Shown here piece by piece: positions 1-64,000 of a DNA stretch of 64,000 bases. The first letter of the stretch is position 1. Every line of letters begins with the position of its first letter. Origin of the DNA: Primulina eburnea (taxonomy: Eukaryota; Streptophyta; Magnoliopsida; Lamiales; Gesneriaceae); assembly GCF_022965805.1 (NCBI RefSeq), contig NC_133117.1:14903479-14967478 (forward strand). The letters are read 5' to 3'. Position numbers and translations under genes: made by a program. Under the pieces are notes generated by a model. The model did no database searches and had not been told where the DNA came from. It saw only the letters and a program-made list of their open reading frames with translations.

Positions 1-1854
1 TCCTTATGCAGCAAGGACGTCATCGCATATGCCTCTAGACAGCTGAAGCCACATGAGATTCGATACCACATTCATGATCTTGAATTGGCGGCTATCGTTT
101 TTGCACTGAAGATTTGGCATCATTATCTCTATGACTAGAAATTTGAGATTTATTTGGACCACAAAAGCCTGAAGTATCTATTTTCTCAGTCAAAATTGAA
201 CATGAGAGAGCGCAGATGGCTCGATTTGTTGACAGATTTTGATTGCGAGATCAAATACTATCCAGGGAAGTCAAATGCAGCAGCGGATGCCTTGAGTCGA
301 AAGGTATGTGCTCTATCCTTATCGACGATAGATGTTTCGAATTTAATTGAAGATTGTTGTTTGTCTGGATTAGCATTTGACACAGATAGTAGACCGTTAC
401 AACTTGCTTCGATTCAAATTGAGCCAGATTTGATTATGAGAATCAAGGAAGCCCAAAGAACAGATCAGAATGTTCAGAAGTCGATTCAGATGGCCAGATC
501 AGGACATCAGTCTGAATATCGGGTACGTTATTATGTTCTGTATGTGAATAACCGTCTTGTAGTGCCACATATTTCAGATTTGAAACAACAGATTATGTCA
601 GAAGCGCACTGTAGTCGGTTTAGCATTCATCCTGGTGGCAGGAAAATGTACAACGATCTGAAGACACAATTCTGGTGGAAACAGATGAAGACAGATATTG
701 CAGAATTTGTGTCTAAGTGCTTGAAATGCCAACAGGTGAAGGCTGAGAGAAAGAAGCCCGGAGGTTTACTTCAGAGTTTGTCTATTCCAGAATGGAAATG
801 GGATCACATTTCCATGGATTTTGTGACGAAGTTACCTCGATCATCCCGGGGCTGTGACGCGATTTGGGTCATTATTGTAAGATTAACCAAATCAGCGTGT
901 TTTATTCCATACAGAATGACTTACCGACACGATCTGATGGCTGAGATATATATCAGAGAGGTTGTCAGATTGCATGGTGTGCCAAAGTCTATCGTATCAG
1001 ATCGTGATCCACGATTCACTTCACACTTTTGGCACAGTCTGCAGCAAGCTTTGGGTATGACATTATACCTGAGTACTACATATCATCCCCAGACAGATGG
1101 ACAATCAGTGCGGACTATCCAGACTTTAGAGGACATGCTGAGAGCTGTAGTGCTAGACTTTGGCACTAGTTGGCAAGATTCACTCCCACTTTGTGAATTC
1201 TCGTACAACAACAACTACCAAACGAGCATTGAAATGGCTCCGTTTGAAGTTTTATATGGCAAGAAGTGCAGATCTCCTCTATATTGGAATGATATATCTG
1301 AGGTATCATAACTTAGGCCTGACATGATTCGTGAGATGACAGAGAAAGTGAAGGTTATTCAGAAAAGAATGAAAACGGCACAGGATAGGCAAGCCAAATA
1401 TGCCAATATCCGACGTAGACTGTTGGTATTTGAACAGGGAGACAAAGTATTCTTGAAGATTTCTCCTTTCAGAGGCACTGTCAGATTTGGCAAACGCGGG
1501 AAGTTGTCTCCTAGATACATCGGTCTATACGAGATTTTAGAAAAGATTGGCGATCGAGCATATCGACTTGCTCTTCCTCCTTCACTTTATGGGATACATG
1601 ACGTTTTTCATGTATCGATGTTGCGGAAATATATGCCTGATGATTCTCATGTCATTCAACCTGACCAAGCTGAGCTGGATCAGACTTTGATTTATGTTGA
1701 AAAACCGATACAGATTCTTGATCGGAAGGAGAAGCAGCTCAGAACGAAGACTATCCCGCTAGTGAAAGTCCAGTGGAGTCGTCATGGCACTGAAGAAGAA
1801 ACTTGGGAGACAGAAGCAGATATGAGAAAGAAACATCCCGAGTTATTCACATGA
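1..1854 (+). pseudogene. Element A: gypsy pol 3' part (RNase H, integrase, C-terminal chromodomain-like tail), broken
   Basis: End of a Ty3/gypsy polyprotein. In order: RNase H ([16 protein letters not shown]) to about 320; integrase zinc finger H-H-C-C at about 600-740; integrase core with first Asp in MDF (about 817) and second in SDRDPRF (about 1000); C-terminal tail with the ETWETEADMRKKHPELF pattern of Tekay/Del-like chromoviruses (class from memory). Damage visible: a 2-base loss near 20 shifts the frame, TAG at 136-138 and TAA at 1309-1311. The catalytic third residue of DD35E, normally Glu in GQSERT, is Val (codon 1108-1110). From 139 to 1851 the frame is otherwise open, broken only by the TAA. 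The 5' part of the element lies outside the window. Its integrase closely matches element C. Confidence 0.93.
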
Positions 1855-1940
1855 TGTAAGTAATTTTCAGTCTTGATTTTATTACTTTTCATGTATGAAT
1901 TGATAGAGTGCCTGCGATTTCGAGGACGAAATCATTTCTT

Positions 1941-1953
1941 AGAGGGGGAGAAA
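1941..1953 (+). other. Polypurine tract of element A
   Basis: AGAGGGGGAGAAA sits directly before the TG that opens the 3' LTR and follows the CGAGGACGAAAT box that recurs before this tract in the gypsy elements here. It is the expected plus-strand primer for reverse transcription. Confidence 0.9.
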
Positions 1954-2100
1954 TGTAAGGCTCGAGATTATTAGTCTTCATTGATGTGATATTCGAAGAT
2001 ATGAGAATGCATGACATGTAATCAAGAGCACTAAATGAGATGAGAGTAGGAAAGACATGGTAAAGACATGAAAAATTAGAGTTTGAATACAAGGGAAGAC

Positions 2101-2356
2101 CGCACCCGCGCCTAGAGAAGCACCGCACCCGCGGTGGATAGGCAGAAAGTTGGACATTTTTATAGTAGGGTCACCGCACCTGCGGTCCAGAGGGAGTGCA
2201 CCCGTGGTTGATGGACAGAGAGTTGGAAATTATTTACAGAAATGACACCGCACCCGCGGTGCAGAACTGACCGCGCCCGCGGTCGACTTTTATGAATTTT
2301 TGGAAGACTTGCTGAAGCTTGAGCGCACCCGCGCTACTGAAGCCACCGCACCCGCG
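2101..2356 (+). repeat. Inverted-repeat array, CGCACCCGCG motif, 8 copies (element A LTR U3)
   Basis: Eight cores read CGCACCCGCG or one-to-two-base variants, within ACCGC-ACCC-GCGGT inverted repeats. Core starts: 2101, 2124, 2175, 2197, 2249, 2272, 2324, 2347. Spacings: 23, 51, 22, 52, 23, 52, 23. Spacer sequences differ from one another. The array ends about 50 bp before the TATA-like box, so it lies in the U3 promoter region. Confidence 0.9.
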
Positions 2357-2406
2357 GTCATACGTGGTGCTTGAAAAATAAGACACTTGCCTCTCAACAT
2401 GCAGGA

Positions 2407-2413
2407 TATATAT
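2407..2413 (+). promoter_or_regulatory. TATA-like box of element A LTR
   Basis: TATATAT about 50 bp after the last array motif. F shows the same 51-bp gap from motif end to TATA. Assigned by position and composition only. Confidence 0.5.
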
Positions 2414-2784
2414 GTGTATGTGTCTTCATTTCTTCAGATTCCCTCAGCTGAGAAACGAAAGGAAAAGGGTTCCAAACCTTCTTCATAACTTAGAAGTTGA
2501 TTTGTGAAAGAATTACACATCCAAACTACAATTCAAGCATAGATTTGTGTTCCTTGCATCAAGAGCTATCTAGAGATGTAAGTATTGTTCAGTTCTAGCA
2601 TGATTTAGATTTCATGTATTGAAAGAATTTTGATATGATGATTAGTATGAGTTCTTATCATGTGGAATATAGTATATTCGAAATCGGACCGAAGAAATAG
2701 TACCGTATGCTATTTTAACGATTTTACAGCATGTACCGAGTTGGGAATGTGCAAATATCAGAACTGATATGTGTTTATGATGTG

Positions 2785-4072
2785 ATTCCCCACAGTAAAA
2801 CTACCCAAAACACGACGTTCACCCTACGACACATACAATTCCAAAAACGTGGCAATTGACACCAAATCGTTTCCTACGACTACTAATGTACTTGAGTGCC
2901 TATCGATACCAAACGACATATCAAATAACAACCCAACATCATACTAAGCATACCTAGACGCAGCAACGATCAACCGTCGATCCCCAACGAAGGTTACAAC
3001 AATAAAACTTCAAGAACACATCAATACATAATTTTCTGAAAAACGCAGTTTGACCAGTCCCACGAAAAACATCATAGCTCAATCAAATTTTATCCAAATA
3101 TTTCTAATTTACTGTCAAATCGAAGGTATTGAAATGTTCTACAATTTTCTTGTTGAAAGTTTTCTCAGAATCACGACTGAAAAGTCGCAGTTTTAAAAAT
3201 ATAGTAAAAACGAGTTTTCAGATCTAAAAACTATTTCAAAACTTATCCAAACCTATTTCCGCTCAAACAACAAATGTCACACATAAAATTTTACGTATAA
3301 AAATAACAAGGCACATAATATGACTAGATCGATGCAGAAATAACAGAATATACGTGCCTTTGATATTTAAAATACCGCAACGACGATACCGAAGCGGAGA
3401 TGGCGTGAGGATTGATTCGGGACTAACGTGGCGCTAAAATCTGGTAATAAAATTCACGAAAAGTTGCTAGAATGATGAAGGGATGGGGCGGCTGCTGTGG
3501 AATTTAGAACCCTAGGTTTCTCTCCTCTCAAAATAATAAAATTCTGAATTTGAAACGTGTGTGTGTGTTATATGGTTTGTGTGTGTGTATTGTTAATTAG
3601 GAGAAAATTTGCTTAAATCAGTAATTAGCAAGGTAATTTAAAATACTAACTCCCTTAACAAGTTAATAAAAATAGTAAAAATTACTACACACTCCTAATA
3701 AAATCCCTTAATTAAAATAACACACATAAAATGCTAACTCTAAAAGTTTCAAACTCTTAATTCGCTAAATAAATAATTTAGGCTTTAAAAATACTAACAA
3801 CCTAATAAATTAGTTAAAATACCACAACCTCAACTTAAAATAAAATACCACATTAAAATTTCCAAAATCGTCACCGGTCGTTTCCTCGATTGCGCCTCGA
3901 ATAATCGCCTGAAACATGAAACACGAAAAACATTTTAACGTGCATCACATAAACATTAAAATAATGAAATTAAATAAATCATGCACTACTAAGACTCGTT
4001 TTAAAATTAAATAAATGCTTTAGCAATTAAATAAATGCATGGGTTATAAGTGTACTGAATTTGGACACTACA
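2785..4072 (-). mobile_element. Old LTR of the D family (minus), left edge unclear
   Basis: About 1.3 kb, AT-rich and non-coding. From about 3030 to 4072 it aligns by eye with 53830-54880: shared AAAACGCAGTTTGA, ATCGAAGGTAT, AATGCATGG and the end ...CTACA at 4072. Read on the minus strand it starts TGTAGTGTCC, a normal LTR start. No polypurine tract or primer site flanks it, so it is a solo or truncated LTR. The left edge was not resolved, and no duplication was found. Confidence 0.55.
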
Positions 4073-4315
4073 GTAGTAGATTTCGTCAGGGAATTTTTCA
4101 GGGGCTGTCACCTTGTGCCCATGATTGCAAATGATGGCCAGGAGAAGCTGAGGCATTTTATGGATGGGTTGCGCCGATCTTGCACCGTGATATTCGAGTT
4201 GCTGGTCCTAGGACTTATGCAGTTTCCGTGTCGAGAGCTTAGGCGGCAGGGCAGGACCAGAGGGACATTGAGGTCGATAGGCATGGCAAGAGGCCCTATC
4301 AAGAACGAAACTTAG
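4073..4315 (+). pseudogene. gag remnant of old gypsy element D
   Basis: Encodes a recognisable gag core: a DFVREFFRGC start, then EKLRHFMDGLR, typical of the plant chromovirus capsid region. A further gag segment continues in other frames through 4310 (DQRDIE-like), so there are frameshifts. It abuts the end of the D-family LTR with no primer site between. Neither gag end is complete. Confidence 0.65.
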
Positions 4316-5004
4316 GATTAAGTGGATATGAGTAATGGAATTAGGTTATCTAAGACTACTTGGATTGTGTAAGTTATAATTTCAAGTTTATGAAATAGGT
4401 GATCATACGGGGATATTTGGTGAAATAAAAACAAAATGGAATTAGTTGATTTATTAGAATTAGTCCATCATTAACAGGGGAAACTTATTAAGCTTTATAC
4501 ATTCGAATGAATTAAGTATTGAGAATACGTCAAAGTGTGACATTATGAGGAAGGTTTAAGTGTCTTAGGCCTCAACTATAATGTAATTGGGAAGGATATA
4601 ATTTAAGCATGTGTTTGATGCTAGGAAGGTTTTATTATCTAATCAGAATATCAATATTCTATATTTTGTGGTTTATGGATTAATGTTACTCGAAATTTAA
4701 GATTAGCAACAATCTTTATTTGGGATGTACTTGTAAATAGCTAAGTTACGTAAGTTTGATGTCGTAAGGTAAAGATTCGATTCTAGGATCGTAGGTCAAT
4801 ATTACGGGGTTAAGACAAGGTTTAACTTTTGAGTGTAGTACCAATGATAGAAAGTTGATCAGTAATTTTTTGTGCGAAGATTTCTTATATTGAACTACAT
4901 AAATGCTAATGTAATAGATCGATGAACATTACGGGTATAGTATAAGGAAAATAAGCTACGATAAGTTTGAACCTCCATTTCTAATATTGGGAATTGTGAG
5001 AAAG
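4316..5004. other. AT-rich stretch between D gag and D pol, nothing recognised
   Basis: About 690 bp with stops in all frames. It probably holds decayed zinc-knuckle, protease and RT-start sequence of element D, since RT similarity resumes at about 5005, but I cannot identify motifs here. Confidence 0.3.
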
Positions 5005-7085
5005 GTCAGAATTCGAGGTCATAGTAAGGTAAAACTAAGACAACCTTCAGAACTAGATACAGGCATTACGAGTTCTTAGTGATGCCATTCGGACCGACGA
5101 ATACTCCAGCAATTTTTATGGAATGGATGAATCGGGTTTTTTCAGCCCTACCTAGACCAGTTCGTAATTTCATTGACGACATTCCCATCTACTCGAAGAG
5201 CCATGAGGAGCATCAACAGCACTTGGATATAGCTTTGCAGGTCTGCAGAGTCGCAAGTTGTTTGCAAAATTTAATAAGTGTGAATTCTGGTTGGAGAAGG
5301 TAGTGTTTTTAGGTCATGTAAATTATAACAGTGGCATTGAGGTGGATCAAGCTAAGGTAGCAGCAGTTAAGGAATGGGTCGAACCGAAGAATGCGTAAGA
5401 AATTCGCAATTTCCTAGGTCTAGCAGGCTACTACATGAAATTTATTCATGGGTTTTCTTCGATTACAGTGCCACTCACTTCACTGACAACGAAGAATGCT
5501 AAATTCGTATAAAGTGATGAATGTCAGAAGAGCTTTGAAACTTTGAAGCAAGCTCTTATTTCAGCTCCAGTGTTAGCCATGCCAGCAAGTCAAGGAAATT
5601 TTGTGTTGTACACCGATGCATCTAAGCTAGGGTTAGGCGCAGTGTTGATGCAGCATGGTCGGGTTATAGCTTATGCTTCCAGGCAGTTGAAGGTGCATGA
5701 GAAGAACTACCCGACTCATGATCTTGAGTTAGCTACAGTTGTCTTTGCGTTGAAGATATGGAGAGACTACTTGTACGGCGAGAAATGCCAGATATTCTTT
5801 AATCACAAGAGTCTCAAATATTTCTTTACGTAGAAAGAATTGAATATGAGACAAAGACGGTGGTTGTAGTTGGTAAAAGACTACGATTATGAAATTATCT
5901 ACCATCCGAGAAAAGTTAATGTTGTGGCAGATGCCATGAGCAGGAAAGTTTTAGTAGTAGCACAACTGTCAGTACAAAGACCTCTTCAGTCAGAAATTCA
6001 GATATTTGGGTTAGAGGTTTATCCTAAGGGCAGAGCTCCTAAGCTGTCTAATCTGATAGTTCAGTCTTCGGTGCTTGACCGAATCCGTGCACGTCAGTTT
6101 TCAGATGAGCAGTTGCAGAAATGGAGACTAGAAGATGAAGCCAAGGGCAATGTACTCTATACAGTGTCCGAGGGTATTGTGAGGTACAGAGGAAGGATGT
6201 GAGTGCCTAGTGTTGATTCGATCAGAGAGGATATTCTGACAGAGTCACATGCATCTTTGTATTCCAATTAACCAAGATGTACAAGGATTTACAGGTTTTG
6301 TATTGGTGACCAGGTATGAAGAGAGACATCCGCCGATTTGTGTCTGAATGTCTCACTTGTCAGCAGGTGAAGGCAGAGCATCAGAGGCCAGCAGGAATGC
6401 TTAAGACGCTCCATATCCTCGATTGGAAATGGGAGAATATCACCATGGCTTCGTGGTTGGTTTGTCGGAGTCAGTCAGAGGATCCAATGCCATTTGGGTT
6501 ATAGTGGATCGACTTACTAAGTCGGCACACTTCTTGCCAGTGAAGACGAATTTCTCCATGATGCATTATGCGGAGCTATATATCAAGGAGATAGTTCAAT
6601 TGCATGGGATCCAGTTTCAATTGTGTCCGACAGGGACCCGAGGTTTACATCGTCCTTTTGGAAGAGTTTGCATGCAACCATGGGGACGAAGTTTCTATTC
6701 AGTACATCTTTTCACCCGCAGACAGATGGCCAATCTCAGCAGGTGATTCAGATTTTGGAGGATCTATTGCGAGCCTGTATGATCGATTTCCAGGGGACTT
6801 GTGAATCTAAGCTACCTCTAGTGGAGTTTAAATACAACAACAGTTTCCAAGCATCTATAGGTATGGCTCCCTACAGGCATTGTATTGAAGGAAGTGTAGA
6901 TCGCCTGTTCATTGGGATGAAGTCAGTGAAAGAGCGGAACTTTGTCCCAAGATAGTTCAGCAGACTGCAAATGTGGTGATAAAGATTCGGGACAAAATGA
7001 AGACCGCCCAGAGTAGCCAAAAGAGCTATGCCGATAAGAGGAGAAGAGATCTCTAGTTTTCCGTAGGTGATCATGTTTTTATAAA
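5005..7085 (+). pseudogene. Element D: decayed gypsy pol (RT, RNase H, integrase)
   Basis: RT starts near 5005 (decayed [10 protein letters not shown]), then VMPFG-like, FIDD at about 5170 and the FLGLAGYY region at about 5410. RNase H at 5543-5950 ([28 protein letters not shown]). Integrase zinc finger with [14 protein letters not shown] at about 6350, core with [12 protein letters not shown] and SDRDPRFTS at about 6630. Breaks: frameshift near 5250, TAA 5396-5398, TAG 5831-5833, TAG 5867-5869, TGA 6200-6202, frameshift near 6620. The catalytic Glu position reads GQSQQ, so Glu is lost. It ends in the GDHVFIKITPM tail at about 7085, where minus-strand element B sequence starts. An old insertion. 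Confidence 0.9.
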
Positions 7086-7099
7086 GATAACGCCCATGT

Positions 7100-7303
7100 T
7101 ATAATTGTATATAATTCTCTGAGCCGCTTTAATTTTCAAAATCAGCTCTGGTTCAGCTTGAATAGTATATAATCTCAGAGGCTGGTGATCTGTTTCAGAT
7201 ACTAATCCAGACAAACAGCAGTCTTTTATTAAATTCGAAACACCAATCGTCAATAAGGATAGAGAACATACCTTTCGACTTAGTACATCTGCTGCTGCAT
7301 TGG
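7100..7303 (-). pseudogene. Element B: RNase H end and RNase H-integrase linker (left piece)
   Basis: Minus-strand reading gives [15 protein letters not shown], then the linker with DCCLSGL, homologous to element C at about 47520-47690. It joins at 7303/24867 to the rest of B once the Athila insertion and one ATTGG copy are removed. Left of about 7100 the sequence changes abruptly to element D on the opposite strand, so B's integrase and 3' LTR are missing. Confidence 0.85.
7299..7303. repeat. TSD ATTGG, left copy (Athila insertion)
   Basis: ATTGG at 7299-7303 is repeated at 24862-24866 on the other side of the Athila element. Removing the element and one copy restores the RNase H sequence seen uninterrupted in element C near 47690. 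Confidence 0.95.
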
Positions 7304-8692
7304 TGTTGTGTGTTTTCTTAATTGCTTGCAAGTGCACAACGTCAAGTTATAGTAAAATGTAATTTTGAGTACAAGTGTCGATCCCACGAGGAATGTATTT
7401 CTAAATTTATATTAATGCTTGTAATTAAAATAGTCTTGATTTTATTTAGAATAATCAAATAACAGATTTGTTCGCATCAATAACTGAATTGAAAATAAAT
7501 TTAATTGTAATACCAAACAGAGTTGAACAACAATGGAATAAAAGATCTAGAGGTCCGATTTCACGCAACTATCTACCATGTGTATTTTTGTGTAGCTATA
7601 TTATATTTATCCTTCTTATTCATTAGCCAAGAATTCTAAAATCATCTACTCCCTCTCCCGAGTGTTAAGCAGATACTAATTATCTAATAAAAGATTGTAA
7701 TGTCCCCATCAACAACCTATAATTAAATAACACAATAAGCACTCAAGTCTTTTAATGGCTTCAATAGCATTATATGTCCTCCCGAACTATAAAAATACTA
7801 TCGATGTATTTTTCCCTTTCTTGTTTATAAATTCCCTTTTCCAAGTGATAATTTATAAACATAAGCATCATTCAAGATATGGCCAATAAATTGAAAGCAT
7901 TAAAATTGGAAACATACAAATGAACAATAAGGAAATCTCATATAGCATAAATCATAAATCATCACACATGGTTTCTAGTTTTGATCCATCGTTCCTCTAG
8001 AAATAAAAATTAGTTCATAATAAAAATAACACAACACACAAATCTTAAACAAAACATAGTAAATAACAATGAAAGTAAAGAAAGAAGAACTTAGAACAAG
8101 AGTTTTGGAGTTCAAATGAAGCTTTTATCCAAAGATGTGCAAGAACTTTCCCAAGGATGCACTTGATCTTTAATCCCTTTGTTGTAGCCTCCAATCCTTT
8201 CCTTTTGCTCCAAGATGCCCTAGATGATGAATAATGGAGGCTTTTTATAGTCCTCAACAAGTCTTGCACGCAAAACACCAAAGTCTTCAAGTCCCATGCG
8301 CAGCACACCATAGTTTCACAATTTTCGGAAGTTGTCTGTGCATGACCGCGGGTGCGGTAATCTAAGGAGCTCGGGTGCGGTGTCTTCTCGGCAGAAATTC
8401 TCATGTGCAACTGGTGATACCGCAGGTGCGGCGCTTGCATGACCGCGGGTGCGGTCATGCCTCGTAAATCAGCGCGGGTGCGGCATTGTAAGAAGCGCGG
8501 GTGCGGTCTCTTGCTTTGTGTCTCTTTGTCCTTTACACCTTCTAATTCATCACTATATCACTCCAAACTCTCATTTCTAAGCTTCCAAACTACAATAACA
8601 AAAACAACAACATATCAAATAAAACCTGCTCAAAAATCACAAAATTCCAAGTTAAAAACAAGTAATAAAAGTACAATAAATTGCACTTATCA
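7304..8692 (-). mobile_element. Athila 3' LTR
   Basis: 1,389 bp, near-identical to 23473-24861. On the minus strand it opens TGATAAGTGC and ends ...ACACAACA. It carries six CGCGGGTGCG motifs (8347-8505) and a TATA box. Two motifs are decayed relative to the 5' LTR: CTCGGG at 8370 and CGCAGG at 8421, each losing a CpG. Confidence 0.95.
8347..8505 (-). repeat. Inverted-repeat array, CGCGGGTGCG motif, 6 copies (Athila 3' LTR)
   Basis: Core starts on the plus strand: 8347, 8370, 8421, 8444, 8473, 8496. Spacings: 23, 51, 23, 29, 23. The motif is the reverse complement of the CGCACCCGCG motif of elements A and F. It lies upstream of the LTR TATA box. Confidence 0.9.
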
Positions 8693-8710
8693 AACTCCCC
8701 CAAAATTAAG
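8693..8710 (-). other. Polypurine tract of the Athila element
   Basis: On the minus strand CTTAATTTTGGGGGAGTT lies directly before the 3' LTR start, the expected plus-strand primer. Confidence 0.85.
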
Positions 8711-9116
8711 ATTTTGCTAGTCCCGAGCAAAACAAAACAACAAAAACAAACAAACAAACAAGTCATGAAATATTTTAAAGAACTTGGCCTCAATATAAAT
8801 TCAAAATCCATCATGCATTTATAATTCAAATCACTTCAACCACTTGTTCATCCGGATAAAATCATGTGATTGGTTCGTTCTCTAACTTCAAATCTCTTCA
8901 ACCATGTTTCAAATCATTAGCAATTGATTTCAAATTTTTACAAACACATATCACAAGGTCTTTTTCGGTAAAAATTGGGTTCAAAGCAATATTCATTCAA
9001 GAAATGGATACCCAATAAATATTTGATGCAATGAAGTGTGTGAAAAATTGATCAAAATTCTTATTCAATGACAGTGTTTATTGATTGTCCATAAGCTAGA
9101 TCCTCCCAATCACTCT
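8711..9116 (-). other. Athila 3' non-coding region, part 1
   Basis: About 400 bp, AT-rich, with an AAACAAACAAAC run near 8740-8762. No coding potential or recognised motif. It continues at 14392 once the nested unit is removed. Confidence 0.5.
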
Positions 9117-10237
9117 TGTAGTGACCCGTTCCAGAATCACCTACTAGGCAAGAACTAAGCATGCAATTAACCTAATTAACAATAATCAGAGATAACAGCG
9201 GAAAAGTCAACAACAATACCGATTATACAACCCAATCGAAGTCTAGAATAACTCAAAAATAAAATATCCAATACAACCATATCGAATCAAAACAATACCG
9301 ATAAACTAAACCAACCAGATACTCACGTCCTCCTCCTGCTCCTCCTGAGCTGTCCAACCTGAGGCCTGCCCCGAGGGAATGGGGTGTCCAAGAATAAACA
9401 AAACCGAGGACGTGAGCGATAAGAACGCCCAGTACAAAAGTATGAGTATACAGACCTATATGAAATGCACATGCTATGATCATGATACCGGGGTAGTCAA
9501 GAAACAGGAGTCACAAAAGGATCTCAACAATGCTCAGTCTAGAGGCGCCAAGTGGATAGTGCCGCGCGGTACACCTCTGGGTCATGCATCCACTACAAGA
9601 CAGACGTGGACCTAAAATGTCCCGGACCACCGAAGCCCTCCCGACCCGTCGGCCACTGTGTACTCTCGGTGTCCATGCGTCCACAAGACAGGGCTGAGCG
9701 GCCCCAAGATATAGCTTATCTCGAAAGAGATACAGCTCAACAGTAAAGGCTATCTCGAAGGAGAATACGGCTCAACATGAAATGCAACGTGCAGTAATAA
9801 CCGTGACATAATAACATGCATCATATGACATATAACAATGCAGCAAATACTCATGCAACACATATATGAATGTATACTCAACCAGGATATCTCGGATAGT
9901 ACTTTCGTACCTCTATCACAGCAAGCCTAGCCTTACGCAACACCGCTAATCAGGTCTAGAACAAGCCTACGCATCAAAAGCATACTCAATCAATACTACC
10001 ATGCTCGACTAGCAAAACCAGTACTCCCTAGTACTACCAAAGGTTTAGGGTTTACCTTCGTCCGTCGACAGCCCTTTGATGTCGATTGCCTTGAAACTCA
10101 GGCGCCGCTACGCTACTACTCCTGGCAGCTCTTGGCTATCGCTCGACCAACAACTAACCCTAGAAACCTTCCAAATCCTCTCAACTATGAGGCAAAACTC
10201 AAGAAATTGGCAAGTCACAAATGAGAAATCCGAGCAC

Positions 10238-10245
10238 TATTTATA
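10238..10245 (-). promoter_or_regulatory. TATA box of LTR 1
   Basis: TATAAATA on the minus strand, 10 bp downstream of the proximal array motif, as in E1 and E2. The same box is at 12121-12128 and 14005-14012 in LTRs 2 and 3. Confidence 0.75.
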
Positions 10246-10254
10246 GGCCATGTT

Positions 10255-10533
10255 CGGATCCTCCGAACAACACTTCGGAACGTCCGAACGCTACGTGTCC
10301 ATTGGCTCTTGACAGCTCATGATCGGATCCTCCGATCATACACTTCGGACCGTCCGAACATGCACGTGTCCAGCTGCTCTTGACACCTCATGATCGGATT
10401 CAACGAACTACACTTCGGAACGTCCGAACTCCCACGTGTCGATCAACTCTTGACACCTAATGATCGGATCCACCGAACTCACTTCGGATCGTCCGAACGC
10501 TTCTGTGCTTCCGAACCATCTTCGGTCCGTCCG
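10255..10533 (-). repeat. Inverted-repeat array, CGGATCNTCCG-type motif, 9 copies (LTR 1)
   Basis: Imperfect inverted repeats with TTCGGA/TCCGAA arms. Core starts: 10255, 10276, 10324, 10346, 10395, 10416, 10465, 10485, 10523. Spacings: 21, 48, 22, 49, 21, 49, 20, 38. Copies recur in LTR 2 (12138-12416) and LTR 3 (14022-14300). Spacers carry ACGTGTC, a G-box/ABRE-like element, once per roughly 70-bp unit (about 10293, 10364, 10434). The nearest core begins 10 bp from the TATA box. Confidence 0.9.
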
Positions 10534-10619
10534 ATCATGACTCGGTCAAAATTACACATTAAACCTTCTTAATCACCATTACTCCGTTAATTACCCAATT
10601 TGGAATTCGGGCTACTACA

Positions 10620-10999
10620 TTCTCCCCCCCTTAAAACGATTTCGTCCTCGAAATCAAGCTTAGAGGATGAACAAAACGAAACAACTCTCCATGCGCTCTA
10701 ACCAATCCTCAGCATCATCGGGAGTCTCACCGCCAACTAAAGGCTTAGGCCCCATCTGAATAAAACGATGCAAATCAAAACGCCTAGGACCATCCCGACG
10801 ATGACGATGTTCACGGTCACGATGACGCCTACTATCGTCCTGATCACCCCATAGACCTACACTCCCCTGACTACTCCCGTCACCAAAGTGGTCAGCCATC
10901 GCTACAACAATAGAATGGGGAAACTAGTAAATTGGTCAACGGAAATCCCAAAACAGAAATCTATATCCCAAAATCGTATGCATGCTCTGATACCATAAA
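10620..10999 (-). mobile_element. Triple-LTR unit, internal region 1 (gag stub)
   Basis: 380 bp. On the minus strand: primer site TGGTATCAGAGC (10995-10984, initiator-Met-tRNA type); gag start ATG at 10899 with [13 protein letters not shown], [28 protein letters not shown], homologous to E1 gag residues 1 to about 74. The frame then runs into a short unrelated end and stops at 10660. Next come the CGAGGACGAAAT box and the polypurine tract at 10633-10620. Thus a deletion fused early gag to the 3' end and removed all of pol. The element would need proteins from elsewhere. Confidence 0.9.
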
Positions 11000-12502
11000 T
11001 GTAGTGACCCGTTCCAGAATCACCTACTAGGCAAGAACTAAGCATGCAATTAACCTAATTAACAATAATCAGAGATAACAGCGGAAAATTCAACAACAAT
11101 ACCGATTATACAACCCAATCGAAGTCTAGAATAACTCAAAAATAAAATATCCAATACAACCATATCGAATCAAAACAATACCGATAAACTAAACCAACCA
11201 GATACTCACGTCCTCCTCCTGCTCCTCCTGAGCTGTCCAACCTGAGGCCTGCCCCGAGGGAATGGGGTGTCCAAGAATAAACAAAACCGAGGACGTGAGC
11301 GATAAGAACGCCCAGTACAAAAGTATGAGTATACAGACCTATATGAAATGCACATGCTATGATCATGATACCGGGGTAGTCAAGAAACAGGAGTCACAAA
11401 AGGATCTCAACAATGCTCAGTCTAGAGGCGCCAAGTGGATAGTGCCGCGCGGTACACCTCTGGGTCATGCATCCACTACAAGACAGACGTGGACCTAAAA
11501 TGTCCCGGACCACCGAAGCCCTCCCGACCCGTCGGCCACTGTGTACTCTCGGTGTCCATGCGTCCACAAGACAGGGCTGAGCGGCCCCAAGATATAGCTT
11601 ATCTCGAAAGAGATACAGCTCAACAGTAAAGGCTATCTCGAAGGAGAATACGGCTCAACATGAAATGCAACGTGCAGTAATAACCGTGACATAATAACAT
11701 GCATCATATGACATATAACAATGCAGCAAATACTCATGCAACACATATATGAATGTATACTCAACCAGGATATCTCGGATAGTACTTTCGTACCTCTATC
11801 ACAGCAAGCCTAGCCTTACGCAACACCGCTAATCAGGTCTAGAACAAGCCTACGCATCAAAAGCATACTCAATCAATACTACCATGCTCGACTAGCAAAA
11901 CCAGTACTCCCTAGTACTACCAAAGGTTTAGGGTTTACCTTCGTCCGTCGACAGCCCTTTGATGTCGATTGCCTTGAAACTCAGGCGCCGCTACGCTACT
12001 ACTCCTGGCAGCTCTTGGCTATCGCTCGACCAACAACTAACCCTAGAAACCTTCCAAATCCTCTCAACTATGAGGCAAAACTCAAGAAATTGGCAAGTCA
12101 CAAATGAGAAATCCGAGCACTATTTATAGGCCATGTTCGGATCCTCCGAACAACACTTCGGAACGTCCGAACTCTACGTGTCCATTGGCTCTTGACAGCT
12201 CATGATCGGATCCTCCGATCATACACTTCGGACCGTCCGAACATGCACGTGTCCAGCTGCTCTTGACACCTCATGATCGGATTCAACGAACTACACTTCG
12301 GAACGTCCGAACTCCCACGTGTCGATCAACTCTTGACACCTAATGATCGGATCCACCGAACTCACTTCGGATCGTCCGAACGCTTCTGTGCTTCCGAACC
12401 ATCTTCGGTCCGTCCGATCATGACTCGGTCAAAATTACACATTAAACCTTCTTAATCACCATTACTCCGTTAATTACCCAATTTGGAATTCGGGCTACTA
12501 CA
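11000..12502 (-). mobile_element. Triple-LTR unit, LTR 2
   Basis: 1,503 bp, near-identical to LTR 1. Visible differences include AATTC for AGTC-type at 11069 and CTCTACG for CGCTACG near 12173. Array at 12138-12416. Confidence 0.95.
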
Positions 12503-12883
12503 TTCTCCCCCCCCTTAAAACGATTTCGTCCTCGAAATCAAGCTTAGAGGATGAACAAAACGAAACAACTCTCCATGCGCTCTAACCAATCCTCAGCATC
12601 ATCGGGAGTCTCACCGCCAACTAAAGGCTTAGGCCCCATCTGAATAAAACGATGCAAATCAAAACGCCTAGGACCATCCCGACGATGACGATGTTCACGG
12701 TCACGATGACGCCTACTATCGTCCTGATCACCCCATCGACCTACACTCCCCTGACTACTCCCGTCACCAAAGTGGTCAGCCATCGCTACAACAATAGAAT
12801 GGGGAAACTAGTAAATTGGTCAACGGAAATCCCAAAACAGAAATCTATATCCCAAAATCGTATGCATGCTCTGATACCATAAA
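12503..12883 (-). mobile_element. Triple-LTR unit, internal region 2 (gag stub)
   Basis: 381 bp, near-identical to internal region 1, with one extra C in the polypurine complement. gag stub 12783-12544 on the minus strand (arginine instead of leucine in SVGRWGD); primer site 12879-12868. Confidence 0.9.
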
Positions 12884-14386
12884 TGTAGTGACCCGTTCCA
12901 GAATCACCTACTAGGCAAGAACTAAGCATGCAATTAACCTAATTAACAATAATCAGAGATAACAGCGGAAAAGTCAACAACAATACCGATTATACAACCC
13001 AATCGAAGTCTAGAATAACTAGAAAATAAAATATCCAATACAACCATATCGAATCAAAACAATACCGATAAACTAAACCAACCAGATACTCACGTCCTCC
13101 TCCTGCTCCTCCTGAGCTGTCCAACCTGAGGCCTGCCCCGAGGGAATGGGGTGTCCAAGAATAAACAAAACCGAGGACGTGAGCGATAAGAACGCCCAGT
13201 ACAAAAGTATGAGTATACAGACCTATATGAAATGCACATGCTATGATCATGATACCGGGGTAGTCAAGAAACAGGAGTCACAAAAGGATCTCAACAATGC
13301 TCAGTCTAGAGGCGCCAAGTGGATAGTGCCACGCGGTACACCTCTGGGTCATGCATCCACTACAAGACAGACGTGGACCTAAAATGTCCCGGACCACCGA
13401 AGCCCTCCCGACCCGTCGGCCACTGTGTACTCTCGGTGTCCATGCGTCCACAAGACAGGGCTGAGCGGCCCCAAGATATAGCTTATCTCGAAAGAGATAC
13501 AGCTCAACAGTAAAGGCTATCTCGAAGGAGAATACGGCTCAACATGAAATGCAACGTGCAGTAATAACCGTGACATAATAACATGCATCATATGACATAT
13601 AACAATGCAGCAAATACTCATGCAACACATATATGAATGTATACTCAACCAGGATATCTCGGATAGTACTTTCGTACCTCTATCACAGCAAGCCTAGCCT
13701 TACGCAACACCGCTAATCAGGTCTAGAACAAGCCTACGCATCAAAAGCATACTCAATCAATACTACCATGCTCGACTAGCAAAACCAGTACTCCCTAGTA
13801 CTACCAAAGGTTTAGGGTTTACCTTCGTCCGTCGACAGCCCTTTGATGTCGATTGCCTTGAAACTCAGGCGCCGCTACGCTACTACTCCTGGCAGCTCTT
13901 GGCTATCGCTCGACCAACAACTAACCCTAGAAACCTTCCAAATCCTCTCAACTATGAGGCAAAACTCAAGAAATTGGCAAGTCACAAATGAGAAATCCGA
14001 GCACTATTTATAGGCCATGTTCGGATCCTCCGAACAACACTTCGGAACGTCCGAACGCTACGTGTCCATTGGCTCTTGACAGCTCATGATCGGATCCTCC
14101 GATCATACACTTCGGACCGTCCGAACATGCACGTGTCCAGCTGCTCTTGACACCTCATGATCGGATTCAACGAACTACTCTTCGGAACGTCCGAACTCCC
14201 ACGTGTCGATCAACTCTTGACACCTAATGATCGGATCCACCGAACTCACTTCGGATCGTCCGAACGCTTCTGTGCTTCCGAACCATCTTCGGTCCGTCCG
14301 ATCATGACTCGGTCAAAATTACACATTAAACCTTCTTAATCACCATTACTCCGTTAATTACCCAATTTGGAATTCGGGCTACTACA
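12884..14386 (-). mobile_element. Triple-LTR unit, LTR 3
   Basis: 1,503 bp, near-identical to LTRs 1 and 2. Private changes include ACTAGAAAA near 13020 and GCCACGCGG near 13329. Array at 14022-14300. It ends at 14386, followed by ACTCT. Confidence 0.95.
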
Positions 14387-14391
14387 ACTCT

Positions 14392-15484
14392 CCACTAGTA
14401 TATTGGACAACTATGACTAGGTTAATAGGATTTTCAATGGTTATAATGTTAGGCCTCGGTTCATGGCTACAAATAAAGTCTAGGAGTTCAAATAAGGGAG
14501 TAAATTGAATTTCTTCTCTTTTGCACACTCCACTATTTCTTTCAATCTCCAATTTTTATCTTTTTCTTTTCTTTATTCATCTCATCTCTTTTTCTCCCCT
14601 TTTTCTCCAATTTTCAACAATGTATCATTAGTCATTTTTCTTTTGTAGGAGAAAATCAATTTCTTTCAAATTCTTACTCCCTTGAGAAGGTAGGAATTAA
14701 TTGTATAAGATATTCAAAAGGTTGGTAATTGTGGGATACTTGAAAAATTATTTGAATGGGGTCTTTTACACATATTTATGTGTGCCATTCAAATTCATAT
14801 AAGCTCAAAGAGGTGACAAATGATAAATTAGTTTATTTGGTAGCTTGAAAGGCTCAATCGATCCAAAAATCACCTAAATCATTCCTAGATCATAATTTGT
14901 CCGTATTTCGCCTCGAGTGATGTTTGGATAGTTCTAGACAAAATCTCAATTCACCATCAAAGAGTAGAATTCTAATCATCGTGAAAATGCATCAACCAAA
15001 TACATATATATTCAAAAAGAAATGTGCTTGGCTTCCAAGGAATTTAAAAACACAACTCTTTTCTCATATAGGCTCAAAAGGGCTTCAAATGAATGTTTAT
15101 GAATAATATACATGGCCCAAATAAATTCAAAGATTGCCTAAATCATTTATATGTTTGCAAAAATTTTATTTCAATGTCAAATAAAAATCACAAAGTTTTA
15201 TAGAAATTTTAAGTCTCAAATTCACCAAATCTCATGATTATTCTCTAAATTTTCAAAGTGGTCAATTAACATGAATTTGATGCATGACATTGCTTTTCCA
15301 AAAAATATTTTTATCATTGGCCAATTCATTAAACATTTCATGACTAAAATACTACAAACACACAAAATAAACCAAAAAATTAAACACACAAAAATACACT
15401 AAGTAAATAAACACACAAAAGCAAATAAACAAATAAACACTCTAAATAAATTAAAACAAAACACACAAAGATAGAATAAAATAA
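14392..15484 (-). other. Athila 3' non-coding region, part 2
   Basis: About 1.1 kb, AT-rich, with no supported coding region; short frames here lack conserved motifs. It sits between the purine tract after ORF3 and the 3' LTR, as in other Athila elements with a long 3' untranslated region. Confidence 0.5.
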
Positions 15485-15500
15485 CTCTCCCCCAAACTTA
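15485..15500 (-). other. Second polypurine-tract-like site after ORF3
   Basis: On the minus strand TAAGTTTGGGGGAGAG, closely matching the true 3' tract (TTAATTTTGGGGGAG at 8693-8710). It lies about 70 bp after the ORF3 stop, far from the 3' LTR. It may be a secondary plus-strand primer; function is inferred. Confidence 0.5.
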
Positions 15501-15571
15501 ATCATGTGCTTCGTCCTCGATGTAAATAGGCATGAAAAATAGGAAAATGCACATACACTGGGCAACGACCG

Positions 15572-16735
15572 TCAGTGGTCATTGCCATCATCCTCTTCAT
15601 CGTCATCAGGGTTGGGTTGTTGTTGGAACTCTGGCGGGTGGTAGACAGGTGGCCACTGTGGAGGAGGTGGAAATGGATGTCCCGAAGTGGCAGCAGAGGG
15701 AAATTGATGAGCCAAGGCTGATGTGAAATCCATCATGTAATCGATGAATGTATCGGTCCGATACCGAAAAGCATCCATCTCTTGGCGTGATACCCTCATA
15801 TCCTCCTCCAACTGATTCAGCCTATTTCTCCTATGCCTTTGCTGTGGCTGTGGCTCTTGAGCTTGGGCTTGGTCACGCCTCTCTGCAGCTCTCCGATTAA
15901 ATTCCCTTTCAGCTCTTCGTGCTGCAGCTTGCTCATTTCTGAATCCCATAAATGCCTGAGCTATCACAATAGGATTTTTAGGCTTCAGAACTTCTTCATT
16001 TGGTGCCCAAGTAACCCCCATATGTTGGCATAAAACAGTGATGAGAGAGGGGTGGAGAAGTCCACTCGGAGAGTTGCCACATGCATAATCGTAAATTGAA
16101 TTTTTAAGCAATCGACCTAGATCGATTGTCTTCCCTGTCATAATGCAGAATATGAGGATGGCCCTCTCCTTAATCACAGTAGTGGTGTGTTCTGTAGGCT
16201 TTATTCTGGCAGCAATGAATGAATACCAATATTTTGCCATTTCCATGAGGTCAGACTTTGCAAGGCTTAAGTGCACATTGTCTCTCATTCGCCATTCGGC
16301 TCCCTGTGTACAAATAGTTTGAAGAATATTGTCATAATCAACATACCCATTTTTGTATTCTTCGTACTCATCGTGCATTATTTCAGGAAAGCCATATACA
16401 GTGTTGATTGTCCGCGCATCAAAAGCGACCTCTTTACCTCTCACAAACACCACTAACCGATCATGTCTCACCTTCAAGTTTGCATAGAACTCTCTCACCA
16501 ATCATATGACAGCATCCTGTGGCTGTCTTCCAAACTCCTCCCACTGTCGATCCCTAAGCATTTGTTCTATTTGAGTATTAGGGTCACTAAAATCAAAACC
16601 CCTCTCCTTGATAATGCTTCGATTCAAAATTTTCCCATATTGTTCCTCCGCTTTTTCATTAAAAAATCTACTCGCATCATAGTTCACTGCTGTTGATGAA
16701 GAAGCACCCTTTGATGACTTTCTTTTCAGTGGCAT
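15572..16735 (-). pseudogene. Athila ORF3 (VREFYANL-class plant transposon protein), one in-frame stop
   Basis: The minus-strand frame from ATG at 16735 to the stop at 15572 is 388 codons, interrupted by a single TGA at 16504-16502 (codon 78). Start: basic MPLKRKSSKG. Around residues 80-250 it has VREFYANL, VRGKEVAF, the NTVYGFPE region and a GLLHPSLIT segment, which I recognise as the putative plant transposon protein domain common in Athila third ORFs (from memory). The C-terminus is Arg/Ala/Gln-rich (AARRAEREFNRRAAERR), then Pro-rich, then an acidic DDDEEDD tail. I see no signal peptide or clear membrane helix, so an envelope role is not supported. Upstream on the same strand lies the 16-copy array at 17271-17759. 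Confidence 0.85.
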
Positions 16736-16747
16736 TTTGTCAAACAC

Positions 16748-17270
16748 CTTGTTTACACAACTTCAATTCAACCTTCTTCTCAAAATAAAAGACTTCTTGC
16801 ACTTCCCCAAACTACTTCTCAACTCACAATATACACACCACAACAATGTATACAATAATCAACCAACAATATTCCCAAAATCACAATATTATTCACCAAA
16901 TGAAATTTCCTTCCAAAGCAACAAATTTCGAATTTTTTCAACAAATATGAGATGAATATGCTCACCTTGGATGTGTTGAATTGTTTCTTGAAGAACAAAA
17001 ACAAATTTCCACTCAAATCTTGAAGAAATTTCGAACCCCCTTTTTCAAACCCTAGGCTTGGATTTGAAATTTTCTTGAAAGGAATTGATATTTGATGGAA
17101 TGGGTTAAGATATTTTGGTTGGGAGTAGTAAATTTGAGGAAGGAATCACAAAAAATGAGTGTGAAAATAGTTTGGTTGAGAGAAGATTTCGAAAATGGAA
17201 GAGGTGTTCTTGAGAAGGAATTTTCGATTGTGTCTAGAAATGCCCAATTTTTGCCTTAAAAACGTATGAC
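16748..17270 (-). other. Leader between the array and Athila ORF3
   Basis: About 520 bp of AT-rich sequence upstream of ORF3 on the minus strand, with no supported gene. I see no convincing TATA box; TTTTTAAG at 17260-17253 is the nearest candidate. Confidence 0.4.
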
Positions 17271-17759
17271 CGCGGGTGCGCTGTTTGAAAGACCGCGGGT
17301 GCGGTGGATGTTTGGGGTTGCGCGCATTTTGTAATTTTCATCACCGCGGGTGCGGTAGTGTAAGCACCGCGGTTGCGGTGTTTGTGCGAAAATGAAGCGC
17401 GGGTGCGGCGTTAGGATACCGCGGGTGCGGTACATGTTCGGCAGCTTTTGAAATTTTTCTTGTAAAATTACCGCGGGGGCGGTAGTGCAAGCACCGCAGG
17501 TGCGGTACCTGTTCGGCATTTGCATGAATTTTTTCATCGATACAGCGCGGGGGCGCTACGCTAAGCAGCGCGGGTGCGCTCTTGTCTCGGCAGTTTAGCG
17601 CAGGGGCGGTAGCTTAAGAGCGCGGGTGCGCTGTGTGTTCGGCATATACGCGCATTTCTCCATAAGGCACTACCGCGGGAGCGGTAGTGTACACACCGCG
17701 GGTGCGGTGTTTGTTCGACATTCCTAGCGCGGGGGCGCTGTCTTTGTGCTGCGGGTGCA
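17271..17759 (-). repeat. Internal inverted-repeat array, CGCGGGTGCG motif, 16 copies
   Basis: Core starts: 17271, 17294, 17345, 17368, 17398, 17420, 17472, 17495, 17546, 17569, 17599, 17621, 17674, 17697, 17728, 17750. Spacings: 23, 51, 23, 30, 22, 52, 23, 51, 23, 30, 22, 53, 23, 31, 22. The first six motifs repeat the geometry of the Athila LTR array (23, 51, 23, 29, 23), and that block recurs about every 201 bp. Variants CGCGGGGGCG, AGCGC...GCGCT and CGCAGG occur. It lies between pol and ORF3, not in an LTR. Confidence 0.9.
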
Positions 17760-18069
17760 CTCCTGCTTCGAATTTTCTGTGTTTGAATGCACCTCAAGCA
17801 TAGGTGCAGTGCTCATGAGACTGTAGGGGCACTCCTGTTTCGTCAAAATATTTTCTTCTCAAATTTTCAGTCCTGAAAAGAAAACAATTGGGATTCATTA
17901 AATTCGGGAAGATATAAACATACACTATATTAAAAATACACAACTAAAAATAACATGATTAAAATAAAATAAAAACTGAAATCACAATGCAAACAAGAAA
18001 CAAAGAATTGGGTTGCCTCCCAATAAGCGCTTGTTTTAACGTCATCAGCCTGAGTACCATGAGTCGATA
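17760..18069 (-). other. Spacer between pol and the internal array
   Basis: About 310 bp without a gene. Two weak array-like motifs (GGTGCAGTGC near 17803, GGGGCAC near 17826) suggest the array once extended further. Confidence 0.4.
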
Positions 18070-21000
18070 TCAAGTTGACCCGCCCAAAAGAATGTTGTCG
18101 AGGTGCCTTACTTCATTCCCATAGTATGGCTTAACTCTTTGCCCGTTCACCTTGAAAGTTCGTCCATCATTGCACTTCAACTCGATGGCCCCATGAGAAT
18201 ACACTGTCTCCACCAAAAATGGGCCTGACCAACGCGATTTCAACTTACCAGGAAACAACTTAAGACGGGAATTGAACAAGAGTACTTGTTGTCCTGGTTT
18301 TAGTTCCTTTCGTACAATGAGCTTATCATGCCACTTTTTGGTCTGTTCTTTATAAATCTTGGCATTTTCGTAGGCTTCATTGCGGAACTCCTCCATTTCA
18401 TTTAACTGTAATTTTCTTTCATCACCAGCGGCTTTCAAGTCAAAATTCAACTTCTTAACTGCCCAGAATGCTCGATGCTCCAATTCCAGCGGCAAGTGAC
18501 AGGCTTTACCAAAAACCAACCTATAGGGATACATCCCTATAGGTGTCTTGAATGCTGTCCTATAAGCCCACAGTGCATCATCCAACTTTATAGCCCAATC
18601 CTTCCGGTTTGTATTGACAGTCTTTTCTAAGATTTGTTTGATTTCCCGGTTGGATATTTCAGCTTGTCCGTTTGACTGAGGATGATATGCCAATGCCACT
18701 CTGTGCTATACATTGTATTTAGCCATCAGTGAATTGAAAATTTTATTGCAAAAGTACGTACCTTCATCACTTATGATAGCTCTTGGTGTTCCAAACCTTG
18801 TGAAAATGTTCTTGTGCACAAATTTAACTACAACACGAGCATCGTTAGTACTGGTGGCGATTGCTTCCACCCATTTCGAAACATAATCTACAGCTAATAA
18901 TATGTAAGATTGACCAAAAGAAGGGGGAAAAGGTCCCATGAAATCTATGCCCCAGACATCAAAAAGTTCCACTTCCAAAATATTTGTCAGTGGTAATTCG
19001 TGACGCCTAGAAATGTTCCCTAACCTTTGGCACCTATCACATGATTTCACTAAGGTATAGCTATCCTTGAACAAAGTAGGCCAGTAAAAACCTGATTGCA
19101 ATACCTTAGCTGCTGTTCGTGTTACCCCAAAATGTCCACCATACGGTGATGAATGACATTGTTCCAGAATTTTGTGTGCATCTTCTCCATCAACACATCT
19201 CCTGATCACTTGGTCAGCACATCTCTTATACACACAAGGATCATCCCAAAAGAAAAATTTGATATCATGGAAGAACTTCTTTTTCTGGTGATGATTAAGA
19301 TCTGGAGGAAAAGTACCACAAGACAAGAAGTTAGCTATATCAGCAAACCACGGGAGTTTAGAACTTACCTCAAACAGTTGTTCGTCTGGGAACAACTCAT
19401 TTATAACTCCACTTTCCGTTCTTTCTTCTAACTCTAGTCGTGATAAGTGATCTGCCACCTGATTTTCACAACCTTTCTTGTCTTTTACTTCAAAATCGAA
19501 TTCTTGAAGTAGGAGTATCCATCGTATCAACCTGGGCTTGGCATCCTTTTTGGCAAACAAGTAGCGAAGCGCTGCATGGTCAGTGAAAACAGTTACCTTG
19601 GTGCCAATAAGATATGTTCTGAACTTGTCAAATGCGAACACTACTGCTAGCATCTCTTTCTCAGTAGTTGTATAGTTCTGTTGAGCTGCATTAAGTGTAC
19701 GACTTGCATAGTATATGGCCTTAAACATCTTATCTCTCCTCTGTCCCAATGGTGCTCCCACAGCATAGTCGCTAGCATCGCACATGAGCTCAAAAGGCTC
19801 CTTCCAATCAGGCACTATCATAATGGGAGCAGAAATCAGTGCTTTCTTGATCTTGTTAAATGCCTGCAAACAATCACCGTCAAAAATAAATGTTGAATCT
19901 TTCTCTAACAAATTACACAAAGGTCTAGTAATTTTAGAGAAATCTTTGATATAACGACGATAGAACCCGGCATGTCCTAAGAAACTTCTGATCCCTTTCA
20001 CATTCTTTGGCGGTGGAAGATTTTCAATTGCCACAACTTTGGCCCTGTCAACTTCTATTCCTTTAGCTGAAATTTTGTGGCCAAGCACAATACCTTCGGG
20101 AACCATGAAGTGACATTTTTCCCAATTCAGAACTAGATTCTTAGCTTGACATCTCTGCAAAACGAGCATTAAATTTTGCAAACAATGATCAAAAGATGTA
20201 CCAAATACAGAAATGTCATCCATAAAAACCTCCATTATTTCCTCAACCATGTCAGAAAATATGGCCATCATACACCTCTGAAAAGTAGCAGGTGCATTGC
20301 ATAGTCCAAATGGCATTCTCCTGAAAGCAAATGTACCGTAAGGGCAAGTGAAAGTAGTCTTCTCCTGATCCTCTGGTGCTATGACAATCTGATTGTAACC
20401 TGAATAACCATCTAGAAAACAATAATAATGATAACCACCAACTCTATCAAGCATCTGGTCAATAAATGGAAGTGGGAAATGATCTTTCCTAGTAGCATCA
20501 TTCAATTTTCTGTAGTCTATGCATACTCGCCAACCAGTCACTGGGCGAGTTGAAATCAATTCATTGTTCTCATTTTTCACTACAGTTATTCCTCCCTTCT
20601 TAGGCACTACTTGTACTGGTGAAACCCATGAGCTATCAGATATAGCATAAATAACACCAGCATTTAACAATTTTAACACCTCAGCCCTTACAACTTCTTT
20701 CATTGCAGGATTAAGCCTTCTCTGATGATCAACATAAGGTGAATATGATTCCCGCATCAAAATTTTATGCATACAAACAGTAGGACTAATTCCCCTTATA
20801 TCAGCAATTGTCCATCCCAAAGCAGATTTAAATTCTCTCAACACCCTCAACAATTTTTCTTTTTCAGTACAAGTAAGAAAAGAAGAGATGATTACCGGAT
20901 ATGTTGAATTTTCACCTAAAAATGCATAACAAAGGTGACTTGGAAGTTCCTTCAATTCAGGGGATACTTTTGGTACCTCTATATTTGCATCTTCAAGTAA

Positions 21001-23331
21001 TTCTACATTATGCACATCACTCTTTTCTCTAGGCAATGTATCGAGAGCAAGTAACTCCTCTTGGACATCCCAATCATCTTCATCCAGTATAGACGCCGAT
21101 TCCAACAAGCATCTCTCTAAGGAATCTTTTGTCAATCTTCCTGCACCAACATGAGATATACATGAGTCAATTACATCAATGCTATTACAAGTACTTACCT
21201 CATTTGGTTCTTTGATTGTGTTGTAGATGTTGAACATGACTTCTTCTCCACCTACTCTCAATGTAAGCTCACCCTTGTGCACATCGATCAAAGCTTTTCC
21301 AGTGGCCAAAAATGGCCTTCCAAAGATAAGTGGGGTGTCCTTGTCTTCTTCCATATCTAGAATGACAAAATCAGCAGGAAATATAAATTTGTCTACCTTT
21401 ACCAGAACATCCTCCACTATACCCCGTGGATATGTAAGTGATCTATCCGCCAGCTGCAAGGTAATAGTGCTAGGCTTCACCTCGCCAAGCTCTAAAGTCC
21501 TGTAAATAGAAAAAGGCATTAAATTAATACTGGCACCTAAATCACACAAAGCTTTATTTATTCTAGAACCACCAATAACACAAGGGATAGTAAAACTCCC
21601 TGGATCTTTGAGTTTCTGTGGTAGTTTCCTTTGAAGTATGGCGCTACACTCTTCTGTCAATTTCACTGTCTCAAACTCATGCAACTTTCTCTTCTTTGAC
21701 ATCACATCTTTTATGAATTTTGCATAGTTTGGCATTTGCTCTAAAGCATCAGCAAATAGAATGTTGATATGAATCTTCTTGAAAATCTCCAAAAATTTGG
21801 CAAATTGATCATCCAATTTCTTCTTCTTGAACCTCAGCGGATATGGAAGAGTCGGCTTAAATACCGGAGGTTGTTCAACTTCAGCTTCAGCTTTGGTATT
21901 AGATCCCTCAGTTTCAACTTCTTCAACAATCACCTCATTTTCATCTTTCTCATTGGAATTTTTACCCTCAAGTTCTTTTCCACTTCTCAAAGTTACAGCT
22001 TTGCATTGCTCCTTTGGATTCACTTCAGTGTTACTTGGGAACTGACCTTTATTTTGATCTTTCAATGCATTAGCCAATTGACCAATCTGTGTCTCCAATG
22101 ATTTCATAGTTGCTCCCATATTTCCCATGTGAGTTTCCATGCCATCAAGACGAGATTCAGTCCTAGCCATCATTTTACTTGATTCAACAACAAATGTTCC
22201 AACAAGATCCTCAAGTGAAGGTTTTCCTTCCCCCTTTGATGTATTGAACCCCGGTGGAGGATTCAACACATTCTTATTATTAGCATATGAAAAATTTTCA
22301 TGATTTCTCAATCCAGGATGATAAATGTTAGAGGGAGGGTTACCTCGATATCCTCCGTAGCCACCAAAATTTCTATTGTTGATATAATGAGCCTCATCAG
22401 GAATTTGTGGTTCTTCAGTAACAACCGATGCATTTTCAACCTCTGATGTACCAGTCTTATTCATTGCTGCAATTTGATTTGTCAAAGCTGAAACTTGAGC
22501 AGTAAGTGAGGTAATAGGATCTATGGCATAAATTCCAGCTTGCTTCTTTACTCCTGACCTTTCAGACGGCCACTGATAACTGTTAATGGTCATCTGTTCA
22601 AGCAAATCATATGCTTGATCAGGTGATTTTGCAAATATCGTGCCACCAGCTGCTGCATCCACAGTACCTCTTGTTTGTCCATTCAAACCATTGTAAAATA
22701 ATTCAATTTGTACCCAATCTTCGAAACCATGGTTTGGACATCTTCTTAACAACTCCTTATACCGTTCCCATGCCTCATATAGTTGCTCAAAATCAGTCTG
22801 CCTAAAAGTACTTATCTCGATTTTCAACTGTGCAGACTTTGCAGGTGGGAAATATTTTGCAAGAAACTTGGTTGCTAACTCCTGCCATGTAGTGATACTC
22901 CCCAAAGAAAGCGATTGGAGCGATCCTCTTGCTTGGTCCCTAAGAGAAAAAGGAAACAAACGCATTCGAATTATATCATCAGAAACACCATTTATTTTTA
23001 CCGTATCAGTAATTTCAAGGAATGTTCTGAGATGTAGATGAGGATCTGCAGTAGCGGCTCCATTAAACTGATTCTGTTGAACCATGTTTATCAATGCAGG
23101 CTTGAGCTCAAAGTTGTTTGCATTAATTGTTCCTCGTGCTATACCAGAATAATGAGCATTCAATACTGGCCTAAAATGATCTCTGATGGGTATTGCAGGG
23201 GGTGGATTTTCATTGTCTCTGTTTTCAGCCATTGCTCGAATCTCTTCTCTTCTTGCCTTTCTTAATCGTCTTGCGGTTCTTTCGATTTCAGGATCAAAGA
23301 TAAGCAAGTCAGGATTTTGCGATCTTCGCAT
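18070..23331 (-). pseudogene. Athila gag-pol polyprotein, one in-frame stop
   Basis: About 1,750 codons from ATG at 23331, broken only by TAG at 18708-18706 inside integrase; the frame continues unchanged. Gag to about residue 430 ([32 protein letters not shown]), Athila-type with no zinc knuckle that I can see. Protease: [12 protein letters not shown], Asp at about residue 597. [24 protein letters not shown] and FMDD at about 1038 in place of YVDD. RNase [20 protein letters not shown]. Integrase: [10 protein letters not shown] zinc finger with CDRCQRLG, then D in GIDFMGPF, D in ISDEGTYF and E in [12 protein letters not shown], so all three catalytic acids are present. Ends with a [10 protein letters not shown] tail. 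Apart from the stop it looks intact. Confidence 0.93.
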
Positions 23332-23448
23332 GCACTGTCAAACAAAAACAATAAACAAATCAGTGTTTAATGTAGTATAATAAAAATAGCTCTAAATTAA
23401 AATCTAGACTAATTGGTAACAATACTAATATAAATTCAAATTTTACAC

Positions 23449-23466
23449 TCCCCGGCAACGGCGCCA
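23449..23466 (-). other. Athila primer binding site (Asp-tRNA type)
   Basis: On the minus strand TGGCGCCGTTGCCGGGGA, 6 bp from the end of the 5' LTR. This is the site I know for Athila-group elements, thought to pair with tRNA-Asp. It differs from the TGGTATCAGAGC site of the other elements here. Confidence 0.85.
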
Positions 23467-24410
23467 AAAACTTGTTGCGTGTTTTCTTAATTGCTTGCAA
23501 GTGCACAACGTCAAGTTATAGTAAAATGTAATTTTGAGTACAAGTGTCGATCCCACGAGGAATGTATTTCTAAATTTATATTAATGCTTGTAATTAAAAT
23601 AGTCTTGATTTTATTTAGAATAATCAAATAACAGATTTGTTCGCATCAATAACTGAATTGAAAATAAATTTAATTGTAATACCAAACAGAGTTGAACAAC
23701 AATGGAATAAAAGATCTAGAGGTCCGATTTCACGCAACTATCCACCATGTGTATTTTTGTGTAGCTATATTATATTTATCCTTCTTATTCATTAGCCAAG
23801 AATTCTAAAATCATCTACTCCCTCTCCCGAGTGTTAAGCAGATACTAATTATCTAATAAGAGATTGTAATGTCCCCATCAACAACCTATAATTAAATAAC
23901 ACAATAAGCACTCAAGTCTTTTAATGGCTTCAATAGCATTATATGTCCTCCCGAACTATAAAAATACTATCGATGTATTTTTCCCTTTCTTGTTTATAAA
24001 TTCCCTTTTCCAAGTGATAATTTATAAACATAAGCATCATTCAAGATATGGCCAATAAATTGAAAGCATTAAAATTGGAAACATACAAATGAACAATAAG
24101 GAAATCTCATATAGCATAAATCATAAATCATCACACATGGTTTCTAGTTTAGATCCATCGTTCCTCTAGAAATAAAAATTAGTTCATAATAAAAATAACA
24201 CAACACACAAATCTTAAACAAAACATAGTAAATAACAATGAAAGTAAAGAAAGAAGAACTTAGAACAAGAGTTTTGGAGTTCAAATGAAGCTTTTATCCA
24301 AAGATGTGCAAGAACTTTCCCAAGGATGCACTTGATCTTTAATCCCTTTGTTGTAGCCTCCAATCCTTTCCTTTTGCTCCAAGATGCCCTAGATGATGAA
24401 TAATGGAGGC

Positions 24411-24418
24411 TTTTTATA
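24411..24418 (-). promoter_or_regulatory. TATA box of the Athila 5' LTR
   Basis: TATAAAAA on the minus strand, about 97 bp downstream of the proximal array motif (24516). Confidence 0.6.
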
Positions 24419-24515
24419 GTCCTCAACAAGTCTTGCACGCAAAACACCAAAGTCTTCAAGTCCCATGCGCAGCACACCATAGTTTCACAATTTCCGGAAG
24501 TTGTCTGTGCATGAC

Positions 24516-24674
24516 CGCGGGTGCGGTAATCTAAGGAGCGCGGGTGCGGTGTCTTCTCAGCAGAAATTCTCATGTGCAACTGGTGATACCGCGGGTGCGG
24601 CGCTTGCATGACCGCGGGTGCGGTCATGCCTCGTAAATCAGCGCGGGTGCGGCATTGTAAGAAGCGCGGGTGCG
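24516..24674 (-). repeat. Inverted-repeat array, CGCGGGTGCG motif, 6 copies (Athila 5' LTR)
   Basis: Core starts: 24516, 24539, 24590, 24613, 24642, 24665. Spacings: 23, 51, 23, 29, 23. All six cores keep CGCGGGTGCG here, unlike the 3' LTR. Confidence 0.9.
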
Positions 24675-24866
24675 GTCTCTTGCTTTGTGTCTCTTTGTCC
24701 TTTACACCTTCTAATTCATCACTATATCACTCCAAACTCTCATTTCTAAGCTTCCAAACTACAATAACAAAAACAACAACATATCAAATAAAACCTGCTC
24801 AAAAATCACAAAATTCCAAGTTAAAAACAAGTAATAAAAGTACAATAAATTGCACTTATCAATTGG

Positions 24867-26508
24867 ATTTCCCCGGATAATACTTGATTTCACAATCAAA
24901 GTCTTTCAATAAATCCAGCCATCTTCGCTGTCTCATATTCAGCTTGGATTGTTAAAAAAGATACTTCAAGCTTTTGTGATCAGAATATATTTCAAATTTC
25001 TCACCGTACAGATAGTGTCGCCATATCTTCAATGCAAAGACTACGGCTGTCAATTCAAGATCACGAATTGGATAACGAGATTCATGGGACTTCAGCTGTC
25101 TTGAGGCATACCCTCGATGAGAAGCATCACAATAAACAACAAAGTCACCAGTACCTGACGGGATAGTCAATACCGGAGCACTGGTCAACCTTTTCTTTAA
25201 TTCAAGAAAACTGGTCTCACATTCTTCAGACCAAACAAACGGTGTATTTTTTTGAGTCAACTGTGTAATTGGCTTGACAATACTGGAGAAATATTTGATA
25301 AATCGACGATAATATCCTGCCAAACCCATAAAACTACAAATCTCGGTCACTGATGTCGGTCTCGGCCAAGAAATCACTGCATCAACCTTACTGGGATCAA
25401 CCGATATACCGTCTCCGGATATAATAAGCCCCAGAAATACTACATGTCTCAACCAGAACTCACATTTCGACAGTTTAGCATATAACCTCTCAGCCCTCAA
25501 AATTTTCAATACAGTTCTCAGATGATTAGCATGCTCAATCATATTATTTTAATAAATCAAAATATCATCAATGAATATAATAACAAAATCATCCAGATAT
25601 CTCTGAAATATGTGGTTCATCAACCCCATAAATACAGCCGGTGCATTCGTCAAACCAAACGGCATGACAATAAATTCATAGTGTCCATACCTGGTTCTGA
25701 ATGCTGTCTTTGATATATCAGAATCTTTGACTCTCAACTGATGATATCCATATCTCAAATCGATCTTGAAATATACCGATGAACCCTGCAACTGATCAAA
25801 CAGATTATCAATGCGAGGCAAGGGATATTTATTCTTTACCGTTGCCTTGTTCAGTTGCCGGTAGTCGATACAAAGTCTCATCGAATCGTCTTTCTTTCGA
25901 ACAAACAATACTGGGGCACCCCAAGGGGACACACTCGGTCTGATATACCCCTTGGCCAGTAAATCTTCCAACTGTTATTTCAACTCTTTCAACTCAATTG
26001 GTGCCATTCGGTATGGAGCTCTAGATATCGGAACTGTACCTGGCATCAACTCAATGCTGAAGTCTATCTCTCGAATCGGAGGCAATCCAGAAATATCATC
26101 TGGAAAGACATCAGCAAACTCACACACCACTGGCAAGTCCGCCAATGATGGACTCGATTTCAGTAAATCAAATGAATAGACAAGGAATCCATCCGCTCCT
26201 TTCTGCAATAATCGAGTCATATTCATAGCAGATATCAAAGGAATTCTGGATCGAGAACCCTTACCATAAAATTTCCACTCCTCAGCCATTTCAGGTCTGA
26301 ATCGAACAATCTTGTGGAAACAATCGACTGTAGCCATGTACTTGTTCAACATATTGATACCGATAATACAATCAAAGTCAGATTCCCCAAGCACAATACA
26401 GTCTAACTCAATCTCATGCCCATCATACTGCAGTATACAAGATCTAACAGACTTCACTGATATCAAACATTTCCCCAACGGAGAAGAGACAGACACTACA
26501 GCAGACAA
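24867..26508 (-). pseudogene. Element B: pol (protease end, RT, RNase H), broken
   Basis: Minus strand. Post-protease region 26508-25975 ([31 protein letters not shown]), TAA at about 25975, then RT 25971-25549 ([53 protein letters not shown]), a stop plus disruption near 25548, then RT end and RNase H 25542-24952 ([19 protein letters not shown]). RNase H lacks about 13 residues between YCDASHRG and YASRQL that element C keeps (an in-frame deletion of about 39 bp). A stop near 24952 precedes the NMRQRRW region. It continues at 7303 across the Athila insertion. Same family as element C. Confidence 0.92.
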
Positions 26509-27146
26509 TTACTCAATAGGCAGTGCATGACTCAATGCAAATCGCTCAGATATAAATGTATGTGATGCACCAATATCTATCAATACATATGCAGGATAAC
26601 CAGAAATAAAGCAGTTACCTGCTACAACATCATCAGGTGCATCCTGTGCTTGCTTCTCAGTCAAAGCGAACACTCTGGCCTGCTGTCTCGGAGGCTGGCT
26701 CACTGTCTGGCTTCCTCCTGGCCTCTGCTGTGACTGAGTAGACGGTGCTGGCTGGAAAGAATGAACAGCAGATGGTCGTCTCCCTGTCTGAGCCACTGAT
26801 CCAGATGGCTCTGCTGCCTGGGATCCCTGGGCACCTCTCTGTGGACATACTCGTGCAAAATTTCCCTGCTGTCTACAAATACGACAGCTGCCAAACACTC
26901 CTCGACACTGCTCTGTGGAATGCTTCCCTCCACAGGTGCTGCAATAGGGTCCTGTATAACTTTGGCTCTGTCGAGGACTCCCGGAGCTAGAAAAACAGCT
27001 TCCTGACTTCTTGAATTGCTTTCCTCTAGCCTTCAAGAAATCATTCTTTCCGCCACTACTGCTGCCACTCTCAAATCGAGAAGGTGGTTGTTCTAATCTC
27101 GGTGCTGGAGGCACAAACGAAGCTCTTCGCTGTCTCATCAGACATG
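26509..27146 (-). pseudogene. Element B: gag 3' part and protease
   Basis: Minus strand, open from the E1 insertion to a TAA at 26511-26509. Low-complexity Ser/Gly basic region, then a zinc knuckle pair (CSTCGGKHSTEQC and CRICRQQGNFARVC; the second lacks the usual His), a Gln/Pro-rich linker, then protease AYVLIDIGASHTFIS. The catalytic triplet is DIG rather than DTG. The terminating TAA (after LPIE) is also present at the same site in element C. Confidence 0.88.
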
Positions 27147-27151
27147 CTTCA
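27147..27151. repeat. TSD CTTCA, left copy (E1 insertion)
   Basis: CTTCA at 27147-27151 matches 34421-34425. Removing E1 and one copy rejoins B gag in the order seen in element C near 50010. Confidence 0.95.
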
Positions 27152-27230
27152 TGTAGTATCCCGATGCCTAATTTGAGTTAATTATTGGATTAATTGTATT
27201 TCGGTTGGATCGGAAGGACCAAACCGGGTT

Positions 27231-27462
27231 CGGATCGTCCGAAGTTGGTTCGGATCGTCCGAAGTGGGTTCGGATGGACCGTTCTGTTCGGAGTCAGACG
27301 AGTCATGTCATGTCAGAGTTCGGATCGTCCGATCAGGGTTCGGATCGTCCGAAGACAGGTGGCTGGACACGTGGAAGACATGCAGAGTTCGGATCTTCCG
27401 AAGTGGATCGGATCTTCCGAAGTGCACCGGATCGGATCTTCCGAAGTGGATCGGATCTTCCG
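27231..27462 (+). repeat. Inverted-repeat array, CGGATCGTCCG/CGGATCTTCCG motif, 9 copies (E1 5' LTR)
   Basis: Core starts: 27231, 27251, 27271, 27321, 27341, 27390, 27409, 27433, 27452. Spacings: 20, 20, 50, 20, 49, 19, 24, 19. The distal five are GTCCG-type (one GGACCG), the proximal four TTCCG-type. A CACGTG G-box at 27369-27374 lies in the 49-bp spacer. The same array is at 33161-33392 in the 3' LTR. Confidence 0.92.
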
Positions 27463-27471
27463 ATCGTTGTC

Positions 27472-27479
27472 TATAAATA
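27472..27479 (+). promoter_or_regulatory. TATA box of the E1 5' LTR
   Basis: TATAAATA, 10 bp after the last array motif. Same arrangement in E2 (59755-59762) and in the triple-LTR unit. Confidence 0.78.
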
Positions 27480-28494
27480 GAAGCGCGAGGCTTCACTTTT
27501 CACTCGCCAATTCCGAGAGTTCCAGAGCGTTTTAGTCGTTTCTGATGGGTTTCTAGTCTTTTCCCGAGGTTCGGGCACTAGCGGGGAGCTACTGGTTTTG
27601 TAGCGGAGCTGTGCTCTAGTTGGGGGATAGCGGCATCAGTGGGCTGACTACGGACGCAGGTATAGTTCTGGGTTCCCTTTGAGATTTGGGAGTATCTATT
27701 AGTCTAGTTAAGGCTTTTAGATGTGGTTTAGTGATATGGTATCACTTGGATTGTAGGCTTGATTCTAGGGCTGATTGCTAGGATCTACTGGTTTGAGGTA
27801 CGAAAGTACTATCCGAGATAGCAGGATTGAGTATGCTTTACTATGTGTTGCATGTTTATATGTTGCATTATTATCTGTCATATGATGCATGGTTTATTAT
27901 GCGGCATTTGCATAATCATGTTGAGCCTGATTATCTTTGAGATAGCCTGTTGAGAGGGTGCTCAGCCCTCGTTTGTTGTGGATGGTTGGACCCCGTTGGC
28001 CGACGGTGGTCAGGTCACCGGTATATCCACAGGTTTATTTTGGTATGGGAGCCACCTCCTGGTGCGACGGCGCAGAGTGCTACATACCTTGACGTCATTT
28101 ACCTGAGCAGTATTTCGATATACCCAGATCCTGGTATCCAGTACATTTTGCATACATGCATGTCATAGTCTTGTATACTCATGCTTTCGGTGCTGAGCGT
28201 TTTATGCTCACGTCCTCGGTTTATCTCTGTTTTGGACACCCTATTCGATGGGGCAGGTCTCAGGTTGGACGGCCCAGGAGGGAGTGGACAGGGAGCTGGC
28301 AGAGTTTGACCTGTAGTTGTTGGTATTTGTTCTTAGTATTTAGTTCGATCTGGTTGTTTAAGTATTTTGTACTTACAGATTCGATTGGGTTGTGTTACTG
28401 TTTTTCCGCTGTTTACCTGATTCAGTTTTAAATGTTAATTTTGCATGCTTAAGTTCTGATTAGTAGGTGATTCTGGAACGGGTCACTACATTTA

Positions 28495-28506
28495 TGGTAT
28501 CAGAGC
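28495..28506 (+). other. E1 primer binding site (initiator-Met-tRNA type)
   Basis: TGGTATCAGAGC, 4 bp after the LTR end. The standard plant gypsy/copia initiator-Met site. Confidence 0.92.
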
Positions 28507-28576
28507 ATGCATTAAGATTTTGGGATTTAGAACTGTTCTTTTGGGTTTAATCTCTGGTAACTTTTGTAGCTAAGAG

Positions 28577-31500
28577 ATGTCTGGTTTTGACGACGATGCT
28601 AGTAGTCATGGCAGCGTTGGACGCTGGGGAGACCGCGACGATCGGGAACGTCGTCGAGAGCATCGAGAACGTCGTCAACACCGTCGTGATGAGCCTCGGA
28701 GTTTTAGTATGCATCGGTTCTTGCAGATGGGGCCGAAACCTCTTTCAGGCGGTGAGACCCCGGATGTTGCGGAGAACTGGCTTGAGAGGATGGAGAGCTG
28801 CTTCAAGACTTTTCAGTGCTCGGCGGAGCAGCAGATTGATACCCTTGATTTCTTGCTGGAGGGTGGTGCGCGCAAGTGGTGGAGGTCTACCTCTGCACCG
28901 ATAGTTCAGCGACAGGGTCGAGTTCTTTGGGCCGATTTCCGAGCCGCTTTCATGTTGCTTTACTTTCCGCCAGCTCTTCTGCAGACCAAGGCGATTGAGT
29001 TGATCAATCTGAAGCAGGGAAGTTTGTCTGTTGATGAGTATCAGCAGAAGTTCTTTGAGTTGCTTCCGTATGTTCCGCATGTCAGTGACAATGCTATGGC
29101 CAAGTATAACCATTTTCTTCAGGGCCTCAATCAGGAGATTTATGATCAGGTTGTTGTCTGCGATGATCCGACATCGTATGAGGGCCTTGTAAATCGTTGT
29201 CGCCAGGCTGAGGGCAGTTTGTTGAGAGGTCGAGTCATGCAGTCTGCTCGTCCTACTAGTTCTTTGGGTCCCCGCGCCCAAGCATTTAAGAAGGCTGGAT
29301 CTACTTCTTCTTCCTCTGGATCTGGAGGAGTTCACCATTTTGGGAAGAAGAGGGGCCCGTGTCAGCACTGCGGGAAGGATCATCCGACGGAGAGTTGTCG
29401 CAAGGTTGCGGGTGCTTGTTACAAGTGCGGTGAGATGGGCCACATGAAGAGAGATTGTCCACAGACGGGCGGAGGATCAGGATCTGGTTCTCAGGCTTCA
29501 GTTCATCAGAGGCCACAGCAGGGACAGTCTACTCAGGGTTCTAACCTCCGACCGCGTACTCAAGGGCAGGTCTTTGCTCTTAACCAGGATCAGGCGGCTG
29601 AGGAGAACGAGAGAGTTATCGCAGGTGTGTTTTTATTATATGGATTACCTGCTTATGGCGCTTTCACTTCTTTGGACGTTGTGGTATCTGTTTCCACGCC
29701 GATGGGTCATTCGGTGCTAGCTAAACGTCTAGTTTTGGGTTGTCCTCTAGAGTTTGAGGGTAATGTTTTAACTGCTAATTTGATGATTCTTGTGATGGAG
29801 GATTTTGATTGCATTCTGGGAATAGATGTGCTGACTGTGTTTAGAGCTACTGTGGACTGTTATCAGAAGTTTGTGCAGTTTCGTCCAGTTGAGGACGACA
29901 GTTGGTTTTTCTATGGAGAGGGAGCGCGACCCCCGATGCCTGTGGTTTCTGCTCTGAAAGCCTGTCGTGCTTTAGAGTCGGGCGGGGAAGGCTACCTTAT
30001 CTATGCTATTGATTCGTCCGCAGTTAGTGTCGGTATCAGTGACATTCCAGTGGTTTGCGATTTTCCGGATGTTTTTCCCGAGGAGATTCCTGGTTTTCCT
30101 CCCGTTCGGGAAGTGGATTTCGGCATTGATTTAGTGCCAGGCACGGCACCAATCTCTAGAGCTCCTTATCGTTTAGCTCCATCGGAGATGCAAGAATTGA
30201 AACAGCAGTTGCAGGATCTTCTTGACAAGGGGTATATTCGACCCAGTGTGTCCCCGTGGGGAGCACCAGTTCTTTTTGTCAAAAAGAAGGATGGTTCTAT
30301 GCGGCTCTGCATAGATTATCGGCAGTTGAATCGTGCTACGATAAAGAATAAGTATCCGTTGCCACGGATTGATGATTTATTTGATCAACTGCAAGGTACC
30401 TCTGTGTATTCCAAGATTGATTTAAGGTCTGGTTATCATCAGCTTCGAGTTCATCAGGGAGATATATCGAAGACTGCATTCAGGACCAGGTATGGGCATT
30501 ATGAGTTTCTGGTTATGCCTTTTGGGGTGACGAATGCACCAGCAGTTTTTATGGATCTGATGAATCGGGTATTTCGGGATTTCTTGGATAAGTTTGTTGT
30601 GGTGTTTATAGATGATATCTTAATCTATTCGCATGATCAACAAGAACACGCACAACACTTGAGGATTATTTTACAGACACTTCGCGAGAATCAGCTTTAT
30701 GCGAAGCTTAGTAAATGTGAGTTTTGGATTGACAGGGTTGTATTCCTTGGTCATGTCATTTCTAGCGAGGGAGTTTCAGTTGACCCGAGCAAGGTGGAAG
30801 CGGTATTGAACTGGTCGCGTCCGACGACAGTAGCCGAGATCCGCAGTTTTCTGGGATTGGCTGGGTATTATCGCCGTTTCATTGCCAACTTCTCTCAGAT
30901 TGCTAAGCCACTCACTCAGCTCACTCGGAAAGATGTTTCATTTGAGTGGACATGAGAGTGCGAAGAGAGTTTCTGAGAACTTCGCAGACGTTTGACATCT
31001 GCGCCTGTTTTGGCTTTACCGTCTGGATCTGGTGGTTTCAGTGTTTACACCGATGCCTCTTTGCAGGGACTAGGGTGTGTTCTGATGCAGAATGAGCATG
31101 TGATTGCTTATGCGTCGAGGCAGTTGAAGCCTCATGAGGAAAACTATCCTGTTCATGATCTGGAATTAGCAGCGATCGTTTTTGCTTTGAAAATCTGGCG
31201 CCATTATCTGTATGGTGAGCGATTTGAGATCTTCACTGATCATAAGAGTTTGAAGTATCTGTTCACTCAGGCTGAGTTGAACATGCGTCAGCGTCGTTGG
31301 ATGGATCTACTCAAGGATTACGATTGTGAGATCAAGTATCATCCAGGATCTGCGAATCTCACGGCCGATGCTCTTAGTCGCAAGGTGAGGTTATCTGCTC
31401 TTCAGACTTGTGCTGTATCTGGGATTATTCAGGATTTCTGTTCGATGGGATTCAATTGTAAGCATCGGAAGGGAACAGAGAGTATCCGTATAGCTACTAT

Positions 31501-32942
31501 TTTGTCCGAGCCAGTTTTGTATTCTCGGATTAGAGATGCTCAGATGTCTGATTCTAAGGTTCAGAAATTAGCTCGGTTGGCTGATAGAGATAATACTTCT
31601 GGATTCCACTATCAGTCCGGGGGTCTTTTGTGCTTATCTGGTCGTGTTGTTGTACCGGAAGATGACACTTTGAGGGAGGAGATTTTGTCCCAGGCTCATC
31701 GTAGCAAGTTGAGTGTTCATCCAGGGAGCAACAAGATGTATAAGGATTTGAGGACTCGATTTTGGTGGAAAGGTATGAAACGTAATGTTTATCAGTATGT
31801 CTCCAAGTGTCTTGTCTGTCAGCAGGTGAAGACTGAGTATCGACGACCTGGAGGTTTGTTGCAGAATCTGCCTATTCCGGAGTGGAAGTGGGAGCATATC
31901 ACGATGGACTTCGTGACTCACTTGCCTATGTCTGTGGGGAATAGAGATGCTATCTGGGTGGTAGTGGATCGGCTTACTAAGTCTGCCCATTTTCTTCCGT
32001 ATAACAGAGATTTCACTTTCGATCGGATGGCACGGTTGTACATTCAGGAGATTGTACGGTTTCATGGTGTGCCCGTGAGTATCGTTAGTGACAGAGATCC
32101 TCGATTTACATCTAGATTTTGGGGCAGCTTTCAGCAAGCTTTGGGCACTACCTTGAGTTTGAGTACTGCATATCACCCAGAGACTGACGGTCAGTCAGAG
32201 AGGACTATTCGTACTCTTGAGGATATGTTGAGATCTTGTGTGATGGATTTCGGGCCAGCTTGGCAGGATCATCTGCCACTGATAGAGTTTGCATACAAAC
32301 AACAGTTTTCATAGGAGTATTGGTATGTCTCCGTTTGAAGCATTGTATGGTCGACGTTGTCGTACTCCCCTGTTCTGGGAAGAAGTCGGAGAACGACAGG
32401 TCGAGGGTCCGGAATTGATTCAGCAGGCCATGGACAAAGTTCTTGTGATCAAACAGCGGATTAAGACTGCTCAGGATCGACAAGCAAGTTATGCGAACTC
32501 CAAGCGCAGACCTCTTCATTTTGATGCAGGCGAGAAAGTGTTTCTCAAGGTATTACCTTTTCGGAGGATTCTGAGATTTGGACTCAAGGGTAAGCTATCT
32601 CCGAGATTCATTGGTCTTTTTGAGATCTTAGAATGTGTGGGAGACTTGGCCTACAGATTAGCTTTGCCACCGTATCTGTCTAGTGTTCACAATGTGTTTC
32701 ATGTGTCCTTGTTGAGACGATACGTAGCGGATGAGTCTCATGTTTTGCATCCAACAGAAGTTCAGCTGAATCCGGATTTGTCTTTTGTAGAAAGACCGGT
32801 TTCGATCTTAGACCGAAAGGATAAGGTACTGCGGAATAAGACTATTCCTCTTGTCTTAGTGCAGTGGCAGCGCCGAGGTACTGAAGAAGCTACTTGGGAA
32901 CTAGAGAGTCGCATGCGGTCAGAGCATCCAGAGTTGTTCTAG
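28577..32942 (+). pseudogene. E1 gag-pol polyprotein: protease active site deleted, two stops, one frameshift
   Basis: ATG at 28577. Gag with [24 protein letters not shown]; zinc knuckles [13 protein letters not shown] and [14 protein letters not shown] near residues 261-292. Protease: after GLPAY the sequence jumps to FTSLDVV; against E2, 69 bp including DTGAS are replaced by 6 bp near 29657 (in frame). RT intact, with [12 protein letters not shown] and FIDD at about 30608. Breaks: TGA 30953-30955 (E2 has TCA), TGA 30974-30976 (E2 has TGG), and one extra A near 32296 shifting integrase. RNase H 30990-31390; integrase zinc finger about 31690-31830; core acids in [15 protein letters not shown] and GQSERT all present; chromodomain-like tail EEATWELESRMRSEHPELF. 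Confidence 0.95.
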
Positions 32943-33069
32943 TTGTAGTATTTTCAGTAATGGTTGTAATTTCAGTTGTACTTTCAGTTGTAATTCATTC
33001 TTAAGTTGAATGTATTGTTGTTCAGAATTGTCATTCTTCAGACTCGATTTCGCGGACGAAATCCTTTTT

Positions 33070-33081
33070 AGAGGGGGAGAA
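33070..33081 (+). other. E1 polypurine tract
   Basis: AGAGGGGGAGAA directly before the 3' LTR, preceded by GCGGACGAAAT. Confidence 0.9.
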
Positions 33082-34420
33082 TGTAGTATCCCGATGCCTA
33101 ATTTGAGTTAATTATTGGATTAATTGTATTTCGGTTGGATCGGAAGGACCGAACCGGGTTCGGATCGTCCGAAGTTGGTTCGGATCGTCCGAAGTGGGTT
33201 CGGATGGACCGTTCTGTTCGGAGTCAGACGAGTCATGTCATGTCAGAGTTCGGATCGTCCGATCAGGGTTCGGATCGTCCGAAGACAGGTGGCTGGACAC
33301 GTGGAAGACATGCAGAGTTCGGATCTTCCGAAGTGGATCGGATCTTCCGAAGTGCACCGGATCGGATCTTCCGAAGTGGATCGGATCTTCCGATCGTTGT
33401 CTATAAATAGAAGCGCGAGGCTTCACTTTTCACTCGCCAATTCCGAGAGTTCCAGAGCGTTTTAGTCGTTTCTGATGGGTTTCTAGTCTTTTCCCGAGGT
33501 TCGGGCACTAGCGGGGAGCTACTGGTTTTGTAGCGGAGCTGTGCTCTAGTTGGGGGCTAGCGGCATCAGTGGGCTGACTACGGACGCAGGTATAGTTCTG
33601 GGTTCCCTTTGAGATTTGGGAGTATCTATTAGTCTAGTTAAGGCTTTTAGATGTGGTTTAGTGATATGGTATCACTTGGATTGTAGGCTTGATTCTAGGG
33701 CTGATTGCTAGGATCTACTGGTTTGAGGTACGAAAGTACTATCCGAGATAGCAGGATTGAGTATGCTTTACTATGTGTTGCATGTTTATATGTTGCATTA
33801 TTATCTGTCATATGATGCATGGTTTATTATGCGGCATTTGCATAATCATGTTGAGCCTGATTATCTTTGAGATAGCCTGTTGAGAGGGTGCTCAGCCCTC
33901 GTTTGTTGTGGATGGTTGGACCCCGTTGGCCGACGGTGGTCAGGTCACCGGTATATCCACAGGTTTATTTTGGTATGGGAGCCACCTCCTGGTGCGACGG
34001 CGCAGAGTGCTACATACCTTGACGTCATTTACCTGAGCAGTATTTCGATATACCCAGATCCTGGTATCCAGTACATTTTGCATACATGCATGTCATAGTC
34101 TTGTATACTCATGCTTTCGGTGCTGAGCGTTTTATGCTCACGTCCTCGGTTTATCTCTGTTTTGGACACCCTATTCGATGGGGCAGGTCTCAGGTTGGAC
34201 GGCCCAGGAGGGAGTGGACAGGGAGCTGGCAGAGGTTGACCTGTAGTTGTTGGTATTTGTTCTTAGTATTTAGTTCGATCTGGTTGTTTAAGTATTTTGT
34301 ACTTACAGATTCGATTGGGTTGTGTTACTGTTTTTCCGCTGTTTACCTGATTCAGTTTTAAATGTTAATTTTGCATGCTTAAGTTCTGATTAGTAGGTGA
34401 TTCTGGAACGGGTCACTACA
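33082..34420 (+). mobile_element. E1 3' LTR
   Basis: 1,339 bp, offset exactly 5,930 from the 5' LTR with three visible differences. Array at 33161-33392. Followed by CTTCA at 34421-34425. Confidence 0.96.
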
Positions 34421-34425
34421 CTTCA

Positions 34426-35002
34426 TCTCCCTTAGCCCGATTCAAGGCATCAGTGAAATTATTTGGCCTCCCGGTATTCACCAAGGTAAAGATTTCAGGA
34501 TTTAGGCCATTAATAAATTGGTCTGCAACAGCCTCATCATGTTCAGACACGTGGGGAGCAAACCGCAACAATGTAGAGAACTTGGCCACATATTCCTCAA
34601 TGTTTAGCTGGCCCTGTCTCAAGTTAGCAAACTCGGCTCCCTTGTCTTTCCTGTACGACACTGGAAAGAACCTCTGATAAAATTCAGTCCTAAACACATT
34701 CCAGGTAATAGTCGTACCTCGATGTTCTAATGCTCGCTTAGTAGTGATCCACCAGTTCTTTGCCACATCATGTAACTAGTGTCCTATCAGTTTCACCCTC
34801 CGCTCATCAGTATAGTCCAAAGACTCAAAAAGCATCTCGATATCGTCTAGCCAACTCTCGCAGTTCACTGCATTCTCGGTACCTTTCAGAATCGTGGATG
34901 AAATGACTGAAATCTTTTTAACAATGTCTCCATCGGAGTGGCTGTAATGTCCATTGGAAGATTTGACGTGCTATCCTGTTCTGATACTCTTCTCGGAGGC
35001 AT
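34426..35002 (-). pseudogene. Element B: gag 5' part, broken
   Basis: ATG at 35002 (MPPRRVSEQD, then METLLKRFQSFHP). A one-base loss near 34895 shifts the frame, and a CAG-to-TAG change lies near 34780. From 34766 the capsid frame reads NWWITTKRALEHRGTTITWNVFRTEFYQRFFPVSY, then FADQFINGLNPEIF-like, to the E1 insertion. Homologous to C gag at 50275-50583. Confidence 0.9.
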
Positions 35003-35259
35003 ATCTGATAATCAAATGGGTTAGTAACAAATACCACAATTTTATTTCAGTCCTCCTCCGATCATCTTACTGCTGATCCAGAATCGGTGTTGATTCATTC
35101 TCAATCAAACATATTACTATATCAAATCAGATAAACAAGTAACATGTATTAAAGCAGTAAAACATGCTAGCATTCAAAAGCAGGAAAGAAAACCTCAATA
35201 TACCCCGCTCACTAGCTTCTATCTCAATCTAAAGGATCTATCGCTCTGATACCACCTGT
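35003..35259 (-). other. Element B leader and primer site
   Basis: Minus-strand TGGTATCAGAGC at 35254-35243, next to the LTR end CCCCACA, then about 240 bp of non-coding leader to the gag ATG. Initiator-Met-tRNA type. Confidence 0.85.
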
Positions 35260-36749
35260 TGTGGGGACCCGAACGCTAATCAAGTTCATAATCGTCATTG
35301 GGACAATTTAATCAATTATAATAAACAGGATCTAAATTTTTTTTTAAAATACGCAATGTAATGGAAATCATACTAGTATGCATATTAGTATAAAATAAGG
35401 TACAAGTCATGTACAACATACATTAAATATACACTAGGGTTCAACAACTAGCTATCAAGTGTCCGAACCCTATCTACAGCAATGTCTAAGTCCGTGATCT
35501 CCACTCTAATCATGATCTCTCGTCATCTCCTCGACCCTGATCCTGTCCCACCTGTTGTCATGGACACATACAAACACGACAACAGCCGGATAATTCCGGT
35601 GAGAATATAATCCCAATATAAATCAATGAAACATGCAATAATATGATAAGAATAAAAGCATGAACAGGTAACAGCAATATGTATCAAACTCTGAAACATA
35701 ATCTATATAAAACTGTCGACAATGTTCGTGACTCCACGACTCAGACTAGACTCAATCCTAGTCTAGGGATCCCGGTTTCCAGACGTTGACATTCCATATC
35801 GATCACCAGTAATAAAAAAAACTCCGATTCTATCCACATCGATATGGTATCGATCACCAGTAATAGAAGAAACTCCAATTTTATCCACATCGATAGCCAA
35901 TCATCCGGTGACAGACTTTGGCATTACCGCCAATACACTATCTTATGACATCGTGCAATGTGCCCGTGGTGATCCCACCACTATCAGGCACTTCTGCCAC
36001 AAGATTACTCATCTAATATCAATCTAATACATGCTTCCTACAAATCAATAGAAAATCATATAATAATCAAATCAATGCATACAATAACAATAAGTATGTG
36101 ATTTAGGGAAACCCAAGCATATCCTACTTGAGCCGATCTCCCAATACCACATTGACTTATACCTTTCGTTTGTAGTCTCGGTCTGAAGTAATATTAGTTC
36201 TGAACTCAAGAATGTCTATGTAAATCTGAAACGACATATCGAGAATCATAATATCAATATTCCATTCTCAATTCCACACTGAATCTGAATAATCTAGATT
36301 TAATTCAAATCAACGGTATAACGACACCATCTCAGTATCTCCGTCAATACCATATCAACAGACATCAATTACAAATCATAATTCATATCCGATACCATAG
36401 GTAATCAGTCCATAATACAAATCTGTCCAATATCAATCGATATATAATCAGAAAATCATAACAATTTCATAATCAATCCGTTTCTCAATCTGACTTCAAT
36501 TCTACGATGTCTAACATGCCAAGAACATCATATATGATGTGTATTAGATTCCAACAATATCATAATCTCAAAAAATGTCAGAACGTAACAAAACTTACGT
36601 CCAGTTGTAGCCTGCGTTGATAGGAACACAGTACTAAAGTCGGATTCAAAATCGGATGGACAGATTTCTCGTAAATCGAATTCTAAAATTAAAATCGTAA
36701 GGTTGGCTTCTTTTTCCCTTTTTCTCTTGTTTCCTTCGAAGATTATAAC

Positions 36750-36753
<4 letters not shown>

Positions 36754-36802
<49 letters not shown>
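36754..36802. repeat. AT microsatellite in the B LTR
   Basis: About 49 bp of TA dinucleotides at the TATA position on the minus strand, about 55 bp downstream of the proximal array motif. Could supply the TATA box. Confidence 0.9.
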
Positions 36803-36806
<4 letters not shown>

Positions 36807-36857
36807 CACTCGACATGCATTAAGGCAAATGGCTCATCCTACATGCAACACGTCTCG

Positions 36858-37018
36858 CGTATATGCGCGACCCTCCTCGGCGCATATGCGCGAGACAGTA
36901 TGTCTCGGCGCGTAGCTCGCACAGCCCCTCGCGCATATGCGTGCCCTTACTCGGCGCATATGCGCGAGGTTCTCTGGACATTTCGCGCAGATGTGCCCGG
37001 CTGGGTCGCGCATATGCG
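36858..37018 (-). repeat. Palindrome array, CGCATATGCG motif, 6 copies (B 5' LTR)
   Basis: Perfect form TCGCGCATATGCGCGA (16 bp, self-complementary). Core starts: 36858, 36881, 36932, 36955, 36986, 37009. Spacings: 23, 51, 23, 31, 23, matching the Athila LTR array (23, 51, 23, 29, 23) despite a different motif. Confidence 0.93.
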
Positions 37019-37149
37019 CGAGAGCTCATCCTCGCACATACATCTTTTCATGTTGAATTCAAACCATGTCCCGATTAATCCTCTCATACTCACCTCAAAT
37101 TATAAATCAATAATCGTCAATTAACAGCGATTAATTTTCGGGCATTATA

Positions 37150-37467
37150 TCACTCGTCTAATACATACTTTCTATAAATCAATAGAACAAGCATATCAAA
37201 TCAAATCAATGCACATAATAACAATAAGTATTTGATTTAGGGAAACTCAAGTATATCATACTCGAGTCATTCTCCCGATACCACATTGACTTATACCTTT
37301 CTTTTATAGCAGTTCTGACGCCGTTCCTGTCGGAAATTCAAAGTCTGTCCACACTCAATCTGGCAATGACAATACCAAATAATACCATATCAATATACTG
37401 CTCAGATCAATACCAAATCTGATAAATCTAGATTAAACTCAAAATCAACAGCATAACGGAACAATCC
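37150..37467 (-). mobile_element. Element C 3' LTR, left piece
   Basis: Matches the C 5' LTR from about 51555 to 51872. Its outer part was cut off by the B insertion and it is interrupted on the right by F. It ends in AATCC, the F duplication. Confidence 0.88.
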
Positions 37468-39455
37468 TGTAACGCTCAGAAATTATAAGAAATAATAAGA
37501 CAAGATTATAAAGTGTTGCCAGGATGGAAAATAAGAAATTCTGGAGAATGCAGCACCGCACCCGCGGTACATGGACAGTAAATTGGCAAGAAATTCCGAA
37601 GCATCACCGCACCCGCGGTGCTAGCCAGAGCGCACCCGCGGTATAGAACAGAGCGCACCCGCGGTCATGCGTGGAGTTTGAAAAATGATGCCATGTTTCA
37701 GATTGTGCATGCAGTATATATACAGATGAATGACACGTTATTTCTTCAGAAAACTCAGCAACAAGGCACGAGAAATCCTCCCTAAAGTTCTTACGCCTTT
37801 AGATTTCGATTGTGCAAGAACCGTTTAGCAGAATTTGAATCCGACTGCAGTTCTGAGTTCCTTTAGCTACGAGCTACAAAAGGACGTAATTTTTGTTACG
37901 TTTTGAAATGTTTTGAAACTATGATGTTGTCAGAACTGAATATGATTCTGATATGGTGTTTCTACTACCGTAAACATGGTATAATCAAAGACAGATTGAA
38001 GAATAGATTGATTATACAATTGTTATGATTTTTAGAAGATATTGATTGAGTTTGAACATTAGACTTGTACTGTTCTTGATTGAAGAATATAAAGATGATT
38101 ATTCTATGTGTTCTGAATAGATTATTCCGTAGATATGTGAAGTCAGACCGAAGAAATTATACCGTATGTATGTGTATGTATTTCAGCAGCTTTGAAGTTA
38201 GATTTGTTAGATATTCATATGCTAGGATTAGAAGAATGAAATTATGGTATTGATTATCAATTTTGATATGCCGTTGAAACATCAGTTGATTCAGATCAAT
38301 CAGATTCGATATTGTTATATTATGATACTGTTGATATGAATCAGATTGTATGTTGTTCAGATATTGATCAGATTTTATACTGATGTGGGTATTGATCAGA
38401 ACAGATTGTAAATTGAGCTACACATTGATACAGTGTATTGATATTGTTATTTCAGATCGGTTATGGACAGGTTTAATTTTGAGACGTCCTCCTCGTCAGA
38501 TCAGGAAGATAAAGGTATAATTCATGTGATATTCGGGAAGAAACAACTCAATCGAGATCACCCTTGAGTTGCCCAATAAATCACATACTATATTCTTGTT
38601 TATGTTTTATCTGATCATGCTTGGTTTACTGATTGTATTCATGCATTTAAGATAGGACAGTTTGGATATCAGCCAGACTGCTAGACGTTCGGCGATATCT
38701 TAGCTTAGGGGAAGATCACCGCCCCTTTGTAGATGCGGATACAGATCAGGCCGAAGTCTAGGAATAAGACGTACAGCACCTCGATTGGTAGGGTAGGTGA
38801 CAGCCAGTGACGTCTTATTCACACCGGGATCCCTAGAGTTATAGATCAAGTCAAGTCTTGACATGATTTGAGTAGAACTGCATGCTTATATGGATGTGGC
38901 TCCTAGATCATGGGACCCATCATTACTGCTTTCAGTTGGGTTAGCATGTTTTGTGATTAAGATTGTTTATATGCATGTTTATCTGATTTGAGTTGCATGC
39001 TTATTTGATTAATTTCATAGATTATGAAATAGATTGTTTCTATACATGATAGCATGTTTTATAAATTAGTTTGTCTATATACATGCTTACCATGTTTTAT
39101 ACTGGGATTTGTTCTCACCGGAGTTATCCGGCTATTGTCGTGTCTGTATGTGTGCATGGCAACAGGTGGGGCAGGATCTGGGTCACGAGGAAGATGAGAA
39201 ATTGTTGATAGCGTGGAGATCTCGGGCGTTGCAGCTTACTAGTTGTTTGTACTAGATTTGTACTGAAACTTTTAAACACTAGTGTATGATTGTACAAAAC
39301 AGACATGTATGTACATTATGTTGATTTAATATAAAGACAAAATATGCTTTAATTATACATTTGAATTAATGTTAAAAGCAAATTTTTGACCCACATTTTC
39401 TAGCAAAGATCCAATTAAATCCCAAAAGAATTGAGTTAGAGCCCGGGTCCCCACA
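37468..39455 (+). mobile_element. F 5' LTR
   Basis: TGTAACGCTCAG...GGTCCCCACA. Four-copy array, TATATATA at 37715-37722. The later part (GTTATCCGGCTATTGTCGTG, about 39122) matches the B/C LTR on the other strand. Confidence 0.94.
37557..37663 (+). repeat. Inverted-repeat array, CGCACCCGCG motif, 4 copies (F 5' LTR)
   Basis: Core starts: 37557, 37608, 37631, 37654. Spacings: 51, 23, 23. TATA follows 51 bp after the last motif. Confidence 0.92.
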
Positions 39456-39460
39456 ACAGG

Positions 39461-39472
39461 TGGTATCAGAGC
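39461..39472 (+). other. F primer binding site
   Basis: TGGTATCAGAGC, 5 bp after the 5' LTR end. Initiator-Met-tRNA type. Confidence 0.92.
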
Positions 39473-39802
39473 GATAGATCCTTTAGATTGGGATAGTCAG
39501 AGTTGATAGATCTTTTAGACTGAGATAGTAGAGAATGAGCGGGGTAGATTGAATTTTCTTTCCTTGCATGTATGTGCTAGGATGAGATTGATTCTAATGT
39601 TGATTGACATTGTGTGCTAGCATGAGACTATGTGTTACTGCTTTAAGATACATGGCTACCTGAATAATTGATTTAAATTGGTATTATTTATTCTTGAGTA
39701 TGAATCAGAGCGGATTCATGATCAGCAGTAAGTTAATCATGATCAGAAAAAGATTGGCACAGATTTGCAATATTGGGTTGCTAATGTTTTTGGTAATCAA
39801 AT

Positions 39803-40726
39803 ATACCTCCTAGAAGAATTCCAGAAAGGGGCAGTACTTCATATGATCAGACAGGTAGGTCAGAACCTAAGATAGATGTGGCAGAGATTCAGATGGAAAC
39901 ACAATTTCAGAGGTTTCAGTCGTTTCAGCCGCTGGTTCTGATGGGAAATGAGACGCCAGCAGATTGTGAGAAGTGGCTTGAAGAAATAGAAATGTTATTT
40001 GAATTCCTAAATTTCACAGATGAGTGTAGAATTAGGCTTATTGAGAACCAATTGCATGAGGCGGCCAGAAGATGGTGGTTACTCACCAAAGGAGCTTTAG
40101 AGCAGAGTCGTCCAGTGATTACGTGGAAGATTTTCAAGTTTGAGTTTTATCAAAGATTTTTCCCCGTGTCATATAGAGAGGACAGAATTGCAGAATTTGC
40201 AAACCTGAGACAAGGTCAGAGGAGTATTGATGAATACTTGGCACAGTTCTTCACCTTGTTACGTTTTGCCCCTCTTACGGCTAGAAATGATTATGCTATT
40301 TCTACTCAGTTCATCCAAGGATTGAATCCAGAAATACGTACGTTGGTGAATGTGAAGCAATCAAGTAATTTTGCGGATACTTTGAATAGAGTTAAAAGAG
40401 CAGAAACGGTTCTGATAGGACAACAGGGAGCATCGTATGTTCTTCCAGAACAGACTGCACAGCAACTGCCTTCCAGAGTAGAGATTGGCAGTCGTAGTGG
40501 TAAGGAAAAAGAACCATTGAGAATTCAAAAGAAACAGTTCAAGAAGTTAGGAAGTGATTCCTCTAGTTCTAGCAATCCTGGTCCGAGCTATACCGGAGTG
40601 TATTGCAGGACTTGTGGAGGGAGACACTCCACAGAACAATGTCAGGGAGTGCTTGGGAAGTGTAATATCTGTAAGCAGACGGGACTTGCTAAAGTTTGTC
40701 CTCAGAATCATTTTCGAAGATCTTAA
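39803..40726 (+). pseudogene. F gag, original start codon lost
   Basis: The frame aligned to C gag begins at 39803, where the expected ATG reads ATA (then PPRRIPERGSTS). The first in-frame ATG is at 39893, leaving a product about 30 residues shorter. Capsid region: TQFQRFQSFQPLV, ETPADCEKWLEEIEMLFE, RRWWLLTKGALEQ, FYQRFFPVSYREDR, FIQGLNPEIRTLV. Zinc knuckles: CRTCGGRHSTEQC and a second reading CNICKQTGLAKVC, shortened and without the His. The frame stops at 40726 instead of running into protease. Otherwise open for about 280 codons, in contrast to the pol behind it. Confidence 0.88.
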
Positions 40727-40739
40727 AGAGCAAAGTCAT

Positions 40740-43310
40740 TGGTGGTAATGACAGAAGAACAGACCCAGAATTTACAACAGGTACTACTTTTTATGATTAT
40801 ATTGCATACGTATTGATGTGTACTAATGCATTCTTCATGAGTATCTGTGATTGAGTAGCATGGTGATAGGCTATATGTGTGGGGTCTGTGTATACGTAGT
40901 ATTGATTCCCTGGTTGTTGAGGAATATGTTGATATCAGAGATCTCTGTGACATGTTATATACTACAGTGAGATGAACTCGGGATTGGGTTAGATTATGAT
41001 GTACTTGTGTTATATGATTTTGACTTCATTATTGACATGTAATGCTAAAAAGTACAAAAATATCGTAGAATGTGTTCCAGAAATGGTAAGATTAAGATCA
41101 GATCTAGTTGAGAAATGAGGATTCTAGATCCAGAATTCCTTAGATCATTGTAATGTTATGACTCGATTATCACAGAAAGGAACAGATGGTATCCTTATGT
41201 GTTTGGTAGATATACTGAAATCGAGTCTAACGGTGACAGATTTGCCCGTAATGTATTAGTTGATTGGTGTTTGCCTAGATAAGATTTCAGATGTGTTTGA
41301 TATCAGAAAGGTAGATTTCAGAATTGAATCGATACCAGGTATTGTTTATAGGATAGAATCCAGTAAAGAATGACATTGAATGTATAGAATGATACTGAAG
41401 GATTAGACAGAATTGAAAGAATTGACAGATTAGAATATTGGCTGAGAATTACAGTTGATTGAGTATTCTCTTGAAGATGTTTCAGTTCTGTTTCTCAATT
41501 AATAGCGTTTATGTTCCGAGGTATTCTGAGGATTATGCTTGGTATATCTATGATTTATTGATATATTGCAGCATTTGATTGATTATGTTGAATATTTAAA
41601 GACTGTGTTAAATATTCAGAGAACTGTGATTATTGTATACAGAAATGGATCAGGTATGAATCCGGTATGCAGTTATTGATACAGTGTTTACTCAGAATAT
41701 ACAGTATCTGAAGATTGATTGATTTAGACAGTTAAGACAGAAAGATCAGGAATGCCAGAAATGTCAGAAATTTATTATCTGCAGATTATCTTATTCTGAT
41801 TATCTTATTCTCTTATTGTTAAATATCTGCTGAGTATTATTATTGTTCTACATCAGTAATTGCGATATCTTATATTGTTGGGAGCATATTCTAATTGCAG
41901 ATGAAATATAGCAGTTGATCAGATTGATATTAAGATATTTACCAGAAATCGTGGTTTTATGAGTTTTCTTAAACTCACTAGATCGGTATAGGTTCTTTCT
42001 ATTCTGAATCTGATGTGATATTACTGTTATTGTGAATCAGTGTTGACACAGTTTATTGTAATCAGTTGAGTGTACATCAGTTCAGAAATCAGAGGGTTCA
42101 GAATTGTATTTTGCAAATCAGAACAGAGCATCAGTCAGATTAACAGATATTTGATTTTGTGATTGTATGGGACTGATTATTTTATGATATCAAAATGTTT
42201 CAGAATTGTTTACAGATTTTGATATCGGTGGTCAGAGCCGAATACCAGGTAGGTATTTTTTTTTTCTTTATCTTATATTATTACTGATTTGTTTATACAG
42301 AATAGTTCGTATATAGAATCACAGATAGTGTCAGAACCGCACAGTAGTGAAGTCAGTTTTCATTCAGATGTTTGTGAATGTATTATATTCGAACAGATAG
42401 TTGTGATATAAACAGATTAGATCAGCTATGGCAGAAATTGTTCAGAAATGTTGGCAGAAATTGTACTGATAAGTCTGAATTGCTAACAGAAGAAGACAGA
42501 AAGATAGAAATCAGAAGATTTGATTACAGAATATGTATATTTCAGAATAGAAATGGGAGTACATTTCTATGGTTTTCGTAATGACATTACAGCCATTTTC
42601 TTTAGATTTTGATATGATATGCTTATGATTGACAGAGTTCTCAATCTATATCTATCAGTTTGTACCAGATTACGTACAAACAGAACTAGATGACATAGAT
42701 CGATGTCAAAAAAAAAATAATCAGATGGATTAGAATATTGAATTAGATGATATCAGATTGTGACTTTGATGGAGTTGTACTTGTGATAGACTATATCATA
42801 AGCTCTCTTATGCAGATTTGGTACAGATTGGCAGGTAGTCAGAGAGATTGACAGATAGTCAGGGTGTAGTAATCAGAGATTGGCAGATATTGATAGAAAT
42901 TTAGTGCTGGAGGTTAGCACTAGTTATCCAGATAGTTCAGTATGAATAAATTTAAGACACCAACATCGGATGATGACGATTGGTATTTGAAGATAAAGAC
43001 TGAATATGTACTGGATTGGGATAAACAAATATGATAACAACTACAAGTAGTATTGTTTTGTTATAACTTACAGGTTGGTATATACGGATGTTGTATAACC
43101 AATATGATGAGATGAATTCAGTCAGAAGGATTGTGAGAAGTATTGTGATAGGATACTTCTTGACTTTGTATTCCTGATTAGAATCAAAGATAGATACAAG
43201 GAAGATATTTCAGAATAAATCTAATGAAGCGAGTTTGGATGTTAAACTCTGGTATACATTTCTTCTCGTATATCTGACTTGATTTCTTATGAGTTCAGGG
43301 ACGAACTCAG
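40740..43310 (+). pseudogene. F pol remnant, heavily decayed and internally deleted
   Basis: About 2.6 kb where a full pol needs about 3.5 kb. Fragments align by eye to B: protease AYVLMCTNAF near 40805 (for [10 protein letters not shown]), the GAGTTAGAC-like stretch near 40985, and the decayed RT lead-in near 41290 (SDVF...VDFRIESIPGIV). Further right I recognise no integrase motif. Stops and indels are in every frame. One 67-codon frame (42378-42581) has no recognisable motif. Confidence 0.75.
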
Positions 43311-43314
43311 ATCT

Positions 43315-43328
43315 AAGAGGGGGAGAAA
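43315..43328 (+). other. F polypurine tract
   Basis: AAGAGGGGGAGAAA directly before the 3' LTR. Confidence 0.9.
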
Positions 43329-45359
43329 TGTAACGCTCAGAAATTATAAGAAATGATAAGACAAGATTATAAAGTGTTGCCAGGATGGAAAATAAAAAAT
43401 CTGGAGAATGCAGCACCGCACCCGCGGTGCTAGACATCACCGCACCCGCGGTACATGGACAGTAAATTGGCAAGAAATTCCGAAGCATCACCGCACCCGC
43501 GGTGCTAGCCAGACCGCACCCGCGGTGCCAACACCGCACCCGCGGTACAGAACAGAGCGCACCCGCGGTCATGCGTGGAGTTTGAAAAATGATGCCACGT
43601 TTCAGATTGTGCATGCAGTATATATACAGATGAATGACACGTTATTTCTTCAGAAAACTCAGCAACAAGGCACGAGAAATCCTCCCTAAAGTTCTTACAC
43701 ATTTAGATTTCGAATGTGCAAGAACCGTTTAGCAGAATTTGAATCCGACTGCAGTTCTGAGTTCCTTTAGCTACGAGCTACAAAAGGACGTAAGTTTTGT
43801 TACGTTTTGAAATTTTTTGAAACTATGATGTTGTCAGAACTGAATATGATTCTGATATGGTGTTTCTACTACCGTAAACATGGTATAATCAAAGACATAT
43901 TGAAGAATAGATTGATTATACAATTGTTATGATTTTTAGAAGATATTGATTGAGTTTGAACATTAGACTTGTACTGTTCTTGATTGAAGAATATAAAGAT
44001 TATTATTCTATGTGTTCTGAATAGATTATTCCGTAGATATGTGAAGTCAGACCGAAGAAATTATACCGTATGTCTGTGTATGTATTTCAGCAGCTTTGAA
44101 GTTAGATTTGTTAGATATTCATATGCTGGGATTAGAAGAATGATATTATGGTATTGATTATCAATTTTGATATGTCGTTGAAACATCAGTTGATTCAGAT
44201 TAATCAGATTCGGTATTGTTATATTATGATACTGTTGATATGAATCAGATTGTATGTTGTTCAGATATTGATCAGATTTTATACTGATGTGGGTATTGAT
44301 CAGAACAGATTGTAAATTGAGCTACACATTGATACAGTGTATTGATATTGTTATTTCAGATCGGTTATGGACAGGTTTGATTTTGAGACGTCCTCCTCGT
44401 CAGATCAGGAAGATAAAGGTATAATTCATGTGATATTCAAGAAGAAACAACTCAATCGAGATCACCCTTGAGTTGCCCAATAAATCACATACTATATTCT
44501 TGTTTATGTTTTATATGATCATGCTTGGTTTACTGATTGTATTCATGCATTTAAGATAGGACAGTTTGGAGATCAGCCAGACTGCTAGACGTTCGGCGAT
44601 ATCTCAGCTTAGGGGAAGATCACCGCCCCTTTGTAGATGCGGATACAGATCAGGCCGAAGTCTAGGAATAAGACGTACAGCACCTCGATTGGTAGGGTAG
44701 GTGACAGCCAGTGACGTCTTATTCACACCGGGATCCCTAGAGTTATAGATCAAGTCAAGTCTAGACATGATTTGAGTAGAACTGCATGCTTATATGGATG
44801 TGGCTCCTCGATCATGGGACCCATCATTACTGCTTTCAGTTGGGTTAGCATGTTTTATGATTAAGATTGTTTATATGCATGTTTATCTGATTTGAGTTGC
44901 ATTCTTATTTGATTAATTTCATAGATTATGAAATAGATTGTTTCTATACATGATAGCATGTTTTATAAATTAGTTTGTCTATATACATGCTTACCATGTT
45001 TTATACTGGGATTTGTTCTCACCGGAGTTATCCGGCTGTTGTCGTGTCTGTATGTGTGCATGGCAACAGGTGGGGCAGGATCTGGGTCATGAGGAAGATG
45101 AGAAATTGTTGATAGCATGGAAATCTCGGGCGTTGCAGCTTACTAGTTGTTTGTACTAGATTTGTACTGAAACTTTTAAACACTAGTGTATGATTGTACA
45201 AAACAGACATGTATGTACATTATGTTGATTTAATATAAAGACAAAATATGCTTTAATTATACATTTAAATTAATGTTAAAAGCAAATTTTTTACCCACAT
45301 TTTCTAGCAAAGATCCAATTAAATCACAAAAGTATTGAGTTAGAGCCCGGGTCCCCACA
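43329..45359 (+). mobile_element. F 3' LTR
   Basis: 2,031 bp. 43 bp longer than the 5' LTR, largely explained by two extra array motifs. TATATATA at 43619-43626. Confidence 0.94.
43417..43567 (+). repeat. Inverted-repeat array, CGCACCCGCG motif, 6 copies (F 3' LTR)
   Basis: Core starts: 43417, 43441, 43492, 43515, 43535, 43558. Spacings: 24, 51, 23, 20, 23. TATA lies 51 bp after the last motif, as in the 5' LTR. Confidence 0.92.
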
Positions 45360-46008
45360 AATCCCGATATCCCCGTCAATACAATAACAACAGATATTAA
45401 TTACAATCAATAACTGATATCCAATACAATCTGTAATCAATCCATAATTCAAATCTGTCCAATATCAACCAATATAATATGAAAAACCATAACAATTCCA
45501 TAATCAATCTGTTTCTTAATCTGACTTCGATTCTACGATGTCTGACATGTCAAGAACCTCATATATGAATCATATTCGATTCCAGCAATATCATAATTTC
45601 AAATCTTAACAAAATGTAATAAAACTTACGTCCAGTAGTAGCTGTCGTCCATAGAATCACGGTACTGTGTTCGGATTTAAACTGATAAACGGATCGAATA
45701 AACTCCCAACTCAAAGTCGATGGAAGCTCCAAGTTTTCAGAGGAATTCTCGTTTCTTATTGTCTGAATAATGAACCACTGCACAACTCGCGCATATGCGC
45801 GCAAACCCTCCGCGCATATGCACGAGGTCCTCTGCCCACTTCGCGGATATGCGCGCATCAGTGTCGCGCATATGCGCTAAGGGTACTGTTCCTCGCACAC
45901 ATTTTATGTATTTTCTCGTTTTTCCCGGTCCGATCCTTTCCGTCCATAATTACAGCAAATTATAAATCAATAATCGCAAATTAACAAATAAAAATCCCGG
46001 GCATTACA
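45360..46008 (-). mobile_element. Element C 3' LTR, right piece
   Basis: Starts with the AATCC duplication and ends (minus start) at TGTAATGCCCGGG, 46008. Against the 5' LTR it lacks about 270 bp (counterpart of about 52275-52550), including the AT run at the TATA position and half of the array. Confidence 0.9.
45790..45876 (-). repeat. Palindrome array, CGCATATGCG motif, 4 copies (C 3' LTR)
   Basis: Core starts: 45790, 45813, 45844, 45867. Spacings: 23, 31, 23, equal to the distal half of the 5' LTR array. Confidence 0.9.
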
Positions 46009-46024
46009 TTTCTCCCCCCCTAAG
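46009..46024 (-). other. Element C polypurine tract
   Basis: On the minus strand CTTAGGGGGGGAGAAA, directly before the 3' LTR. Preceded by GGGACGAAAT. Confidence 0.88.
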
Positions 46025-46106
46025 ATACAATTTCGTCCCCGAAATCACAGACAATCAATCATATCAATAAAAAGGTGTATAACAGAAACTGAACAGAAAA
46101 CTCACA

Positions 46107-47399
46107 TCAATGAAATAATTCTGGGAATCTCTGTCTCATGTCTGAATCAGTCTCCCATGTAGCTTCCTGAATTCCGTGACGACTCCACTGAACTTTCACA
46201 AGTGGAATTGTCTTCGTTCTGAGCTGCTTTTCCTTCCGATCAAAAATCTGAATCAGCTTTTCGTAGTAGCTCAATGTCTCATCAAGCTCGGCCTCGTCTG
46301 ACTGCATAATGTGTGAAGTATCAGGCAGGTATTTCCGTAATAACGATACATGAAAGACATCATGTATCTCAGATAAAGAAGACGGTAAGGCGAGTCGATA
46401 GGCACGATCTCCTATCTTCTCGAGGATCTCATAAGGCCCAATGTATCGTGGAGACAACTTCTCCTTCTTTCCAAATCTGACAACACCTCGGAAAGGTGAA
46501 ATCTTCAAAAATACTCGGTCTCCTGCCTCAAATATCAACGATCGTCGTCTGATGTTGGCATATTTGGCCTGTCTATCTTGAGCTGCCTTCATTATTTTCT
46601 GAATCAGCTTCACTTTCTCCGTCATATCTCTGATCATACCAGGTCCAGTCTCAGGAACTTCAGAGATATCATCCCAATACAGAGGGGATCGACACTTCTT
46701 TCCATACAATGCTTCGGAAGGAGCCATCTCAATACTCGTCTGATAACTGTTGTTGTACGAGAACTCACAAAGTGGCAATGCATCCTGCCAATTAGTGCTA
46801 AAATCAAGCACTACAGCTCTCAGCATATCCTCTAATGTCTGAATCGTCCGCTCTGACTGTCCGTCTTTCTGTGGATGATATGCGGTACTTAAATGTAACT
46901 TCGTACCTAGAGACTGCTATAAACTATGCCAGAAATGCGAAGTAAACCGAGGATCACGGTCTGAAACAATCGACTTCGGCACTCCGTGCAATCTAACCGC
47001 TTCTCTGACATAAATATCGGCCATCTGGTCATGTCTGTATGTCATCTTGTATGGAATAAAGCATGCAAATTTGGTCAATCGATCAATCGCGACCCAAATC
47101 GCATCAGAATCTCTGGAGGATCTCGGCAACTGCATCACAAAATCCATGGAAATGTGATCCCATTTCCATTCAGGAATGGACAAACTCTGTAACAATCCTC
47201 CTGGTTTCTTTCTTTCTGATTTCACCTGTTGGCAATGCACACAGTTGGCTACAAATTCATTAACATCAGATTTCATCTGTTTCCACCAATATTGTCTCTT
47301 CAAATCATTATACATTTTCCTGCCACCAGGATGAATGCTAAAACGACTGTTGTGCGCTTCTGCTAGAATATGTTGTCTCAAATCTGAAACATTCGGCAA
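46107..47399 (-). pseudogene. Element C integrase and chromodomain-like tail, one stop
   Basis: Minus strand. Zinc finger [15 protein letters not shown]...CVHCQQVK, core acids in MDFVMQLP, SDRDPRF and GQSERT (all present), then GPYEILEKIGDRAYRLALP and the tail QEATWETDSDMRQRFPELF. Broken by TAG at 46919-46917; the frame is the same on both sides. Stops also separate it from RNase H. Near-twin of element A integrase. Confidence 0.93.
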
Positions 47400-47599
47400 A
47401 CAATACGGTTATTCACATACAAAACACTGTAAAGAACATGATACTCCGATTGATGTCCAGCTCTGACCATAGTAATCGAATTCTGTACATTCTGTTCCAC
47501 TTTCTGTGCTTCTTTAATTCGCAATATCAGTTCTGGTTCGGCCCGAATAGCACATAATCTCAGAGGCTGACAATCTGTTTAGAAGGCTAATCCAGACAA

Positions 47600-49081
47600 A
47601 CATCAATCTTCTATCAAATTTGAAATACCAATATTCGATAAAGATAAAGAACATACCTTTCGACTCAGTGCATCAGCTGCTGCATTGGATTTTCCTGGAT
47701 AATACTTGATTTCACAATTGAAATCCTTTAGTAAATCAAGCCATCTTCGCTGCCTCATGTTCAACTCGGACTGTGAAAACAGATACTTCAGGCTCTTGTG
47801 ATCAGAATAAATTCCAAATTTTTCATCGTACAGATAATGTCGCCATATCTTTAACGCAAAGACGATGGCTGCCAATTCAAGATCATGAATTGGATAACGA
47901 GTCTCATGGGGCTTCAGATGTCTTGAGGCATAAGCGATAACATGCCCTCGCTGCATCAAAACACAACCCAATCCTCGATGAGAAGCATCACAATAAACTA
48001 AAAAATCACCAGTGCCTGAGCGGATAGTCAATATCGGTGCATTGTTCAATCTCTTCTTCAACTCAAGAAAGCTGGACTCACAGTCTTCTGACCAAATAAA
48101 TGGAGCATTCTTCTGAGTCAACTGAGTAATCGGTTTGGCCGGAAAAATCTTTAATAAAACGTTGATAATATCCTGCCAAACCCATAAAACTGTGAATCTC
48201 AGGTACTGAAGTCGATATCGGCCAAGAAATCACAGCTTCAACCTTGCTGGGATCCACTGATATACCGTCTCCGGATATAATATGCCCCAGAAATACAACC
48301 TCTCAACCAGAATTCTCATTTCGACAGTTTAGCATACAATTTCTCAGCCCTTAAAATCTTCAATACCGTTCTCAGATGCTCGGCATGCTCAATCATATTT
48401 TTTGAATATATCAAAAATGTCATCAATGAATATAATTACAAACTCATCGAGGTAATTCTGAAAAACATGGTTCATCAATTCCATAAATACAGGCGGTGCA
48501 TTCGTCAAACCAAATGGCATGACAATAAATTCATAATGTCCATACCTGGTTCTAAATGCCGTCTTCGGGATATCATAATCCCTGACTCTCATCTGATGGT
48601 ATCCAGATCTCAGATCGATCTTTGAATATACAGATGAACCCTGTAACTGATCAAAAAAATCATTAATACGAGGCAAAGGGTAGTTGTTATTTACCGTAGC
48701 CTTGTTCAGTTGCCGGCAGTCGATACATAGTCTCATCGAACCGTCTTTCTTCCTCACAAACAACACTGGAGCACCCCAAGGAGAAACACTCTGTCTAATG
48801 TAACCCTTGGCCAGTAGATACTCCAACTGTTCTTTCAGCTCTTTCAGTTCTATCGGTGCCATTCTGTACGGAGCCCTAGATATCAGAACTGTACCTGGCA
48901 TCAACTCAATGTTGAAGTCTATCTCTCGAATCGGAGGCAAATCAGGAATCTCATCTGGGAAGACGTCAGCAAATTCACACACCACTGGCAAGTCCACCAA
49001 TGATGGACTCGATTTCAGTAAATCAACTGAATAAACAAGGAATCCATCCTCTCCTTTGTGCAATAATCGAGTCATATTCAT
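47600..49081 (-). pseudogene. Element C RT and RNase H, frameshifted
   Basis: Minus strand. RT 49081-48389: [65 protein letters not shown], then a frameshift just after FIDDI near 48415. Connection region 48380-48130 has further indels. RNase H 48121-47603: [56 protein letters not shown]. Confidence 0.92.
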
Positions 49082-49084
49082 AGC

Positions 49085-49498
49085 AGATATAAAAGGAATT
49101 CTAGCTTGAGAACCCTTACCATAAAATTACTACTCCTCAGCCATTTCAGGTCTGAATCTCACAATCTTGTGGAAATAATCAACAGTGGCTCTGTACTTCG
49201 TTAACATATCGATATCGATAATACAATCAAAATCAGACAACCCAAGCACAAAACAATCTATCTCAATATCATGCCCATCATACTGTAGCATACAATGTTT
49301 CACAGACTTTACTGATATCAAACCTGTCCCCAAAAGAGAAGAGACAGACACTACAACAGATAATTACTCAATAGGCAATGCATGACTCAATGCAAATCTC
49401 TCAGATATGAATGTATACGATGCACCAGTATCTATCAATACATAAGCAGGGTAACCAAAAATAAAACAATTACCTGCCACAACATCGTCTGGTGCGTC
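49085..49498 (-). pseudogene. Element C protease and flanking region, multiple stops
   Basis: Minus strand. [15 protein letters not shown] at about 49440-49395 keeps the DTG triplet. TAA at about 49366 after LPIE, matching element B. Then VSVSSLLGTGLISVKSV...FRPEMAEE followed by TAG TAA near 49128 where B reads WK. TAG at 49501-49499 separates it from gag. Confidence 0.85.
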
Positions 49499-50583
49499 CT
49501 AGGCCTGCTCCTCAGTCAAAGAAAACACTCTAGCCTGCTGTCTAGGAGTCTGGCTAACTGTCTGGCTTCCTCCTGGCCTCGGCTGTGACTGGGCTGGTGC
49601 TGGCTGGAAGGAGTGAACTGCAGATGGTCGTATACCAGTCTGAGCTACTGATCCAGATGACGCGACACCCTGTGACCTCTGAGTATCTCTCTGGGGACAA
49701 GCTCTAGCAAAATGTCTTTGCTGTCTATAAATACGGCAACTGCCAAACACTCCTCGGCACTGCTCTATGGAATGCTTCCCTCCACAAGTGCTGCAGTAAG
49801 GTCCTGTAACTCTGGCCCTGATCGGTCTGTCTCGAGCCACTAGAACTGGATGAACTGCTTCCAGATCTTTTGAACTGCTTCCCTCTAGCTTTCAGGAATT
49901 CTTTCTTTCCACCACCACTGCTGCCACTCTCAAATCGGGGAGGTGGTTGCCGTGGTCTTGGTGCTGGAGGCACAAACGAAGCTATTCTCTGTCTCATCAG
50001 ACCGGCTTCGGCTTCCTTAGCTCTGTTCAAAGCATCAGTAAAATTATTCGGTCTCCCAGTATTCACCATGGGAAAGATTTCCGGATTCAGGCCATTAATG
50101 AACTGATCAGCAACGGCTTTGTCATTCTTGGCCACATGTGGAGCAAATCGTAGCAGTGTAGAGAACTTGGCCACATATTCTTCGATGTTCAGCTGACCCT
50201 GTCTTAAGATTGCAAACTTTGCTCCCTTATCCTTCCTGTACGACACTGGAAAGAAACTCTGATAAAACTCAGTTCTAAATACATTTGATAACTGTACCTC
50301 GATGCTCCAAGGCCCGCTTTGTTGTAATCCACCAGTTCGTTGCCACATCATGCAACTGGTGCCCTATCAGTTTCACTCTCCGCTCATCAGTGTAATCCAA
50401 GGACTCAAACAGCATCTCAATGTCGTCTAACCAACTCTCACAATCAACTGAAGTCTCAGTACCCTTCAGAGTCGGTGGATGGAATGACTGAAATCTCTTC
50501 AGCAATGTCTCCATCGGTGTTGCTGTCACATCCATTGAAAGATTCGAAGTGCTACCCTGTTCTGGTATTCTTCGGGGAGGCAT
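49499..50583 (-). pseudogene. Element C gag, two frameshifts
   Basis: ATG at 50583 (MPPRRIPEQG). Capsid to about 50280 (SWLDDIEMLFESLDYTDERRVKLIGHQLHDVA), a few bases lost where B reads TITWNVF, then EFYQSFFPVSY...FINGLNPEIFPMV, a Ser-rich region, a second frameshift near 49830, then zinc knuckles CSTCGGKHSIEQC and CRIYRQQRHFARAC (the second mutated). Confidence 0.92.
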
Positions 50584-50843
50584 ATCTGATTATCAAAAGA
50601 GTTGGCCATCACAATTAACAATTTTGTCTCAGTCCCTTTCCGATCATCTTACCTCTGATCAAGAATCGGTTCTGATCCATTCTCAATAATACACATTACC
50701 ATATCAAAATCAGATAATCAGGTAAATATGTATTAAAACAGTAAGTCATGCTAGCAATCCAAAGCAAAGAAAGAAAACTCAGTCTACCGCGCTTACTAGC
50801 TCCTATCTCAATATAAAGGATATATCGCTCTGATACCACCTGT
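50584..50843 (-). other. Element C leader and primer site
   Basis: TGGTATCAGAGC on the minus strand at 50838-50827, next to the LTR end CCCTACA. Non-coding leader to gag. Confidence 0.85.
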
Positions 50844-52289
50844 TGTAGGGACCTGGACGCTAATAATGTTCTTAATCATCATTAGGACAATTTAAATCAA
50901 TTATAATAAACAGGGTCTAATTTTTTTTAAAAAAAATTGCGGAACATAATGGTATTCAATCTAATATACATATCAGTATAAAAGTACAATTCTTGTACAA
51001 CAAACATCAAACTTAAACTAAGGTTCAACAACTAAATCTCAAGTGCTGAATCCTATCTACAGCAACGTAAAAGTCCGTAGTCTCCACTCTAATCACGATC
51101 TCTCATCATCTCCTCGACCCTGATCATGTCCCACCTGTTGACATGCACACATACAAACACGACAACAGCCGAATAACTCCGCTGAGAAATACATCCTAGT
51201 ATAAATCAACGAAACATTCAATCATATAAACAATGTAAAAGCATGTAACAGATATCAGTAACATATATCGAAATCTGAAACATAACTAATATAAAATCGT
51301 CAACTAGACTCATGACTCCACGTCTCAGACTAGATTCAATCCTAGTCTAGGGATCCCGGTTTCTAGACGTTGGTATTCCATATTGAATATCAGTAATTGA
51401 AGAAACTCCAATTCTATCCACTTCGATATAACCAAACATCCGGTGTTTTGACCTATCTGTCACGGACTTTGGCACTTTCGCCAAATCACTATCCTGTGAC
51501 AATCTGCAATGTGCCAGTGACGATTCCATCACTATCGGCACCTATCTCACAAGATCACTCGTCTAATACATGCTTTCTATAAATCAATAGAAAAAGCATA
51601 ACAAATCAAATCAATGCACATAATAACAACAAGTATGTGATTAGGGAAACTCAAGTATATCATACTCGAGTCGTTCTCCCGGTAACACATTGACTTATAC
51701 CTTTGTTTTATAGCAGTTCTGACGTTGTTCCTCTCGGAAATTCAAAGTCTGTCAACACTCAATCTGGCAATGACAATATCAAATAATACCATATCAATAT
51801 ACTGCTCAGATCAATACCGAATCTGATAAATCTGGATTAAAATCAAAATCAACGGCATAACGGAACAATCCTGATATCCCCTCAATACAATATCAATAGA
51901 TATTAATTACAATCCATAACTGATATCCAATACAATCTGTAATCAATCCATAATTCAAATCTGTCCAATATCAACCAATATAATCTGAAAAACCATAACA
52001 ATTCCATAATTAATCTGTTTCTTAATCTGACTTCGATTCTACGATGTCTGACATGTCAAGAACCTCATATATGAATCATATTTGATTCCAGCAATATCAT
52101 AATTTCAAATCTTAACAAAACGTAATAAAACTTACGTCCAGTAGTAGCTGTCGTCAATAGAATCACGGTACTGTGTCCGGATTTAAATTCTGATAAACAG
52201 ATTGAATAAACTCCCAACTCAAAGTCGACGGAAGCTCCAAGTTTTCAGAGGAATTCTCGTTTCTTATTGTCTGAATAATGAATAAGACG

Positions 52290-52292
<3 letters not shown>

Positions 52293-52370
<78 letters not shown>
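52293..52370. repeat. AT microsatellite in the C 5' LTR
   Basis: 78 bp of AT dinucleotides at the TATA position on the minus strand, about 47 bp downstream of the proximal palindrome. Confidence 0.95.
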
Positions 52371-52372
<2 letters not shown>

Positions 52373-52417
52373 TTCATGTAATTGACGTGTGGCTCATCCT
52401 TTGATAAACATGTCTCG

Positions 52418-52651
52418 CGCATATGCGCGACCTACATCGGCGCATATGCACGAGACCTACTGGTCTCAGCAATAACATCTCGGCAGCTCGCGCATATGCG
52501 TGCCCTCCTGTCGCGCATATGCGCGAGGTTCTCTGGACATGAACTTGAACCACTGCACAACTCGCGCATATGCGCGCACACCCTCTGCGCATATGCGCGA
52601 GGTCCTCTACCCACTTCACGCATAGGCGCGCATCAGTGTCGCGCATATGCG
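52418..52651 (-). repeat. Palindrome array, CGCATATGCG motif, 8 copies (C 5' LTR)
   Basis: Core starts: 52418, 52441, 52491, 52514, 52565, 52588, 52619, 52642. Spacings: 23, 50, 23, 51, 23, 31, 23. Several copies are the perfect 16-bp palindrome TCGCGCATATGCGCGA. One copy (52619) is degraded. Confidence 0.94.
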
Positions 52652-52783
52652 CGAGGGGTACTGTTCCTCGCACACATTTCATGTATTTTCTCGTCTTTCC
52701 CGGTCCGATCCTTTCCGTCCATAATTACAGCAAATTATAAATCAATAATTGCAAATTACCAAATAAAAATCCCGGGCATTACA

Positions 52784-53829
52784 ACTGGGCTGACAGGGAA
52801 AATCCATTGCCACATTCCTGAGATCCTCGTTCATGCTTTAACGGGTGGATTGGTCCCTTGTCATGATTTACAGCTTTCCAATCCTGATCTAAACCCGTTC
52901 ATGCCTTATGGGGTGAATTGGTCCCTGGTCATGCTTTATCGCTTTCCAATCTTATACATAATTTGGTCACAAAACATTTAGCATACCTAAATCAACTTAA
53001 AAGTATTTTCTCTTGCACGTCGAAAAAACTTACTTGACGTAGAGGGATATGTTGGATCTCGTTCGGGTCCTTGCTACACATGCTAACATGCTACCATGAA
53101 CTTTAAATTCCACAACTTAATCATGCCTATCAAATGCATCACCAATTGACTTACTAAATTATGACCTTCTAGAAATGCTCGGGACTTTACAGTGATAAAC
53201 AACATAATAACCCCCGACTCAACCCCGAAACAATTCTTGCCCAGAAGTATGAATTTCCCCCAAACAATAGAATGCACGGACCTTTCCTAAAACACAGTTC
53301 AACGTTTCCCGACCAAACTTCATGACATCTAAATTAGCTTTTAGTATAATATGACTTAACGACTTAATAGTACCCAAAGTAAGCAAGAGCACCTAAATCT
53401 GAAGCCTAAAGTTCACCTGAAGGAGTGCTGCACTGCAGCGCCAGACTGGCGCCTAGGCACCACGGCGCTGCTAGTGTGTACCAGTAAGGGCCTGCAAGAG
53501 CACCTAAATCTGAAGCCTAAAGTTCGTCTGAAGGAGCGCTGCACTACAGCGCCAGACCGGCGCCAAGGCGCTGCAGCACTGCCTGTGTGTACCAGCAGCG
53601 CCTAGGCGCTTGCTGGCACGTACTGGCGGCGCTGCGGTGCCAGCAGTGCGGCGCTGTTTCTGCGCAAATCCACCCAAAATTCTGCACAAGAGATCCCTAT
53701 GTTCTAATGCATGCACAACCTCCCCAACCCGAGACAACACCCCAAAATTCACATGATCACCCCAATGGACACTCCTAAACAAAACAAGGCACCTCTGATG
53801 ATTACCAACGAAGCCTGCAACAAGAAATT
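52784..53829. other. Unclassified repeat-derived sequence with GC-rich inverted repeats
   Basis: No gene. 53384-53605 holds two diverged direct copies 111 bp apart (starts 53384 and 53495; shared CAAGAGCACCTAAATCTGAA). They carry GC-rich inverted repeats such as GCGCCAGACTGGCGC (53438) and AGCGCCTAGGCGCT (53598-53611). It may be the left half of the D-family LTR that follows. Confidence 0.5.
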
Positions 53830-54880
53830 CTCAGAAAAACGCAGTTTGAGCAGTCCCACAAAAACGATCATAACTCACTCAATTTTTATCCAAATATTTT
53901 GAATTTACTGTCGAATCGAAGGTATCGAAAACTTTACATTTTTTATGTTGAAAGTTTTTCAAAATAAGTGACTGAAAATTCGTAGCACACGAAATGACAG
54001 ACACATTTTAGATCTGAAAAATTTTGATCCAAAAATCATTTCAAACGTTCTTGCTCAAACCTTTTCACAACACACATGGATTTCACGCATAGTAAACATC
54101 ACAACACGTAATATAACGAGATCGATGCATAAACAACAGGTTATACATGCCTTTTGATACTAAAATTTACCGAAGCGAGGATGATACGAAGGTTGATCCG
54201 GGACGAACGTGGCACTATTTCCTTGAAGAAAAATGGACGAAAATCTGCTGGAAAAGTTCAAAGGGAAGGGCGGATGCTGATAGCTTAAGAACCCTAAACT
54301 TTTATCCAACAAAAATCTGAAACTGAAGTGTGTAGGTGTGCGTTGTGTTTTTAACATGTAAGTGTGTGTATGGGTGTGTGTGCTTGTGTTAGTTCGCAAA
54401 AATAGGGGTTAAATTTGCTTAATTAATAATTAACAAGCTAATTTAAAATACCAAATAAGTTAATCAAATTAGTAAACTACTACATACTCTAATAAAATCC
54501 TCTAATTTAAATAAAATTCACACATGCTAGACTTTAAAAGTAAAATTCTAAAATCACTTAAATAAATAATTTAGGCTTTTAAAAATACTAAAACTTATAA
54601 ATCACTTAAAATGCCCCCAATCTAAACTTAAAAATAATTTCCCACATTCGAAGATTGCCAAAATCGTCACCGGTCTCTTCTCCTCGATCTCGCATCGAAT
54701 AATCGTCTGAAACATGAAACTCGAGAAAAACTTTTAACATGCATCACATAAACATAATAATTTAAAATAATGCATTTAAATAAATCATGTATCGCTAAAA
54801 GTAAATTTTAATTTTAAAATAAATTATTTAACAGTTAAATAAATGCATGGATTTTACGTGTACTGATTTTAGGCTCTACA
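53830..54880 (-). mobile_element. D-family LTR, second copy
   Basis: Aligns by eye with 3030-4072 and ends ...GGCTCTACA at 54880 (minus start TGTAGAGCC). No internal region is attached, so it is a solo LTR or fragment. Confidence 0.6.
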
Positions 54881-55441
54881 CTAACCATGAGCCAACCCCT
54901 ACCATCCCATGACTAGATTACCCCGAAGACCCCTTTGGACCATCACGACTTAGCCTAAGACCTGATTATAGTCCCTGCACCGAGCCATGAACAAAATTCC
55001 CAAACCATGTGCATGTGGTGATCAAGCGGCCAAGCTGCTTTGTTCCAGCCCTTGCCCACGAACCAGGCACGACTCAACCCTCTTAGGTCATCTGGATGCA
55101 ACCCAAAAATGACACACAGCCTGCACCCTCCAAAGAAATGTAATAGGTGAACTGAAGTGCTTTTGTACGGTGAATTTTTTTATTTCCTCTGATGAGACAC
55201 GTGGCAGTTCGTAATTGGAACAAAAATATTTTTGAAAAATTGGTAAATTGATTTGAAGTTGAATAATCATTCAACCATCACAACTTGATATGGAATTAAA
55301 CTGAGTTAAGAATCAGTCTACTAAATGATGAGATCATTTTGTCTAAAATAACAAAATTGTAGTTTAGGGAACTAAACTGACAATCAGTTGAGCTCAAGGT
55401 AAGCTGACTTTTGTCTTATCAGTTGAGCATCTTAACAATCA
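54881..55441. other. Non-coding stretch, possibly including a copia 3' LTR
   Basis: No gene seen to 55180. From about 55180 to 55441 the sequence lies beyond a polypurine-like tract (minus TTAATTAAGGGGGATAT, 55458-55442) of the copia remnant, and begins TGATTGTTAAG on the minus strand, so it could be that element's 3' LTR. No other copy is here to test this. Confidence 0.35.
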
Positions 55442-55584
55442 ATATCCCCCTTAATTAAGAATGAAGATAAATCAATAATCCTTAAAATATTTTTGAAATA
55501 ATAAAACTTAGTATTTAGTTGTGGCTTGGTGAAAATAGTTGTTGATTGTTGATTAGTTGAGAGATATTATAGCCTTATGTCTTT

Positions 55585-56170
55585 ATTCAATGTATGATCT
55601 CTGATAAAGTGATGTCTGATATCAATGTGTTTGGCCCTGGAATCTAGAATTGGATTGTAAATGATTGCTATGGTGCCAGTATTGTCAAAAATATTGGTTA
55701 TTCATGTGCAATGATCCCATAATCTCTTAATTGTTGTTGAATCCAAAGCAGTTGGACATAGCTGCAATGGAAATATGCTTCTGGATAAACCAAGATATCA
55801 GTTTGTGTCCTAGAAACTGACATGACCCACTGGTACTTTTTCTATCAAGCTAGCACCCTGCATAATCTATATCTAAATAGATAACTAAATTGAAAGAAGA
55901 GTTTTTAGCATACCATAGGCCCATATTTTGTGATCCTTTAAGATATTTAAGAAATTTCTTGGCAGCTAAATAAAGAGATCCTTAGGATCCGACTGAAACT
56001 AAGCACACATACAAAGAGAAAAAATAATATAATGTCTACTTCCAGTTAGGTACAATAAAGAATCTATTAAGCCTTGATATATGGTTACCTCAACTGATAT
56101 TCTCTATTCATCTTTGTCTAGTTAAACTGATGAGCTCATTGAGTTGTTGTTCTGGAACATGTTTTCATGT
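55585..56170 (-). pseudogene. Ty1/copia pol remnant (RT end and RNase H)
   Basis: Minus-strand reading in shifting frames gives decayed copia motifs in the right order: YRxxIGSLLYLT region (about 56075), CARFQSDPKD and AAKRxLxYLKG-like (about 55970), DxDYAGC (about 55875), KSTSGSCQFLG and LISWF (about 55830), AEYxAxxxC-like then [18 protein letters not shown] (about 55610). All consensus letters beyond what is decayed here are family knowledge. No open frame survives. It is the only copia trace in the window, cut on the right by the G LTR. Confidence 0.75.
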
Positions 56171-56209
56171 CAAATTTCATCAGTAGATACGTTGACCAAA
56201 AAATAATGT

Positions 56210-58730
56210 TGTAACGTTCCGAAAATTTGAAATTCTACGTGAACCACATGAATGCAAATTATCAAATTTCTTATGTATTTTAATTAAATTGTTTTAATTG
56301 TATAAATTGATTAGGGTAGGCATGTTTACATGTTTAAAATGTAGTTTCTTCTAGAATGCATCAAAACTGTGTTTTAAAGGTTATTTGAGACGCGATCGAG
56401 GAACGGAGACCGGGGACCGTAAAGGGAAAATATTTTATTAAATGCTTATTTTTAATTATTTAATATGTGATATTTTTTAATGTATATTTTCGAAAATGGC
56501 AACTTTTAATGTGTTTTTACGTGTTGAGTCGTATTTTAGACCGGCACAATCATTGACAAAAATAGGGACTTTTTGGAGGCTCTTTTATTATTTTCGAAAA
56601 GCAACCTAAAAAAAATGCTTTAAATATTATCTAATGGGCTTATGATACGAGGTTAATGAGCCTAAGCTTGCACATGTGTTTATATATCAAATTATCAAGC
56701 TTCCAAGCTCTTTTATTCCATTCAAAACGCACGCCCCTCACCCTAGGAAATTACTAGGACTCTTCCATCAGCACATAAACACACACAACACACGTTTTGA
56801 AGAGGTATTCACGCAAGGTTCGAACAAAATTCAGCAAGATTCTTCCCCCGTCTCTCCGCCACGTTCATCGCATCGCAAGTTGTTTTTCGTGCGTGAAATA
56901 TGCAAAGGCACGCCTTAATCTTCTTTCACTCATCTTTCACACCATATTAAATGTTTTGAGACATGATTGTGTGAGAGCCCAGCCCATTTGGATAATAAGT
57001 TAAAAAAAAAGGAAGATAATTATCAATTTTTCCTCTCTCTCTCCCGTAAGCAATCTGTCAAAAATTTCTTCTTTTTGTCAAACGATTTTCATCCTTCTTT
57101 GACCGCCCGTAACTCCAAATTCATTGAACGATTTTCGAAAGTAAGTATAGTTTTGGAATCCTCTCGACGAGAGCTACGTTTTGGTACCTATATTGAAGTG
57201 TTTCTCGACACTTTTCGAAAACCCGTTTTCCCTTTCTCCGTCGAATTGCCGCTCGTACGTCACTGGAATTCGGAAATTGACTAAGGGGTTTTGTTCTCTA
57301 AGTCATAGGCTTCATTTTGGTATATATATTGAGGTACAAATCATGATTCCAGCAAGGTGGTTGTATTTTTGTTAGGTTAAATTTGGTACCAATATTAATA
57401 TTTGTTATATTATTGATTGTAAGTACAAGAATTTAGCCGATTAAAGGTATCTACCAGATTTTCGGAATTTATTTGGAATAATTTCGAAAATTCAGATTTA
57501 TATAATTGGATTTTCGAAGTTTAGTGTTCAATAATTAGATATTTAGACGCTATAGAATTGATATATATTAATTTTAGAAATTTAAAGCCTAAATTAAGGA
57601 ATTTTGGAATTTTAGGCTAAATTGTCAAGTAATAGGAAAAATAAATGGAACTTGATATGAAATGTATTATTTGCCACAATATTAGATTGTGCGAGAAATC
57701 CTTGAGAAATATCAGTGGTAAATTAAGGGTTCAGTGGAGGTACGCATGAACTGTTTTATTATGTCGTCTATAGTGATGTGAAATGACGTTAAGTATTATG
57801 TATGAGTTGTGGCGTGCCTTATGTGCTTTTGAATAACGTGATTGCATTCACGCATTTATTTAATTGATGTTATGAGTGCATAGCATTTCGAGCCTTGACT
57901 CCTTTGATTGCTATTGATATTGATATTGATCTATCGAGTTGTTGCGTCATCGATGGAGCGGGTGGGTAGGATTAGCACTCCTGATGACTTGCATGAGGGC
58001 TGAACGGGTCGCTCCCGTACCCTCAATGCTACGTGCATGGATGAGCGGCGGCATGTTATTACGTTGCTGCAGTCCTGGCACGGGTGGCCACTGTTACTGT
58101 TGCTGATGCGTTTCATTTGGACTCCGCTTTGGTATCCATTATTTTGTTGTTACCTTTCACGCATTGCATCACATTACATTGCATCGCATTGTACTTGATT
58201 TTATTTCATGTCAGTTATATTTGTCGTAATATTATTGGTTCGTCGTACTGGGGCCCGACCCCTGTTTTCTTTTGATGTTGTGGTTGTTTTTGATTCCATA
58301 GCAGGACACTCCAGGGGTTTTGACGCGTCTGGTGGAGCGTCAGCGAGTGGTACCCAGTAGTCAGTTGGTTTGTGTCAGAGTTCCCAGATATTTATATATT
58401 ATACTGGTTTGATACATTTGCCATGGAGATGCCCTGTGTAGCTATATGGTGATGTTTTTATGTTGGTTTGGATTTTATTTGTGGTATGTTGTGTTTAGTC
58501 CTGACCAGTGCGGCTGTAGGATGTTTGTGTGATTGATTGTGAACTTGATGTTATTTTCGAGCGTATAATGTTATTGCTATGTTTTGATTTTTTTGGGATT
58601 CTTATACGAATAGGTCATGCCGAAATTTCTGTAGGCCCAAAATAGAAAATTTTAATCGCTTTCGTTGTTTACATTAATAAAGCCTGGTTGTTTGGTCATT
58701 AATATTAATCAGGAGCACGAGCCCCGCACA
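56210..58730 (+). mobile_element. Element G 5' LTR
   Basis: 2,521 bp, TGTAACGTTCCG to ...GAGCCCCGCACA, followed by a primer site. No inverted-repeat array of the type seen in the other LTRs. GACGCGATCGAGGAACGGAGACCGG near 56390 resembles the D-family LTR. Start assigned from the TG next to copia sequence; no duplication is available because the element is truncated. Confidence 0.8.
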
Positions 58731-58732
58731 GT

Positions 58733-58744
58733 TGGTATCAGAGC
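58733..58744 (+). other. Element G primer binding site
   Basis: TGGTATCAGAGC, 2 bp after the LTR end. Initiator-Met-tRNA type. Confidence 0.9.
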
Positions 58745-58976
58745 GTAACTGGGATATGCTCGAATTAGAGTCTAGGACATTTGAGTCTAGACACAAATAA
58801 AATGATTGTGCCTGTGTTTGACTATTTGCTCTTATTTGAATTATTTGGTGTGATTTGCTTGAATTTACCTGCGTTAGAACGACTAGCTGATTAGGCATGG
58901 TATGTAGTTTAGAAATTGCCTATAACTTTCTTTTACCTGTTATCTGCCTGTGGATTTAATCCTCGTGTCTTGTAGA

Positions 58977-59289
58977 ATGGCACCTGGAGGAAGAGGTAGA
59001 AAAGGAAAAGAAATAGCGCAAGAATGTGAGGCGCAAAATGTTCGAGGACTTGCAGATATCATTAGAGGTAGACGTGGTCGGCCTCGAGGACAAGTCGCTC
59101 AAAATGTTGAAGAAGAAGTGAACCAAGAACCTCCTCGACCTGAAAGACCTGGAGCTAGACAGGTAGCGATTGAGAAAGAAGTGGAACAGCTGACACAGAA
59201 AGTTGGAGGAATGCAGTTAATAATTTCTCAGTTTCAATAATTACGTCCTCCAAAATTCTTTGGCAACGAGAGCGGAGAAAAAGCAGCAG
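58977..59289 (+). pseudogene. Element G gag, 5' end only
   Basis: ATG at 58977 (MAPGGRGRKGKE), basic and Gly-rich N-terminus, then EQLTQKVGGMQ and a stop TAA at 59238-59240 where relatives normally read a Gln or Arg before LRPP. The frame continues with LRPPKFFGNESGEKAA to 59289, where unrelated LTR sequence begins. About 87 codons before the stop. Gag type fits a chromovirus. Confidence 0.8.
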
Positions 59290-59434
59290 TGTAACGTACC
59301 GTACTTAACTACTTGAATTTTGCGGAAAAATTAAAAATTTTATTCAAATAAAACATCCGTACGGTCGTCACCCAACATTCATAAAAATATCTTTAAAGTA
59401 ATTAATCGTCAAATAAAAGTTTGCTAAAAACAAC
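59290..59434 (+). mobile_element. LTR stub H
   Basis: 145 bp starting TGTAACGTACCGTAC inside G gag and ending where E2 starts. The TG start and position suggest the first part of another LTR element, split by E2. The rest would lie beyond the window. Confidence 0.45.
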
Positions 59435-59513
59435 TGTAGTATCCCGATGCCTAATTTGAGTTAATTATTGGATTAATTATATTTCGGTGGGATCGGAAGG
59501 ACCGAACAGAGTT

Positions 59514-59745
59514 CGGATCGTCCGAAGCGGGTTCGGATCGTCCGAAGAGGGTTCGAATCGTCCGAAGACAGGTGTCTGGACACGTGGAAGACATGCAGAG
59601 TTTGGATCGTCCGATCAGGGTTCGGATCGTCCGAAGACAGGTGTCTGGACACGTGGAAGACATGCAAGGTTCGGATCGTCCGATCAAAGTTCGGATCGTC
59701 CGAAGTGTGCCGGATCGGATCTTCCGAAGTGGATCGGATCTTCCG
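59514..59745 (+). repeat. Inverted-repeat array, CGGATCGTCCG/CGGATCTTCCG motif, 9 copies (E2 LTR)
   Basis: Core starts: 59514, 59534, 59554, 59603, 59623, 59672, 59692, 59716, 59735. Spacings: 20, 20, 49, 20, 49, 20, 24, 19. Two CACGTG boxes (59581-59586 and 59650-59655) lie in the 49-bp spacers. TATAAATA at 59755-59762 is 10 bp after the array and 320 bp from the LTR start, exactly as in E1, although the motif variants differ. Confidence 0.92.
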
Positions 59746-60681
59746 ATCGTTGTCTATAAATAGAGGCGCGAGGCTTCATTTGTTACTCGCCAATTCCGAG
59801 TGTTCCAGAGCGTTTTAGTCGTTTCTGATGGGTTTCTAGTCTTTTCCCGAGGTTTAGGCACTAGCGGGGAGCTACTGGTTTTGTAACGGAGCTGTGCTCT
59901 AGTTGGGAGCTAGCGGCATCAGTGGGCTGACTACGGACGCAGACTTGATTCTAGGGCTGATTGCTAGGATCTACTGATTTGAGGTACGAAAGTACTATCC
60001 GAGATAGCAGGATTGAGTATGCTTTACTATGTGTTGCATGTTTATATGTTGCATTATTATCTGTCATATGATGCATGGTTTATTATGCGGCATTTGCATA
60101 ATCATGTTGAGCCTGACTATTTTTGAGATAGCCTGTTGAGAGGGTGCTCAGCCCTCGTTTGTTGTGGATGGTTGGACCCCGTTGGCCGACGGTGGTCAGG
60201 TCACCGGTATATCCACAGGTTTATTTTGGTATGGGAGCCACCTCCTGGTGCGACGGCGCAGAGTGCTACATACCTTGACGTCATTTACCTGAGCAGTATT
60301 TTCGATATACCCAGATCCTGGTATCCAGTACATTTTGCATACATGCATGTCATAGTCTTGTATACTCATGCTTTCGGTGCTGAGCGTTTTATGCTCACGT
60401 CCTCGGTTTATCTCTGTTTTGGACACCCTATTCGATGGGGCAGGTCTCAGGTTGGACGGTCCAGGAGGGAGTGGACAGGGAGCTGGCAGAGGTTGACCTG
60501 TAGTTGTGGGTATTTGTTCTTGGTATTTAGTTCGATCTGGTTGTTTAAGTATTTTGTACTTACAGATTCGATTGGGTTGTATTACTGTTTTTCCGCTGTT
60601 TACCTGTTTCAGTTTTAAATGTTAATTTTGCATGCTTAAGTTCTGATTAGTAGGTGATTCTGGAACGGATCACTACATTTA

Positions 60682-60693
60682 TGGTATCAGAGC
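60682..60693 (+). other. E2 primer binding site
   Basis: TGGTATCAGAGC, 4 bp after the LTR end. Confidence 0.92.
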
Positions 60694-60763
60694 ATGCATT
60701 AAGATTTTGGGATTAGGAACTGTTCTTTTGGGTTTAATCTCTGGTAACTTTTGTAGCTAAGAG

Positions 60764-63700
60764 ATGTCTGGTTTTGACGACGATGCTAGTAGTCATGGCA
60801 GCGTTGGACGCTGGGGAGACCGCGACGATCGGGAGCGTCGTCAAGAGCATCGAGAACGTCGTCAACACCGTCGTGATGAGCCTCGGAGTTTTAGTATGCA
60901 TCGGTTCTTGCAGATGGGGCCGAAACCTCTTTCAGGCGGTGAGACCCCGGATGTTGCGGAGAACTGGCTTGAGAGGATGGAGAGCTGCTTCAAGACTTTT
61001 CAGTGCTCGGCGGAGCAGCAGATTGATACCCTTGATTTCTTGCTGGAGGGTGGTGCGCGCAAGTGGTGGAGGTCTACCTCTGCACCGATAGTTCAGCGAC
61101 AGGGTCGAGTTCTTTGGGCCGATTTCCGAGCCGCTTTCATGCTGCTTTACTTTCCGCCAGCTCTTCTACAGACCAAGGCGATTGAGTTAATCAATCTGAA
61201 GCAGGGAAGTTTGTCTGTTGATGAGTATCAGCAGAAGTTCTTTGAGTTGCTTCCGTATGTTCCGCATGTCAGTGACAATGCTAGTGCCAAGTATAACCAT
61301 TTTCTTCAGGGCCTCTATCAGGAGATTTATGATCGGGTTGTTGTCTGCGATGATCCGACATCGTATGAGGGCCTTGTGAATCGTTGTCGCCAGGCTGAGG
61401 GCAGTTTGCTGAGAGGTCGAGCCATGCAGTCTGCTCGTCCTACTAGTTCTTTGGGTCCCCGCGCCCAAGCATTCAAGAAGGCTGGATCTACTTCTTCTTC
61501 CTCTGGATCTGGAGGAATTTACCATTTTGGGAAGAAGAAGGGCCCGTGTCAGCATTGCGGGAAGGATCATCCGACGGAGCGTTGTCGCAAGGTTGCGGGT
61601 GCTTGTTACAAGTGCGGTGAGATGGGCCACATGAAGAGAGATTGTCCACAGACGGGCAGAGGATCAGGATCTGGTTCTCAGGCTTCAGTTCATCAGAGGC
61701 CACAGCAGGGACAGTCTACTCGGGGTTCTAACCTCCGACCGCGTACTCAAGGGCAGGTCTTTGCTCTTAACCAGGATCAGGCGGCTGAGCAGAACGAGAG
61801 AGTTATCGCAGGTGTGTTTTTATTATGTGGATTACCAGCTTACGTTCTCATTGACACTGGTGCATCTCATTCATTCATATCTGCGAGATTTGCTAAGCGT
61901 CATAAGTTACCTTTCACTTCTTTGGGCGTTGTGGTATCTGTTTCCACGCCGATGGGTCATTCGGTGCTAGCTAAACGTCTAGTTTTGGGTTGTCCTCTAG
62001 AGTTTGAGGGTAATGTTTTAACCGCTAATTTGATGATTCTTGCGATGGAGGATTTTGATTGCATTCTGGGAATAGATGTGCTGACTGTGTTTAGAGCTAC
62101 TGTGGACTGTTATCAGAAGTTTGTGCAGTTTCGTCCAGTTGAGGGCGACAGTTGGTTTTTCTATGGAGAGGGAGCGCGTCCCCCGATGCCTGTGGTTTCT
62201 GCTCTGAAAGCCTGTCGTGCTTTAGAGTCGGGCGGGGAAGGCTACCTTATCTATGCTATTGATTCATCCGCAGATAGTGTCGGTATCAGTGACATTCCAG
62301 TGGTTTGCGATTTTCCGGATGTTTTTCCCGAGGAGATTCCTGGTTTTCCTCCCGTTCGGGAAGTGGATTTCGGCATTGATTTAGTGCCAGGCACGGCACC
62401 AATCTCTAGAGCTCCTTATCGTTTAGCTCCATCGGAGATGCAAGAATTGAAACAGCAGTTGCAGGATCTTCTTGACAAGGGGTATATTCGACCCAGTGTG
62501 TTCCCGTGGGGAGCACCAGTTCTTTTTGTCAAAAAGAAGGATGGTTCTATGCGGCTCTGCATAGATTATCGGCAGTTGAATCGTGCGACGATAAAGAATA
62601 AGTATCCGTTGCCACGGATTGATGATTTATTTGATCAACTGCAAGGTACCTCTGTGTATTCCAAGATTGATTTAAGGTCTGGTTATCATCAGCTTCGGGT
62701 TCATCAGGGAGATATATCGAAGACTGCATTCAGGACCCGGTATGGGCATTATGAGTTTCTGGTTATGCCTTTCGGGGTGACGAATGCACCAGCAGTTTTT
62801 ATGGATCTGATGAATCGGGTTTTTCGGGAATTCTTGGATAAGTTTGTTGTGGTGTTTATAGATGATATCTTAATCTATTCGCATGATCAGCAAGAACACG
62901 CACAACACTTAAGGATTATTTTACAGACACTTCGCGAGAATCAGCTTTATGCGAAGTTGAGTAAATGTGAGTTTTGGATTGACAGGGTTGTATTCCTTGG
63001 TCATGTCATTTCTAGCAAGGGAGTTTCAGTTGACCCAAGTAAGGTGGAAGCGGTATTGAACTGATCGCGTCCGACGCCAGTAGCCGAGATCCGCAGTTTT
63101 CTGGGATTGGTTGGGTATTATCGCCGTTTCATTGTCAACTTCTCTCAGATTGCTAAGCCACTCACTCAGATCACTCGGAAAGATGTTTCATTTGAATGGA
63201 CATCAGAGTGCGAAGAGAGTTTCTGGGAACTTCGCAGACGTTTGACATCTGCGCCAGTTTTGGCTTTACCGTCTGGATCTGGTGGTTTCAGTGTTTACAC
63301 CGATGCCTCTTTACAGGGACTAGGGTGTGTTCTGATGCAGAATGAGCATGTGATTGCTTATGCATCGAGACAGTTGAAGCCTCATGAGGAAAACTATCCT
63401 GTTCATGATCTGGAATTAGCAGCGATCGTTTTTGCTTTGAAAATCTGGCGCCAATATCTGTATGGTGAGCGATTTGAGATCTTCACTGATCATAAGAGTT
63501 TGAAGTATCTGTTCACTCAGGCTGAGTTTAACATGCGTCAGCGTCGTTGGATGGATCTACTCAAAGATTACGATTGTGAGATCAAGTATCATCCAGGATC
63601 TGCGAATCTCACGGCCGATGCTCTTAGTCGCAAGGTGAGGTTATCTGCTCTTCAGACTTGTGCTGTATCTGGAATTATTCAGGATTTCTGTTCGATGGGA

Positions 63701-64000
63701 TTCAATTGTAAGCATCGGAAGGGAACAGAGAGTATCCGTATAGCTACTATTTTGTCCGAGCCAGTTTTGTATTCTCGGATTAGAGATGCTAAGATGTCTG
63801 ATTCTAAGATTCAGAAATTAGCTCGGCTGGCTGATGGAGATAATACTTCTGGTTTCCACTATCAGTCCGAGGGTCTTTTGTGCTTATCTGGTCGTGTTGT
63901 TGTACCGGAAGATGACACTTTGAGGGAGGAGATTTTGTCCCAGGCTCATCGTAGCAAGTTGAGTGTTCATCCAGGGAGCAACAAGATGTATAAGGATTTG
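60764..64000 (+). pseudogene. E2 gag-pol polyprotein, one in-frame stop, truncated by the window
   Basis: ATG at 60764. Gag and zinc knuckles as in E1. Protease intact: [10 protein letters not shown] with Asp at residue 364 (codon 61853-61855). RT with FIDD. One TGA at 63062-63064 (E1 has TGG), then the same frame stays open through RNase H ([35 protein letters not shown]) and the start of the integrase zinc finger at the window end. It shares neither of E1's RT/RNase H-region stops, so the two decayed independently. Otherwise near-identical to E1. Confidence 0.95.

Follow-up and report, generated by a model that had tools for sequence, protein, structure and literature searches.

How do retrotransposons that carry different sites in their promoters come to place them at the same distances? 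The question is raised by a 64-kb stretch of Primulina eburnea DNA (the window, meaning the whole stretch analysed), which is made up of nested elements of gypsy order. The first-pass annotation reported short palindromes with CpG at both ends, recurring at set distances in several long terminal repeats (LTRs), and took them for a paired-site module whose recognition sequence turns over in concert, perhaps racing against a host DNA-binding factor. The observation is confirmed as real; the interpretation is partly supported.

Elements and arrays

Our Pfam scan covered 18 of the 20 ORFs of at least 180 aa and returned gag, protease, RT, RNaseH, integrase, SH3, a weak chromodomain and Transposase_32; two of the scanned ORFs matched no family. 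RT and RNaseH precede integrase, the gypsy order, in E1 and in an element that is probably Athila-like. The chromodomain matches of A (in ORF 1312-1854) and E1 are weak and lie below Pfam's cut-off. The LTR pair of the Athila-like element (7304-8693 and 23473-24862) is 99.4% identical; LTR boundaries in F, A and B1 are estimates. The window holds 15 arrays of dyads, 14 in LTR copies and one inside the Athila-like element, listed here with core-to-core gaps in bp.

2099..2358, + strand: A, 3' LTR of a gypsy element, R-type; 8 dyads; gaps 23,51,22,52,23,52,23; TATA-like word at 2407
8345..8507, - strand: Athila-like 3' LTR, R-type; 6 dyads; gaps 23,29,23,51,23 (sense order); TATA-like word at 8249
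24514..24676, - strand: Athila-like 5' LTR, R-type; 6 dyads, plan as in the 3' LTR; TATA-like word at 24418
17269..17810, - strand: internal array of the Athila-like element, R-type, outside the LTRs; 17 dyads, of which one has 3 mismatches and one has 4
15572..16735, - strand: extra ORF 3' of the internal array; Pfam Transposase_32 in 15572-16501
36856..37020, - strand: B1, B-type (CGCGCATATGCGCG); 6 dyads, one with 3 mismatches; gaps 23,31,23,51,23; TA-repeat at the TATA position, 36754-36806
52416..52653, - strand: B2 5' LTR, B-type, the "C" of the first-pass annotation; 8 dyads; gaps 23,31,23,51,23,50,23; TA-repeat at 52293-52370
45788..45878, - strand: B2 3' LTR, shortened B-type; 4 dyads
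37555..37665, + strand: F 5' LTR, R-type; 4 dyads; gaps 51,23,23; TATA-like word at 37715
43415..43569, + strand: F 3' LTR (F3), R-type; 6 dyads; gaps 24,51,23,20,23; TATA-like word at 43619
27209..27464, + strand: E1 5' LTR, E-type (WTCGGANNNTCCGAW); 10 dyads; gaps 20,20,20,50,20,49,19,24,19; TATAAA at 27472
33139..33394, + strand: E1 3' LTR, E-type; 10 dyads, array as in the 5' LTR; TATAAA at 33402
59492..59747, + strand: E2 5' LTR, E-type; 10 dyads; gaps 20,20,20,49,20,49,20,24,19; TATAAA at 59755
10253..10535, - strand: triple-LTR element (T), LTR 1, E/T-type; 10 dyads; gaps 20,18,20,49,21,49,22,48,21; TATAAA at 10245
12136..12418, - strand: triple-LTR element, LTR 2, array as in LTR 1; TATAAA at 12128
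14020..14302, - strand: triple-LTR element, LTR 3, array as in LTR 1; TATAAA at 14012

The LTR arrays thus carry ten dyads (E1, E2, T), eight (A, B2 5'), six (Athila-like LTR, B1, F 3') or four (F 5', B2 3'). The spacings first listed for A, F, the Athila-like LTR, B, C, E1 and the triple LTR are all reproduced once degenerate sites that had been skipped are added; E2 and the internal array were missing from that list. Every array had been said to lie upstream of a TATA element, which holds for 13 of 14 LTR arrays, where a TATA-like word follows; for the B2 3' LTR none was found in 45480-46010. From last centre to TATA is 15 bp in all six E/T arrays.

Sites and their cores

Sites were scanned for on both strands with degenerate 14-15-mers. 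Inside the arrays there are 46 R-type and 34 B-type matches (at most 2 mismatches each) and 102 E-type matches (at most 1); with the same limits the remaining 56,624 bp of the window gave none of any type. Matches outside appear at looser limits (R, 2 at 3 mismatches and 81 at 4; B, 4 at 4; E, 2 at 2 and 116 at 3), and all exact core matches are located in arrays. The site catalogue admits looser limits inside arrays, where 122 of 125 sites have at most 2 mismatches. For the covariation, spacer and gap tests we dropped the F 5', Athila-like 3', B2 3' and E1 3' copies and two of the three triple-LTR copies, leaving 81 of the 125 sites.

The R core reads ASCGC-NCCC-GCGST, the B core CGCGCATATGCGCG and the E/T core WTCGGA-NNN-TCCGAW. 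These had been called three different sequences; R and B are identical at 7 of 10 bases and have CGCA...GCG in common. They had also been called 10-11 bp inverted repeats with CpG at both ends. The CpG ends are there in all three types, two CpGs 8-9 bp apart per dyad, but CGCACCCGCG, with arms of 3 bp, does not by itself form a palindrome of 10 bp, and the dyad is the 14-mer. CpG density per 100 bp is 15.3-25.0 within cores and 1.1-4.1 in the LTR outside them (13 LTR copies). The centre of the R core is asymmetric, in the same direction in all R sites.

We looked for covariation between the arms, as support for an RNA hairpin, in the R and E/T sites and found none that is significant. R pair 1/12 is complementary in 26 of 37 sites (shuffle mean 21.8, P 0.10), R pair 2/11 in 35 of 37 (P 0.07) and E/T pair 0/14 in 18 of 30 (shuffle mean 17.4, P 0.57).

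Spacing

All 45 gaps between R or B sites fall at 20-24, 29-31 or 49-53 bp, ranges derived from the same data. The single geometry first proposed for every array holds for R and B, which have one gap range; E/T gaps are centred on 20 and 49 rather than 23 and 51, with overlapping ranges. Pairs are the usual unit, as had been suggested, and in 18 of 18 R/B cases (leaving out the first, unpaired site of the internal array) one pair follows another at 52-54 or 73-76 bp. Pairing is not universal, however: F3 has a run of 23,20,23, and the E arrays open with four sites 20 bp apart. B1 and the Athila-like LTR have one common six-site plan, 23-(29/31)-23-51-23.

With the same number of sites placed at random over the same span, six arrays have all gaps inside the menu at P 0 to 0.0048, the menu coming from these arrays. 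A menu from the R arrays only takes in 5 of 5 gaps in B1 (P 0.00075), 6 of 7 in B2 (P 0.001), 6 of 9 in E1 (P 0.018), 8 of 9 in E2 (P 0.00015) and 5 of 9 in T (P 0.06). One from A and F only takes in 4 of 5 in the Athila-like LTR (P 0.0029) and 11 of 16 in the internal array (0 of 20,000 placements). Sites that arise by tandem copying are not independent of one another, so these P values err on the optimistic side.

At a fixed period of 10.5 bp the six R/B arrays have a phase coherence of 0.54-0.82 (P 0.002-0.005 against random placement); with the period free between 9 and 12 bp their P values are 0.000, 0.012, 0.043, 0.057, 0.094 and 0.098. The E/T arrays are not coherent at 10.5 bp (P 0.135, 0.266, 0.882) and fit a period of about 10.0 (P 0.003-0.028).

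Kinship, spacers and cores

The first reading placed these LTRs in distinct gypsy lineages and held that plain tandem duplication does not account for equal distances across different motifs. Of these elements, the Athila-like one alone looks like a distinct lineage. A, B and F have LTR bodies that are related (identity B-F 66%, the closest, A-B 51%, A-F 49%), so equal distances among these three need no convergence, and their plan may be inherited; their flanks align as far as the last site of the array. A and B are related in coding sequence as well, with 77% identity in pol over 1973 bp, while F and B have about 66% in gag; different genes are being compared, and the grouping by coding sequence (A-B) differs from that by LTR bodies (F-B). 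Beyond the array and its edge, blast ties the Athila-like LTR to these three by a single 78-bp patch, shared with F.

The strongest point is B, which has a different core at every site and long spacers that do not align, yet has the distances of F, whose LTR body is closest to its own, and has its array at the same place upstream of TATA. The long spacers of B show no similarity to those of A (z 0.3), F (1.0), the Athila-like LTR (1.2) or the internal array (1.3), and their lengths nevertheless stay within 1-2 bp; for short spacers similarity to B is z 0.2 to 1.9. The original claim that distances persist while spacers diverge is supported here, as is, for B against F, a difference of core at all sites.

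Among R arrays the long spacers do align within A (z 2.4), within the internal array (5.1), between A and F (5.5) and between the internal array and F (4.2). The R arrays of the Athila-like element, A and F all have a terminal CATRC, and this together with the z of 4.2 suggests that their R module is one module that spread. Long spacers in the Athila-like LTR resemble neither those of A (z 1.3) nor those of F (1.0), which weakens descent from one module. In 13 of 19 cases a YNGAR word, chosen after inspecting the alignment, stands at offset -10 from a pair's first core; the other offsets taken together give 9 of 486.

An array outside the LTRs

The largest array in the window, with its 17 dyads, lies inside the Athila-like element, with the pol ORFs on one side and on the other the extra 3' ORF, which is env-like by position only. 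The promoter-proximal gaps of the array are 22,30,23,51,23. Downstream come a leader-like stretch, a donor-like GTGAGC and an ATG at 16735, in frame with the Transposase_32 part, with one in-frame stop between. Among 51 candidates, a protein search with the reading frame of the array gave no match with an E value of 10 or lower.

What the arrays may be

Our preferred reading, to which we give an even chance of being right, is that the arrays are U3 enhancer sites for a dimeric host DNA-binding protein, paired and acting jointly on TATA. Each dyad, made up of two half-sites (ASCGC, CGCGC or WTCGGA), would be a putative site for a dimer, and variable arm positions with no significant covariation are what half-sites of a dimer lead one to expect. 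A symmetric dimer does not require the one-way asymmetry of the R centre. Dyads would have been built and amplified mostly as pairs. R/B pairs recur at about 5 or 7 helical turns, from which we infer that bound dimers would share one orientation and cooperate on a TATA 15-103 bp downstream. A single spreading module is the most likely origin of the R arrays in A, in F, in the Athila-like LTR and before the Athila-like 3' ORF, and in the B lineage a changed pair was presumably re-amplified, replacing the core at every site and retaining the plan.

A different account, doubtful but with a real chance of being correct, is neutral minisatellite turnover. An ancestral pair would have been copied by slippage and unequal exchange, its geometry inherited rather than selected, and re-expansion from a mutated pair would have installed the new core with the old unit lengths. 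The 5' and 3' LTRs of F and of B2 do differ by array segments, in F by whole units, since F 3' has two core-plus-spacer units that are absent from F 5'. The repeat units that TRF reports, of 73 bp for A, 70 for the triple LTR, 69 for E2 and 52 for the internal array, fit as well, as do the related A, B and F bodies and the spacers that align in the R arrays. Such turnover accommodates less easily the B long spacers, unalignable between alignable bodies yet nearly constant in length, the same plan in an Athila-like LTR that matches F beyond the array edge in just the 78-bp patch, and the persistence of YNGAR at a single offset.

A bolder version of the protein reading, rather unlikely in our view, holds that the plan itself is selected: a pair at 23 bp, and pairs 5 or 7 helical turns apart, would be read by a protein assembly of fixed shape, with the core rewritten at all sites at once as elements switch between related host factors, and the module able to pass between lineages and into internal promoters. 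Should the distances prove to be under selection, the arrays would offer a ready assay of the plant factor that drives abundant gypsy elements and of the way in which a promoter changes its recognition code yet keeps its architecture.

The arrays could also be methyl-CpG platforms, which we regard as improbable. Dense symmetric CpG at set spacing, rather than the core, would be read, recruiting methyl readers or a demethylation or anti-silencing complex, and this would account for different cores serving. Cores are some 4 to 19 times as dense in CpG as the rest of the LTR, and all three types have CpG at either end; Arabidopsis has CG methyl-readers of opposite effect, according to the available text of a preprint (PMC12632923), and VANC proteins bind fast-diverging tandem motifs in other plant transposons, as the accessible part of PMC5735166 has it. 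Against this, the non-CpG centre (NCCC, ATAT) and outer bases are kept within types, and Pfam showed no VANC-like family in the 18 long ORFs scanned out of 20.

RNA hairpins, folding in the U3 transcript and kept for stability, packaging or as small-RNA traps (a role proposed earlier for maize Sirevirus LTR palindromes, where small RNAs are in excess, in the portions available of PMC10760457 and PMC5311732), are quite improbable: of two arrays folded, E2 RNA does better than 200 of 200 shuffles (z -6.2) and A RNA better than 195 of 200 (z -2.2), and R pairs 1/12 and 2/11 tend to complementarity, but covariation is not significant, outer pairs are mismatched in 11 of 37 R (1/12) and 12 of 30 E/T sites (0/14), constant distances between hairpins have no obvious RNA rationale, and the predicted folds partly join distant stretches instead of forming one hairpin per dyad.

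Known systems

The general phenomenon is already known from the RM boxes of Sireviruses (Ty1/copia), and the present case is a gypsy variant with paired geometry. As described in the available text of PMC2829016 (2010), RM boxes are palindromic, CpG-rich and placed before TATA, with extra boxes before the env-like gene; they have a CGG-CCG core signature and at least eight copies per element, in clusters that form CpG islands. Our arrays are likewise palindromic with dyad symmetry and clustered before TATA in the LTR, and the Athila-like element has its 17 extra dyads between pol and the 3' ORF. CGGANNNTCCG, with the CGG-CCG signature, occurs 41 times in the six E/T arrays and nowhere else in the window. 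Of eight published RM consensus words sought, the HOPIE consensus CGGACCGTCCG is present exactly in the triple-LTR arrays (10346, 12229 and 14113) and the other seven are absent from the window. The R/B arms, by contrast, are CGC/GCG and lack the CGG-CCG signature, the hosts are gypsy-order rather than Ty1/copia, and regular pairing with a fixed gap menu is not described in that text of PMC2829016.

Other parallels are looser, and are drawn from the accessible parts of the papers cited. The maize Sireviruses Ji and Opie (Bousios et al. 2016, as related in PMC10760457 and PMC5311732) have fast-evolving palindrome clusters in the LTR regulatory region that are small-RNA hotspots; they are copia elements. 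VANDAL targets of VANC are also short tandem motifs in non-coding transposon DNA that change between relatives (PMC5735166, PMC10398659), but the binder is encoded by the element and its motif, YAGTATTAY, is not palindromic. ONSEN/COPIA heat-responsive elements are clustered host-factor sites in LTRs, reinforced by duplication of proto-sites (PMC5059998), with nGAAn clusters for HSFA2 in place of CpG-rich dyads at 20-23 and about 50 bp. The printed cores do not resemble three or more adjacent nGAAn units.

A literature search with six core words gave no match, and our searches of open-licence PMC papers listed no report of such arrays in Ty3/gypsy elements. Viral sequence has 43, 13 and 1 stretches that match patterns of two R, B or E cores, respectively, and bacterial genomes have 12; from titles and match lists we judged these to be chance or unrelated. 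A piece of the E1 polyprotein found no relative in viral_contigs. If the distances are indeed selected, the Sirevirus palindrome system would extend to a second superfamily, including the arrangement of promoter plus internal ORF, and convergence versus exchange of promoter modules between retrotransposons would become testable. One protein (P0021) from a 789-bp contig, decoded with words written with the data in view by a decoder that recovers 8 of 10 sites on E2, reads as an E-type array with gaps 19,48,20,48,20,24,19 and TATAAA at 15.

Elements and their arrays

The window is a nest of elements with gypsy order. A gag protein in it resembles proteins of Primulina, at up to 76% identity, and of Henckelia, and these two genera account for 20 of the 20 matches listed, which makes the source a gesneriad or a near relation of that family. 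The elements discussed here, and the largest of their arrays, are as follows.

7304-24862, minus strand: Athila-like element, LTR pair 99.4% identical
9117-14386: triple-LTR element (T), nested in the Athila-like element, tandem LTR-inner-LTR-inner-LTR
17269-17810, minus strand: internal array of the Athila-like element, 17 dyads, the largest array
27151-34423: E1, nested in B1
about 37468-45360: F
about 45368-52783: B2
from about 59434: E2

The name Athila, given for the look of the element, is provisional. The three LTRs of the triple-LTR element are each 1503 bp long and 99.7% identical, and they are separated by two inner stretches of about 380 bp. A further retrotransposon, A, is the 3' portion of an element; its chromodomain match is weak and below the Pfam cut-off, as is that of E1. 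A repeat of about 1.1 kb (3030-4075 and 53826-54883, 72% identical) is counted with none of the named elements, and a 111-bp tandem repeat (53383-53595; 1.9 copies, 87% matching) lies outside the arrays.

Paired sites at set distances

Exact matches to the cores are present in 15 arrays, mostly before a TATA-like word in an LTR. Degenerate scans within them gave 125 dyads, 122 with at most two mismatches: 8, 4, 6, 6, 6 and 17 in the R-type arrays (A, F, Athila), 6, 4 and 8 in the B-type arrays (B1, B2) and 10 in each of the six E/T-type arrays (E1, E2, T). The first-pass annotation had proposed that distinct gypsy lineages share one promoter geometry, with centre-to-centre distances of 23 and 51 bp, built from different palindromes. 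Its distances were reproduced by our scans. Among non-redundant arrays, all 45 gaps in six R and B arrays are 20-24, 29-31 or 49-53 bp and the 27 gaps in three E/T arrays are 18-24 and 48-50 bp, ranges taken from the same data they describe. B1 (23,31,23,51,23) and the Athila LTR (23,29,23,51,23) share one plan across what look like two lineages, and the terminal gaps of the Athila internal array are 22,30,23,51,23. Pairs follow one another at 52-54 or 73-76 bp, about 5 and 7 DNA turns, in 18 of 18 cases in the six R/B arrays.

The observation itself is confirmed, and its interpretation is supported in part. Distances are kept in B despite a changed core and diverged spacers, whereas the E/T modes are 20 and 49, not 23 and 51, although the ranges overlap. 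E/T gaps match values seen in R arrays in 8 of 9 cases for E2 (P 0.00015), 6 of 9 for E1 (P 0.018) and 5 of 9 for T (P 0.06); these P values, and those for phase coherence that follow, are optimistic because sites are copied in tandem. With the period fixed at 10.5 bp, coherence exceeds random placement in 6/6 R/B arrays (P 0.002-0.005) and in 0/3 E/T arrays (P 0.135-0.882). With a free period, R/B arrays give P 0.000-0.098 (best periods 10.55-10.75) and E/T arrays P 0.003-0.028 (best 9.95-10.0).

A probable change of core in place

LTR bodies downstream of TATA are 66% identical between B and F, 49% between A and F and 51% between A and B, and all 1000 of 1000 bootstraps recover B-F as the most similar pair. 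A, F, B1 and B2 can be aligned from their last dyad to TATA, which places the B array at the same position as the F array. A and F have similar long spacers (z 5.5), as do F and the Athila internal array (z 4.2) and E and T (z 5.6). No such similarity is seen when B is compared with any R array (z 0.3-1.3), the Athila LTR with A or F (z 1.3, 1.0), or E/T with R/B (z -1.0 to 1.9). Among short spacers, those of the Athila LTR resemble those of its internal array (z 4.2); B against R arrays gives z 0.2-1.9. In B the core differs at every site and the spacers have diverged, with the distances unmoved. Coding sequence gives another grouping (A-B 77% identical across 1973 bp; F-B about 66%, in gag), although different genes are compared; with F taken as outgroup, the core change would again fall on the B branch, provided that R is ancestral.

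The TATA position in B1 (36754-36806) and the B2 5' LTR (52293-52370) is a long TA microsatellite of 26.5 and 39 copies. The B2 3' LTR (45480-46010) has 4 dyads against 8 in the 5' LTR, and a search of it for a TATA-like word gave none.

Consensus dyads are ASCGC-NCCC-GCGST for R, CGCGCATATGCGCG for B and WTCGGA-NNN-TCCGAW for E/T. The first-pass annotation had listed the R and B cores as different sequences; the 10-mers it used differ at the middle three bases only. In 13 LTR copies, CpG per 100 bp is 15.3-25.0 in cores, 0-8.6 in array spacers and 1.1-4.1 in the remaining LTR. The word YNGAR, picked post hoc from the aligned sites, begins 10 bases upstream of a pair's first core in 13 of 19 R/B cases (7 of 11 leaving out the internal Athila array); the remaining offsets together give 9 of 486. 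CATRC follows the last R dyad in A, F, the Athila LTR and the Athila internal array. Of the 7 long spacers in E1 5', E2 and T1, 6 (27354-27387 and 10289-10321, for example) contain by eye GACACGT, which we take to be a G-box-like word, often with GTGTC or CTGTC upstream.

Our leading explanation, with about an even chance of being right, is that the arrays serve as enhancers to which a dimeric DNA-binding protein attaches. The main rival, neutral turnover of repeat units, we consider rather unlikely. Arm covariation was not significant at the variable R pair (26/37 sites complementary, shuffled mean 21.8, P 0.10) or the next R pair (35/37, P 0.07), and the variable E/T pair gave 18/30 (shuffled mean 17.4, P 0.57). 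Half-sites vary largely independently, a pattern more in keeping with two protein subunits on DNA than with a paired stem of RNA.

Similar arrays elsewhere

Of 49 candidates, one alone reached E 10 or better: a 77-aa protein that comes from an ENA contig of 789 bp and can be read as an E-type array. Its decoded frames, a single case, give gaps of 19,48,20,48,20,24,19 and then 15 bp to TATAAA; the last eight sites of E2 give 20,49,20,49,20,24,19 and the same 15 bp. Searches of viral and prokaryote DNA returned nothing useful. In a bacterial MAG contig (L050, 1616-1805) the double E-core pattern matches three times at steps of 72 bp, as a tandem array.

The arrays have the same make-up as Sirevirus RM boxes, which PMC2829016 describes as CpG-containing palindromes right before TATA, also clustered before the env-like gene. 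An exact copy of the HOPIE RM word CGGACCGTCCG is present in the triple-LTR arrays; of the eight RM words looked for, the other seven are absent. As PMC2829016 calls RM boxes Sirevirus-specific relative to classic copia elements, we would file the window arrays apart, as a putative gypsy variant acting like RM boxes and no member of them. Three features seem new: fixed distances between sites that are mostly in pairs, a switch of core at a matching position, and one module used both in the LTR and internally in the same element.

That internal module, in the Athila-like element, is in no LTR by self-comparison of the window. The pol ORFs lie on one side of it and an ORF matching Pfam Transposase_32 on the other, a placement mirroring the extra boxes before the Sirevirus env-like gene (PMC2829016). 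Between array and ORF lie TTTTTAAGG, a leader rich in pyrimidines, a donor-like site (GTGAGC) at about 16966 and an ATG at 16735; the ORF's frame is interrupted by one stop, at 16502-16504.
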